A stretch of DNA of 64,000 bases from Auriscalpium vulgare. Lineage: Eukaryota > Basidiomycota > Agaricomycetes > Russulales > Auriscalpiaceae. Shown piece by piece: positions 1 through 64,000 of the stretch. Position numbers and translations under genes: made by a program. Where the stretch lies: assembly GCA_019915015.1 (NCBI GenBank), contig JAHBBC010000009.1, positions 124,001-188,000 on the forward strand. Direction: 5' to 3'. The notes below the pieces were generated by a model that was not told where the DNA came from, ran no database searches, and saw only the letters and a program-made list of their open reading frames with translations. How positions within the stretch are numbered: position 1 is the first letter of the stretch; each line of letters starts with the position of its first letter.

Positions 1-1505
1 CTGCTCGAAACCGCTGGTCGACAGCGTGTGGGGGGGGCCGGATTTGCTGTCCGATGAGCTCGCGTCAGATGGTGGACAGTGTCCACCATGTCAGTCCGCT
101 GCTCAACCCTTCCACGCAAGCGTGGGAAAACCTGCCATGGTCATGGTTCAGGTTCAAGGGGCCCGCTTTTCATGGACTGCTATTCGAATGGGAACCATCC
201 GAGAGCTTAGCGGTAGGTGCCCCGGTCTGCATGAAATCGACGCAGCCTCACGCAGGGTGTGCGGGCCCAAAAAGGAAATGACTCTGCGAAGCTCTGCACC
301 GCGTCAACCAGCCAGCTGCCATCTCGTCCGCTCGAGCTCGAGCTTCCCTCGTCCAAAACTCTCGGCTCGTCGTCTTCCAGAGCGCGTGTATGAGCAATGA
401 ACCGGCTCAGTGGTGGAGAGACGCGTTCTTGCGAGCGGGCTCACACAAAGGACGCCTGCGCAACAAATCCGCAAGGAAGAAGTTAGATTCAAGGCTAGTG
501 AGATATTGCGATCAGTACCGCACGCTGTAAAGACACGCCTCCAGAACGGTCCACAACATGAACGCTCGGGCCCAAGCCCGTATGAGTTGCCGTCACCACG
601 TCACCGGCCACCAATTGAAAGCAATACCAGCGAGTTAGAGGCCGCACGGGGCGACCACTCCTCGGCAGCCCGCTTGTGGCTCCCAAGTCGAAGTCCTAAC
701 CAGAGGAGCGGAGAGGGCGCACTGAGCGAGCACTTGGGAGAAGGGCCGAAGGTCACCGGCGCACTTGAAGTCATGACCGTAGTGCGCGAAACGAATATCA
801 GCGAAAAACGTCGGCACAGTCGAACAGGCCAGAAAAAGCGAGACGGCCCCGATAGAGCGTGGTATGTCGTCAACTCGACACTGTGCAGATTGGCCGTCAC
901 TGAGTCACCGGCGTCCAATTGGCAACGGCCTGAATGGCCGGGCTGGGAAGTTGGAGGCCAGTGGTGCGGGGCGACTGTCGGTATAGACTTGTCGTCGGAT
1001 GGGCCTAAGATAAGGGAAAGAGCGACGTAACGGGTGAGCGCATGCAAAAAGAGACGAGTCGCCGACGCACCTGAAGCCATGACCTGCGCTTATGTATGCG
1101 GCCTGCCTTCCTCCAGTTGCAATGCCCTCCATCCTCGGGGCGCAGAGCGCATGTTGAGTGCAAGCTATGCGACATTCACCAAGGTGCTCGCCAGAAGGAG
1201 CGTTGTGTGCGGTGGAAGAGCATCGAGAGGGAGCGGCTTGCAGGTGGGCGCAGTCGATAGTCTATGTAGTACGCGTACTCGTGAATTGGCGCACGGCCAA
1301 CTGGGCGGAGGAGACGTACATGACATCCCTTGCTCGCTGCCTGTCTCTCGTGCCTCGTTGCTAGCCGAAGGTCCTCCGCTTGACGTGCCGGTGACGGGGA
1401 GGGATGTAGAGCGAGACTTGCGAGAGGTCGATGTGGTATTTCAGTGAGCGGAAGAGACTGAAGATGGCAGAGGATGCAAAGTGAGGTCCTGGAGACGATG
1501 GCAAG
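1..1505. other. Left flank without a confident gene
   Basis: I recognise no gene here. Open frames on both strands are short and GC-driven. Between about 520 and 1090 the sequence is built from degenerate repeats of about 140 bases: the minus strand repeats a stretch ending in a GCCGGTGAC-like core near 605, 760, 905 and 1065. Bases 1503-1505 (AAG) are the left target-site duplication of the Tnp2 transposon that starts at 1506. Confidence 0.5.
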
Positions 1506-1585
1506 GGGGCTCCTCAATTCTCGGCTCCCACTTACGATCTCACTCACTGCGTTTCACGAGTGGCTGCCGATAGGGTGGTCAGGTG
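1506..1585 (+). repeat. Left TIR of the Tnp2 element
   Basis: It begins GGGGCTCCTCAATTCTCGG. Bases 1506-1542 are identical to the reverse complement of 12740-12704. After a 4-base TCAC duplication, the stretch with core GCGTTTCACG and GGCTGC aligns with the reverse complement of 8394-8345, the part of the right TIR on the far side of the Harbinger insertion. Confidence 0.85.
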
Positions 1586-2014
1586 TGAGAGCTGAGGTAG
1601 CCGAAGATCTCGAGACGTCGAGTCAGATGCTGCGACGCACATCATTGAGTAGATATCGTCAGGTCCACTGTCCATTGGTAGCCTAGACAGCATGTACATA
1701 TTACATGCTATAGCGTGTACATCAGCCATGTACACCTCGTATCTACTGAGCTACCAGACATTCCGGTGAGCAGTTCTGTCGCCACCTGGCAAGCCACCTT
1801 GCTCCAGCTTGGCTCGTCAAAGCTATCCCAAAGGCTGGTATGCCTGCGCACTAGCGCCGCCCATCAACGAGACTTCTGAAATTTTCTTCTTGACTCACAC
1901 TCACGACTCGGACGTCGCGCACCCTGCCCGTGCTGTCTCCGAAACGGATTCTGTACACACCTGGTAGACACAGCCACGGCGGCAGTTTGAGGCGTGTTCG
2001 GACCACGTTCGAAG
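1586..2014. other. Left subterminal region of the Tnp2 element
   Basis: No gene seen. Between 1690 and 1735 there are several copies of a CATGTACA-like palindromic motif, which could be subterminal transposase sites. The promoter of the transposase gene should lie at the right of this stretch. Confidence 0.4.
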
Positions 2015-5000
2015 ATGCACAAGGGTAAAAAGACACCGGTGAGTCAGAGCTGTCGACTGCGACTGAACAGCTCACCTTATAGAGGCGGCACAGTATCAAT
2101 CTCGTAAGAGAAAGGTACCATGCCCATGCTCAAAATGCATGGGAGCCATGATTCCTGCATGGACCCGGGACGAGCACACCAAGAAAGAGACGTTGACTCG
2201 GGCACGTCCCCAGTCAACCAGCAAAGCGCGGGCGGTACGGGTAGAAGACACGGCCCGCTTCAAGGCTTTGAGCGCTCCGGCGTTCGAGCGCGCTGACAGC
2301 GTGGAATGTGGAAGCTCGCATGCGGCCGCCGGTCTTGACGCTCAACCATCAACACTCGCTGTCGCCTCCGTGGACTCGAAGGCCCAGCATGAAGCCCATC
2401 CATCGACACCTGGACCTCTTGTGAGTGTTTTGTTCAGCTCCATGGTCTACAGCGGAGACTCAAGTATGTCTGTTGTTGTGTACAGCTCGAAGAGTCGCCG
2501 TTTTCCGACGGATGCGTGCCCGCGCGAGCAGATGTGAGCCCGTACCTAAGGGGTCTCAGCCCATTGCTCTCGGATGCGGATGATGTCGTGATGGAGGATG
2601 CTGGTACGTTCTGACCACTTGTAATCAGTCATTGTGGCACTCACTTGGCCCTCAGACTACGACTCGGAGGCACCGCTACTCAACGACGAGCCGCTCTACA
2701 ACGAGACTGGGTCAATACTCGACAACAATATGGCATCTCCAGAGCCCCGAGCTCTTGAACCTCCATCGATCCACACTGCGCAGGCCGGAGAGGCCACCAC
2801 AGAAGTTGCGGAAGCCACTTTCCATGGCGACGGAGCAAATGGTAAGCTGCCATCAATTTATTTCAGATGCCTAGCTCACTGTAATTTAGGGACTACTTTG
2901 GCTGAAGGAGCAATTATCTTCGACCACCCGACACCGCCTCTCGCACATGATGTCCTAGTCGAAGCATCACCTCATTGGTTCTGGAGGATCATCCTCTTAC
3001 TCACGTCATGGCTTCATGTCCACTACCACCTTCCCCATCTTGGCTGCATTCTCCTCCTCAAGGTCCTCAGGCGTATATTTGTGGCGCTCGGAGCTCTCCA
3101 GCGCGATGACAAGGTTCCCGAGACTCTCACAACAACATTTCGTCGCCTAGGTTTGGTCGACACATTTGAAATACATCCCGTTTGCGTACAGTGCCACCGC
3201 ATCTTCCCCCCTGACGTGTCGACAACTGCGCGGTGTTCCCACTGCAATGAGCCTCTGTTCAACAACATGCCGGCCGTCCCAGCGGTCCCGGCGGCGGCGG
3301 GGAGTGGGCGCGAAGGTCAGAGCAACCAAGCAAAGACTCGAAGCGGCCGCGCCACGCCAAAATTACAGTGCCCGCAGAACCCACTCTCCAGCAGTCTTGT
3401 CCGCTTCCTGTGGCAAGACGACAATGAGCAGCTGTGCGACGAGTGGCGACGCCGCGCCCGGACAGCTGGAAAGAAGTCGTGCATCCAAGATGGTGAGGTC
3501 TGGAACACGCTCCCCGGCCCCGACGGCCGACCTTTTTTTGAGAACACCGACGGACGGCCTCACTCAGACGAACTGCGCATCGGGATCACGCTGGGTTTCG
3601 ACGGGTGCGTGCTCACCATTGTATATTCTCAACCGTTCCGATTGCTGATTCATTGTGGTCAGTTTTGGATATGAGCGCAGTCAGCAATCAGGCTCGCACA
3701 GTTCCGGTGCGCTCTCGAGCGCAATTGCAAACCTACCGACGCACCTGAAGTACCGACCGAGGAATCTTCAACTGTACGGGCTCACGCCAGGACCGAAAGA
3801 GTTCACATCGGACGAGCTTCAAGTTTTCATGGCTAACTATGTGACAGACCTGTTGAAGCTGTACGACGAGGGGATATTCATCAAGACCCCGCTCTACCCT
3901 GCTGGTAAGCGAATTTATTTGAACTAAGGACAACTGTCTAAATTTACGGACAGGTCGTCGCATCCGCGTCATTCTCGTTGCAGTCTGTTGCGACCACCCA
4001 GCTATGTGCCGTGTGTGTGGGTTCGGCGATCATAGAAAGGAGGAAGGATTCTGTTCACGGTGTCACATCGCACACAAGGACCTCCGCTCACGCGCAGGCA
4101 TGAAGATTGATGGTAATATCTGCTGCCCGACGATGTCAATGTTCTCAGCTCACCTTGTGATGTATATACTATAGGCTTTCAACCTCGTAGCGGCCAAGAT
4201 CACCGGGAAAAAGCCGCCGCTTATGCAGAACTCGACGATCCGAAGGAACGAGAGGCATTCTTCAAAGAGCACTCAGCGCGGTATTTCGAGTTGTCTCGCC
4301 TGCCGTACTTTGATCCTGTCCGGATGACGGTCTTTGATCCCATGCACAACATCCTTCTTGGTGCGCCCACTGTTCTGTCTCGCGGTCATATGTATTAATG
4401 AGCTTTTGTACAGGCATTGTGAAGACGCATCGGTACAACAGCTGGGTGCAAACGAAGGCGCTTCGCGAGCGAACGGCCAAGGTTCCGCGAGAATTGGATC
4501 AAATTCATAACTACCTACGTGCTTTCGAGATGCCGAGCTGGGTCGCACGTCTTCCTCAACAGGTCGGCTATCCAGCTGGCGGCTCGCTCAGCGCTGACGA
4601 GTGGAAGGGCATGGCCACAGTCTACGGCCCGCTTGTCGTACGTGTCTAGCATATGAGTCTACGCGTGTATCTAACAGTCCTCTCCAGATTCCTTTTATAT
4701 GGGATGAGTGGTACCCTGCCGCTGTTGCCGACAACGCAAGGAAGATCGCAGCGTGGAGCAAGCGTGAGGATGCACGTATACTACGCCCCGCGTCGGGTAA
4801 AGCAAAACAGGAGGACATGACTGCCGAGCCGAAGCCGCGGCAACGTATGCTACATGGCGACGACGACAACTTCCTCAAGCTTGCTGCATTCTTGAAGGTC
4901 ATCCTTGGGCGTACCGTATGGGACAATGACATACCCCATGCGCGCGAGCTTCTCCAGGACTACCTCTTTGGGTTCTATGAGGTACGTGCTATCGCTTACA

Positions 5001-6264
5001 CAGTATACTTGACTGACGGCGACAACGGCAGCGTCATCCTGACGACATCAAGCCCAACCACCACTGGGTAACCCACATTTTTGACCAACTTCGCGACTAC
5101 GGCCCGGTCTACGGCTTCTGGACCTTCATTTTTGAACGCCTGAACAAAGTCCTGAAGAGTTATTCAACGAACAACCACAGCGGAGGTGAAATAGAGGTCA
5201 CATTCATGCGGGCTTTCGTGCGTGATGCGACCTTGCGTCAGATGGTACGTCTCATCGACTCTTGCTTTCTATCCGTTGACTTATGTGGGCTTAGCTGAGT
5301 TCTATCCGGTCAAGTACTCTGGAAAACGGCGGCGGTGACCTCAGCACACAAGATGAGTGCCTTCTCGACTCTATCAAGCTTATCTTGGCCAGCGACGGTG
5401 ACAGTCGCGGAACGGTTGCGGCTCTTGCACAAGAAGTTGAAGGCACCATTATCGAGTGTACGTTCACCTTGACTACTGGGTCGTCATAAAATTGTACTGA
5501 CGATGGCGCACTGCATGGAAGTGAGCACGCGTTTTTCAGCCGGACCGTATATGCAGCGGCGTCTCAACCGGCAAGAGCAACATGGCCTATTACAGCACTA
5601 TTCAAGCACACACCCCGCTGCACGCGTTTGCGACCCCAGCGACGCTGACGCACCACGGCACGCTAACTTTCTGTACTCCCAGGCAAAATACCATGACTAT
5701 ATCATCTTGGATGGTCGACGAGTAACACCGTCGTCATCGTTGACACACGCTCCGAACTCAATCGTGCAAGTTCACATTAACGGGGTTATCTCCGTAGGAC
5801 AGGTCCTCGGAATCATCACTCACCGTCAAAGGGATGTAGAATCAGACTCAACACTTGTTCGTATGGCGTGGTTCCGACCTCTACATGATGCGCCGACAAA
5901 TCACTGGGACCCTTAGTGAGCTTTTAAGTGCGCGTATTTTATAGATGCTAATATTAATGCATGACGTAGCCCAGAGCTTGAAGTCGACTTCTGGGAGCAT
6001 GGTAAATTTCTCTCCAGCGAAGACGAAGGCCCTCCCGAATATGTACCCGTGTCCTTAATTGTATCCCAAGCATGCCGCGTCACTATCTACAGGTACTCTC
6101 CACGGACGCAGGACCACGACGACGACGACGACAGCGGTGAAGATGAAGTATCTGCAGGCATCCCACTCTGGGTCACGATAGGGCTCACGCGTGTACGAGC
6201 CAAGGTTTATTGCAAGACAAATTTACTAACATATAATTCTGGACAGGATGTCCCAGCAATTTGA
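2015..6264 (+). CDS. Tnp2-family transposase (Transposase_21 type)
   Basis: Transposase of the fungal Tnp2 group of CACTA elements, expected to cut and join the element ends in the nucleus. My model has 15 exons: 2015-2038, 2085-2420, 2486-2603, 2656-2841, 2890-3604, 3663-3904, 3954-4112, 4175-4360, 4414-4637, 4688-4981, 5032-5244, 5295-5457, 5522-5915, 5970-6204 and 6247-6264, giving 1168 aa with no frame break. Landmarks in order: an N-terminal CPCSKC knuckle near residue 30; the family block KVPETL..RLGL, followed by HPVCVQCHRIFP and CSHCNEPLF; the WRRRARTAGK block; GLTPGPKE; a C..C..C zinc cluster in CRVCGFGD; and the hallmark DPMHNILLG. The first exon is the least certain; it uses a short MHKGKKTP leader because the knuckle frame has no ATG of its own upstream. 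It converges with the gene ending at 6284, only 19 bases away. Confidence 0.85.
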
Positions 6265-6283
6265 ATCCCGGTGCACTCACTGT

Positions 6284-7843
6284 TTACCCGCTCGTAGAGT
6301 GCTCCGCGTTGTATTCCTCCGGATCCTCCGGTTTCGCGAAGACTTCCTCACCTGGGTGCGCGGCCTTGTAAGACTTGAACCACTCAGTGTCGAGCATGAA
6401 TGGGTAAACCGGCACAGCGGGGGGTTCCTGCCGGAGACGACCAAGGTTCACGCGCTTGGTGGCGACGCGTCTCGCCTTGCCGTTGGCCTTGCGCTGCTCA
6501 CGACGAAGGGCGTCGAGGTCATCAATGATATCATTGACCTGCCCGATTCAGTATGTCAGGAGATCTGACAAGAAAAGATGCTGACGACATCGACTTGCCT
6601 CTTGCGTTCTGTAGGCTGGCCGGCGGACTTCCCAGACGGGCACTCCTCCATCTTTGTCCTCTTTTGAGAGTCGCGCCGCAGCAGCAAGTTCATTGCGGTG
6701 AGTGCGTCGCTTGCCTTCGTCATCCGTGTCCAAGCCTGACAACTCGTCGGACATCCAGGCAGCTTCCTCGAGAACAGCGGCTACGTTGTTCTTATGCTTC
6801 TTCTGGTAGGCCGCCAGCACCTTCACGCGATCTTCGTGGAGCTAAAGATAGAAGTGCGTCAATACAGGTGATTGAGCACAATAGCAGCGACGACGTACAG
6901 CCTTCTGGCGCTGCGCGCGCCGGTTCAGCGCTCGCTTCAAAGCAGTCTTCTTCGCAAGACCTGGGTCATTGGCAGTGTTGCGCTTGCGACGCCAATCGCG
7001 GTAGATGTCCTTGCCGAATGCCACCAAGTCCTTGAGTGTGAACAGGATATTCTTGTGCGTCAATGTGCATGCTGCCGTGTCCTACACCCAATAACATAAG
7101 CGACATCGCTCGTGGATTGTAAATTCCAGATAACCGACCGTCTGCTCTCTCCAAACAATGTCCGCTGCCCGCTGTATGACCAGCTCGTTTGCCGCCGCCG
7201 TCACATCCTGGGTAAAGTCAAAGCAGAGGAGCTTTGTCGTGGCTGGATCTTCATCATCGGATGCTGGAAGGTCTACGTCCGAGTCGGCGTCACTAGCACT
7301 GTCTTCGCCATCCTTAGGCTTCGTTGTCCCATTGCGTTGGATGCCGGTAAGTAATGAGAGCTGCGCCCTCACCAATGTCTACTCATTCTTAGTAAGTCAT
7401 ATAGCGCCTAGGTCCTCAAGCAACGGGCGCACCTGCAACTCGGCTCGAACAGTGGCCTGCTCCGTCGTCATATTCTCCTTGGCACCGCTAAGGATCCTAT
7501 CGGGCGCGCCACCCGCGGTCCGCGACTTCTTCAACCTTTTGGGCCGCGTAGCATCATTGTTATCGGGCGCCCCGCCGCCTTCGGAGTGCGATCTCTTGAG
7601 CTGCGCAACCTCGGACTCGACAACGCGGAGCCGCTGCGCAAGAGACTGCACGTCCGCGACCAGAGCAAGATCCGGCTGGATCGCTACGTCGTGAGTTGAC
7701 ACTGCTGTCGCGCCGGTGGCCGGAAGCAGATGAAAATGGTTCATCAAGGCCGTGATAGCTGGTGGAGGCAACGCAGCGAGTGGGTGGTTGTCTGGCAGTG
7801 GAAAAGGAGCACCTTGGGGGCCGGGGTTGGGAAAGTCGGGCAT
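6284..7843 (-). CDS. Tnp2-element partner protein, function unknown
   Basis: Second gene of the transposon, on the opposite strand. Five exons: 7843-7433, 7378-7139, 7081-6899, 6841-6599 and 6538-6284, for 443 aa. The 6599/6538 intron uses a GC-AG border (GAG then GCAAGT). The product is hydrophilic: a Pro-rich start, a heptad stretch (VQSLAQRLRVVESEVAQL) that should form a short coiled coil, basic Lys/Arg clusters (RPKRLKKSR, KRALNRRAQRQKA) and acidic runs (SDADSDVDL). I see no enzymatic motif. From position and composition it is probably a DNA-binding or regulatory partner of the transposase, but that is inference. Confidence 0.7.
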
Positions 7844-8344
7844 GGTAAGTCGCGGACGTTGCTTGAGAACGAGGCTCGGGATGATAACACGCTGCTCACA
7901 GGATTTGTTTGGACGGTCCCGACGGAGATCAATGCAATTCAGCATGGCGTGATGGGGGCATGAGGACGAGCTCGATCACATCCGTTGTTGCTTAGCTAGT
8001 GCCTGACTCAATCTGAGGCTATATGACCTGTACAGCGTGTGCGAGAGGTGTAGTGAGCAGTGTGCAACGTAGGTAACATGAGTGTCAGTAGCTTAGTGTA
8101 GGCAACATAATGAACATGAGAGCAGCCATGTTAGCAGGCCTGTATCGTGCATGGACATGTCTGCCTAATCAACGTTGCCAGGGTCCTGATCGGGCTCTGT
8201 GTAGGTGTATCACCCCAACTCCGACATGCCATATGACCAGGAAACATTCTGAGCCTCGGAGATGTTAGGAGATTTCCAGTACACTTAGCATAGCGAAGGC
8301 ATGACTTAGCCTACATCGCACGGCGTTCGGGCATGTCTGTCAGC
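7844..8344. other. Right subterminal region of the Tnp2 element
   Basis: About 500 bases without a gene between the promoter side of the partner gene and the inner part of the right TIR. Motifs resembling GACATGTCTG recur near 8155 and 8332. No array with a clean period was found. Confidence 0.4.
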
Positions 8345-8397
8345 TATCCTATCCATAGCTCACCGACCCGCCCGCAGCCGGCCGTAAAACGCGGTGA
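8345..8397 (-). repeat. Right TIR of the Tnp2 element, inner part
   Basis: Reverse complement aligns with 1545-1590 of the left TIR (CGCGTTTTACGG against TGCGTTTCACGA, then GGCTGC). It ends with TGA (8395-8397), the left copy of the Harbinger target-site duplication. The outer part of the same TIR is displaced to 12704-12740. Confidence 0.75.
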
Positions 8398-8729
8398 CTT
8401 CGCGTCTCACTTGGTGAGCTACCAACCGGAGTTTCCGTGGCATAAATCCTAGAATAGGGTTCTACCAAGGTTGTATAGTAGAATTAATTCGTAGTCCGCT
8501 TTCCCGTGCACGTGCGCTGCCCCGCAGCAAGGCCGCCGCCGCGCCGCCGCCGTCGTCGTCCCCCGCCTTCCTGTGCGCCGTCCAGCACGTCTGCGCGGCC
8601 GTCGTCGACAAATGAACATACCCGGACGTCCAGCCACATCCCGCGAGGCCCCGGCACGCTACGGCGAGTCCCGGTTGACGTCGCTGTCGCCCGTTGCTTT
8701 GTCCGCTCATAGGCGCACGTCCTCAGCGG
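8398..8729 (+). repeat. Harbinger left TIR (332 bases)
   Basis: By eye identical to the reverse complement of 12703-12369 except for one GCC triplet in a GC-rich triplet run near 8530 (one unit fewer here). The repeat is GC-rich in its inner half and AT-rich near the outer third (TATAGTAGAATTAATTCG). Confidence 0.92.
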
Positions 8730-8769
8730 GGACGTCGCAACGTCTCGTGCATCCCACTCGACCACCAAG

Positions 8770-10739
8770 ATGGACGGCGAAATCAATCCGGAATGGATGG
8801 GGCTCTTCGTGTACGCATTCCTTTTGATGCTTTTGCAGTTGATTGACTTGTTAAAGGCCCGAGAACCAGGTGCTCGATGGTGGCGGACTGCAAGCCTTCG
8901 AGGATGCAACAGGGTTCAATTTCGACGATATCGATGAGCAGACGTTGCAGGAGGCTGCGCAGTACATTCAATACTACCAAAGTATGGAGGAAAACCAGGT
9001 GGGCAGCTATGCTATGCTGAAACTATGCCCGACTGAGTCACGACACTTTCTCTTAGCGCATGTACGAGGCATACGACAATGATACATTTCCTCCGCTCCG
9101 TCTCGAAGGCCACGCCACTGCAAATCAGATGCATGGAATTCCCGATGGCCCGTTCGCAGCAAATGTCGCCGCGCCGGCGCTGCAACACGCCCACGAGATG
9201 CCTGTGGGTAACTCACCACATATTTCATGCCACGTCTGATTTCCTGTCCTCCAGGTCATCAACGAGTTTGCCAATGCCGTACCCGCACGCCACCCGGGTG
9301 CCTATGCGGCGGTACATCAACGTCACGATGGGCTGGTTCACCTGCCTGCCGACGTCGCCGCGCCAGTTCCCGGAGGACACGCTGAGCCCGATCCCGACCG
9401 CACGTTCGCAATGCGTCGCGTCGTAGAGTTCCCAGCCAGCCCCTCACTTACACACGCAAAGGCCGGCCGAGTCCCGAGCACGCCGACGAAGCAGGTTGTT
9501 CGGCGCGGCTCTTCTGCGGCACCGTTGACGCCGCGCAAGAGAGCCCAGCCTGCGACCGACGATGGATACGACTCCGATGTCGTCGAGATTGTCAAGAACC
9601 GGCAGCCATCGAAGAAGAGTCGCAAAGAGAATTCAAAGCCGCCAAATGCGCGCGGCCCGGTGAAGAGCGAGGAGCCGCCTTCCGAGAATCGGAAGCACAA
9701 GCACTGGTCCGAGCGCGAGATCAAGCTCCTCATCGAGAGCTTGCTTGGCGACGAAGAGTTCTATCAACGCTTCAAGCAATATCCGCTGCCAGCATTCAAA
9801 AAGGTGAGTGTTGCATCTCTTTTACTCGGTTCTCTTGCAGCAGCTGATTCTATCGCATGTTAGGTGTCTAAGGATGTGTTTCACGGCAGCCGCACGACGA
9901 AGTCGTGCCTAGAGCAGTACAATCGTCAAAAGGCGATCTACTACGTTATGAAGGAATACCAGGAGTTCACCGGCGGCGCCGGTGACGCGGACGATTCGGA
10001 CGGCGACAATGACGACGTCGCTTCTGATGACTACATCGCCAAGCGGCTCGCTGCACTCAACAAATCCCGGAAGTCGGAGGCCGCCAAGGGGTTGACCGTC
10101 GCCATCATCAAGCAATGGCTGACGAATGATTGGTATGATTTGTTCCACGCCCGGTGAGTTCTATTACCGCTGAGCTGGTTGCAGTCGCTGACGATCTCAT
10201 CCGCAAGGTTGTCTGGCAATTCTACCTTGGATCGCAAGGCCGACCACCATGCGGGCGTGATCTCTGACCGCGAGCCAGACCTCGGCGGCGAATCTGACGC
10301 CAGCAACACCAGCGTTCGTCGTCGGCGTCACACCACACCGCCCGCACCGGGTCCCTCGACATCTCGTCATCGTACCGCGTCTCCAACACCAGGTCCCTCG
10401 TCGTCTCGCAAGACGTCGTCCATGTCGTCCATCCCTATGGCGAAGCGCTCTGGAGTGCCCGAACCTGCGCACCAAGCTCGTGGCAAAGGCGACCCGGGTA
10501 TTCACTTGAACGAGTCACTCAACGACACATTGAAGACTGTCGGCGGCTATATGAAGGATCAAGGCAAGTACGCGATGGCGAGAGGCGATCGAGAGGAGAG
10601 CCAGCAGAAGTTCACGAAGAAGAAGGTTCAGTATGAAGCAGCATTGGCGCTGCTTCAGAATGACAGTCCCCAGATCCCTGCCGGGCTCAAGGAGAGGGCT
10701 GCTGCTGTTGTCGCAGCTTTCCTCAGCGAAGAATTTTGA
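8770..10739 (+). CDS. Harbinger Myb/SANT-like DNA-binding partner protein
   Basis: Second protein of PIF/Harbinger elements; in studied relatives it binds the element ends and carries the transposase into the nucleus. Six exons: 8770-8810, 8857-8998, 9057-9203, 9255-9803, 9864-10153 and 10208-10739, for 566 aa. The start ATG lies 40 bases inside the left TIR. An acidic N-terminal part (FDDIDEQTLQEA) is followed by a basic linker. A Myb/SANT or trihelix-like domain begins near residue 258 (KHWSEREIKLLIESLL) and spans the 9803/9864 intron. The C-terminal third has Ser/Pro-rich repeats (APGPSTSRHR, TPGPSSSRK) and a helical tail. It converges with the transposase, with 69 bases between the stops. 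Confidence 0.85.
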
Positions 10740-10808
10740 TATCACATCTCGCTCAACTAAATCTTACTAATATGCCTTCATGTATATATTTTGTCCGCAT
10801 AAACATAT

Positions 10809-12313
10809 CTACGCAGGAAACAATTCATCCAGTATCTGCTCTCGCATCAGATGACCCTGTGCCTTCAGCCATGCCGCCGTCTCGTGTCCGTTGAGGATGT
10901 TATGAGGCTCCATGTCATCTTGGTCATGGTCAAAGTCTTCACGAGCGAGTCGAACCGCCTCATCAACGTCGGGATCACGTGGGTCAAAGAAGGGGATTCT
11001 GTACGGGTGATCTTCGTTGTCAATGCAGAAATTGTGGACTGTCATCAGCGCCCCGACAACTCGATAGCCATCGACAATGTCTTCCGGAGTGCCAAACGTC
11101 TTCAGGCTCGGGAATCTGCCCTTCAGCATGCCAAACGCCTGCTCTACCCGTGCGCGCATGGACGATAAGAGTCGGTTGAACTGGCGCATCCGAGCTCGTC
11201 GCTCCGGAGATGCGGCATTGCACTCGGGCTCATTATAGGGTCGTAGTATATATGGGGATGACGGATAGCCTACACAGAGATCAGAAATGCGAGCGTGCGG
11301 AGAACGGATCACATACCTTTGTCTGCTAACAAATATTCATGGCGTCGAAAGAACTGATCTCGATGCAGCCATATATACGACCGCTTCCAGATCGACACAT
11401 CGGGCACAGAACCAGGCCAGCCCAAGTCAAAATCAATGAAGCGCCGGAGGTGGTCAACGATTGCCTGGACATTTATCTGCACGAAGTCGTCAGCTATGGA
11501 AGAAATAAAAGACAACAAATGCGCTCACCGCAGGGAACTTCTTCCGGCAAAAGTACTCTGCAAGCGACCCCCACGGAGGTTGCGTGAGCTGAATGAGTGT
11601 CCCGTCCAGCATGCCGATGCAGTTGGACAGGCCCGTTTTGATGCGCACATAGTGCTTCGTCGCAGCACGGTCTTCCGCATCTCCCCACGTGACGTACTCG
11701 AGGCCCAGCTCGCGAAGCGCGCGAGTGACGCGTCGACAGTAGAGGAATACAGTGCCGAATCCAATGCCCATTTTTGAAGCAGTTGTCAGCGCGTCGGAGC
11801 CCATCATCCCGTAGCGAAGGAGGAAGCATCCAAGCTGATAACGAACAGGGCGCTGCGGATTTCGGCCGGTTGAGCGAAATATGTTGTTCTGCTCGAGCCG
11901 TTCAACGAGGAGCTCGAATGTTGGTCGGCTCATCCTGTGTCAAACTATAAGTTACTATTAAAATGTACCCCATATTGTACTCACCGAAATGTGTGTCGAA
12001 ACCAGCTCTCGGGATATGAAAGTGCGGTGGTGAAGAATTCGGGGCACTTCAGCCACTGCTTGTAAGGGCCCCGAGGTCCAGGAGTAAGGCTTGATGCAAC
12101 GCGCAGGAGGTTCATGCTGACAAGAAGGAGTGCGGTAGTTGTGGCCACGGCATTTTCGTCGTATGGCGGGGGCTCGTCGTCCTCAACGTGCCACTCGATG
12201 TCCGGAAACGGGTCCCCGGGCACGAAAAGACCCACGAAAATGAAGAAAAGAGATAATTGGACAAAGAATTCCTGCACAGCCTGTTTGGACCGCAGGAGAG
12301 GCGCGACGGGCAT
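10809..12313 (-). CDS. PIF/Harbinger transposase (DDE_Tnp_4 superfamily)
   Basis: Nuclease-ligase of the element. Four exons: 12313-11985, 11934-11529, 11476-11317 and 11269-10809, for 451 aa, close to the usual length. The first half has the helix-turn-helix region (TFELLVERLEQNNIF). The catalytic triad can be seen as D220 (GMLDGTLI), D271 (GSVPDVSIW) and E341 (RVEQAFGMLKGRF). All exon joins keep frame. I placed the start at the ATG at 12313 because the frame upstream only offers non-ATG codons and runs towards the TIR. Confidence 0.92.
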
Positions 12314-12368
12314 GGTGTGCGACGGGCGTGCAGGCGTCACGGACGCGTTGCGAGCAGCGTCGCCGAGT

Positions 12369-12703
12369 CCGCTGAGGACGTGCGCCTATGAGCGGACAAA
12401 GCAACGGGCGACAGCGACGTCAACCGGGACTCGCCGTAGCGTGCCGGGGCCTCGCGGGATGTGGCTGGACGTCCGGGTATGTTCATTTGTCGACGACGGC
12501 CGCGCAGACGTGCTGGACGGCGCACAGGAAGGCGGGGGACGACGACGGCGGCGGCGCGGCGGCGGCGGCCTTGCTGCGGGGCAGCGCACGTGCACGGGAA
12601 AGCGGACTACGAATTAATTCTACTATACAACCTTGGTAGAACCCTATTCTAGGATTTATGCCACGGAAACTCCGGTTGGTAGCTCACCAAGTGAGACGCG
12701 AAG
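12369..12703 (-). repeat. Harbinger right TIR (335 bases)
   Basis: Mirror of 8398-8729 with a single extra GCC triplet. Ends ...GACGCGAAG at 12703, directly before the TGA duplication at 12704-12706. Confidence 0.92.
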
Positions 12704-12740
12704 TGAGATCGTAAGTGGGAGCCGAGAATTGAGGAGCCCC
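12704..12740 (-). repeat. Right TIR of the Tnp2 element, outer part
   Basis: 37 bases identical to the reverse complement of 1506-1542. Followed by AAG (12741-12743), the right target-site duplication of the Tnp2 element. Confidence 0.88.
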
Positions 12741-12743
12741 AAG

Positions 12744-13063
12744 AGTCCGTTACCCAAGTCGTCGTGGTGGTTGAGGTGAAGGAGAGCAGTCAGCAATTGA
12801 AGTTGCCGCCCGACTCGAAGCTCGCGCGCTCCCGCGCGCCAGTCCGCTCCTTGCGTCCTACTACCTTCACTCTGAGACTCATATAGCGTGGCAGTTTGAC
12901 GAGCCTCCAAGCGATATGTTTCCGATGAATTTTTGGCACGCCGAACACACGTGGCTATGTGTGGCCGAGTCACCGCGTCCCGAACAAATAAACTTGCCTC
13001 GAACGATCACGGTCACCTCCCAAAGCAAACAGCCAGTCGTGCGAGAGTGCAATATCGTGGCAT
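12744..13063. other. Intergenic, probable F-box promoter
   Basis: 320 bases between the Tnp2 element and the F-box gene. No repeat or gene seen; the promoter of the F-box gene should be here. Confidence 0.4.
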
Positions 13064-14857
13064 ATGGAGAGCCAACATATGGAGAGTCAAGTTGAACTTG
13101 TTCCTGGCAAAAGGTGCGCGACAAATCTCTTTCGATGAGCGCTGTCGGACTGAAGTCTGCCTCACAGCACTGCGGATTTCTGGTTATCCACCCTCTTGTC
13201 GCGATTGTCACAGGCCGACACCTGCTCCCCCGAATATGTTTCCACGTTGCAAGATGAAAGAGCCGCCGTCGCGTCTTTGCTGTTGATTCTGGACGCCCGC
13301 ATCAACTCGTGCGCGCCCGTCTCCCGCCTTCCACCCGAAGTCATGGGCAACATATTCTCGTATCTTCTGAGCCAAGAGCGGCGCGAGCGCATCAAGGTCG
13401 TTGGTCATGTCTCGCGCACCGTGCCGTGGATACGGTTAACCCATGTCTGCCGCCACTGGAGGCAAGTCTTTCTCAACAATGCAACCTTATGGCGCCACAT
13501 CGTGCTCCCACTGCCCCCACAGTGGGCCAAAGCAATCCTTGAACGCTCTCGAAACGCGCCGCTCGTCATTACTTGCTCTCCCAAACCCCAGGAGGAAGAA
13601 AGACGCCCGGCCCCAGTGCAGCTGCCCATTGCCACCCTCGAACACGTCCAACACATCGACACCATCGGCTATGAAGACAACCGTTGCAGTCTCGCGGAAT
13701 TGCTACGTACGCCGGCCCCACTCCTCGAGATCGCCCATGTCGACGATGTACCCGCCACCGACCTGTTTGCAGATAGTGCACCCGGCCTACGCGAGCTGAA
13801 GATGTTCCGCGCCCAATCTTTGCCGTGGACGGCGTCATTTTTACCGAACCTCGTGACTCTGTCACTGACCTCTCTTTTCATACCCGATCCCCCTGTTGCC
13901 GAGTGCATCGCTGGGCTGCGACGCCTGTCCCGGATCCGAAATCTCTCCCTCATCAACTGTCTCGGCCCATTTTCTTCCCTGCCCCAACCCTCGGACACTT
14001 CCCATATGGTCACACTTCCGTCGTTGCGCACACTTTGGATATCCGGCCCACTCAAAGACTGCGTTGGCTTTCTCCGCCATCTGCAGGCCCCCGACATCAT
14101 CACACTACAGGTGTCATCGTACATGGAAAGCTTGTCAGACTCTGCCCCACTGTACCCGTTCCTTGCGCCCCCGCGTGGGTATGCGGTGGACCCATATCGT
14201 GCCATCGAGTTCTCCTCAACTGCCAATGACTGTGTCACCGTCACAGCGCGCCGTGCAATCGGCGGATCAATAAGCCGGGTCTTTAAATTCAGTTGGTACA
14301 AATCGGATACGGTTGTTGACGGCATCCGAGCGCTCTCCAAGGAGATGGGCGTGCGCGGGCTACGCTCGCTTTCAATGACTCTGAACACGGCCCGCAGAAG
14401 TGGCCCCATGCTCTCGCCGACGACGTGGCTGGATGACTTTGGCGCCGCTCACCAGTTGAAGATGCTCCAGGCTGCGGGGTGGGCGGGGATGACGCTCTGC
14501 ATGCTCTTGTCTGCGAGCATAGAGGATGGGACATGGCAGCGACGCGGCGCGACGGGGGGCGCCATTGTGTGGCCGAAGCTGTACAGACTGAAGTTGGAAC
14601 TCGTGCCCCTAGCGCACCGTTTTTCGCAGGAGGATGGGGTGGAGGAGGACGACGAGTCCTTCGGCGTATCCGTCGGGGAGGTGCTGCTCCGTGAGCTTGA
14701 GCGCCGACAAGAGCGCGGTGCTCCTCTCAGTAGGCTCAAGCTCCTCCGATGCGGTGCGACGCGCCAGTGGCTACGCAAGGCGGAAGGTTTGGTGGGCTGC
14801 GTGTCAGCAACGGGGGACGAAGACATGAGCGAGGGCGAGGAGTCGGGCGGCGCGTGA
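13064..14857 (+). CDS. F-box protein (Agaricomycete F-box/LRR-like family)
   Basis: Predicted substrate-recognition subunit of an SCF ubiquitin ligase. Two exons, 13064-13113 and 13168-14857, 579 aa. The small first exon is supported by the paralogue at 63174, which has the same layout (MExxVE...G then a ~50-base intron, then a FWxSTLxSRLS block). The start could also be the in-frame ATG at 13079. The F-box lies near residues 60-115: SRLPPEVMGNIFSYL, then WIRLTHVCRHWRQV and NNATLWRHIVLPLP. The remaining 450 residues have scattered Leu-rich segments (LPNLVTLSLTSLF, LPSLRTLWISG) as usual for this large family. The substrate is unknown. Confidence 0.85.
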
Positions 14858-16779
14858 TGCATATAGGTTTGCATGTTACATGTCGTTACTATTGCCGAGT
14901 ATAAAGTGTGGTTCACAGCATGATCTCGACTTTTGACTCGTCTGAGGCAGTGGTGACCCATGCCTTGATAATGACCAGATATAAAAACCCTCGAGCGTCC
15001 GCGAGGAAGAAACGGAGTTAAACGATGTATTGGATTCAGGGGTGGGCAATGAGTATGTACATGCCTCCACAACGTTCCACGGCATGAACCAAGAGGCGAA
15101 CTCGGCAGCAGGCGGGCGTGTGCCGAGCTCATTCCGTTACCGGTTGACGCTCCCCGCTGTGCAGACGCGCGGCGTGGCGGGTGGTCTTCAAGGTTTTGAG
15201 CGCGCGAGCGCGGGGCTAGTATAGTCAGTGCCTCGGATGAGACGAGGGGACACGGCATAAATGCGTGAGTACTTCCTACCCGTAGCGGTCGATGATCAAT
15301 CAACCCCATGCCGGATCGTGCCCCGCGACCCTTGCTGTTACAGTGTACACTGCGCTCGAGCTTGTAAGTGGTCTTGTAGAGATCGGCTTTTGGGCAACCC
15401 AGTAAATTCAATTATAGCGCGTGTTGCGAGAGAGTTGAGTGGAGAAAAGGACGGTGGATTGGTCGCGCTGAGAGCGAGAACGGGCCTGTTTTTGAGAGCA
15501 CCGAATAGGTGAAATATCTGCGCACGAAAGGCTTTGCTTGTGCTGTTGAGACACGGCATGTTTGCGCAAAGTACTCATCGGCACCGTAGCCAATGGGCGA
15601 CACCTCACCCATGCGTCGCAGCCCTTGTTGCTGCCCGTTCCTGCGCCCTGTGCTTGTACTTATTATTCTTGTAGACATCGGGGTGGACAGAAGGTACTGT
15701 ATTTCCATCGGTGTACGGGAGATCGAAGAAGAGAGAGTTCGTTAGCGCCGCCGGAGTCCGGACTCGGGCGCGCCCTGCCCTGACTTAGGGTTAGGGCGGT
15801 ATGACATCACTGCGCAGTCTCAGATACTGCCTTTCATTTTCATCCAAAGGGCTATATAATTTCTCGTCAATTCGTGCGTGTACATTTCTTGGACGTTGTT
15901 GAATCGAGTCCCTGACGCACGTTGCTTGTTGCCCGCCGCATTCCCGCCGTCTTCGCCCGCCACTCCGTTCCTCATTGAATGCTCTCCAGCGTCCCACCTG
16001 CCAGCGAATGCGGGCGAGAAACGCGAGCACACGGCGGCTCCCCCGCGCGGAAACAGTCACTACCCAAGTCAGACTGGACATCAAGCTCACGGTGTCGAAG
16101 GGGGCGCGATGTGCGGGCGGAGCGCAATGACTCGGAGCCGGCAGTGCTCGCGCGAGGAATACTGCCCGGGTGCACCTGGCTAAAGAGAGACGAGCGGAGG
16201 AACAAGAACAGTGCTTTGCAGTGTACTGGCCTTTGGGATCACGCGCTGACCGAATTTACACAGCAGCAGTTGCCCTCCGAGTCGCATTCGACATCGACAC
16301 ATACACCTCCGCGGCGTCTCGCATACACCTCCGCCAACGGTCTGCTCGTCGCACCCAGCTGCTTTCGGCCACGGCTGGACTGCCTTGCCCCGGCGATTTG
16401 GATATACGCGTGCTCTGCACGTTGCGCTGAGCTGCTTCGACGCCGCGCGCGCCTTCTCCGACGTACCGACATGACACGCTTGTGCCGCACCGACGTTGGT
16501 GGGTGCTGGTGCAGACACACTCACTTGCTCACTTACGCATGAGTAGGTAGATCCAGTTTAAAAACTGAATTTATGTTTACTTGAAGACGTGACATTCGGC
16601 GGCGGATCAAGTCGTTCATTCTGTTCAAATACTGTACAGAGTCGCATACTACCCAAACACTGCGCTGTTATGTCCCCAACGCGTGCTCACTCGACCAGCG
16701 AGTGTCATGGAAGCTTTACACCGACAAATTCTTCTGCGCGCTCGACTGCCATGCAGGACGAGTGAAACGTTCGGAAATC
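14858..16779. other. Intergenic, no gene recognised
   Basis: 1.9 kb between two F-box genes. I see no protein family, tRNA or clean repeat. A TTAGGGTTAGGG stretch at 15785-15796 is isolated. Convergent 3' ends of the two F-box genes face this region, so it should hold their terminators. Confidence 0.45.
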
Positions 16780-18457
16780 TCATTGCGTGCGACCGTCGAC
16801 CGTACCAATCGTGATGACCGGAACCACCGCGCGCAAATCATCCACCCACGGTGCATCCTTCGGCAGCCTGACCTCACGGATAGGGAAGCCAGCCGCCTGC
16901 CTCGCGCTTGCACACGCTATGAGCATCTCCGCGGGCCCTGAGTTGGTGGCGAACTCTGGAGAGCAGAGGACGAGCGTTTCGAGCGACGGGAAAAGCACAT
17001 CCGCCGCCCCGGCGCCCTCAGGCACCATGGCCTGGAAGACGACTCCCGCGGTGTACGCAGTGCGTAGGCGGAGCAGTTTGACGGCGCCGGCACGGGAGAG
17101 CCACGTGCGCCATATCGGCCTCATCGTCGTCTGTTGTTGCCATTGCAGAGAGAGCGACTCGACGGCACACAAGGGGAGCTCCGTAAAAGCCTTGGTGTGC
17201 ATGATGGATTGCTGCGCAGGAGAGTGGATTTCGATGGACAGCTCGGGGCGGCTGCCTGAGGGCCAGCGCTGATCCTGCGGAGACCAGTCTTGCGGAGTGC
17301 GCCACAATTGAAGCTGCTGGCTCATGTTCCAATATTTCGGGTCGTCGCATACAAGTGAAATGGCGTGCGGCAGATAAGTCAACGAGTCAAATGGCGTGAC
17401 CAGACCAGTAAGGATGGAAGGAGGGTCGAGGCCTACAGCGCCCCTTTCATCGGCAAGCTGGATACACTTCGATGAAGAGGGCGGCAAGCAGAAAACATTT
17501 GCCACGGTGAAGACGGCGGCCGTCGAACCCTTGATTTCCAGCACCTTCAAATCCGGCATATTGATCCTCACATTTTCCGCTGGCGTTTGTGGAACGGTTG
17601 GTGTGGCGTGGATGAGGATGAGAGTTTGGAGTTTGGTGGCTCTCAGCCTCTGTGCGAACATGTCGAGCTCTGGAAAGTACCAGCCAACCGCCTCGGGTGT
17701 CCAGTCCTCTCGCCGGACATCGTCATTATCGATTGTCAGACGCAGAAGGGTTGGGGGAAAGGGGCTTGTCCAATCCAGAGGAGCATTTTTGAGGCGCAGG
17801 CTTTGCAGCTCGGGTGCGCTAGATGTATGCAGACGGATGGGGGTTGAGGGAAAGGTCGTCGGATTCTGCTCTATATCGAGGGTCCGCAAGGAGGGCATGA
17901 TGAGGCGGGAGAGGATATCATTGCAGTGGTTCTCAGGACCCTCCAGCATCAACTCGACGAGTGCAGGCAAATCGACATGCGGGTTACGGTGAGGTTCGTT
18001 CGAGGCCGCGGACACGGTAGCCAGGACGTTCCTCAGATGCAGGCGCTCGAGCCGGGTCATGAAAGCAAGGGCGTCGCATACCTCAGAGATGGACGTATTC
18101 CGTATCCTGTGAGGGTCCTTAACGGGGAAGTGTACAAAAAGATCAACGAGATTCGTCAGTCGGGAAGAACGCCAATCGACGCCGACGAGCATTAGGCGTA
18201 AGCTCCTGAGATGCGGCATGTTGGCAGTCGGAACGACATATAATGGGTGATGGTGGACGTGCTCCAAGAAGAGCTCCTCCAGGTTGGGAAGCTGAGTGGA
18301 TGCGGCGATTTGAAGGAATTTGTTGAATAAAACTGGATGACGTGAAGAGACAAACGACAGCCATCGTATGCGCGATATGATGTCTGTAGAAAGAAGTCCT
18401 TCCTCCTCCAGTGAGAGATGTCGCTGCGTCGGCCGGCCGGCTGTAGGATGGATCGCT
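16780..18457 (-). pseudogene. F-box gene, C-terminal part (split by the KDZ transposon)
   Basis: The distal 1678 bases of an F-box gene whose start lies at 43270. The frame is open from the insertion junction to the stop at 16780 and encodes the Leu-rich part typical of these proteins (MPHLRSLRLMLVG, RLERLHLRNVL, FPSLETLVLCSP). The fragment has no F-box and no start of its own. Bases 18458-18466 (ACGGACAGA) are the left target-site duplication. Joined to 43270-43058 and 42993-42884 it gives 2001 bases, 666 aa, with no break, so the gene was intact when hit. Transcription from the true promoter can no longer reach it. Confidence 0.88.
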
Positions 18458-18466
18458 ACGGACAGA

Positions 18467-18525
18467 GGGACTTCAGTTGGCGGAATACATTTGGCGTGTC
18501 AATTGACACAAACCAAATACATTCG
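18467..18525 (+). repeat. Left terminal inverted repeat of the KDZ element
   Basis: After 5 variable bases (GGGAC) comes TTCAGTTGGCG. This is followed by AATACATTTGG, the perfect palindrome GTGTCAATTGACAC (18496-18509), and CCAAATACATT. Relative to the right end, TTCAGTTGGCG and the 21 bases at 18503-18523 match exactly; the part between them is diverged. Confidence 0.8.
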
Positions 18526-18579
18526 GCCCTGTGTCTGAGCGCAGTCAGTCGTCGTACATGACAGCTGCGTACGGGCGCG

Positions 18580-18820
18580 ATGCATTGGTTATGGCCAAAT
18601 GCATTGGACCATGCGCAATGCATGCGTCCCGCCAAATGCATTCGTCCGACCAAATGCATTCGTCCGACCAGATGCATTCGTCCGACCAGATGCATTCGTC
18701 CTGCCAAATGCATTCGTCCTGCCAAATGCATGTGTCCTGCCAAATGCATTGGTCCTGCCAAATGCATTGGTCCTGCCAAATGCCTTCGCCCGCCAAATAT
18801 ATTCGTCTGCCAAATACATT
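18580..18820 (+). repeat. Subterminal array A: 18-base units with ATGCAT core
   Basis: Eleven perfect ATGCAT cores at 18580, 18599, 18618, 18636, 18654, 18672, 18690, 18708, 18726, 18744 and 18762, then decayed copies at about 18780, 18797 and 18814. The spacing is 18 bases (19 for the first two). The unit is CAAATGCATTCGTCCTGC with small variation; many units contain one or two CpG sites. All six frames of such an array stay open, so the apparent repeat proteins here are not genes. Likely role: multiple binding sites for the transposase (inference). Confidence 0.88.
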
Positions 18821-18866
18821 TGTCGTGCACATACAATCTAGCAGAGTCAAAATATAGTCTCCTGCG

Positions 18867-18935
18867 TCCGAATCGAACCCACGGGTTCGCGTGCACGCGT
18901 TAAGAAACACTTACCACTAGACTATCTCACTGATG
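18867..18935 (-). other. tRNA-like module, left (A box and B box, not a working tRNA)
   Basis: Minus strand: an A box TAGTCTAGTGG (18924-18914) as in tRNA-Asp/Glu, a CGCGTGCACGCG palindrome where the anticodon arm would be, and a B box GGTTCGATTCG (18879-18869) with one mismatch to the consensus. The acceptor arms do not pair and the T stem has two mismatches, so this is not a functional tRNA. It could act as an internal RNA polymerase III promoter reading outward through array A. Confidence 0.55.
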
Positions 18936-19907
18936 CAATGGCTGCTCGAACCTTCGCCACTAGCACTACCTGTAGTCAAAAAAATCAGCCGAACACCTAA
19001 AGCAAAGCACACACCCCGCCATTGAATGCGCTGAGTACGCGCTAGCGCTGCGCCAGGTCCTTGCGGGACGCGCCGTGCTGTACGTTCGTCCTGGTTTACG
19101 TTGTGCTGTACTTGGCAACTCTGCCGCTCGCAGCGCCACGCGCATGCGCACCGGGCGACGCCGCCGCCTCTCCACTCTCATCCACGCACAACCCAGCCCA
19201 GCACTGCCAGGAGACGTTGCCCAGCGCACCTGCGCCCACCAAGCAACCATGGGACGGCCCAAAAAACCCGTAGGAGGGGACAAGAAGACGCCCACGGCGC
19301 CCCGCGCGCACGGCAGCCTACCGCCGTCCCAAGACGCCACCCCGCTGCACCGCGACGGACCTTCAACAACCACCCCGAGTCAGCGTGCTACGCACGCTCC
19401 TATCTGTGCTCCACGGCCCACAGCGCGCTGACCACCTCGGCCCCAAGACGCCGCCCCGCCGCCCCGCCGCCCCCGCAGCTGCGCATCTGGAAGAGCCACA
19501 GACATATCAGTAAACCGCAAACACAAAGTCGGAGTCAATGACATACTAAACACCTCGGCAGAGTCTCTGCTTGCGGGTCCTCACGGCACAAGCAGGCAGT
19601 GGGGAAGGAAGGAGACAACCGGCAAGAAAGACGTCAGCGGAAACGGAACAAGGCGTTAGTGCGATGACGACGTACCGCGGGGCGTGTCCGGGAGAACACG
19701 CAGCACCCGCGCACGGGCGTGGTACGACGGGTGGACGAGGCGATGAGGGGCGGCCGCTGTCGGCGCCGTGAAAGTTTCGGCGAATCTCATTAGATTGGTG
19801 CACCTGATATACATATCGTCAGTGCTCACGCACTGCAGGCATTTTATGAGCAAAGAACTCGCCTTTCTCTTCTTCCTTTCTCCTCCCTACGCCAGCAGGA
19901 CACTCGC
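18936..19907. other. Cargo region without recognised gene
   Basis: Nearly 1 kb, Pro/Ala/Arg-coding in several frames because of high GC. No family recognised. Confidence 0.4.
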
Positions 19908-20590
19908 GATGTCGCATCCTCCTCACCCTCCCCTCTTTTACGCCATCTCTTGCCGTCGAGGTAAGCGGCCCTTGCACTCATTCCTAACTCGGATTTGCAC
20001 CGCTGATCACCCCAATTTCGCAGGTCCTCCCTCATGCACTGACCCTCCACCGCTTCTTCGTGCAGACCGACGGCCGCGTACGCTGCGAGCTCCGCCTGCA
20101 CCGCTGACCGCTGACCCACGCCGCCGCAGACGCACGATCTCGTCATCCGGCCGGAGGTTCCCTAGGGCCACCTGGCGCAGAAGTACACCAACACCGTCTT
20201 CGGGCGCTACACGAACCGCCTGCCCCTTCGGCGCGCACGCGACCACGCGCAACGGCACGAGCACGACCGTGCGCCCGCAGGCGAACGAGAGCCCCGCCGT
20301 CTCGCTGCACGGCGGCCCCGCGCGCTTCGACGCGGCGGCGTTCGAGCCCGTCCCGCTCGACGCGCTCGCGCCCGGCGCGGCAGGGGCGCCCGTGACGGCG
20401 GCGTCCCCGCCGGGCACGCTGTTCACGGAGGCGAGCTCGGGACGCTGCTGCCGCAGGGCGCGGGCGCGCTGTTCCGCCATGTGTCAGAGGACGGCGACGA
20501 GGGACTCCCGCGCACGCTGCTCGTGGAGGTCGTCGTGGGCCCGCTGCCGCCGAACGGGCCTGCGATGGGCGAGGGCGAGGTCTACCGCTG
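19908..20590 (+). pseudogene. Aldose 1-epimerase (galactose mutarotase) pseudogene, partial
   Basis: Conceptual translation across frames gives a run typical of fungal aldose 1-epimerases: LAVEVLPHALTLHRFFVQTDGR, then after an intron THDLVIRPEVP, a stop, GHLAQKYTNTVFGRYTNRLP, a frame change, PQANESPAVSLHGG, another frame change, and GALFRHVSEDGDEG with LLVEVVVGPLPPNG. Two intron positions (after GTCGAG near 19960 and after GGCCGC near 20075) keep normal splice signals, so this was a genomic copy and not a retrocopy. There is at least one stop (near 20164) and three frame shifts. Similarity stops at about 20590, before the C-terminal half. Probably host sequence captured by the transposon and then decayed. 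Confidence 0.72.
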
Positions 20591-22155
20591 CCACCGCGTT
20601 TTGAGCTGCCGACGCTCGTTGTCTTGCATATGCTGCATGCTGCACAAGGTACGTTCGCCTGCACCGAGCAACATACCTGGCCCAGCGTCGGTGAGAAGCA
20701 CGTACCGCATCCAATCCAACATGAGCCTGCCGGATAAGGCCAGCGGAGGCGACGCTGGCGCTGGGCAGTCGCGGCCGTCAGTCTTGGTGCGAAGACGCCC
20801 GGCGCGCCGCTTCTGTCGTCGGTATCGAGAGGTGGCCGTCCTGTGTCTGGAGAGTGCGTGGACTTGCCGCGCGGGCGAGCGCAGTCGTCGCGCAAGCGCA
20901 CGACTACCCCAGATCGCCTGGCGACGCCATTTGCGGTGCGCGTGCGTCGTCCGCCGCGGTCTGTTTGGTGAGCCTGAGAGCTAGAAACAACCGCGTGAGC
21001 CATTGACCCGTGGCGTACAGCTGCCCATGCATACCGCATACGCGATGCAGGCGCCGCGCTCGTGTATTCGCCTCTGCCGCGCAGCGCTTGATATGCTTGC
21101 ACCTTCGTTCTTGAGAGCTGGGCGGCGGGCCGAGTGGCGGCGACGGCGAGATCTCCCGTCGAGCACGTACCGAACGTCGCTGGTCATGGAGATCCCCCAC
21201 GTATTTGCAAGGACTGCGACTTGGTGCTGGTTAAGGAACAGTATGTGAGCGGAGAACAGCAAACAGCAAAGGTGGGACGGTATGAGTACATAAACTTGCC
21301 CTGTCCAAGCATGTGTCCTGCCCGCGCAATGCCTGTGCACCTGAAAATAGGGACGCGTAAGCGCGGTGGGCCACGAACAAAGGATACACGTATATGTCCA
21401 ACGCCGTCTTGTGCTCTGGACACTCGAGCTACCAGTTCACAAGCCGTCAGCCCAGCACCCGCGCAATTCAGAAAGCATAAACCCACGTCTTGAATATACT
21501 CGTGCTCTCTGTGCACGAAATTACTCCGGCCCAATCGCCTTCATGTCGTCGGCGGCATCGCATTTTCTGCACTGACGACGCCGCAGCTGATGATGCCGGG
21601 GCCTGCTCCCTCTTCCCCCGCCGCCAAGGCACGCACCACCCCGCACCACCTGCAACAACCGCTAGTCAATCAGCGCGCATCATGCAGAGTTCTCAACGGT
21701 GCGTACCGTCGGTTTTTATTCTGCACGAACTCGTCGCTTACAACTCTCCAGGGACGGACGGCGACCGTTACCAGCGCAGAAGGCCTCCAGAGGACGCCCC
21801 CCGCCGTCGTGGCCGCGCGCCACTATCAACCAAAATTCCACTCGTCTCGCGCGGCCGCATGTGCCTCATTCACGTACGGCGTGCGTGATTTTATCTCCTC
21901 GCGATGCTTTTCGGCGCTGCATGTATATATTGCGCGGCTACGGAAATTGACAAACAAATTGAAATAAACATTTACTATTCTACCTGCAAACGGGATGCGT
22001 CAGTGCGGTCGGTCACTGAACGACCAACATACTTACGTGTTGAACGCCTCAGGGACACTCGAGGTACCTGCTCACAAGTTGTCAGACCGGAACGCGAGCC
22101 ATTCTGCAAGCCCAAACGCACGTGTTGAACATATTCTGGTCCTCTGTTAACGAAT
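20591..22155. other. Region left of accessory gene 1, no intact gene
   Basis: No intact gene seen. Bases 21418-21560 are a diverged copy of 22051-22190, the 3' flank and last codons of accessory gene 1 (shared GGACACTCGAG, a ...TTGAA(T/C)ATAT... stretch and CATGTCGTCGGC), so this segment contains the remnant of a duplicated gene end. Confidence 0.45.
21418..21560 (-). repeat. Diverged duplicate of the 3' end of accessory gene 1
   Basis: Aligns with 22051-22190 with many substitutions and small gaps; the coding frame is lost in this copy. Indicates tandem duplication inside the element. Confidence 0.5.
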
Positions 22156-23643
22156 TCAGTCGAGCTCGATCACATCCATGTCGTCGGCAGCCCTCAATTT
22201 TTTCGAGGATGACGACGCAGTTGACGACGACGCTGCCGCCGCGTGCTTGCGTTTGCTGGCCCATGCCTTCCCCAGGCCAAGGACATCGGCCGCGTCGACG
22301 GCCTGCAGGACGCGCGATTTAGTCGGACGCAGCCAAGGCTGCGTGACCATCTTCGGCGGAGCCGACGCGGATATGCCTGCACCAACCCCGCGGTCGGCAT
22401 GATCGCTGTCGTCGCTGTCGTCGCTGTCTTGCACTGATACCACGCCGTCCGAGTCGTCGCCCTCCTGGTCGGTGTGCGTAGCGGCTTCACGAAGGGCCTG
22501 AGCGTTCGCCTGAGCGGTCCCCGAGGACGTGTGAGCAAACGGCGGCGGGCTGAGGAAATAGACCCCACCTTGCCAGCAGCGCGCAACTCGCGCAAGTTGC
22601 GCTGCTCCCGCAACTTGCGCAGCTCCCGCATAATCTCGGCGTTCTGCAATTTCACTCCCACCTCTTTGGCTTCATGAGCAGAGATTGTTTTCTGGACCTT
22701 CGAGCGCGCCTTCTCGGCGGCGGGATGAAACGCCTGCCCCTGACGTCAATCGACAAGGAAGAAAATCGTGGGTGAACGGTGCTTACCCCGTCAGCGGCAG
22801 ACATTGCGCGAACCTGGCGACGCAGAGACGCTGTGCCCTCCGTGATCTCCGCCAGCTTCGCCAGCCCCACTTCGAATCGCTTCTCCACCTTCGCAATTTC
22901 TTTGTCCTCCCTTTTGCGCTGTGCCTCGGCCGCATTGCTCTCCCGCTTGCGCATGGCCTCCTCCTCCTTCGCGGCTCGCAAACGCCTCCGCTTCGCCGCC
23001 TTCGCCGCCTTGGCCGTCGCGCTGTCCCGGCGTTTGACAAGTCTCTTTATCTCCCACGCCACCGCTCGCGTCCTCTTCTCCCTCGCCTTATTCGCCGCCT
23101 TCTCCGCCGCCTCTCGCGCCCGATCAGCCTTCTTCGCCGCCGCCTCTCGCGCCCGATCAGCCTTCTTCGCCGCCGCCGCCGCGCCTTTGGCATCCTGCTC
23201 GTCAAAGACATCCTGCAGCTGGATTGCGGCCATCATGCTGCGCTGCTCAGCGCTGGGTTTGCTCTGCGCCGGGGTGAAGTGAACATTGCAGGGGTGGTAG
23301 CACTGCTCAGACCGTGAGCACCACGCACACAGATGATGCGATGAAGACTCACATGGGCGGTCCAGCGGCCAGCGGCATCGCCAAAGTACCCGACCTTCAG
23401 CTGCATCTCGCGTTCGCATATATTACAAGTCGGGGTGTGAGGCATCGTGGTCTCCCCGACTTCGCGGCATACTGCCTTGAGCCGGTCGGACGCGACCTTC
23501 GTCTTGGAGGCTTCCGATGAGGCGGGCGACGCGGGCGCTGAGGCGGTCAAGGGGGACCCTGAAGTGTACACCACGGACCGCGCCTTACCACTGCTGGCCT
23601 TGCGAGGCAGGTGGCGCCGCCGCGAGGTGTCAGCGCGCGCCAT
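22156..23643 (-). CDS. KDZ-element accessory protein 1 (coiled coil), function unknown
   Basis: Four exons: 23643-23353, 23263-22787, 22739-22569 and 22509-22156, 430 aa. The N-terminal part has a lone zinc-ligand-like CNIC (C73, C76) followed by a conserved-looking GYFGDAAGRW segment. Residues about 110-230 are an Ala/Lys/Arg/Glu-rich long coiled coil with a duplicated KKADRAREAA motif. The last exon is acidic (SVQDSDDSDDSDH) and ends in a basic-acidic tail. The 59-base intron at 22568-22510 explains what first looks like a frame shift. No family recognised. Its place beside the transposase and dioxygenase genes suggests a structural or DNA-bridging partner (inference). Confidence 0.72.
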
Positions 23644-24225
23644 GACGGGGGGAAAGGAGACAGGACAGCTGGTCGAAAATGGGCGGACGCGCATGGTCCA
23701 TTTGTAGACCCCAGGGTGAAATCATCATGCCGGTTCGAACACGACGCTGTGCCCGACTGAACTGACTTGTGTTCGTCTCGACCCGCTCCTGGCCATTGGC
23801 GTCGTCTTGCCGCTCGCAGGTGAGCTCGCTTGCACCGTCAGGGTCGTGATACGCGAGGCCGTGTCGCTCGCACCACACGCCATCAGCGGCAGCAGGTACC
23901 CGGAAAACATTTGGCTCACCGCGGTGAACGAAACAGGCCGCGCGCCGTCTTGCCGTGCTCTGCGAGCACAGTCGGGCTGTTCTTCTTCCTTGCGAGATTG
24001 ACGATCACCTCACGAACTCATGCGCCCGTCAGCGCGGCGTCCGCACAAGCTTAAATCAATTAGAGACAGCATGGATCGGCGTCACTGTCCTGCGCTTCTC
24101 CGAGCTGCCCAAACGCGCATGATACCACGCCCTCAAGCCTTTTTCTGGCGCTTCACCGGTTTATCCGACCTGTCCGAAAGACGCACGTCGTTACGGCTAC
24201 CGTTAGCGGATGGGAAAACGGGGGC
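23644..24225. other. Intergenic between accessory genes 1 and 2
   Basis: About 580 bases. Should hold the promoter of gene 1 (minus strand, start 23643) and the 3' end of gene 2. No repeat or gene seen. Confidence 0.4.
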
Positions 24226-26382
24226 TCACTTTGTCGGAGCAGGCCGCTTTTCTCTCCTGTCAGGCTTGGAAGAGCTGGCCTTCGATTTACCCTTGTCGGC
24301 GAGAGCAGCTCCGTCGGTCTTGGTGGTGGTGTCCTTCTCAATACGAGGCCTTAGGTGCACCGTTAGCGAGATGTTCATCCGGCAGCTCGACGAACCAACG
24401 TACTCCTGCAGGCCAGCCGCCTTCCATGTTTGTTTGCGAGCACGCTGTGTGCGGCCACCGCTGCCGTCACCCTCAGGCGGTCCGCTCGGCGCAGCTGGGG
24501 TGAGGTCTAGCACAGTTTGAGCGCCAGCGAGGTCGTTCGACTCATTGCCTGGGGAGGACGCATTGCCCGGGGAGGACGCATTGTCTGGGGACGCTCGGGA
24601 TGCTGCTGCTGCTGCTGCTGCTGATGCCACCCGCCCTCCGCTCCCTTGCCCTTTGCGCCCTCGACCGCGTCCGCGCCCGCGTCCTCGGTCGACGGTCTTC
24701 GCAGGGCCGACCGGAGCTTCGCATTCGCTCGAAACATCCAACGCGTCTTCTTCGGCCGCCCCCCCCTTGCTCCCCTTGCCACGCCCGCGCCCGCGTCCGC
24801 GCCCGCGAGCGCGTCCACGCCCATCCGTCTTCGCAGGGGCGACCGGACATTCGTCACCGGTCGAAACATCCACTGCTTCTTCGGCCTCCCGCCCCTTGCT
24901 CCCCTTGCTGCCACCGCGACCGCGCTCGCTGGGCTTTGCGCGACCGCTCGCAGGGACGACTGGAGCTTCGTCTTCGTCCGCAACATCCGACCCTTCTTTG
25001 TTGACGTCAGCCGGGCTCGCATGACCGCCCTCTTCCTCAGACAACGAGCTGTCAGGTGTCCGCGCGCGCGATGTGTCGACATCTGATTGCAGGCGGGTGA
25101 GGTCGCCGAGCCCAACGACTTCTTTGCTCAAGGCTACGACGCCCTCCACTGTAAGGTCGCCTAAGTCTAATTCGCGCTCAGGCAGACCCGGCCTCGTTGA
25201 GCCAGTCGAGGGGCCTGACGCCCGCGCTCGACCTTAGCGCTGAGACGGCTGGAGGAAAGCTCACGTAAACGCACCTTTAAAGACATTGTTCACGTAAGTG
25301 AAGAAGGCCCTCTTCACCTCGTCGCGATCGACACCCAGTTCGCGGGCCAATCCGTCTACTGCCTTATTGCCGTCGGGTCCACTGTCCATACTAGAAACTT
25401 GCTTCAGCTAGAACGGTGATATATCAGGAGGCGTGCTCACACATGCGCGAGCACCTCATTCCCCGCGCCGACGCCCCCCAAGACGACAAAGCCGAACCAG
25501 CCTGTGTGGCGCTTGAAAGAGTCCATGGCCGCCTCCATGGTTGCCGGCAGAGCCAGCACATTGCTGTCGCAGCCCGTGACGTTAGCTGTTATCCGTCACA
25601 AACGAGCGGGATTTGACTGACCGTGACCGAACATACTCACTCACTTCGGCCTTGGGCAAGGTCGCCTCTCCTGTCGACGACGCGCTCCCAGCACCCGCGT
25701 CGTTGGCGTCAATGTCTTCGTCGTGTATCGCAGCCTCCTTGTTCGCCTCGCGAGCCTTGCATTCATATTCCTCCCGCGCCTCGGGCGAGAGTGCGTCAAA
25801 TAGCAACTTGAGGTCATGCGTGTACTCGCCCAGCTCGCTCTCAGCTCTTCCCTGCTCAACGCTGCTCCTGTACATGTCCCAAGCCGACTTTCTCTTGGCC
25901 TTCGGAAGCGCCGCTGCAGGGAACGGCAGCACGCGACTGGAGTGTCGTGCATTGTTGGGACTGATGGCGGCCAGCCAGTTATAGATCCTCTGCTCGTTGT
26001 CAATCAGAAAGGTCCATGGCGCGCACGACGTGCCCCACTCACTCTGCCGCAGGCCTTCAGCCTCGCGTCCCGCTCGGCTTCCGTCTCTGCAGGCAACCTT
26101 TCGAGCGCTTCATATCGATTCTTCCTCTTGTAACCTGCGCGGCGTTGAGCAAACGCCGCGTCAGATTCGGCAGAATGGGGCTCCTTGAACTCCAGCCGGT
26201 AGCGATCCTCGATGACGTTGCGCATGACGACCAAGGTTTCTGTCGACTTGAGAGGTCAGAAGCCCGCTCAGCGAGCACGATAGAGGCGCACCTTTCTCGC
26301 TGCGCATCTTGGTGATTTCCTGCGACGTCCACATGGCCTGAAGAAATTCTTCCTCCTCAGGCCGCCAGACTTTCTTGCCCAT
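24226..26382 (-). CDS. KDZ-element accessory protein 2 (HMG-box-like with Arg-Gly repeats)
   Basis: Six exons: 26382-26292, 26239-26043, 25989-25641, 25585-25443, 25407-25275 and 25166-24226, 617 aa in one frame. Residues about 126-195 resemble an HMG box: a basic KAKRKSAWDMYRSS start, a helical middle, then LSPEAREEYECKAREAN, matching the ...LSPEEKxxYexxA ending of HMG domains. Residues about 370-480 hold three imperfect repeats of acidic-E(A/C)PV-PAK-RGRGRG type with KGSKG, giving Arg-Gly/AT-hook-like DNA- or RNA-binding tracts. HMG-type partners of TET/JBP genes in fungal transposons have been discussed; the assignment here is from pattern only. Likely a chromatin- or DNA-binding partner acting in the nucleus. 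Confidence 0.7.
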
Positions 26383-26651
26383 GGTGAGAGGTGCGTGGCA
26401 AGGCGGGCGTGTGGCCAGGGAGAGTGCAAGAGCGACGAGGGATGTAACAAGTCAGTTTCGCGAGCCACCGCGCGCGACACCACACGACGCACCTTTGCAC
26501 ATGGCCCCCACGTCGGTGCCTGTGGGAAAATCATGGTCAGTTTGAACGCGATCGCACAGCAGTCCGGTCCCTGCTCATGCGGTACTCATGCGGTTGTCTC
26601 GGATCTCGACGACAATTTCATTGCATTACAAGTATGATACACCCTCGATCA
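26383..26651. promoter_or_regulatory. Probable promoter of accessory gene 2
   Basis: 269 bases between the stop of gene 3 and the start of gene 2, both on the minus strand. No TATA box or repeat that I can name. The promoter of gene 2 must lie here or inside the end of gene 3. Confidence 0.3.
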
Positions 26652-29198
26652 TCAGAAATAAACACCATTCTCGGGCTCCTCGCGTTGGGGAATGGACGGC
26701 GGTCGTGAGAGCGGCAGTGTAGGCATGCGTCCCTTTCGAGCGAAGAAATAACGACAGATTGCCGTGTACAGCTCCCGCTCGTACGTCTCAAGAGCGGAGG
26801 GGGCACAAGACACCGCAGGGGAAAAAGGGGGGACATCGGGGAAGTCGGGCCACGTCCTCACCAGGCCACTTAGACGGCTCACGCCTGTGTTCCGGTCCGT
26901 CCACTTGGGTGACAGCAGCCAGTCGAACCAGGCAGGGTCCGTACCGGGTTCCGTCGTGCTGACGTGACTCCACACCTTCAGCCAACTGGATTGGCGGCGC
27001 CCGAGCTCGGACTCAACGTACTCCGGGTCCAGCACGGTGCGCATCACCTCGACATCCAACCAGAGGAGGTCGAGGCGAAAGTGCATGACCGAGAGCTCCC
27101 ATGTGATCTCGCTCCACAAGGTGCGGTCCTGTCCTGCGCGCGATCGATCGACTTTCTGATTCCTCCACTTGGGCATCGGGTCCGGGTCACTGCGATACGG
27201 AGGGAACCCCATATCGACGCCGAAGTGCACGGCGATGTCGATGCGCATGACGAGGCGCTTTGCGCGAGCATGGTCCGTACGCGTCGTGGCTTTCTTCTTC
27301 TGCGACGTCTCCTGTGTCGCCTCTCGTCTCTTTCCCAGAACTGACGCCGGATTGGCGTACGGCGGAAGCCGCTTGATTTTGTCCGGCGCGGACTCGGGCT
27401 GTACGCGGGCACCGGGCGGCAGGTCGTAGTTGTGATACTGCCCATCCAATGCAAAGCGCCACCCGACCGTGGACAGGAGAATGCGCGCGTCCGCGATAAT
27501 GCCGCTGTCGGCCGTCGCGGAGAAGCATGAGTCCCGGATACGCAGCCAGTTTTGAATTTTGTCGGCCATCTTTTCGCCTGAAAAGGCGTGGAGCGGTGGT
27601 AGCCCAAACAGGACGATGCGGTTCTTGTTGTCGTCGTCCAGTCCCGCCAGCGCGTTCTCCACCTCCGCCCACAATCCGAACGTCGGCGGCAGCCATTCCG
27701 CGCGCCTCGGTGGCATGCGTGGCACCGTCGGCGCCGATTGCGCGCCGACACCGGTCTTGGCACGCTTTTTTGCTCGGCGCGCGGGCGCAACTGGTTCGGT
27801 GCTGGGCCCCGGCTCAGCGCGGGTTTGAATAGGGGGATCTGGAACCGAGGGTGATCAGTCACGATGGCCTCGCGCGGCGCGAACAATGTACCTGGCTGTG
27901 AATGCATCTCCGGCTCGTCCACGTCCGGCTCAGGTTCATGATCGGCGGCGAGCACGGGACGCGGGAGGCGAATGAACGGTTTGCTCGTGATGGAGAACTT
28001 CTTCAGTCGGTCCACAAAGCCGATGGAGGCGGTATCCAGTGTGACAGAATCGATCCACGACGGCGCGATGACCTGCGTCTTGCCGAACATCCTGCGCTTG
28101 CTCTTCGCAAAGAAGTCGGTCCAGGGCACCGGGTGCCTGACAAACCCAACCTGCGTCCGTCGCGTTATCGTGTCCAAGCGGCGCACCCACCAGACGGGTA
28201 TGCCGGCCTGATAGAATGTATTGACCATTGATATGCGCTCTGTGATGACGCCGCGCACTGGGAAAGGAGCTAGACGACGCTCGAGCTTTTGGTCCAGGGC
28301 GGGCTTCACGACTTTCATGTAAATGTACCATGCCCGGACCGCGAGGATATATCGCTGCGCCTCGCGGAACCATTGAAGGCTTTCTCCGAGACGTTGCGGA
28401 CGTGCGGTGTTCGCCACAGCGCGTAAGAGGCAGTCGATTTGGTCCGTGAGGTAGTGACGCGCCTTGACGTCTGATGCCGCGAGAGTGACTTCGGCGCATT
28501 TCAGCGCCCTGTGCGTCGCCTCGTTCGTTGCCCCGCGGAGGCGTTCGAGGACGCTGTACGAAAGACGGCCTAGGTCTTCGATGGACCACGGGTCCCGCTC
28601 CCAGTCGTTGGACGTGAAATGAAACCAGGCCGCGCCCTCGTCCCTCCACAAGTCCCAGGGAACAGATGCCTCCCCAAGCACTTTGCTGCCAGCGCGTAGC
28701 TCCGGATTGGCCGGAGCGGCGATGACGTGTGGCTCCAGGGCATCCCATACTTGCGGCCATTTGAGGTGTTCGAATGGACCGTACATGCCGTCGGTGTATA
28801 ACCCGAACTCCTCCGTGAGATGGTGCGTTGGGACATCCGGGACAAAGTCCATGTTCGGGGACGACACCCACATCTTCCCGTCAGTGTCGGGTAAGGCGGC
28901 GATGATGCGAGCATCTGAGGCCTCCGCAGACGAGGGGTCAAAGGCATCTCGGCGGGCGAGCTTGAGCACTTGGTCTGGTTTGAAGAGCGCGTCGAGTATC
29001 TCGTCGCTGAAGTCGTCATCGGCGGTGGTCGGGCCGCTGTGTTCTTCGGACCGGCCCTCCCTAGATGATTCTGTCGTCGGGAAAGTCAGCGCAGCGGTTG
29101 AAAGAGCATAAAGTGCACGCACGCAGTGTGTTGCGTGGCCGGTCCGTCGCCGAATCGGCGCGCCGCGGCGGTCTTGGGCTGTCGATGTTCTCGGGCAT
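26652..29198 (-). CDS. KDZ-element accessory protein 3, conserved-looking, function unknown
   Basis: Three exons: 29198-29123, 29070-27892 and 27838-26652, 813 aa in a single frame. The start ATG is supported by a 52-base intron with a GCTGAC branch site that joins it in frame. No catalytic motif that I recognise. Segments look well folded: PNMDFVPDVPTHHLTEEFGLY, WPQVWDALEPHVI, WFHFTSNDWERDPWS and a second half with GYHNYDLPPG-like and DPAWFDWLLSPKW blocks. Proteins with the FTSNDWERDPWS type of block are, from memory, common in basidiomycete genomes and vary in copy number, fitting a transposon gene. It lies next to the TET/JBP gene and shares an upstream hairpin motif with it. Confidence 0.75.
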
Positions 29199-29319
29199 TT
29201 TTCAGACAGGAATCTGAGCAGACTTGTGCATCAGCGTCGCAGCGACACCAACCTGGGGCGTGTCTTACCTTGCAGAGGAGGCCGGCAAGAAAGACTGCGC
29301 ACAGTGGCCAAGTGACACG

Positions 29320-29390
29320 AGAGCGGCCCAGCAAGGTCGCTCTCTGATGTGCAACTCGGGGTGATGCAGTCCAAAGTAGACTGCACCTCC
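29320..29390 (-). promoter_or_regulatory. Upstream hairpin module, copy 1 (gene 3 promoter)
   Basis: GAGCGGCCCAGCAAGGTCGC followed by TGCAGTC-CAAAGTA-GACTGCA (29365-29385), a perfect 7-base inverted repeat. It lies about 170 bases upstream of the gene 3 start. The same module recurs at 30005-30070 and, more diverged, 31923-31975. Confidence 0.6.
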
Positions 29391-30030
29391 GCTGCGGACA
29401 GAATGCGGGCGTCCGTGGGGTGGCGAGCTGGCTTGATGGAGCGAGGGAAAGTGGGAGACTGGTGGCAAGGGAAGAGTCAGGCTGAAGGGTGCGTCAACAT
29501 CGCAGCGAGACCGCGGGTTGTGTGCGGGCTTACCAGAGGTGCCTCCGCTGCGGACAGAACGCGGGCGTCCGTGCGGTGGCGAGCTGGGTTGAAGGAGCGA
29601 GGGGAAGTGGGAGACTGGCGGCAAGGGAAGAGCGAGGTGAGTCAGGGTGAAGGGTGCGTCAACATCGCAGCGAGACGACGGGTTGTGTGCGGGCTTACCA
29701 GAGGTGCCAACGGGGAAGTAACGAGGGCGCTAAACGGAGAGCGCGCGATAGATTGAGCTGGCGGCGGATGGAGGCGCGACGAACGCCCTGCGAGCGACAG
29801 AGAGCGGTCGGGTCACCCAAAGAGCGGCCCAGGCTGAAGCGTGCGTCAACATCGCAGCGAGACCATGGTTGGTGTGCGGGCTTACCGGTGGTGCCAACGG
29901 AGAAGTGACGATCGCGCTTAACGCAGAGCGCGCGAGAGATTGACGCGGCGGCGGATGAAGGCGCGACGAACGCCCTGCGAGCGGCAGACAGCGGTCGGGT
30001 CACACAAAGAGCGGCCCAGCAAGGTCGCTC
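29387..30030. repeat. Tandem direct repeats between gene 3 and the TET/JBP gene
   Basis: Two unit types. Type 1 (about 155-165 bases, 29387-29540 and 29541-29706) starts CCTCCGCTGCGGACAGAA. Type 2 (about 185 bases, 29707-29892 and a partial copy to about 30030) starts CCAACGG(A/G)GAAGT. All share the segment CAACATCGCAGCGAGAC and the GCGGGCTTACC end, so both types come from one ancestor. No stable gene in the repeats. Confidence 0.75.
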
Positions 30031-30070
30031 TCCGGTGTGCGACTCGGACGATGCAGTCCAACAGACTGCA
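30005..30070 (-). promoter_or_regulatory. Upstream hairpin module, copy 2
   Basis: AGAGCGGCCCAGCAAGGTCG and TGCAGTC-CAACA-GACTGCA (30052-30070). Stem identical to copy 1, loop different in length and sequence. Confidence 0.55.
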
Positions 30071-30419
30071 CCACCGCGTATGTCTGATGCGAACAGAACA
30101 GGAACGTGCGCGACGTGACCGAGCACGCCGAGCTGGACGGGTGGAGAGAGTGGTGAGGAGAGACTTGCGATGCGAGGGATTGGTGTGGGGCGCGATGGGG
30201 TTGAAAACGGCGGAGGTGGTGGTGGGAGTAGGCAGAGAACGCGGGGAACTGGAAGCGACACGGAAGCAAACACGCCGGCGTCTTAGATTATCTTATCTCT
30301 CACTCTGCACGTGACTCTGACCCGCAATAATCACATTGACACAGGTATTACCACTAAGTGCCTCGCTCGCAGTATGTACAGTAAGCTATAGAGCGCACAG
30401 CGCGCGTATGTACAGTAAA

Positions 30420-31828
30420 CTAAAGAGCGCACGCCGCGCGTATGTCATCAATATGCGTGAAGCGAGGCTGCGCGATGCCGAAGTGTTTGAGCAGCGCCTT
30501 GTGCGTGAAGTGCACCAGACACGTCCGCTCGCCCTCGACACCCCAGTCTCCAACTTCATGAGGAATGATGGAGCCGAGGATGAGAACGAGCGTCCCAGAA
30601 TCATAACTGAGCTCGAGGCCTAATATCTTTAAAATCAATAGGCAGTGGTGGTACGGACCGACGCTGAGGAGTGCGTCGAGTCCCGCGAGACAGCCCTTGT
30701 CATCCTGATGGCTCGGAGTGGCGCGGTTGTAAATGATGGAGATACCCTGGAACGAGGAATCCCAATTTTTAGCGTGCTTTGCGGTTTCCACGCCCTTGCG
30801 CAGGCGCTCCATCGACTTGAAATATGCGGCGTGGGGGTCGGGCGCAGTCATTTGAAGTAGGTGGTCGAGCCGAAACTGGAATGGCGACAACCACGACAGC
30901 AGACGCTCCACGGCAGCAGCCTTTTTCTTCGTCGTGCTCGCGCAGAACGTGCTACTGGGTTGCGGGGGCAGGTTCTAGTCGCGATTCGTGAGTCGAGCCG
31001 TCGCTGTGCAGTCGAAAAATACGCACCGCATGCCCAATCTCATCCCAGCCTGGTGAGATGTGGTGGCAACCGGTGACGTTGCCGTTCTGCTGTTTGTAGC
31101 CCTCCGCTGCACCGCGTCCTTGGGTATCCGCCGACAACTTGGGCGGATACACGGCCGCGAAATCCTTCATGTAATTCGCGTGATCTCGCTGTGGAAGAAT
31201 TAAGTACGTACTTCGCGGACGTATGAAGGTCAGCCTACGCTTTCTTGCTCAGTGAGGTATCCAGGAAAATGGAAACCGATGAGGTAGCCGTTCGAGTCGA
31301 AGAACGACCTGCATTGCCCATCTGCATACTCGGTGTCGACCAGGTGACAGAGGTCTTCTTCACGAAGCTCCTTGATGCCGTCCGTCGTCACGTCGCGAGA
31401 GATCATCGCCAGCTGGCGAAGGTCGACATCCAGGAACACTAAAGCGCGCGCAACTCAGTGTCGCGCAGCAGGGACGGTATATGCCGCGTACCTGCATTGT
31501 TCAGGGCCTTCCTGACTTTCGACCGGTTCAGTTGGCAGAGACTTCGAAGTTTCTGCGACAATTTATGCTGGAAAGCGGGACCTGCGTCTGGGGGAGCAAG
31601 AGACATACGTGAGACAGAAGAGGCACGTCGCGTTGCATGCGGACCCTTACCCGGGTGCACAGGGCGCCTCAGTGGGCCCTTGGAGATGCCAACTGGCGCT
31701 ATCGTCCTCCCAGGCAGGGGTGTCAATTCGTGGACGGAGTTTTCGTCCACAGGTGGGAGACGAAGCCGGGGACGGGACGGTGTATTCTTGCGCGGATTTG
31801 GGCCGGTATGGGTAGCGTGGCCAACCAT
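30420..31828 (-). CDS. TET/JBP-family 2-oxoglutarate/iron dioxygenase
   Basis: Predicted to oxidise 5-methylcytosine in DNA to 5-hydroxymethylcytosine and further products, in the nucleus, using Fe(II), 2-oxoglutarate and oxygen. Four exons: 31828-31492, 31438-31239, 31188-31027 and 30974-30420, 417 aa. The double-stranded beta-helix core is in the last exon. The iron ligands can be seen as H322-x-D324 (RATPSHQDDKG) and H372 (SIIPHEVGDW), with R383 (GERTCLVHF) placed to hold 2-oxoglutarate. The YNRATPSHQDDKG and YHHCLLIL blocks fit the fungal TET/JBP group. All ligands are present and no frame is broken, so activity is plausible. The N-terminal 180 residues are basic and of unknown fold. It is divergent from the KDZ transposase across a 1.8-kb spacer. 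Confidence 0.85.
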
Positions 31829-31922
31829 GTTGAGAGCGTGGACAAGTGGGGCGATCAAGAGGGGTCGCGCACGGAGGGGCGACGAGGGGGCGGGCACGCA
31901 GTAGGCAACACAGCGGGCGGGC

Positions 31923-31975
31923 TAGCAAGACCGCTCTGCTGTGCGACTCAAACGCTGCAGTCCAAAAAGACTGCA
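31923..31975 (-). promoter_or_regulatory. Upstream hairpin module, copy 3 (TET/JBP promoter)
   Basis: TAGCAAGACCGCTCT...TGTGCGACTC followed by TGCAGTC-CAAAAA-GACTGCA (31956-31975). It lies about 130 bases upstream of the TET/JBP start. The 7-base stem is conserved while the loop differs from copies 1 and 2. Confidence 0.58.
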
Positions 31976-32777
31976 GCTCTGCGTGACGGGGACCGTTGGC
32001 TCTTGACTGTGACAGAAACAGAGGACCAGAAGCTGAGTGGCCAGTGGCAGTGGGGAGGGTGTGGACGGTTGAAAACAAAGCGCCAGGCGCTTTCGCCGCG
32101 CCGGGCGCTAACGACTTGGAAACCGAAATGGCGCGTCCAGCGCGTCTCGCTGTCATTCATCCCCCAACGTCGATGTCACCTCCCCCAACCCCAATGGTCC
32201 TGCAGCGGACGCAGAGCGTCACTGTACGCCGTGCGCTGTAGAGATGCACGCCTTAAGGTCCGTCCTGCACGGGCGAGGCGGGCGTAAAGGGTCGGGTCTC
32301 CGTCATCGTCGTCTGCCCACGTCACCGAGCCTTTATCTCCTCCCTCTTCACTTTCCTCTGCTCTTGGTTTCTCTATCGCCAACACCCCCGCTTCACTTCG
32401 GCTTTCCGCTTCAAACACCCCCGCTTCACTTCGGCTTTCCTATCACCACCACGCCCGCCGTCTGACACGCTTCGCTCCCACACGCAAGGTGAGTGCATGA
32501 CAATTTCGACGGCCGTGCCAACTATTGACACTATTCTACAGACGTCCGCTCTCTTTCCCTCCACATCCATCCTCCATCACGCCGCTCCTCTTTACGCAGC
32601 TATGCTGCCGGCCCATGGCTTCACGCTCGGCGGAGGTCCCTCACCGCCCGAAACGCGTCCCCGAGCGCGCGCCTGCCAGCACCTCGCGCACATGCGCTTC
32701 CTGTCTCCTCGACCTTTCGCGTACACCTTTCGCGTACACCCCCGCCGTGGCGCGGGTCCGCCCCTCCCTTGTACCTC

Positions 32778-33110
32778 CAAGACAAGACGTCCGCGCCAGC
32801 GTGAATCGCCGGACGACGTCGTGATTGGCTGGGTATGTTTCGCATCGCCGTACGTGAATATGACTTATGTTCGTTTACAGGTCCCGCGGCCGGTCCTCTA
32901 CGTCAACTTCCAGTGTGCTCTACCTCTCCCCTACCCCCCGCCGTCGCGATGTTCGCAAGACAAGTCTTCTGCGCTGGCGTCAATCGCCGGACGACTTACT
33001 TGGGTATGTTTTGCATCAGTGTAAGTGAATATGACTTATGTTCGTATGCAGGTCCCGCCGTCAAATTCTCTACGACACACCCTCGACAACCACTTGCCGT
33101 CGTGCGGCCG
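32778..33110 (+). repeat. Tandem duplication, period about 178 bases
   Basis: CAAGACAAG begins a unit at 32778 and again at 32956. Shared blocks are AATCGCCGGACGAC, GTGAATATGACTTATGTTCG and CAGGTCCCGC. Each unit contains a GTA(C/A)GT...TGCAG-like pair that could be spliced, so this may be duplicated 5' leader of the transposase transcript. Confidence 0.6.
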
Positions 33111-33669
33111 CAGTGGGCGATGGCGTGTAGCGAGCGAAAGGCAGGGAACGGCAGCGCGATCACCCCCATAGAGCTGCTTTGCTAGGCAGCTCCTCTGGGT
33201 CGGTGGCCTTTTTGACGGTCTACCTGTTGGGCGGACCGGCAATCTGTGCAGCAGGCGCGACGCCATGTCTCGCCGTTGCCCATCCTACATCGTCTTCCCC
33301 CTGCCTTTGCGTTGCATGCTGGCCAGGTCCGCTCCCGCTCCATCATCAATAGTCCCACGTTATACGGAGGCTCGCGTTCGATCGCCGTATCGATGCATGA
33401 GTCGATCCACTTCACTCCCCCGACCATCAAACGGTTCGACTCCCGGTCTCATACGCCCACCGTCAGAATATAAGTCGCCTCAAGTCGCTTCCCTACCTTC
33501 TTATGCCGTAGCGTCCCCTCCATCGACACTTCCCCTCCCTCGCGCTGCACCGACATCTGCCCTATCCTGCCCATTCGTTTGCGCCTTCCCCCCGCTCTAC
33601 GCCTTCCCGCTCTTCCCTCACCTGTCCTGTGGCCTCGTGCCGCCATCTTCGCTCCCTCCCTCGTCCCCT

Positions 33670-36600
33670 ATGGCCAGCTCATCGCAACCAGGACGAGGGC
33701 GGCCGAGGCGGCGGAAGAATGTGGACGCCCAAGTGGACACGATCTCTTTTGCCACCGCTTACCCAGTCGGCGAAGGGAGCAAGCCACGCGCGTCCGCAAC
33801 CAAGTCGAGTTCGGCGCCTCCGCCTACCCGTCATAACCCATGGGCTGGGTTCCTGCCGTCCACACCACGCCTGAAGATCTCCATGCCCATCACGGCGAAG
33901 GCCAATGAATCAGACACAGACGACGAGGAAGTCAAGCCATCCCCGGCCGCCTCGTCAGCGAAGAAGGCCAAGGTCAACAACACCATAGTACGTCTCGTGT
34001 TCACCTGACCTGACCATGACATCTCACTGGAATTACAGCGTCCTTCCGAACGCATGTCCGAGTTCTTGGACAACTATGCGGTTCCTATCCACTCCGCCAT
34101 GCTTGAAGCCGAAAGCGGGCCTCCCTCCATGAGCTGTGCTGGCGCGAATTGCGCGGGTGGAACACAAGTGCACGAGGAGCTGTTCAAATGCGAGGAGTGC
34201 TTTTTCACAAGGTTTCTTTGTGCGGCATGCATCCAACGGTCACACGCCGACAACCCTCTCCATCGCATCCTCGCTTGGCGTCCGAACACTGGGTTCTGGA
34301 GGAGACACACGCTGTGCGAGGTGGGGATGGTCGTCCATTTGGGACATGATGGCGCATCGTGCTCTAACAGCACCGACAACCCCCGACACATGACGCTCGG
34401 GCTCGAGTCAGGCTTCCAGGCTGCCTCTGTCAAATTCTGCGGGTGCAGGCCGTTAGGTCGTGTGTCGGCAGTTCCACATTTCATTCAACTCCTCCGACAT
34501 GGTCTGTTCCCGGCATCGTGGCAATTCCCCAAGTCCGCTTTCTCCATCCGTCTGCACAAAACATTCCATCTCCTCAGCCTCCAAGCACAGACAAATGCCA
34601 GGGATTTCATCCTGTACCTCCGGCGGAAGACGGACAACGTCATGATGTCGACCACCCCGGTATGTCGCTCGTTGTGCGCATTTCGCTCACGTGCTGACCT
34701 CAGTCATGCAGGATCGCTATCGCGAGTTCCTGACGAGCGCGCGCGAGTTCGCGTATCTGAGGACGGTGCGCCGTGCCGGCGTGCTTCCTGTCCGCAACAT
34801 GGAAGCCGGTAGTCTCGCCGTCTTGTGCCCCGCCTGTCCGCAGCCAGACATCAACATGGACCCCCTTTGGCGCGAGCGCCCACTGCCCGAACGGTAAGTG
34901 CGAGGCTCAACTGCGCGCACACCTGACTGACTTCGCCAACAAAGATTTCTGGACGCGTTATTCTACACGATTGATGGGAATTTCCATCAGAACCAGAGAC
35001 TTAAGCCCCATGACCCCGACGACTTTCCACTCACGCTCGGCGCAGCGTATTTCGCACACGAGGAGGACTTCGCCAAGTACCAGCAGAAGCTGGGGCCTCT
35101 GGAACTGGAGGAAACAACATGCCACAAGTTCGCCGCGTTGGGCTACGGAGGTTACTGGGGCAATGTGTCGGGGACGGTTGGAGTGTCATGCGCACGGCAC
35201 ATGTTCGTGCTGCCTGGAGGTGGCGTTGACTTGCAGAAAGGCGAAAGGTGCGTCATGGCTACCCTCATGCGACGCAGAGTACTGATCAGCGTCGCAGGTT
35301 CGCCAACGTCGATTTTGCCATGGTCTCCGCGCTCCAACGATGGACGGGCTTGCTCATGCACGTGTCCGGATACGACATCAACTGCCAGTATCAGAGGAAC
35401 CTGGACAAGCGCCTCCGCGAGTTTAATATGAACACGGCGGACTTGAAGAGGCTCTTGACGGTCCTTCTGCCGATAACGCTGAGACTTGTGGGCAAATTCC
35501 ACCTGCCCGCCCATATCAAGGCTTGCCGGGCTTTCTGGGGCTTCAACAACGCACCGGGGGTGGGCCGCACGGACGGGGAGGCCTTGGAACGTCTCTGGGC
35601 CCTGCTCAACTTGATCGGTGCCATCACACGCGAGATGAATTCTGGCTACCGTCACGACAAGATCAACGACCACCACGGAGATATGAACGCGCGACGAGTC
35701 CACGGGATCGGTACGAGTCTACGATGCTTTTCTTTCATTGCAGTCGTGCTGACGTCGCCGAACCGAACAGTTAAGGCTACTGTGAAGAAGCACACCGAGG
35801 CCGTCAAGCATCACGGCAAAGTCACCCGCCATCTGGCGCTGATGGAGCGAGCGATCCCCGCAGACACGCTGTCTTCATGGATCGTAGAGAAGAGTGAATG
35901 GGAGGCGCTGGTGGTAGATCCACAAAACCATAAGAACATGTCGAACCCGTTTGATCCGCAGGACGCCAAGAGTGAGTCTGCTTGATGCTGCATCGGAGAG
36001 GCGCACTCACTTATCACACCGACCTCAGTGCCAACGCAGAACGAATTAGTGGCATCGATGACGGCCATGGGTAAAACCGCGGCAGGCACGACAGTTCGTC
36101 CTGGACTCGTCGGTGCCATTGGAGAGGGGATAGAGCTTCAGGCTGTTCGGTGAGTACACGTGTGTGGCTGCACCTTCCTCGAAGCCTGACGTGAACTGCA
36201 GGGCCGAGCTACTGTCGCGACTGGCAGATCCGTGGGAGGCGGATGCCGACGATACTATCCAGATGCTCCAAGGATTCTGGGAGCGCCTTCGGACGTGGCA
36301 AGAAATCGCCACGATCTACCTGACACCTTTCATCAACGCCGCCCTAGCGGGTGGCGCGCCGAATCCGCTCCTGGCCAGCGAGGACGACGAGGACGAGGAC
36401 GACGAAGGCGAGTTCATGGACACAGACGCTGAGGCCGGTGATGACGAAGAGGAGGCTACACCGATGGGCTCCAAGCGGGCGGCGTCCCTCGGGGGAAACT
36501 CGCAACGAGGGGCGTCGTTGGGCAAGAAGCGTGCGGCGTCGGCGGGGTCAAAGAGGGTGGGACGGTCAGTCGTGCGGCGGCCACGAAAGCGACCCAATGG

Positions 36601-37480
36601 GGTCAATTCCGACTGGGACGAGGTTGATAAGGTCGTCATCCTTCTTCCATCGAGCGTCGCCAAAGGCAAGAACGCGCAAGCAGACCTGGGGGCGGCGTGG
36701 GAAGTCGAGTATGCTCTGCGACGCGGCGAAGCCAACGACACCTTGGACAACGCTCGGAACCTTCTCATAACCGGCTACGCGCTGAAGCGCCATCGTCGAC
36801 ACGAGCACGGCCAGAAACACAACACACGCGGGAAGCGCGTTCGCGGGTTGAAGATGAAGCTACTCAACAGGGTTGTCACCAGATACCGCGCGTCCCGCCG
36901 TTGCTTGCTGCTCCTCGGTATGCCGCAGGATGATGACACGTACCGCGCGTTGAAGAACAAAGACATCAAGGCATTCACGGTGTTCACGGACGATGAGATC
37001 TTGGGCGACGGGAAGATTGAGGTGTCGTGGTTATGGGACGATCTAGGCAAACTAAGTGAAATGGATGACGACGCCGTGCAGAGTTACTGTGCAGAAGGTG
37101 CGTGTCTGACAGTGGCTTCCCTTCTCCGTCGCTGAGCTGCGACACAGCGCAAAAAGTGTACTGGTTCCGGCGGCACTCTCTTCAGGGTCGGTGGCAGGAG
37201 GAGCTTCTGCTTGTGGAGGAGGAGATGCGCCGCATTGTGCGGTTCTTTGATTACTACATCACGTCGTGGGGCAAGACCGCAGCCAAACATGACGGAGATG
37301 GATCTCCGTCCCTCGCAGCCTACGCACGCCGGTACGTTTTTCTGTCACCCACACGAACTCAGCATCGCTAAACCTGCATCGTGCTTCAGGCAGCAGTTCC
37401 GCTATCAACAATTGCGGGACGACGCTCTGTCGTCTTTCCCCTCGGAGGTCGTCTCCGGCGTCCTGTCAGCCCCATCGTAG
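33670..37480 (+). CDS. KDZ transposase with CxC2 cysteine cluster
   Basis: Transposase of the element. Ten exons: 33670-33987, 34039-34659, 34712-34893, 34945-35247, 35298-35710, 35771-35971, 36029-36149, 36202-37097, 37148-37331 and 37390-37480, 1109 aa with exact frame. The basic N-terminus (GRGRPRRRKN) is followed by a CxC2-type zinc cluster near residues 138-190 (SCAGANCAGG, CEECFFTRFLCAACIQ, HADNPLHRI) and further cysteines (CPACPQPDIN). The RNase-H-like core shows the KDZ signature: D384 in DGNFHQNQR, D501 in GYDINCQYQ and the GRTDGEALERLW block with E569/E572. The C-terminal third has an acidic linker (DEDDEGEF) and a helical end. Nothing is missing, so it should be active. Confidence 0.92.
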
Positions 37481-37689
37481 TAGTGGTACATGTACGCTAT
37501 CGTATTCCGGCGTCCTCTCGGAACTATGGCTTTCTCTCGGAGCTATATGCCCTCCGGATAAGCAGCGACGAAGACGCACTCGTAATAGTCGAGCTGCAAA
37601 ACCATGTTGGCCGTGGGCGCAGGGTGAACAGAGCAACAGAAAGGGAGGGGTCTTATTGCCTCCCGGCATCGCAACACTTGGTCTGGACG
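37481..37689. other. 3' flank of the KDZ transposase gene
   Basis: Short spacer, terminator expected. Nothing else seen. Confidence 0.35.
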
Positions 37690-38260
37690 GTGCGACCGCC
37701 ACTGGCGCGTGCACAATGCAACGTGATGGACTTCCTCGCGCGTCTTCAACGCAATGGAACGAGAACCAACACGCTGGGCGGCCGCCAATCGCTCATGACG
37801 GCCACAAAGACACCAGGGGCCGACGACAGCGACGTGGCAAGACGGCAGCGCGGCCAGGTGATCAAGGATGAGCGCGCGGCCACCACGGGCGCGCGCAATG
37901 CAACACGATGGACATCCTCGCGTGCCGAGCTGCGTTGGAGACGACAAGCAGACTGCGCGTGGGACGTCTGGACGCCGGCATCGTGCGCCTAAATTCAACG
38001 CGATGGAACGAGCTGGACGCCACCACCACGTCCCGGACATTTAACCAACACGCTGCGCGGCTGCCAGTCGCTCACGAAGGCCACACAGACGCCAGGCGCC
38101 GACGGCGGCGAAGTGGCGAGACGGCAGCGCGGCCAGGCCGGGAAGGACGAGCGCGTGGAGCTGGGCGCAGGCCTCGCGCGGTCGTTGCGAGCGAGTCGTC
38201 CTGCAAGCGCGCGGCCACCACGGCGACAACATCTCAGGCGGGCATCGGCAAATGGCACGA
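37690..38260. repeat. GC-rich tandem repeats, unit about 280-300 bases
   Basis: Two long units. Shared blocks include CAACGCAATGGAACGAG / CAACGCGATGGAACGAG, CCAACACGCTG(G/C)GCGGC, AGACGGCAGCGCGGCCAGG and GCGCGCGGCCACCACGG. Open frames across them are by-products of base composition. Confidence 0.65.
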
Positions 38261-38279
38261 TGGAGGAGCTGGACGAGCA

Positions 38280-38760
38280 GCTGGACGCGGCTCTCGCAGG
38301 CTGGACGCCGCCAGTCTCGCGGGCAGCGCCAGCAGGCATCGTGCGCTGGGTGCGAGCGAGTCGTCTAGGGCGTGGAGGAGTCCTGCCAGCGCCGCGCAAC
38401 GACGTGCACCTCCCAGGACGATTCCTGCGCGTCGGAAGCGCGCAATGCACGAGCTGGCGCACCGCGCGGGAGGCGCAGGACAACGATGGTGCGCCCGAGG
38501 CGACGAGAAGACTACGCACCGGGCGGTCAAGATGTCTGGGACGAGGTGGACAGCGCCATCGTGGACGCACGCGGGTGAGTCCGCCTAGGGCGTCCGCGAT
38601 GGAGGAGCCGGACGCGGCTCTGGCATGCTGTACGCCATGGCATGCTGGACGCCAGTCTTGCGTGCTGGACGCGGCTCTTGCCCGCTGGACGCCGCGCACT
38701 CTGGACGCCGCGCACTCTGGATGCCGCGCATGCTGGACGGGGCTGTCGCACGGCGGGACA
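38280..38760. repeat. Short GC-rich repeats with CTGGACGCCG core
   Basis: A CTGGACGC(C/G) core recurs at irregular 12-40 base spacing, densest at 38640-38745, with CGCGCACTCTGGACGC repeated directly. No gene supported. Confidence 0.55.
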
Positions 38761-39344
38761 CCGCCACTCTCGCGCGCAGTCTCGCGGGGAGCCCCAGCAA
38801 GCGTCTCGAACGGCAGCAAGCCGTACAAGAATGCCGGCTGCGCCATCGTGGACGCACGCGGGGGAGTCGGCCTGGGGTGGCGTGCCTAACCGTGAGGCTA
38901 ATATTCTCTGCCGTCGAGGACAGACAGGCTAACTGCTATCGGCGTCTATACGAGCACGCACGCGCGACGTTCGTATCAGTGGCTAAGGAGGTAGTGCAGT
39001 CTTTTGTGGCTTAATACACGGTTGGCAGCGCTGTCGTTCTGGAAGCAAAAAAGACTCGTGCGCTTGTGGACAGTCGTATGAACACTTTGAGAGTGACGGT
39101 GCTCTAAACTCGGGAATGTCCGCGGGGAAGGGCACGGGGCGTGCGACGGCGAAAAAGTCGCTGGCAAGAAAACAAGAAGATCACACAGAAACATGCGCGC
39201 ACATCCTCGCCAGGACGCGCGCATACCTCGAGACTCGATGCGCTGAAGCTGAAGGAAGAGGTCAGTGTCCGGTTCTTGCCTGGCAATATGCGGGGTGGAC
39301 TCACATAGAGCTACGCAGTGTCGGCCACGCTCCGCTACACCGCG
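38761..39344. other. Spacer with a weak plus-strand exon candidate
   Basis: A short frame from the ATG at 39116 (MSAGKGTGRATAKKSLARKQ) ends at a good GTCAGT donor near 39260, but I can find no convincing next exon. GGCTAA motifs recur near 38897, 38928 and 38983. Confidence 0.3.
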
Positions 39345-39995
39345 CTACTGCCCGCCTCGCCGACCTCGCCAACCGGCCAGCTTACCGCGCACCGCCCTTA
39401 TACCCCGCCGAGAGCGACCCACGGTGACTACGCGCCCTGCCAGAGCACGCACGGCCCCTAAAGCTTGCACTCCGATTACCCGTGCCGCCGACATACCCCG
39501 CTGCGTGATAGCGCGCGCGGCGCCTGTCGCGCGAGCGACGGTGCGCCTGTGCTCCGCACGCGCCGGGCTGGTAGCGGTACCGGGGACGGGCGGGTTTGCG
39601 CTGGGCTCCGGGTCGTGCGTGACCGCGCTGCTGGAGCTCGAGGCGCTCGCAGACGAGCCCGACGTGCGTGCGCTGGCTGCGCTGGTGTTCGAGGTGGCCG
39701 GCGAGGCAGCGCTGGACGATACGCTGCCGGCCGTCGTGGTCGATGTCGTGGTGGCGGTGGTAGTTGCCCGCCCCGAGACGGCGTCCTCGTTCGAGGCGTG
39801 TTCGGGCGTGGCCAGCCTGCCTGGGATGCTGAGGGACGGCGCGCGCGTCGCGGCGCTGGACCACTTGGCGCTGCTTGACGACGAGCGCGGCGTGGAAGGC
39901 CTGCTGCACGGGGGAGCGGGGTTTTCGGGCGATGTCGCGCGGGATGGAGCGCGCGCGTTCAAGTCGTGCTGAGGGGCGCGGCCTGGCGGTTCCAT
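39345..39995 (-). CDS. Ser/Thr/Ala-rich hypothetical protein
   Basis: Open frame of 216 aa from the ATG at 39995. Low complexity: SRPSTPRSSSSSAKWSS, a Thr-rich ATTTATTTSTTTAG stretch and Ser/Ala runs, then a basic Val/Arg/Gly end. No family recognised. Codon content is strongly GC-driven and the plus strand is also open here, so it may not be a gene. Confidence 0.3.
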   Translation of the reverse strand: MEPPGRAPQHDLNARAPSRATSPENPAPPCSRPSTPRSSSSSAKWSSAATRAPSLSIPGRLATPEHASNEDAVSGRATTTATTTSTTTAGSVSSSAASPATSNTSAASARTSGSSASASSSSSAVTHDPEPSANPPVPGTATSPARAEHRRTVARATGAARAITQRGMSAARVIGVQALGAVRALAGRVVTVGRSRRGIRAVRGKLAGWRGRRGGQ

Positions 39996-42190
39996 GGTGC
40001 GGCTCGTGAGAGCCGGCACTGTGACTTTCGCGCGAGGGACGTTCGCGCGGCCGTTGCGGTCGTCTGCGTCGACGGTGCTGTGCCGCAATGGTGCGGTGAT
40101 TCCACAGGCTGGCGGTGGTTGAACAGGCTGACGGTGGGAGGAGAGGTGGTGGTGGGGTAGGAAACGGACAGCCGCACCTGCTCTGCAGAACAGAAGCAGG
40201 CCGCGCGCGACGCGCACAAGCCAGCGAACGCGGGGCCGCGGGCGGCGCGCGATTGGGCACGAAGCGACGAGTGGAGGGAGGCTCGCGTGAGCTGGCGCGC
40301 TGAGGGCAGGGCGAAGAACGTACAAGCTGCAGGCAGGGAGGTCAGTGTGTGCGATGGGATGGAACATAGAAGAACAGACGCACCTAGTGCACCCAAGGAA
40401 AGAACGCGCGTTAATTGGTTGGCGGCAGCGCGCGTGGTTATGAGCCTGAGCGGAGGGAGGCTGCAAAGGGAAGGTACGCGGTGGAATGCAGAGGGAATGG
40501 ACGGACGCACCTGCTCTGCGAAACAGAACAATGCGAGGCGAAGAAGTACGCACGCGAGTTCAAGGACTGAAGAGGAAAGGGCGACAAACGGTATGTCAGT
40601 TTTCCGCGCAGTATCTGGAGTGTGCTGTACTTACGCACTGCGAGTAGGCCAATGAGCCGCGGCGCAGTTTTGCTGTGCTCTGATCGACTGCTTCCGCCGA
40701 CTCGTCGTCTTGCAAGGAGTAGACGGAGGCGGAAGGAGATGGGGGTGGCAGTTGGAGGAAGGACGGGTCGCTTGTTGAGGGCAGGCGAGCTGACTTGAGG
40801 CCACCGCTATCTGCGGCGGCCTGGCCTGCCTGTGGTGCGTCCCAAGCGAGTCGAGCGACTTGCGCGGTCGAGCTGGTGCGTGCGTCGTGTGTCTGCTTCA
40901 TCTAGCTGACCTTGCTATTCCCAGTGCGCCACGATCGAAAGGATGGAGACGGTTGAGCAGCTGGCGCGGTCGAGCGGGTGCGTGCTCCTCCATGACTGTC
41001 TGCGCCTCGCTGACCTATCTTTCCCTCTGCACGACTCGAGCCACTGGGGAGGTCACCCCGGTGGGTGTACCGTGCAGCTCCATCGTCTCGAGGTGGTGCG
41101 TGCATCTCTTTCGCAGTCTTCTTCTCGCTGACCATTCTTGCACGCAGCAACAAGATCTCTGGCAACGCTCGAGCAGCTCGCGCGGTCCCACCGGCGACGC
41201 CGCGCCCACGAGAGAACGACGCCACCGTGATCGTCCGTCGCCCGTCATGCAAACGCAAGCCGCGCCCGACGACGCTGGACCCGCCGCACAGGCCTCCTGC
41301 CCACGTCAAGCCGTCCAACCAACGGACCGCAGACTGCGCACACGCAGCACGCGCGGCCTAAACGGTCCCTATCAGGCGTCCACGGAAAAGCCGCCGCCGC
41401 GCGCCGTGTCTGCGCTGCCATCGAGCGTGGACTGCGTCTCTTCGATGCCAGCTTTTCTGCATTGTAAGTCTATCTACCGTCGTGCCGACAATGCGCTCAT
41501 CTTTGTGTGGCAGGCAGGGCATGCAAACCGCGCGCAAATTGTGCGGCAGCCAGGGTCCGTCGTCTGCGAATTTGGATTGTAGGGACCAGGCATACAACGG
41601 CCGACTTGTGGCGCCACCGCGCAGCGTGTGCTCAAGGAGATGCGGCATGGTGAGTCTCGCACATTTTCCCGTAGCATTACTGCACGCCCAAGACGACAAA
41701 CTTCATTCTCGAATCTCGCCTCCATGCTCACATTCGCCCTCGCACGACCTACTCCCTACTCTATGGCTCGGCATTGTGCACCACAATGCCACGAAGCGGC
41801 CCACAAGTCACCGTCGCCTCTGGAAGTACGCCCTCGCCGTGTACTTGTGGCCGATGCTGACGTCGGAGTCGGGCGATGCGCTCGACGAGCGCTGTGCTCT
41901 CTGCCGCGACCGCTGCTACTCGACGCTGATCGCACGAACAACGGCCGAGACCATCAGCGCACCACGAAGGCTTCAAGACAAGACAAGTCCATCGACGCCA
42001 GCCCTGTCATGTACCTCGGCTACGTCGTCACGAAGCCGCAAGATGAGCAATGTGCGTACCTTCCGTGTTCGTTTTACGTTGAAAGCGCTCACCGTCTTGC
42101 GTTTCTGGGGTTGCTGTGCAGAACGATCTCATGGTTACAGAGGGCTCGAACACGGAGGCGGACGTCGCGATGCGCGAGGCATCGGATGCG
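39996..42190. other. Right cargo region, no gene recognised
   Basis: Upstream repeats of a CGCACCTGCTCTGC(A/G)-(A)ACAGAA type occur near 40172 and 40508. Between 40850 and 41170 a segment (GCGCGGTCGAGC(G/T)GGTGCGTGC, then CTAGCTGACC/CTCGCTGACC) is repeated three times and looks like duplicated short introns with their borders. Open frames on the plus strand around 41480-42190 resemble nothing I know. Confidence 0.4.
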
Positions 42191-42204
42191 CTAGGCTCAG
42201 GCAA

Positions 42205-42438
42205 ATGCATCTGGCGGAGGCAAATGCATCTGGCACGGGCAAATGCATCTGGCGGAGGCAAATGCATCTGGCACGGGCAAATGCATCTGGCTCAGGCAAA
42301 TGCATCTGGCACGGGCAAATGCATCTGGCGGAGGCAAATGCATCTGGCACGGGCAAATGCATCTGGCTCAGGCAAATGCATCTGGCACGGGCAAATGCAT
42401 CTGGCTCAGGCAAATGCATCTGGCACGGGCAAATGCAC
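42205..42438 (+). repeat. Subterminal array B: 19-base units with ATGCAT core
   Basis: Twelve perfect ATGCAT cores every 19 bases from 42205 to 42414, and a thirteenth with ATGCAC at 42433. The unit is CAAATGCATCTGGCACGGG. Spacers alternate strictly: every second unit has CACGGG, the others CGGAGG or CTCAGG, giving a 38-base higher-order unit repeated six times. Confidence 0.92.
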
Positions 42439-42531
42439 CTGGATGAAGGTGAGGGCTCTTGTGGGATAACAGCGTATGTGGGAGGGTCTGCTTGAGGTGC
42501 ATATGACTAATTAAAAGCCTAACATAATATC

Positions 42532-42610
42532 TGCCCAGTGGCTAACCGGTTACTGCGTCTCGAAGTCATTTGCATGACGTGTGTCGTGGGTTCGAATCCC
42601 GCTCTTTGCA
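42532..42610 (+). other. tRNA-like module, right (A box and B box, not a working tRNA)
   Basis: A box TGGCTAACCGG (42539-42549), a GTCAT-TTGC-ATGAC hairpin where the anticodon arm would be, and a consensus B box inside a good T arm (GTGGG-TTCGAAT-CCCGC, 42586-42602). The presumed acceptor strands (TGCCCAG and TCTTTGC) do not pair. It points right, towards the terminus, and array C starts about 30 bases downstream. It mirrors the left module. Confidence 0.6.
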
Positions 42611-42641
42611 CATATTTTGCGATCACGTGGGTGAGAGCCAA

Positions 42642-42765
42642 ATGCATTGATCACGGCCAAATGCATTGATCACGGCCAAATGCATTGATCACGGCCAAAT
42701 GCATTGATCACGGCCAAATGCATTGATCACGGCCAAATGCATTGATCGCGGACAAATGCATTAGC
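42642..42765 (+). repeat. Subterminal array C: 19-base units with ATGCAT core
   Basis: Seven ATGCAT cores at 42642, 42661, 42680, 42699, 42718, 42737 and 42756, exactly 19 bases apart. Unit GATCACGGCCAAATGCATT; the spacer differs from arrays A and B but is nearly uniform inside this array. One CpG per unit. Confidence 0.92.
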
Positions 42766-42824
42766 CCACTGCTTCGCACAGTGTCTGTTGCTGGTAAATG
42801 GGCTTGTGTGTGTTGACACGACAT

Positions 42825-42883
42825 AATGTATTTGGTTTGTGTCAAAACACAGGTGCAATGCATTGCGCCAACTGAATATCTAC
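42825..42883 (-). repeat. Right terminal inverted repeat of the KDZ element
   Basis: 42825-42845 is the exact reverse complement of 18503-18523, and CGCCAACTGAA at 42866-42876 of 18472-18482. The end holds a second ATGCAT core (42859) and 7 variable terminal bases (TATCTAC) before the right duplication. Confidence 0.8.
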
Positions 42884-43270
42884 ACGGACAGAAGCGCACG
42901 TGTGCCAACCCGCGAGAAGACTTCTGCCAGCCAGTTCTGCGACAACATGTCGAAGCTGATCTTGGCCCACAGCGCTGGGTTGTCCAAAGCAACCTGGAAA
43001 AGAATCAGCCAAGCTCGCTCACAGCAGGGTGGTAGCAGCAGACAGCCCGACACGCACCAGTCGCCAGCGTCGGCATACATGTGTAACGATTATCCAACCC
43101 AGTTCGAACGATGTCGAATATATGAAATTCTTCATTCGGTAACGTGGAGGGTCGATAGAGGCCAGATAATGAAAGATGCGAGATATGATTTCCGGTGGGA
43201 TCAAGCTACCCGGCGACCGCGAGGTATACGAGTCGACAGAATCGTCGGCGACCGTCTCTGACGATTCCAT
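42884..43270 (-). pseudogene. F-box gene, N-terminal part (split by the KDZ transposon)
   Basis: Start ATG at 43270, exon 43270-43058, a 64-base intron, then exon from 42993 to the junction. It encodes the F-box (SLIPPEIISRIFHYLA), HVCRRWRLVALDNPALW and the start of the next block (LAEVFSRVGTRALLSV). The frame meets a stop just inside the transposon. Bases 42884-42892 (ACGGACAGA) are the right target-site duplication. The rest of the gene is at 18457-16780. A truncated F-box-only protein of about 110 aa could still be made. Confidence 0.88.
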
Positions 43271-43539
43271 TCTGCGCGCGAAGATTATCAGTTGTGATTG
43301 CAAGTCATTCTAGGATAGGAGCACGTACACGCGATGCCTTTGGGCCTCTACGTTCGGCGTACGGAATCAAACGCAGATGTTCGAGTGGGAAAGACCTGGT
43401 GCTGGATTGTGTTCGTAATATATGATCGGAAGGCGAGCTCAACTTGTTCCCACGAGCAACCATTTCATCAGCAAATGTGCAAGGAAATTATGGCCGGTTG
43501 TAGGCAGTTATAACCTTCACAAGGCGGCCCAGCGCCGCA

Positions 43540-43734
43540 AGATTCGGGTCTCGAATATCAGCCGGCAGACCCGCTTGCAATTACTTAACTTAAAGCCCTT
43601 ATGGCTGTAACCCTCCATAAGATTCCTAAGACCGGCTTGTAAGCGGCTGCCAGCCATCACCAGCCTTGCGTCGCTCGTTTGCCTGCCAGCGCTGGCAACG
43701 GGTTATAAGCGGCATCAGGCACGGTAAGACCCTG
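43540..43734. repeat. Degenerate minisatellite upstream of the split F-box gene
   Basis: Variants of CCAG(C/G)(C)CTTGC and GGCTGTAAC/GCTGGCAACGGGTTATAA recur about every 30 bases. The copia element inserted in it; the array may continue at 59669-59730. A similar array lies at 62780-62985 upstream of another F-box gene. Confidence 0.5.
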
Positions 43735-44063
43735 TGTTGATTGTTGTCCGGGTACACGGTGCACAGTGACGAGATTGGTTCCGTCCAGATTGAGTCGACT
43801 GTCGCCGGATTCGTTTGTTTCCTTCCGTTCCTTCCATGGACTCTTTCACATGTTTTGCGTACGGTATTTGAACATCGTCTGTACGCTACACTCCTCACTC
43901 GCTTTCCCCTTCATCCGAGTGAGGTATGCTTTCATTGTTCGTCTCATTCCCTGACGCTATGGCTCACTGTATCTACAGACTCTTACTCTAGTGTCAGGTA
44001 CTGAATAGACTCGCTTTCCCCTTCATCCGAGTGAGACTCTTACTCTAGTGTCAGATTTCAACA
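43735..44063 (+). repeat. Copia 5' LTR
   Basis: 329 bases. Contains an internal direct duplication (CTCGCTTTCCCCTTCATCCG and GACTCTTACTCTAGTGTCAG each occur twice) that is present in both LTRs and so predates this insertion. Confidence 0.95.
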
Positions 44064-44080
44064 GGTTATGGGCTTCTGAC
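44064..44080 (+). other. Copia primer binding site (half-tRNA type)
   Basis: GGTTATGGGCTTCTGAC lies directly after the LTR. Its complement ends in CCCATAACC, the anticodon-loop region of initiator methionine tRNA, as in copia-group elements that prime from a cleaved tRNA half. Confidence 0.55.
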
Positions 44081-44178
44081 GACCGTGACACGCCCGCGCT
44101 GTACCTCTCGCAATCGCTGCTTCGCTCCCAGCGTTCACGGCCGACTCGACACGTTCATACTCTCAATATACTCTCAAG

Positions 44179-47100
44179 ATGTCCGACGGTGAAACTCCCG
44201 GAGGCGGACAGGCTGGAGGATCGACGACGCCGGTGGATACTGGTGACGGTACGCTGCACGCTCCCGTCCCTACACTCCCCCACCCGCAATTCGTATTCCC
44301 CGGCGGTTCGCTTCCATCTTCCCCGTGGCAGGGCCTCTCGCCTACGACCTCCGGCTTCTCGCAGTACCCTTCGACGGCTGCGCTTTCGTCAGGCTGGAGC
44401 TCGCAGCAGATTCCGGGGCCGACTCCCGCTCCCAACGCTACTCTCGGCGGTACGACGCAGAACGTCCCCGCCGTGCATTCGTCTCAGGCGCAACCCGCCG
44501 GTCTCCCCGCTCCTGCCGTACAGCCGACTCAGGCATCTCCCGCCGGCGTCCCCGCTCCTGTACAGCAGGCCCAGGCGCAGCCCGCCGTTCTCCCCGCTCC
44601 CGTCCAGCAACCACTGGCATATGCGCCTCAGTCCGCCAATCCGCAGCACTTCCCTCCTCATTACGCGCAACAACAGTCGCATTCGCACGGCATCGCCCCG
44701 CCAGTCCCACCGTCGGCATACAAGACCTTTAACCCCGCATACATGCCGATTACACGCCCGTTGCAGCCGATGCCTGGCGGTCAGCGCATCATGCCGAATC
44801 TAGGCACGGGTTCCTTCGGCGGCTTTGGTCCACCGGGCAGGCCGTCCGCGATGTACGGCAATGGGCCGAGTGGTTTCATCTCCACGCCGCTGGGCCCGGA
44901 TCCCGTCTTCGCGACGCTGGATGGTGGACGCGTCTGTCTCCCCTCCCCGCTCTCCGCGCAGGAGGAGCATATATTCAATCTGCAGCTCGTCAGCCACCAA
45001 TCCAAATTCAACGATCGCATCCCGGCGCTCACGATTAGCAACTATGGCACGTGGGCTCCCGCCGCCGCGACACAGCTACAGCTCGTGAACCTTCGGGGCT
45101 ACATTGACGGTTCGATCGTGGCGCCGGACCATACCTCGGATCCCCGCAATGCGTACTTCTGGGACCGCTACGACCAGGTGGTCATTCAGCTTCTCTTCAG
45201 CACGATCGATCCGGTTCAGGTTCAACGCATCCGCCAGTCGCTCGAGTTCCCCACGGCGAAGGTTCTATGGGACGGCATGCGCCACCTCTTCAACGGCTCT
45301 GGGATCCTAGGGCAGGTGTGGGCTATTCGTCGTGCCTTCGCTCAGTCCTTCCCGGCCACGGGTGAGCTCCTACCGACGCTTCGCGCGATCATCGAGGATG
45401 TCCAGACGGTCTTCTCGATGGGTTCCATGCAACCTGACGACCTAGCTGCCGTACTGGCCATTCACGCTCTCGAGGCGCACCGGCCGTCCATTGCCGAAGG
45501 CATCAAGACGTCTGGGTGGCTGGACATCCACTCCATCTCGTCTCGTCTCAGCATGTACGACGAGGAGCTGCGCCAGGCGCAGAGCGCTCAAGGCACCACT
45601 GGATCCACGCCGGTTGTTGCTGCCGCTCAGGTCCAGTCTAAGGGGACTGGACGCGTCAAACTCCCTCCCTGCATTCATTGCCAGCGCACCAATCATGTGC
45701 ATACCGCATGCTACCAGAAGTTCGGCTTCCCTCCGGGATACAAGGGCAAGCGGACGGCTCCGGCGACTCCCGCCGCTACGCCTGCGCTGCAGCCCGCGCC
45801 GGTCATTGCTGCGGCTGCCACGCTCAATTCTGTCGAGGTACCGCTGGATCCGGACACACGCATCGAGACGGTGGCCGTCAATACCTCCCTCTGGTCCTGC
45901 GCGGCCTCCTGCGAGTTGGTCCTTGCGACGCCTTCTCAGAACGCTCCTGCGGTCTACTATCTCGACAGCGCCGCTAGCTGCAGCTTATCCCCTGTGCGTG
46001 AAGACTTCGATCAGTACGTTGTTCTTGGGACGCCTCGCGGGATTCGTGGCGTTGGGGGCGCACTCATCTACGCTGTGGGACAAGGCTCCGTGCGGATCAC
46101 TCTTGCCAACGGATGCACACTCCTCCTCACGGATGTTCTCCACGTCCCCTCGGCAACTCTTCGTCTGATCTCCATCAGTCGCCTCTGTGATCAAGGCTAT
46201 GCTGTCTCCTTTGCCTCGGGTCGTGTCGCTATCGCAACGCAGGGTGTTGGCCAGCCTGTCATCGCTACTGGGACTCGCAGCGGCGGTCTCTACGCTCTGG
46301 ACAGTCCCGCACCGCCCTCTGACCAGGTGCATCTCGCACGCGCGGCTCCCTCCCTGGAGACTTGGCATCGTCGTCTCGGACATGTAGGCATGGACGCCGT
46401 GTTGCACATGGCTCGTACTCAGATGGCAACAGGTATGCCCATTGATCTCTCCGAGTCGCCACCCGTATGTGAACACTGCATACTCGGGAAACAGCACAAG
46501 CGACCGGTTCCCTCCGTACGCACGGGCGCACGCGCCACTCGACCGCTTGAAGTCATCTACGCGGACTTGGCAGGTCCGTTCGATCCGGCGACGAAGGGCG
46601 GGATGGAGTATGCGCTAGACCTCAGCGACGATTATTCATGCATGTCATTCACTGTTCTTCTTCGAAACAAATCCGACGCTGTCTCTGCATTTCGTGAATG
46701 GTGGCCGGCAGCGGAACGGCGCGTGAACCAGAAGCTGGGCATTCTGCGCACGGACAACGGCCGTGAGTTTACGCCTCGCGAGTTCGACGCCTTTCTACGC
46801 TCGCAGGGCGTCACGCATCAACTCACGGCTCCATATACCTCTGCGGAAAACGGCGTTGTGGAGCGCCTTCACCGTACCCTCCTGGATCGCGCGCGTGCGA
46901 TGCGCTCAGCTGCAGGACTGCCGCCGTCACTCTGGGGAGAGTGTTACTTGGCGGCATGCTACCTGCACAATCGTACGCCGACGCGCAGTCTACAGGGTCG
47001 CACTCCGTTCGAGGCCTGGTATGGCACGAAGCCCGACCTGAGCCACTTGCGCGAGTACGGCTGTCGGGCGTTCGTCCTCATCCAGGATCATCACAATCCT

Positions 47101-47709
47101 AAGGTGAATCTCCGCTCTGTCGAGTGTCAACTGGTGGGCTACTCTATGGACTCCAAGACTTATCGCTGTCTCCACCGTTCGTCTGGTCGTCTCTACGTCT
47201 CTCGTAACGTCTCCTTTCTCGAATCCCGCGACTCTGTTCCGCACTCGTTTCGTCCTGGTGTGATTATTGCCGATACCTCTTCTCTTCCTTCTACTTTACG
47301 CCCCCGGGCCTCTCAGGAATTTTCTTCTTCTTCTTTACCTACGTTACCTACATTACCTTCTTCTTCTTCTTTGGATTCTCTGGCTAGGCGGGCGTCCTCT
47401 CCTCCGCCGACGATCGTGACGCCGCCGACGCCTCCGGCCGTACCGGCTCCTCCTCCTCTGCTGGTTCCTCCCGCGCCGCCTGTGGCTCCCGCTCCGCCAG
47501 CTCCGGCACTCCCTCCTCGGGTGCTCACGCCGCCGGTCATCGTTGCTCCGCCCCCGCCTACTCCTCCGCGCTCCCCGCGCGTACGCCAGCTCTCTGCGCG
47601 GGCGGCTGAGGCCGCAGGTATTACTCGGGACACCCGCACCTCGCAGGCCGTGGCGGACTCTCGTGCAGGGGTGACAGGCTTCGCCTCGCTCGCGCTGCGC
47701 GGCGAGTAG
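44179..47709 (+). CDS. Copia Gag-protease-integrase polyprotein
   Basis: 1176 aa from the ATG at 44179. Pro/Gln/Ala-rich start; Gag core with WDGMRHLFNGSG and AIRRAFAQSF; CCHC-like knuckle CIHCQRTNHVHTAC at residue 498; aspartic protease YYLDSAAS (D596, with DSA in place of the common DSG); GAG-pre-integrase HHCC domain (WHRRLGH, CEHCILGK); integrase core D796 (YADLAGPF), D859 (RTDNGREF) and E895 (ENGVVERLHR), the D,D-35-E spacing. The C-terminal part is a Pro-rich linker. The frame stops at 47709, before the reverse transcriptase, although most copia elements use one long frame. Confidence 0.92.
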   Translation: MSDGETPGGGQAGGSTTPVDTGDGTLHAPVPTLPHPQFVFPGGSLPSSPWQGLSPTTSGFSQYPSTAALSSGWSSQQIPGPTPAPNATLGGTTQNVPAVHSSQAQPAGLPAPAVQPTQASPAGVPAPVQQAQAQPAVLPAPVQQPLAYAPQSANPQHFPPHYAQQQSHSHGIAPPVPPSAYKTFNPAYMPITRPLQPMPGGQRIMPNLGTGSFGGFGPPGRPSAMYGNGPSGFISTPLGPDPVFATLDGGRVCLPSPLSAQEEHIFNLQLVSHQSKFNDRIPALTISNYGTWAPAAATQLQLVNLRGYIDGSIVAPDHTSDPRNAYFWDRYDQVVIQLLFSTIDPVQVQRIRQSLEFPTAKVLWDGMRHLFNGSGILGQVWAIRRAFAQSFPATGELLPTLRAIIEDVQTVFSMGSMQPDDLAAVLAIHALEAHRPSIAEGIKTSGWLDIHSISSRLSMYDEELRQAQSAQGTTGSTPVVAAAQVQSKGTGRVKLPPCIHCQRTNHVHTACYQKFGFPPGYKGKRTAPATPAATPALQPAPVIAAAATLNSVEVPLDPDTRIETVAVNTSLWSCAASCELVLATPSQNAPAVYYLDSAASCSLSPVREDFDQYVVLGTPRGIRGVGGALIYAVGQGSVRITLANGCTLLLTDVLHVPSATLRLISISRLCDQGYAVSFASGRVAIATQGVGQPVIATGTRSGGLYALDSPAPPSDQVHLARAAPSLETWHRRLGHVGMDAVLHMARTQMATGMPIDLSESPPVCEHCILGKQHKRPVPSVRTGARATRPLEVIYADLAGPFDPATKGGMEYALDLSDDYSCMSFTVLLRNKSDAVSAFREWWPAAERRVNQKLGILRTDNGREFTPREFDAFLRSQGVTHQLTAPYTSAENGVVERLHRTLLDRARAMRSAAGLPPSLWGECYLAACYLHNRTPTRSLQGRTPFEAWYGTKPDLSHLREYGCRAFVLIQDHHNPKVNLRSVECQLVGYSMDSKTYRCLHRSSGRLYVSRNVSFLESRDSVPHSFRPGVIIADTSSLPSTLRPRASQEFSSSSLPTLPTLPSSSSLDSLARRASSPPPTIVTPPTPPAVPAPPPLLVPPAPPVAPAPPAPALPPRVLTPPVIVAPPPPTPPRSPRVRQLSARAAEAAGITRDTRTSQAVADSRAGVTGFASLALRGE

Positions 47710-48918
47710 ATCCTCCGGCGCTTGCGCCTGTGCAGGATCATCCGCTGGCCCGCTCTCCGTCCCCGGTGCCCCCGCCTGCGTCTCTGCCCGCACCTCCTGC
47801 CGACTTGGCGACCTGGCCTACTAATCCCGACCTTGATGATGATGCGCTCATTCCGGGTCCGCAGGGCCCGTCCTCTGCCGACGACCTCATCCTCTCTGCC
47901 ATCGCATCTCAGGCTCGGGATCCGCTCACCTATCGCGAGGCCATGAATGGTCCCGACGCGGCCAAGTGGAAGGCGGGTTATGCCGATGAAATGAAGTCGA
48001 TCGACGACCACAAGGTCTGGAAGCTGGTCCCGCGCTCGTCTGTTCCCAAGGATCGTCGCATCCTGAAGTGCAAGCCTGTCTTCACGACGAAGCGCGACGC
48101 CAATGGCAACGTCACTCGCCACAAGGTGCGCCTCGTCATGCAGGGCTTTCGTCAAATCCCTGGGCAGGACTACAATGAAACCTCGTCGCCCGTTGCTCGC
48201 CTCGAGACTCAGCGTATCGTCATCGACCTTGCTGCGCGGCATGGCTGGGTTCTCGAACAGCTCGATGTTAAGACGGCGTTCCTGCATGGCGATCTTGAGG
48301 AGGAGCTCTGGGTGGAACAGCCTGAAGGGTTCGTCGTCCCAGGCATGGAGGACTACGTTTGCCAGCTGCTCAAGGGGATCTACGGCCTGAAGCAAGCGAG
48401 CCGCATCTGGAATCGCAAGATTCATGCCGCGCTCCTTGCTTACGGGTTCTTGCGTCTTCTCAACGAGTGGTGTCTTTACTACCGGGCTGCGGCTAGCGGT
48501 CGCTGCCTTCGTGCGATCCACGTCGACGACATGAACGCTGCTGCGGACTCTCAGGCCGAAATGGATCGTGTCAAGGCGTATCTGCGTACGTGCTTCGACA
48601 TGGTCGAACTCGGCCCCGTGCAGTGGATCGTTGGGCTCAAGGTTCAGCGGAATCTCGCTGCGCTCACCGCGGACCTCTCTCAGACGGCTCTTATTGACAA
48701 CATCGTCGCCACCTTCGGTCTACACAACGCGCACGCTGTCTCCACGCCGCTCGATCCCAATGTCCGACTTACGCATGCGGACTGCCCCTCTTCGTCGGAA
48801 GACAAGGCCATTATGCGGGGCATCCCTTACTCCACGCTCCTGGGTATGTTGCTCTACGTTGCTGTGGGCTCTCGTCCCGACATCGCGTTTGCCGTCAACC
48901 ACCTTAGCGCATTCGCGG
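47706..48918 (+). CDS. Copia reverse transcriptase, 5' part (interrupted by gypsy)
   Basis: Lies in the -1 frame relative to the Gag-integrase frame; that frame is open from 47610, so the two overlap by about 100 bases. Reverse transcriptase blocks are clear: WKLVPRSSVPKDRRIL, KVRLVMQGFRQIPGQDY, LDVKTAFLHGDL, GIYGLKQASR and IHVDDMNAA (catalytic DD). It breaks at NHLSAFA where the gypsy inserted; the rest is at 58684-59273. Without the gypsy the frame is continuous for 601 codons. Confidence 0.88.
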
Positions 48919-50514
48919 TGATACGCCTGCTACGCGTGTGGCTACTGTTTGCGCATTTTCGATGCACTGTGGCACTCGCACAGTGGCTCCGACCGTTGCC
49001 ATGCATCCCCGACTCTATCGTTCTCGCCGAAACACTCGCACAACAGCTAGCTCTGTAGCTGTCCGCGCAATCGTTCGCTGCAGTTCGCCGACGCTCGCTC
49101 TCACTCGCACATCATCCTACGACAGTCGCCGAAGTCACGCCACGTCCCCTGCACCCTAGTCACTCATCAGCAGTCAGACAATGTTCTCCCAAGGTCGCAC
49201 CGACTCGCTATACGTTCAGGCGTGCATACACAGCTCGTGCACACTCGCACTCGACATCGCTGCTTCGCCCGAGCATCGCTACACGTTTGCATCGTTCGCC
49301 TGAGCCAGCCACGTCATCGCCGAGGTCGCCCGACTCGTCCGAGCATCTAGAGCAATCCATCAACTGCATAGTCCGTCGGATCTTGGCCATGTCTCACATC
49401 AATTAGCCCACATCACCGAAGCCAGAGCCATGAGATAGCAACCCCGTCCACGTCGTCGCAGTCGTTCGCCGGCGCTCGCCTGTACTCAGCGGACACAGCT
49501 GCACATGCCCGACCTCCCAGCGACTCAGAGATACAGCGCAGACTCGCAGACCATCGAGCTATTGCCCAGCGACATCGGAGACGATCCCCGAGCCCGAGAC
49601 ATCAGCGGACCGATTGCGGTTGCATCCCGAGCATCCCGGAGGTTTCGCCGAAGATAGCATCATAGTTGCGCCTAGACCGTCGCGATACTGTCCCCTCATG
49701 TCGCAGCCGTTCGCCGACGTTCGCCTATGTTCAGCGAGCTCAGCTACACGTCTAGGGTCTCTCAGCAACTCGCCAACGATACAGTGACTCGCTGAACATC
49801 GAGATATCACTCAGCAACGCAGGAGACAGTGCCCAAGCCCGAGCCATCAGTGACCCGGATCAACGACTACTTTTGACGCGTCGCTGATGCGCCCCGAGTG
49901 TCCCGGAGACTTTGCTGGAGATATCTCCGCTTTTGTGTCTAGGCCCTTGATATCTCTTCTCTCTCATTCGCTATAATTCGCCGATGCTTCGCACGGCTTC
50001 GCTGACTGCATCGCATGACTCGTGTAGCTACTCCGACGCATTTTCCCATGTATAAGTGTAGCTAGCAGCGTCTGCATGCAATAGGAACTTCTCCCCCCCA
50101 GAGACAGCACCTCAAACCTCGAGAACTATCGTCTTTCATCTTCGCAGCGCATCGTTTAGCCCTTTTATCGACATCGACATTGCATTCACCTTCGCAGCGC
50201 ATCGTTTACGCACTTGCATATTGAGAACCTTCGCCCTATCGTCGCCCATCGTCGCCCAGCGTCGCCTATCGTCCCCAACCTTCGCCCTACCTCCCCGACT
50301 CTCGCTACGCCACCCCAAGCCTTGTATTGCCGCCCACACCTTCGCCGACACTCACCCCCCATTCCCCGTCGCTCGCTACACTTCCCCAGTGACAGCTGCG
50401 ACTCTCCGAGCCCCCTGGTAGACCTGGGACACGCCCCCCAACTAAAACAGTACTACTCGACGAGCAGGGTTTGGTTTTGTCATCTGACCGCCTGTCCGAC
50501 GAGTTTGGTCATCA
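48919..50514 (+). repeat. Gypsy 5' LTR (1596 bases)
   Basis: Long LTR. A TATA-like TATAAG at 50051-50056 suggests transcription starts near 50080; the rest is polypyrimidine-rich leader. CTTCGCAGCGCATCGTTTA is repeated directly near 50140 and 50190. Short open frames inside are identical in both LTRs and are not genes. Confidence 0.93.
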
Positions 50515-50518
50515 TTTG

Positions 50519-50536
50519 TGGAGCCCACCGCGAGGG
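50519..50536 (+). other. Gypsy primer binding site candidate
   Basis: TGGAGCCCACCGCGAGG starts 5 bases after the LTR. Its complement ends in CCA as a tRNA 3' end must. I cannot name the tRNA. Confidence 0.5.
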
Positions 50537-50979
50537 GCACTACCAGAATTCTTCCAGGACGCTCATCCTCGACTCCCCCCTCTCGTCGACATCGCTATCC
50601 GACTCGCGTCTCGTCGCTCGCAGAGGAGCTACGTGAATCGTTTGTCGTTTGGCCCCCCAGTCCAGGAGAACTCTTTTCCTCCGTTCCCAGTCCTTTTGCA
50701 ACACACAACAACCTCTCCGACGTCTCGCACAGCGACAGCGAGGTTCAGCAAATTTTAGGAGACCTTTCACCGTTCCCTGGAGCCGCTACACCATCGCCTT
50801 TGCATCGCTCGCAATCGCATCGCACACCCGATCGCACACCCCCGTCGCCGTCGCCACAGCCGTTATCGCCACCTCGTAATCTCACCGATCGCCTTGCATC
50901 ACGTCCGACATCGTCTATCGTCAATCCACTCCCTACAACTGCCCTACCCACTCCAGTCAATCCCCTACCTCGTCGCATC

Positions 50980-53166
50980 ATGGCTACTCCCGCTATGCCC
51001 GCCCGTGGTGATCGCACCGCTCCAACATTTACGCCCGAGCAGCCCCGATCGATTAGGCGATTTTTCGCCGACCTCGAGATCTTGTTCCTGCGTTGTGCCG
51101 TCGCCGATGGCGAAGCAAAGAAGCAATGGGCGCAGAGCTATGTCCCAATTGAAGTCGCCGACCTTTTCGACGCTATGCCCGAGTTCACCGACGCAACCAA
51201 GACGTACAAGGACTTCAAGGAAGCCGTTGCAAAGCTCTACCCAGGAGCTAGTGAAGACAAGGCGTACTCTGTCGCCGATCTCGAGCGCTTGGTCGCTGAC
51301 CGCCATCGGAGAGGCATCGCGACTATCGAAGAGTTTGCTGCGTTCCATCGAGACTTCCTAGCCATCTCCAGCTACCTCATCCGCCATCGCCGACTCTCCG
51401 ACCTGCAGCAACAGCGCGAGTTCGTTCGTGCATTCCCACCCGAGCTCTGGAAGCTCGTCCATGCTCGCTTGCAGATCAAGAAACCAGATCACGAGCCTGA
51501 GGACCCGTATCTCGTCGCAGACGTTAAGGACGCAGCCAATTATGTTCTCCATGACACAGCAGCACCGTCCGTGCACACCGACTCGACCAGCATCGCCAGT
51601 TCGTCGCTAGCGTCCGCTCCAGCAATCAAGACCGAGGAGCTACTCGCTACGCTCGTCCGATCGCTCACGCAAGCAGTCCAGGCGAACGCTATCGCTCCAG
51701 CGACGTCCACCACGAATTCGCCCGCGTCCACCGACGCTCCTCGTCGAGACAATCGCTGCCATTACTGTGGCACCGCCGAGCATCGTATAGTGCAATGCCC
51801 CACCGTCGACGAAGACATTCGCACAGGATATGTCAAGCGCAATCATGAAGGTCGTGTTATCCTAGCCAGCGGTGCCTTCGTTCCGACCTCGATTGTCGGC
51901 AGCTATCTTCGCGAACGTGTTATGGAATGGCACAGGCGAAATCCAGGCCAGCGCGCCCAAGCGCAGATGATGGTCGCAATCGAACCGCTATCGACGTTCA
52001 CGCTCTCCACCGACGATCGCATCGCTGCTCTCGAAGCTGAGCTGTCTGCACTGCGAGGCTCACGCGAGTCGTACAAGCTGGTCTTCGACGGCGTAAAAGT
52101 GCCCTCTCGTCGACCTGCGGCCGCAAAGCCTGCGCATAACCCAGCAGCTTCCACCCGAGACGTTCGCGCTCCAGCCACGAGCCATACGCCGCAAGTTCCC
52201 CGAGCACCAGTGCACCCTTTCGCCGAAGCACGCGACGCTACTACAGCCCCAGTCAAGCCTCGTTTCGTCCCAGCGGACCCGCCTAGACCACCGGCAAACG
52301 CTCGCGACGGTGCATACAAGACAAACGCGCCGGTACACAAGGCAGAGATTGCAGACAAAGTCTTCGCCCGCTCGATGAAAGCCAGTTCGATTACGCTCAC
52401 ACCCGAGGAGCTCCTATCGCTTTCGCCAGAGGTTCGCGCCAAGTACCGCGACGCCGTAACACCTCGCCGATCAGCAAATGAGCAAGTCACGTACACTATG
52501 TCCACTTTCGACGAAGTCGCAGAAGCTGTCGTCTCGCCCGAGGCAGCTATCGCAGAAGCTGAAGCCAGGACCTTTGCCAACTTTGTCCCCGCTCCTCGCG
52601 TCATCGCACCCGATCGAAGCAACCCTCCGCCTGGTGTTTTAGTCCTCGACGACCCGTACGAATCATATCTAATGGATCTCTCGCCTGAGGAGGAGCCAAA
52701 GACCCTCACAGTCGCCCGAGAATCGGCAGCGCTTCGCTCGATCGACGCGATCATCGACAACAAGGATACAGTTGAATGTTTGCTGGACCCAGGCTCGCAG
52801 ATCATATCTATGTCTGAGGAAATTTGCCATCATCTCGGTCTCGCCTACGACCCCTCGATTCGCATTCGCGTTCAAAGTGCCAATACACATTTCGACAGCT
52901 CGCTTGGTTTAGCTCGCAACGTCCCAGTCAAAATAGCGAACATCACCATCTATTTGCAGATACATGTCATCCGCAACGTCGCCTATGACATCCTACTTGG
53001 TCGCCCATTCGACGCGTTGACAGAGAGCATCGTGCGCAACTTCAAGAATGAAGATCAGACGATTACCTTGCGTTGCCCGAACTCGACGAGCGTGACGACC
53101 GTGCCTACGTTCGCCCGAGGGAAGCATCGATTTCGAGTCCCCGCTGAGACAATATTCACTGCTTGA
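50980..53166 (+). CDS. Gypsy Gag with protease domain
   Basis: 728 aa from the first ATG in frame (MATPAMPARG); the frame is open from 50488 without an ATG, so an unusual start or a spliced leader is possible. Retrotransposon-gag domain RRFFADLEILFLRC...DFKEAVAKLYPGA; perfect CCHC knuckle CHYCGTAEHRIVQC near 51757; Pro/Ala-rich linker; retropepsin-like domain with LLDPGSQI (DPG instead of DSG/DTG) and YDILLGRPF. Stops at 53166. Such fusion of protease to Gag is common in basidiomycete gypsy elements. Confidence 0.88.
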   Translation: MATPAMPARGDRTAPTFTPEQPRSIRRFFADLEILFLRCAVADGEAKKQWAQSYVPIEVADLFDAMPEFTDATKTYKDFKEAVAKLYPGASEDKAYSVADLERLVADRHRRGIATIEEFAAFHRDFLAISSYLIRHRRLSDLQQQREFVRAFPPELWKLVHARLQIKKPDHEPEDPYLVADVKDAANYVLHDTAAPSVHTDSTSIASSSLASAPAIKTEELLATLVRSLTQAVQANAIAPATSTTNSPASTDAPRRDNRCHYCGTAEHRIVQCPTVDEDIRTGYVKRNHEGRVILASGAFVPTSIVGSYLRERVMEWHRRNPGQRAQAQMMVAIEPLSTFTLSTDDRIAALEAELSALRGSRESYKLVFDGVKVPSRRPAAAKPAHNPAASTRDVRAPATSHTPQVPRAPVHPFAEARDATTAPVKPRFVPADPPRPPANARDGAYKTNAPVHKAEIADKVFARSMKASSITLTPEELLSLSPEVRAKYRDAVTPRRSANEQVTYTMSTFDEVAEAVVSPEAAIAEAEARTFANFVPAPRVIAPDRSNPPPGVLVLDDPYESYLMDLSPEEEPKTLTVARESAALRSIDAIIDNKDTVECLLDPGSQIISMSEEICHHLGLAYDPSIRIRVQSANTHFDSSLGLARNVPVKIANITIYLQIHVIRNVAYDILLGRPFDALTESIVRNFKNEDQTITLRCPNSTSVTTVPTFARGKHRFRVPAETIFTA

Positions 53167-56100
53167 ACATCTCGCCGACGGAGAAGAAGTCGCCCTCATT
53201 CTAGAAGGCGACGATCAAAATGTCCGCGCTATCGCATATACCACACTCGACTCGGCGGACGAGTCTTCGCTTCAATTCGCCTATTTGACCGCTTCCGACG
53301 TTCGCTCTTTACTCCCCGATCATGCTATGCCTTCCTCTTTCACTCTATTATCTCCCGATTCCGCCCCGACTATTGCAGCAACTCGCCCAACGTTCCCTAC
53401 CGCTTCTAAGCCAAATATTTGTTCGCACACTTTGCCTGAGTTCTCGCCCGATACCCCCGACCTCCCAACTCGCTCCACGTTCGCCAAGCGCAAGTACAAA
53501 CCTGTCTCGCAGAAGGTCAAGCCGATCCTAGGTTCAGTCGCAGAAGAATTTCGCATCATCCGAGACATCAAAGGAGACCCGCTCGCATCGCTACCTTATC
53601 TCCCGACACATCCGACGCCGTTTACTCCCACAGGACGCTACACACAAGAACGCAAAGGCACTGTTGATCGCCAAGAGTGCTATGCGTTCCTACAGCCAGC
53701 TGAACGCGACCTGCTTCATCATGTAATCGCAGTGCACAACGACGCATTCGCCTGGGACGACACTGAGCGAGGCAGCTTCAAGCGAGAGTTCTTTCCACCT
53801 GTACAGATCCCTGTCGTACCGCATACACCCTGGGTACAGCGAAATATTCCGATTCCACCTGGCATTTACAAGGAAGTCTGTGCACTCATTCGTCGCAAGA
53901 TGGATGCGGGCACCTACGAGCCTTCGAACTCATCCTATCGCTCTCGCTGGTTTTGTGTCGCAAAGAAAGACGGAAAGTCGCTGCGAATCGTACACAGTCT
54001 CGAGCCTCTCAACGCCGTCACAATCGCGCACTCTGGAGTCCCCCCGACGCCGGAGCATCTCGCCGAACAGTTTGGTGGTCGCGCATGCGGAGGAATCCTC
54101 GATTTATACGTTGGCTACGACGAGCGACTTATCGACGAACGCTCCCGAGATCTCACGACGTTCCAGACGCCCTTTGGAGCCCAACGACTTGTCACCCTTC
54201 CGATGGGTTGGACGAACTCAGTGCCTATTTTCCACGACGATGTCACACATATTCTGCAGCCCGAGATTCCAGCGATTACAGTCCCCTACATCGACGACGT
54301 ACCACTCAAAGGACCTGCGACCGAGTACCCCGACGAAAATGGCATCGCTGAAGCTATCCCCGAGAACGCAGGGATTCGCCGATTTGTCTGGGAACATTTC
54401 CAGAATGTCAATCGCATATTGCAGCGCATGAAGTACTCTGGAGGAACGTTCTCTGGAACCAAGTCGATCCTCATCAGCCGCGAGTTCACCGTTCTAGGAC
54501 ATCGATGCACACCAGAAGGACGTCGCCCCGACGACTCGACCGTCTCAGTGATCCGCAACTGGGGCCCTTGTAAAGACCTCTCGGACGTTCGTGCATTCCT
54601 AGGAACCATCGGAGTTTGTCGCATATTCATTGATTCGTTCGCCAAACGCGCACACGTCTTGACGCATCTCACTCGCAAAGGTGTCCCGTTCGAGTTCGGA
54701 CCGCAGCACATAGCAGCGCAAGAGGATCTCAAAGCAGCTTTATTAGCATCGCCAGCACTGCGCGCTATTGATTACGAGTCGCCCGACCCTGTTATCCTCG
54801 CTGTTGATTCGTCCTACATCGCTATCGGGTATATCTTAGCTCAAGACGTCGAGACACCCAAAAGGAAGATTCGCTATGTCAATCGTTTCGGGTCGATCAC
54901 GCTGAACGACCGAGAGCGTCGCTTCTCTCAGCCTAAACTCGAGATCTATGGCTTATTCCGCTCTCTGCGCACACTCCGTCTTTATTTAATCGGTGTCCGC
55001 AACCTGATAGTTGAAGTCGACGCGACTGCGATTAAGGGAATGCTCAAGAATCCCGACCTCGTCCCCAGCGCCAGCATCAACCGATGGATTCTCGCTATCA
55101 TTACTTTCCACTTCGTCCTCCGCCACGTACCAGGTATCAGCCATGGCCCCGACGGTCTCTCAAGACATCGCGACGAATCGCCTAAGCAGTCCGAGCACGA
55201 CGACGACTTCGACGACTGGCTAGACAATGTACACGGCTTCCTTCATATAATTTATCCCTCGCCTTCAGCCTTTCGATTGCGCATACTCGCCCCGCCCACC
55301 CACCCTTCGCCGATACTCGCTACGTTCTCGCAGACCGAGGACGGTCCTGAAATCAGTGAGGAGGAGGTGCCCGAGCTCAGCTACGACGACGTCCCTCGCT
55401 CTGACTCGGCGAAAGCCCACGACAAGCGCGTACAAGCAGTCCACGATTGGCACGAGAACCCAGTACGCCCAGCTCAGATGTCCGAGGCAGAATTAGCAAC
55501 ATTCATCCGCTACGCGACTCGCTTTTTCATTGACGACACTCGCCTATGGCGCCGCAGTCCCGACGGTGCACACAAGCTCGTAATTCAGCCAGCCAGTCGA
55601 CTCAGAGTACTCGCAGAATGTCACGATCGAGCTGGACATCGCGGAATCTTCGCTACAAAATCGCTCATACAGGAACGCTTCTGGTGGCCGGCGTCCGAGG
55701 CCGACATCATGTGGTATGTTCGCAGCTGCCTCATCTGCCAGCAACGCCAAAAGCGACAAGTTCTTATGCGCCCGACCGTCGCACCGCCTGCCGCACTCTT
55801 TGCCAAGATCTACGTCGACACTATGCATATGCCGCCCTCGAATGGTTATCGCTACATCGTTCAAGGTCGCTGTTCGCTCACGCACTACCCCGAGTTTCGC
55901 CTATTGCGACGCGAGACAGCCAAAGCCATCGCAGACTGGGTCTTTGAAGATATCCTATGTCGCTGGGGTTCGCTCAGCGAGATTGTTACAGACAACGGCG
56001 GTCCATTTGTCAAAGCTCTCGACTACCTATCGAAGAAGTACAACGTCCGACATATTCGCATCAGTGGCTACAACTCCCGAGCAAATGGAATCGTAGAACG

Positions 56101-56818
56101 TGCACATTTCGACGTACGACAAGCCCTATACAAGTCCTGCGATGGAGAACAGAATCGCTGGTCGACAGCGGCGCACACCGTTTTCTGGTCCGAGCGACTG
56201 ACGACTCGCCGTCGCATGGGTTGCTCGCCCTACTTCGCTGTTACAGGCTGCCACCCGCTGATTCCACTCGATATCTCGGAGGCGACGTACCTTCTTCCTG
56301 CACCAACATCGATCCTCTCGACCACCGATCTCATCGCGCGCCGCGCTATAGCACTGCAGAAACGACATGAACATGTCGCAGAACTTCGCTCAACAGTATA
56401 TGAACATCGGCTTGCCGCCGCGAAACGTTTTGAGCAAGAACACGCCGCTACCATCCGAGATTTCGACTTCAAGCAAGGAGCGCTAGTGCTTATTCGTCAC
56501 ACAGCAATCGAGAAGTCGCTGAACCGCAAGATGCGCGCTCGGTACCTTGGTCCGCTCGTAGTCATATCAAGGAACCGTGGAGGTGCCTATCTTGTCGCCG
56601 AGCTCGACGGTTCGGTTTTCGATCGCCCTATAGCAGCATTCCGAGTCATCCCATTCTTTGCACGCAAGGAGATTAAGCTCAGTCTCGACGCTATCGACAT
56701 AGACACAGCCCGACTCCGTGACCTCGAAGCCTCGCAGTCCCTAGGAGATGACGACGATCTTGAAACACTACCAATCGCCGAAAACGACGAGCCCGATCAT
56801 GCACAAGTTGAAGACTAG
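53096..56818 (+). CDS. Gypsy Pol: reverse transcriptase, RNase H, integrase
   Basis: Frame open from 53096, overlapping the end of Gag by 71 bases in the +1 frame; the first recognisable Pol residues start about 53110 and numbering below counts from 53285. Reverse transcriptase: PIPPGIYKEVC, RSRWFCVAKKDGKSLRIVHSL, PFGAQRLVTLPMGWTNS and VPYIDDV (D337, D338). RNase H: PVILAVDSSYIAIGY and HVPGISHGPDGLSR. Integrase: zinc finger HDRAGHRG...CLICQ, then D845 (YVDTMH), D903 (VTDNGGPF) and E938 (NGIVERAHF). The C-terminal end is acidic, with no chromodomain that I can see. All motifs are intact. Confidence 0.93.
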   Translation, partial: RPCLRSPEGSIDFESPLRQYSLLEHLADGEEVALILEGDDQNVRAIAYTTLDSADESSLQFAYLTASDVRSLLPDHAMPSSFTLLSPDSAPTIAATRPTFPTASKPNICSHTLPEFSPDTPDLPTRSTFAKRKYKPVSQKVKPILGSVAEEFRIIRDIKGDPLASLPYLPTHPTPFTPTGRYTQERKGTVDRQECYAFLQPAERDLLHHVIAVHNDAFAWDDTERGSFKREFFPPVQIPVVPHTPWVQRNIPIPPGIYKEVCALIRRKMDAGTYEPSNSSYRSRWFCVAKKDGKSLRIVHSLEPLNAVTIAHSGVPPTPEHLAEQFGGRACGGILDLYVGYDERLIDERSRDLTTFQTPFGAQRLVTLPMGWTNSVPIFHDDVTHILQPEIPAITVPYIDDVPLKGPATEYPDENGIAEAIPENAGIRRFVWEHFQNVNRILQRMKYSGGTFSGTKSILISREFTVLGHRCTPEGRRPDDSTVSVIRNWGPCKDLSDVRAFLGTIGVCRIFIDSFAKRAHVLTHLTRKGVPFEFGPQHIAAQEDLKAALLASPALRAIDYESPDPVILAVDSSYIAIGYILAQDVETPKRKIRYVNRFGSITLNDRERRFSQPKLEIYGLFRSLRTLRLYLIGVRNLIVEVDATAIKGMLKNPDLVPSASINRWILAIITFHFVLRHVPGISHGPDGLSRHRDESPKQSEHDDDFDDWLDNVHGFLHIIYPSPSAFRLRILAPPTHPSPILATFSQTEDGPEISEEEVPELSYDDVPRSDSAKAHDKRVQAVHDWHENPVRPAQMSEAELATFIRYATRFFIDDTRLWRRSPDGAHKLVIQPASRLRVLAECHDRAGHRGIFATKSLIQERFWWPASEADIMWYVRSCLICQQRQKRQVLMRPTVAPPAALFAKIYVDTMHMPPSNGYRYIVQGRCSLTHYPEFRLLRRETAKAIADWVFEDILCRWGSLSEIVTDNGGPFVKALDYLSKKYNVRHIRISGYNSRANGIVERAHFDVRQALYKSCDGEQNRWSTAAHTVFWSERLTTRRRMGCSPYFAVTGCHPLIPLDISEATYLLPAPTSILSTTDLIARRAIALQKRHEHVAELRSTVYEHRLAAAKRFEQEHAATIRDFDFKQGALVLIRHTAIEKSLNRKMRARYLGPLVVISRNRGGAYLVAELDGSVFDRPIAAFRVIPFFARKEIKLSLDAIDIDTARLRDLEASQSLGDDDDLETLPIAENDEPDHAQVED

Positions 56819-57070
56819 GCACCAGTCAAACATCGCCAGGATACCCTTTCGTTTGCCAATGACTTCCCTTTATTTCCCTCTATCTGTTTCACCCTTTTCC
56901 CAGTTCATTTTGTTCATCTCACTATTCCAGAGACCAAGAAGGGACATTTTACCTATGTGATTACTTCTCCTATGCCTTCCCTTTTTGCTCCGTTTCATCG
57001 CCACACTTCCCCGAGATCTAGGACGCACTCGCCAACGGCATACGCAATGACCGAGGACGGTCAAGACTTC

Positions 57071-57083
57071 AGTGAGGAGGAGA
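57071..57083 (+). other. Gypsy polypurine tract
   Basis: AGTGAGGAGGAGA directly before the 3' LTR; primes plus-strand DNA. Confidence 0.7.
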
Positions 57084-58679
57084 TGATACGCCTGCTACGC
57101 GTGTGGCTACTGTTTGCGCATTTTCGATGCACTGTGGCACTCGCACAGTGGCTCCGACCGTTGCCATGCATCCCCGACTCTATCGTTCTCGCCGAAACAC
57201 TCGCACAACAGCTAGCTCTGTAGCTGTCCGCGCAATCGTTCGCTGCAGTTCGCCGACGCTCGCTCTCACTCGCACATCATCCTACGACAGTCGCCGAAGT
57301 CACGCCACGTCCCCTGCACCCTAGTCACTCATCAGCAGTCAGACAATGTTCTCCCAAGGTCGCACCGACTCGCTATACGTTCAGGCGTGCATACACAGCT
57401 CGTGCACACTCGCACTCGACATCGCTGCTTCGCCCGAGCATCGCTACACGTTTGCATCGTTCGCCTGAGCCAGCCACGTCATCGCCGAGGTCGCCCGACT
57501 CGTCCGAGCATCTAGAGCAATCCATCAACTGCATAGTCCGTCGGATCTTGGCCATGTCTCACATCAATTAGCCCACATCACCGAAGCCAGAGCCATGAGA
57601 TAGCAACCCCGTCCACGTCGTCGCAGTCGTTCGCCGGCGCTCGCCTGTACTCAGCGGACACAGCTGCACATGCCCGACCTCCCAGCGACTCAGAGATACA
57701 GCGCAGACTCGCAGACCATCGAGCTATTGCCCAGCGACATCGGAGACGATCCCCGAGCCCGAGACATCAGCGGACCGATTGCGGTTGCATCCCGAGCATC
57801 CCGGAGGTTTCGCCGAAGATAGCATCATAGTTGCGCCTAGACCGTCGCGATACTGTCCCCTCATGTCGCAGCCGTTCGCCGACGTTCGCCTATGTTCAGC
57901 GAGCTCAGCTACACGTCTAGGGTCTCTCAGCAACTCGCCAACGATACAGTGACTCGCTGAACATCGAGATATCACTCAGCAACGCAGGAGACAGTGCCCA
58001 AGCCCGAGCCATCAGTGACCCGGATCAACGACTACTTTTGACGCGTCGCTGATGCGCCCCGAGTGTCCCGGAGACTTTGCTGGAGATATCTCCGCTTTTG
58101 TGTCTAGGCCCTTGATATCTCTTCTCTCTCATTCGCTATAATTCGCCGATGCTTCGCACGGCTTCGCTGACTGCATCGCATGACTCGTGTAGCTACTCCG
58201 ACGCATTTTCCCATGTATAAGTGTAGCTAGCAGCGTCTGCATGCAATAGGAACTTCTCCCCCCCAGAGACAGCACCTCAAACCTCGAGAACTATCGTCTT
58301 TCATCTTCGCAGCGCATCGTTTAGCCCTTTTATCGACATCGACATTGCATTCACCTTCGCAGCGCATCGTTTACGCACTTGCATATTGAGAACCTTCGCC
58401 CTATCGTCGCCCATCGTCGCCCAGCGTCGCCTATCGTCCCCAACCTTCGCCCTACCTCCCCGACTCTCGCTACGCCACCCCAAGCCTTGTATTGCCGCCC
58501 ACACCTTCGCCGACACTCACCCCCCATTCCCCGTCGCTCGCTACACTTCCCCAGTGACAGCTGCGACTCTCCGAGCCCCCTGGTAGACCTGGGACACGCC
58601 CCCCAACTAAAACAGTACTACTCGACGAGCAGGGTTTGGTTTTGTCATCTGACCGCCTGTCCGACGAGTTTGGTCATCA
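57084..58679 (+). repeat. Gypsy 3' LTR (1596 bases)
   Basis: Same length as the 5' LTR and, as far as I can compare by eye, identical. Confidence 0.93.
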
Positions 58680-58683
58680 GCGG

Positions 58684-59273
58684 CCACGCCCGGTCAAAAG
58701 CACTGGCAAGGTCTCCTGCATATCGCGCGCTATCTCAAAGGGACTCGCCACTTTGTGCTCCGCCTGGGTGGTAATGCGCCTATGCGTCTGGAGGGTGCCG
58801 TCGATGCCAGCCACGGTGGTGACCCTGGCCCGCTAGGCTCGCGGCGATCCATCTCGGGCTATGCGTTCTCATTCGGTGGCGGTGTGCTCTCCTGGAGTGC
58901 GAAACGGCAGGCGTCCACTTCGGTCTCCACTTGCGAGTCTGAGTATATCGCTGCTGCGCACGCTGCCAAGGAGGCGCTTTGGCTCCGCTCCGTAACCGCG
59001 CAGCTGGACTTTCCTCCCGAAGGACCGACGCTCATCGCGTGCGACAATGAAAGCGCGGAAGGTCTCACCAAACACCAGTCCAACCATCAGCGGAGCAAGC
59101 ACATTGACATTCAATACCACTTCACGCGTGAACACGTCGAGCGCCAGGAGCTTTCCTACTATCACATCTCTGGCAAAGACAACCTCGCCGACATCTTCAC
59201 GAAGGCTCTGCCGCGCCCTGCGCATCAAAAGCTCCGCCTGCTGCTGGGTGTCCTCGATCCGTCTGACTCTTGA
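58684..59273 (+). CDS. Copia reverse transcriptase/RNase H, 3' part
   Basis: Continuation of 47706-48918 after the gypsy. Encodes the connection block (QGLLHIARYLKGT) and RNase H: VDASHGGD, RRSISGYAF, TSVSTCESEYIAAA, CDNESAEGL, HIDIQYHF and DIFTKALP. Stop at 59271-59273. No frame damage inside this part. Confidence 0.9.
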
Positions 59274-59330
59274 GGAGGAGTTTGGCGGTCTTGCGCACTT
59301 TCAGGAGGAGTGTCTCGCACTGTCCATCGT

Positions 59331-59339
59331 GAGGAGGAG
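59331..59339 (+). other. Copia polypurine tract
   Basis: GAGGAGGAG directly before the 3' LTR. Confidence 0.65.
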
Positions 59340-59668
59340 TGTTGATTGTTGTCCGGGTACACGGTGCACAGTGACGAGATTGGTTCCGTCCAGATTGAGT
59401 CGACTGTCGCCGGATTCGTTTGTTTCCTTCCGTTCCTTCCATGGACTCTTTCACATGTTTTGCGTACGGTATTTGAACATCGTCTGTACGCTACACTCCT
59501 CACTCGCTTTCCCCTTCATCCGAGTGAGGTATGCTTTCATTGTTCGTCTCATTCCCTGACGCTATGGCTCACTGTATCTACAGACTCTTACTCTAGTGTC
59601 AGGTACTGAATAGACTCGCTTTCCCCTTCATCCGAGTGAGACTCTTACTCTAGTGTCAGATTTCAACA
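59340..59668 (+). repeat. Copia 3' LTR
   Basis: 329 bases, identical to the 5' LTR by eye; followed by CCCTG. Confidence 0.95.
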
Positions 59669-59673
59669 CCCTG

Positions 59674-61586
59674 CAGAGTCTTCAAGGGCCTGCAGTGGTT
59701 TCAAGAGATTGCGGGGCTTGCAAGGACGTCCAGCCAAAGTATTTCCATTGCAATTACATATGTACATTGTTCTACATAGCACTCGCACGAGAGAACAGGA
59801 ATACGACAGCACGAGCACGAGAACGCGGCGAACAGAGCACTAGCACGGAAGCAGAAAAGCGAAAGTGAGTGCCGAGCACAGTGTGCAGATGAAAAATACC
59901 GACTCACTTGCGCTTCATCCTTCCTTCCCGTCTTGCAGCTGCGTGACGTCTTCGACGGATGTGGGTTCTCTTCGTTCGAGCGGCGACGGCGGAGGTGAGT
60001 TCAACGACTCGCTACATCATCTTCGTCCTCCGCATCGGAGGCGCGCCCGCGACTTACATAGGGACCACTGCGACGGGATGACGGGCTCTGGTGAGGCCAT
60101 TCATTAATAGAGATATATGCGCATGGTTTCACTCACCGAACGCAAAATCCACATTGGGAAGGCTCTTGTGAACACCCGGCAGGAGGGGCGCAATCTCCGC
60201 GTACACCTGTGTGTATTAGTCCTGGAGATCCTGTGGGCTGTCCGCAGCGACGCGTAAGTGCATTGGCAAGGTCGACAAAAGCACTTACATGTACGTGGTC
60301 ATACGGGCAAAAAGGATCGGTCAGTCGGGGAATGCCACGGGCAGACGTCACGTCATGTATTCGTCTTTTGACTAAGCGTCAGAGCTGGGGATCCGGCGGT
60401 AAGAAACAGCGCAGCATATATGCGGGAACTTGAAGGACGTACTCTGTCTCTTCTGCCCCGCGCCTTCTGCTCACTTTGGCCCTCGTGCGGGTCGATGCCT
60501 TCAATTTGGCCGAGGACCTCTCTTGGTCATTCCTTACAGAATATGAGAACAAGGTGAGCACAGAGTAAGGGCGGAAGGTGACGAAAGTACGTACTGCACC
60601 TTCTGCTTGGCCTCGAGCTCTTCTGTGCGCTGCGAGCGCGTCGTATCCGGAGTCGGAGTAGTTGTTGGAGCCAGACTCAATTTATCGATTGGGAATGGCC
60701 GGGGAGTGAGGAGGAAGGCATGGTGGTGGTGAGAGGGCAAGAGAGAATGGCGCGACGGTCTGGCGTTCCACGCGACACGTCATATACGTCATAGCTACCA
60801 CGTGACCGTCTCGACTTCGTCTTCTCTCGGCGGTCACAACTAGTACGCTGCATCTGCGACTTGCTCTCTGCACTACGTCCACTCTTCGATCTGGCCAGCC
60901 CGCGAGACTGCGCAGCAATGTAACAAGTCGTCTGGCTTCGCGGCTCACCAGGTGCGTCTTTAGTGTGATTTTTTTGTGTATCAAGTTCTGCCTAACCGCT
61001 CTTGCTGCCACGTCAGCGCGGACGCACTCGCCATTCATGCAAATGGCGACACACCGGCGTAGCACACAATTGGGGCTCCCAGGTGTGTTTTCAATCTCGT
61101 TGTTGTGTACTGGCTCGCCATTTTCACTCTAACACCCTCTGCGTCGAACGCATGGCTCGGTTTTGACTGCCGTTTGGCGCCGTTTACTGATTGTTTTTGT
61201 TCTATCTAAGTAGTCCGTGCTATCTAGTCCGTGACAATCTGGGAGTACATGCCCTACGCGCCCATACGCCGCTGATGGCTTTTGACTGCATACTCTTCGG
61301 AAGACGGGCGATGATGTCGCCCCTGCGCGCAGCCGCGGTTGCGACTCGGAGGAGCCTGCCCTTTTGACGACTAACGAGTGAAGGTGCCGGAGGACCTACT
61401 CCCGTATGCGCTGTATTTCTCTTTGTCCAAACTTTGCTCACCGTTACGTCCCAGACAACACCGCGCCACGCGTTGCCGCCTGTCTCGTGCGACCTCGTCA
61501 CGCTCACGTTCCTCACCATCTTATCAACCATCCTCATCCATGTCATCAGCCGTGAACGAGCCTGCGCATGCAGAGCGTGCTCCATG
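59674..61586. other. Region with weak minus-strand exon candidates
   Basis: On the minus strand between about 60740 and 60100, short open pieces with good splice borders (KQKVQ then GTACGT near 60595; RNDQERSSAKLKAST; RLTDPFCPYDHVH then GTAAGT near 60280; VYAEIAPLLPGVHKSLPNVDFAFG) could be exons of one gene, but I cannot join them in one frame or name a family. Nothing recognised from 60750 to 61586. Confidence 0.35.
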
Positions 61587-62742
61587 CGCCCGAGCGTGAA
61601 GACAAAGAAGAAGCTCGCCGCGGATGCCGACGTGCGCAGGCTCTCGGCGTCCTCCGCCAGTGGCTCTTCAACTGCGGTGTGCGCTCGTCGCCCTCTGTGT
61701 CACCACGTTAAATGCCGTTGTGACAGCCACCAGACATCGATGAGAGAAAGGATGTAGTCACCTATCTAGCAGTGACGGTTGTTGACGACGATGAAGACGA
61801 GGAACCGGTTTGCGCGGACCCGCGCTGCGGTGAAGGAAGCAAAGAGAACCGTCTACGGCCGAGGACGAGGATACGGGGCAGGAGAAGGAAGTTGAGGTGG
61901 TGAAAAAGGCAGTCCCGAAGAAGCGCATGAGAATAAGCGCGAGCCGGCCGCGCTCGCGCAAGGCGAGCTTGGTCGTCGCGTACCCTGCTTCCCATCTGCC
62001 CGTGTTTGGTCATCCACTTGATCCGTTGGTGCGTGCCACCTTCCTTCCGGCATGACTCTCATTTCTCTCCGCTCATGTACCCACAGCATCCTGGACGCCA
62101 TTTTCTCCCATCCCAACCCCGGCCCGCACAATCTCGCCTTCGACGGCGCGTCCATTCTCTCTGACTGAACGTATGGTGTGTTCCCGTTGCCGTCGGACTC
62201 CAAGATGGCGCGCCGTGAGGCCGCGGAGAAGCAAGCACGCGGACTACACTGCGCAGCTCGCGCTGCCGCCCGACCTCGGAAGGCGCCCCACACATGCTTA
62301 GCGAGGATACTCGACTTTTTATCTGCCGCAGCGGATAACCTTCTCACTCCCTCGCTTGCTCGCGAAGCTGTCGAGTGGAGGAATATCACGTTAACATGTC
62401 AGGTAAGTAAAGTCGTTGTTCGTTTTGCCACAAGCTAACCCGTGCACAGGTTTGCCGACCGCGATCACTTCATGGGGATTCGAGGCGGTGGAATAAGTAC
62501 CTAAGACGACGACGAAGATGACGCTGTGGCTACTTACTCTTCTCCGAGAACGGGACAGCAGCTCATTGGGCAAGGACGGCGAGAGCGAGATCAGCGGTGA
62601 CGGAGGGCGAGTGCGGCGATGACGAAGGCGGCTCAGACGGCAACGGCGAGGGATGCGGCTCGGACGACGCCGGTAGTGCTAGTGAGGACGGCAACAACGA
62701 GGACGAGGACATCCTCGCTGTCCATGGATTTGCTGATGTGTA
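61587..62742 (+). pseudogene. Eroded gene, family not recognised
   Basis: Plus-strand pieces look protein-like but change frame: MRPSVKTKKKLAADADVRR, then VVDDDEDEEPV, KEAKRTVYGRGRG, VVKKAVPKKRMRISASRPRS, SHLPVFGHPLDPLV, AREAVEWRNITLTC, and an acidic end SASEDGNNEDEDILAVHGF to a stop near 62742. Basic N-terminal and very acidic C-terminal parts suggest a nuclear protein. At least three frame changes that introns do not explain. Confidence 0.4.
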
Positions 62743-62779
62743 GTATAGTACTGTAACATATTATACGCTGACCATCAGA

Positions 62780-62985
62780 CTTGTGATCAGCTGACAAGCC
62801 GCCTATCAGCCTTGCGTCCAGTTGACAGCCCTGCGCCAGACTTGCGGCAAGGCTGTAAGCCCACTGCTAGCCTTGCACCCAGGCTGTAACCCGTTCGCCA
62901 GGCTGGCAACGTGCTTGTGACCCTACGCCAGCGCTTGCAACCGCGCCACGTGGCTGGTGGCCGCTACCAGCCGTCGCAACTTTTC
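62780..62985 (+). repeat. Degenerate minisatellite, period about 30 bases
   Basis: Repeats of CGCCAG(A/C)CTTGC(G/A) followed by AGGCTGTAA(G/C)CCC or GCTGGCAAC, six or more diverged units. Related in sequence to 43540-43734 and in the same position, upstream of an F-box gene. Confidence 0.6.
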
Positions 62986-63173
62986 AGTACTTTTGCTGAT
63001 GTTCCCGCACTCAATTCCCTGTCCTTCCCTGTCCTTCCCAAGTCCTTCCTGCCTTCGACCTCAGCACAGCCAAACGCGCTCAGCACTGGTTCCCACCCAC
63101 CATCATCACCTCCAAACCACTTCAGCACAATCTTGGAGCGGAATCGTATTCTCAACGCGCGCGGTCAGCAATC

Positions 63174-63639
63174 ATGGAGGATGAGGTGGAACAAACTACT
63201 GGCGAGAGGTGTGTGACGAACGCATCTCGATCGATCTCTTGCTCACGCAGCAGTCAGCGCCATGAACTTCTGGTCGTCGACCCTTCGTTCACGACTATCA
63301 TTTCTTCCCGGGCGGTCTCCAAAAACTGCTCTAGCAAGGCTGACGAGCGAACGGGCCGCTGTGACGTCCCTGCTGGCTACCCTGGACACCCATATCAACG
63401 CATGCGCACCTGTTTCGCGCCTCCCACCCGAGCTTCTGCGCCGCGTCTTCTCTGTTCTTGTGGGCCTGGAGTTTGAGGGCGGTCGACACATGGACGGGTT
63501 CCCAAGCACCATGCTGTGGGTACGGTTGTCGCATGTCTGCCGGCACTGGCGAGACGTCGCCCTCAACGACCCGACGTTCTGGGCGACTTTGAATCTCCCA
63601 CTGCCCCCGCGGTGGGCAGATGCGGTAATCGGCTTATGA
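63174..63639 (+). pseudogene. Truncated F-box gene, paralogue of the gene at 13064
   Basis: Exons 63174-63208 and 63258-63639, 138 aa. Same small first exon and FWSSTLRSRLS block as the gene at 13064; F-box SRLPPELLRRVFSVL and WVRLSHVCRHWRDVALNDPTFW follow. Similarity ends after PLPPRWADAVI at about 63628, where the paralogue continues for 450 residues; two codons later comes a stop. The following sequence belongs to a transporter exon, so a rearrangement cut the gene. Whether the 138-aa F-box-only product is used is unknown. Confidence 0.75.
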
Positions 63640-63779
63640 AATCTAATCGACTCAAGCATAGACTCTTATTTTCAACAGTATGTGATCGACAAAGGCACGG
63701 ACCGCACATTCGCGCTCTACACTGTGAGAGTTTGTGCATCTTTGAGTCTCTCCGACACTGCTGACCGCTCCGCCGCCAG

Positions 63780-64000
63780 CCCGCCATCCTGTGCGGCGCA
63801 GCAATACCCGGGGGCATACTCTCCAATTTGGTCGCGACACAGTGCCGCACGAGTCACTCGGTTGCAGTCATCATGGTGTTCATGTTCGCCTTCTTACTGC
63901 CGTTTTTCCCGAAGACAAGCACCGGCATTGTGCTGTGTGCCATCATCTATGGGGCACTCGCAGGCGCATGTACGACCGATCTCCGCTTCGTTGCGCTGCG
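63780..64000 (+). CDS. MFS transporter (monocarboxylate-transporter-like), partial
   Basis: Exon starts after a good acceptor (CTGACCG...CCGCCAG). It encodes AAIPGGILSNLVATQ, then two hydrophobic helices VAVIMVFMFAFLLPFF and GIVLCAIIYGALAGACT, the arrangement of transmembrane helices 8-11 of fungal MCT-like MFS proteins (GRxxPGxxAD...YGxxSGA). It runs off the window. Upstream exons are not seen next to it; the donor at 63680 (TTCAACA then GTATGT) could belong to a preceding exon of about 20 codons. With the truncated F-box gene directly upstream, it may be a 5'-truncated fragment. Confidence 0.6.

Follow-up and report, generated by a model that had tools for sequence, protein, structure and literature searches.

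A probably autonomous KDZ transposon with a TET/JBP dioxygenase gene, inserted within an F-box gene of Auriscalpium vulgare

Zisupton transposons duplicate 8 bp of target DNA. The same length is given for Dileera by Kojima (2025; PMC12730594), whose text, in the parts compared here, describes TET-bearing transposons and records termini and duplications for many families. There, Kyakuja-1_LB and Kyakuja-2_LB of Laccaria bicolor have 7-bp duplications, 5′-CA..TG-3′ termini and no terminal inverted repeats (TIRs), and the Russulales are reported with TET+ Kyakuja only. The function of TET on fungal transposons, thought to counter silencing, is described in the same text as not experimentally validated. 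In Cryptococcus, the passages of PMC12810828 drawn on here describe KDZ1, KDZ2 and KDZ3 as CxC1 elements of about 9.2–11 kb with TIRs of 139–241 bp, new insertions of which are flanked by duplications of 8 bp (KDZ1) or 4–8 bp (KDZ2 and KDZ3). The earlier suggestion that full borders of large KDZ elements are rarely defined was thus overstated, since both papers give termini or duplications in these portions. Partial texts of further papers report that the load of Dileera families is variable in Marasmius (PMC9674265), that KDZ and Plavaka elements of that genus have had their TIR motifs characterised (PMC8290104), and that Pleurotus holds 36 KDZ-type transposons, CxC2 preceding the intact ones (PMC7641404).

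The element described here is very probably a cut-and-paste DNA transposon of the KDZ superfamily that moved recently and is probably autonomous; it carries a TET/JBP dioxygenase gene and lies inside an F-box gene. This reading rests on exact ends common to its copies, short derivatives included, on paired 7-bp duplications, on three open genes, on six near-identical copies and on an F-box gene that is split here but continuous in its relatives. Like TET+ Kyakuja elements such as Kyakuja-1_LB, as described in the compared text of PMC12730594, it combines a KDZ transposase and an AG-type TET in the Agaricomycetes with 7-bp duplications; unlike the L. bicolor Kyakuja, it has G..C termini (GAGGGAC/GTAGATA) and an imperfect inverted repeat of 61 nt that begins 7 nt inside them. 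Because the CA..TG termini and the lack of TIRs are not found here, the element was filed as KDZ, Kyakuja being the nearest described lineage only. With Cryptococcus KDZ1–3 it has in common inverted repeats, duplication of the target, an insertion within a gene and a KDZ transposase that carries a cysteine cluster, but those elements are shorter and have CxC1, and no TET is mentioned in the PMC12810828 passages. Starships of the Ascomycota, as the consulted excerpts present them, are likewise large fungal elements with genes beyond the transposition one, but they use a tyrosine recombinase and carry much larger cargo. No description of this family was noticed in the literature text compared; it may be listed in Table S1 or Figure 1 of PMC12730594. 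TET-bearing KDZ elements with 7-bp duplications were already known (Kyakuja, published 2025), and what differs from that published text, in the parts compared, is the end structure, with its termini, its inverted repeat and its AAATGCAT arrays that run, almost without exception, in a single direction at the two ends.

Borders of the element and the interrupted gene

The window (the whole 64,000-nucleotide stretch analysed, C9:124001-188000) forms part of a searched genome of 51.6 Mb. Within it, the element spans positions 18465..42883 of the + strand (24,419 bp), its ends being shared with sister copies. Its left end reads GAGGGACTTCAGTTGGCG and its right end, in reverse complement, GTAGATATTCAGTTGGCG, and it is flanked by ACGGACA at 18458..18464 and again at 42884..42890. 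The first-pass annotation had noted the same nine bases at the ends of the two F-box fragments. The repeat is indeed there (ACGGACAGA at 18458-18466 and at 42884-42892), but as a target-site duplication it measures 7 bp by the sister copies: comparison with these showed the GA at 18465-18466 to be part of the conserved left end GAGGGAC, and the GA that follows the right ACGGACA is a chance match of the flank to the element's start. The sequence of the empty site is the same whether the duplication is read as 7 or 9 bp.

Sister copies were defined by the exact 11-mer TTCAGTTGGCG, which occurs at 53 sites genome-wide, compared with 23 for a reversed control pattern; copies with a changed 11-mer may be missed in this count. 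For the 51 sites that lie beyond the window, the surrounding 611 bp were taken. Read inward, 18 of these were left ends, starting GAGGGAC and holding the AAATGCAT motif, and 15 were right ends, starting GTAGATA, while the other 18 were something else. Counting the window's two, element ends thus make up 35 of the 53 sites. Seventeen of the 18 non-end sites lacked the outer 7 bases; the remaining one (L040, GAAAGAC) matched at five of the seven but had no array motif, and was not accepted as an end. The 35 ends form 16 pairs, with three left ends (on C20, on C28 and the inner one on C25) lacking an exact right partner.

Each of the 16 paired copies shares these ends but has its own 7-bp duplication, exact in 14 pairs and with one mismatch in two (C13:516k and C23); Dileera and Zisupton differ in duplicating 8 bp. 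When the pairings were reshuffled 10,000 times, exact 7-bp duplications averaged 0.9 and never exceeded six, compared with the 14 of the real pairs. The base adjoining the duplication agreed in only 4 of 16 pairs on one side and 6 of 16 on the other. Since the paired copies duplicate 7 bases, the duplication in the window was set as ACGGACA and the element as 18465-42883, and a nine-base duplication was ruled out. The expectation that other copies would carry their own duplications of 8–9 bases therefore held for the copies, which have the shared ends, but not for the length; nor did any copy end at different positions, all of them finishing at the same bases.

The F-box gene runs on the − strand. 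Its 5′ part (42891..43270) comprises exon 1 (43270-43058), an intron (43057-42994) and the start of exon 2 (42993-42891), and its 3′ part, to the stop, occupies 16780..18464. Joined, these give an exon 1 of 213 nt and an intron of 64 nt, followed by 110 nt made up of 42993-42891 and the 7-nt site, and finally by 1678 nt that run to 16780 and take in the stop. The unbroken frame proposed for the join was confirmed: it has 666 codons plus the stop, specifies 666 aa and reads LLSVAIHPT across the junction, and residues 1-305 of the product match the F-box-like family PF12937 (2.5e-9). As it stands, with the intron spliced, the interrupted gene would specify 108 residues and then terminate at the first bases of the element.

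Homologues continuous across the join, the absence of which would have spoken against an insertion, were found. The paralogue L096 aligned to the joined protein over its whole length (72%) and L097 in two pieces (63% and 71%); around the join both have a single target copy in their DNA, with 164/198 and 143/198 identical columns, respectively. The A. vulgare proteins P0129 (68%) and P0130 (63%) are continuous there as well. With sister copies sharing its ends, these homologues support the view that a complete KDZ element with exact borders was inserted in the F-box gene. The continuous homologues are either paralogues or the proteins that correspond to them in A. vulgare. An orthologous empty allele was not found, A. 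vulgare P0128 (89%) starting at residue 188, beyond the join. At the paralogue C9:75851-77945 nothing lies between the two flank matches; their 7-base overlap was rejected as a measure of duplication length because both flank queries contain the duplication.

Genes, arms and copies

The transposase gene (33670..37480, + strand) specifies about 1,100 aa and has several introns, its 3′ end being set by homology. A CxC2 cysteine cluster (4.4e-25; 88 bits, cut-off 27) precedes the KDZ catalytic domain (PF18758, 1.7e-27; 97 bits, cut-off 26.6); in P0008, the homologue from A. vulgare, this domain scores 144 bits. This protein maps onto 33670-37477; the model agreed with the A. vulgare protein at 96% over 99%, apart from a 20-residue stretch absent from P0008, which is probably an intron, and a different 3′ end. 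The putative DDE residues lie in open frame, in what we take to be the candidate motifs YTIDGNF, GYDINCQ and DGEALERLW. The TET/JBP dioxygenase gene (30420..31406, − strand; three exons modelled, 294 aa, start uncertain) matches Tet_JBP at 3.2e-14 (52.9 bits) and the CcTet structures 7vpn and 8jkk at about 2e-15. Its product has the HxD and the residues of CcTET Gly331 and Asp337 (HQDDKGCLAGLD aligned to CcTET HRDTSGPIEGMD), the G and D positions being those named for 5mC and 6mA in the compared text of Kojima (PMC12730594), and the predicted TET is of the AG type as described there. The KDZ transposase and the TET/JBP gene anticipated within the segment are thus both present, with KDZ, CxC2 and Tet_JBP matches in open frames.

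Behind the TET gene lies a third gene (26652..29060, − strand; two exons modelled), the start of which is uncertain, the A. vulgare protein P0001 (705 aa) starting at 28873. The closest protein to its ORF, as to the transposase model, came from A. vulgare (94% over 45% of the query). With scoring limited to the candidates that had the most words in common with it, at least seven homologues were obtained, six from Auriscalpium, Artomyces, Hericium and Amylocystis and one unnamed. P0001 gave no Pfam match when scanned, and the structure model (mean pLDDT 54) was too poor for a fold search. Three of the window ORFs used to train the codon-usage measure turned out to belong to retroelements, and the models of the transposase and the third gene were therefore compared with A. 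vulgare proteins.

Six full copies of 24,414 to 27,821 bp were found (the window's, C8:1567k, C9:480k, C13:404k, C13:527k and C14:935k), one with an extra 3.4 kb inserted. Their alignment contained, besides indels, 39 substitution columns, of which 29 fall within the terminal arrays and 10 within the 23.3 kb that these enclose; the arrays thus change much faster than the rest of the element. Between any two full copies there were 0 to 27 substitutions and from 3 to 14 gap events (2 and 8, respectively, between the window copy and C9:480k). The exons modelled for the three genes were identical in five of the six, C13:404k differing by an indel of one base in an exon of the transposase. This identity, as far as it concerns the transposase exons as modelled, argues against the element moving only with the help of another KDZ source, with TET and the third gene as passengers. 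The genome does contain at least 168 KDZ matches, but no second family appeared among the 53 exact TTCAGTTGGCG sites, a set that changed 11-mers would escape, and such dependence is improbable.

The ten other paired copies range from 969 bp (two of them) to 16.3 kb. Those on C17 (15.5 kb) and C33 (16.3 kb) and C13b (10.3 kb) were considered as cargo-bearing relatives and rejected, being short copies with other DNA nested in them. The insert of C13b, which has CATCA..TGATG ends and a Plavaka match at C13:519201, is the only one of the three identified.

The left arm (18861..26650) and the right arm (37481..42190) yielded no gene model; in the ORFs tried, the former gave no Pfam match and the latter none above the cut-off. 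Weak codon-usage signals were seen near 22.8–23.2 kb in the left arm and, on the − strand, near 39.6–40.6 kb in the right. Host-gene cargo was sought by scanning 47 element ORFs, some overlapping, of the 119 of at least 100 aa, and none was obtained: above the cut-off, these 47 gave only KDZ, CxC2, CxC1 and Tet_JBP, and XPB_C appeared once below it. Outside the six full copies, the 20500-26600 stretch of the left arm gave a single match, of 103 bp on C10, whereas the last ~530 bp of the right arm recur in short copies. The right arm also has scattered short matches (69–87%) to C12 and other places.

Arms without a gene model, about 8 kb and 5 kb long, might suggest a composite in which only the gene part was the original KDZ element and the arms were acquired through insertion afterwards, all the more so as nested insertions are known in the family (the three short copies of 10–16 kb with inserts and the full copy with 3.4 kb more). 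This is very unlikely for the unit as it now exists, since the same arms are present in all six full copies, each ending with its own 7-bp duplication; whatever its origin, therefore, the whole unit moves together now. That the near-identical copies are segmental or assembly duplicates rather than products of transposition is very improbable, for although C13:404k and C13:527k share a contig, with no substitution and three gap events between them, the 16 paired copies, these two included, sit in different flanks with different duplications.

Inverted repeats and directional arrays

The inverted ends claimed in the first-pass annotation are real, and belong to a 61-nt terminal inverted repeat lying 7 nt inside each end (left, 18472..18532, + strand; right, 42816..42876, − strand), the two being 79% complementary. 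Further in are a left subterminal array (18594..18828, + strand) of 18-nt units with CAAATGCAT, and right subterminal arrays (42194..42762, + strand) of 19-nt units with the same motif in the same direction. In the whole window CAAATGCAT has 26 matches where 0.46 would be expected; seven belong to the left array, 19 to the right arrays, and every one is on the + strand. Among the ends fetched, AAATGCAT was only inward-facing in 18 of 18 left ends and only outward-facing in 14 of 15 right ends, the other (L026) having none within the stretch read. Reversed units were absent from seven of nine whole copies, with one each in C13:404k and C13:527k. The arrays are therefore direct, not inverted, with rare exceptions. 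Directionality is common to full and short copies, while the inverted repeats face each other.

Plant CACTA/En-Spm elements also have short inverted ends and many subterminal short repeats, which serve as protein-binding sites; they belong to another transposase group, with shorter duplications, CAC..GTG ends and repeats in both directions. The present element would resemble them in its inverted ends and subterminal repeats, but its arrays run in one direction.

A proposed mechanism and the third gene

The KDZ transposase would recognise the 61-nt inverted repeats, perhaps together with the arrays, cut the target with a 7-nt stagger and insert the element. Following Kojima's proposal, TET may oxidise methylated DNA on the element and so allow it to escape silencing, and the third protein could act as an accessory factor. 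A more specific scheme, which we consider rather unlikely, is that the AAATGCAT arrays give the element a built-in direction: the third protein, the transposase or both would bind them and distinguish left from right ends, while TET would keep the ends, as well as the promoter region from which the genes diverge, free of methylation, making up a three-part self-reactivating transposition system. CpG observed/expected ratios were about 0.95 to 1.26 in the element, its flanks and the other stretches measured, and thus give no clear sign of a decay driven by methylation that TET would have to counter; the exception to the missing depletion, 0.69 in the 569-bp right array, is a stretch in which the repeat unit itself sets the composition.

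A second TET-bearing family, on C10, C18, C53 and C6, carries, by coordinates, all three of these genes; on C10 they lie on a single strand, and on C53 the TET match is below the cut-off. The third gene had 54 matches, grouped by hand into 27 loci, of which 10 have a KDZ gene (the six full copies and four of the sister family). A strict partnership with KDZ was rejected, as 17 of the 27 loci had no KDZ gene in the same element among the matches listed; conversely, a KDZ copy of the sister type (C8:942k) had neither TET nor the third gene among the matches. Being common to a second TET-bearing KDZ family in the genome, the third gene is a candidate further component of such elements. The split F-box gene is a record of what an element of this kind does to a host gene, and the exact ends, the five copies with intact modelled genes and the two 969-bp short copies provide ready parts with which the role of TET may be tested.

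Elements nested in short copies

Two of the short copies, the shorter derivatives of the main KDZ family that share its ends, host further insertions. The copy at C13:516100-526370 (contig C13; sequence stretches L085 and L086) contains a nested Plavaka element whose ends read CATCA..TGATG. Another, at C33:362460-378757 (contig C33; L094 and L095), has a 14.4-kb insert nested within it, which ends in TGATGGG and TGAGATG and is likely flanked by a 7-bp duplication, TCACCGT.

The third gene outside the main element

The third gene is common to the main KDZ element and a second TET-bearing KDZ family, found in the same genome at C10:111-126k, C18:864-879k, C53:83-107k and C6:163-185k. At C23:383613-388923, ∼600 bp separate a short copy of the main family from a distinct third-gene-family locus.

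Surroundings of the split F-box gene

The split F-box gene has two paralogues on its own contig. Near it, at window positions 13196-14857 on the plus strand, lies a second F-box-like gene (PF12937, 9.3e-11). Upstream of the split gene, retroelement ORFs lie within positions 43466-59600; by their domain make-up, those at 44179-49058 were classed as Copia-like and those at 50518-56818 as Gypsy-like. An exact 257-bp direct repeat (43734-43990 and 59339-59595) surrounds both sets, which suggests that one retroelement is nested inside another.
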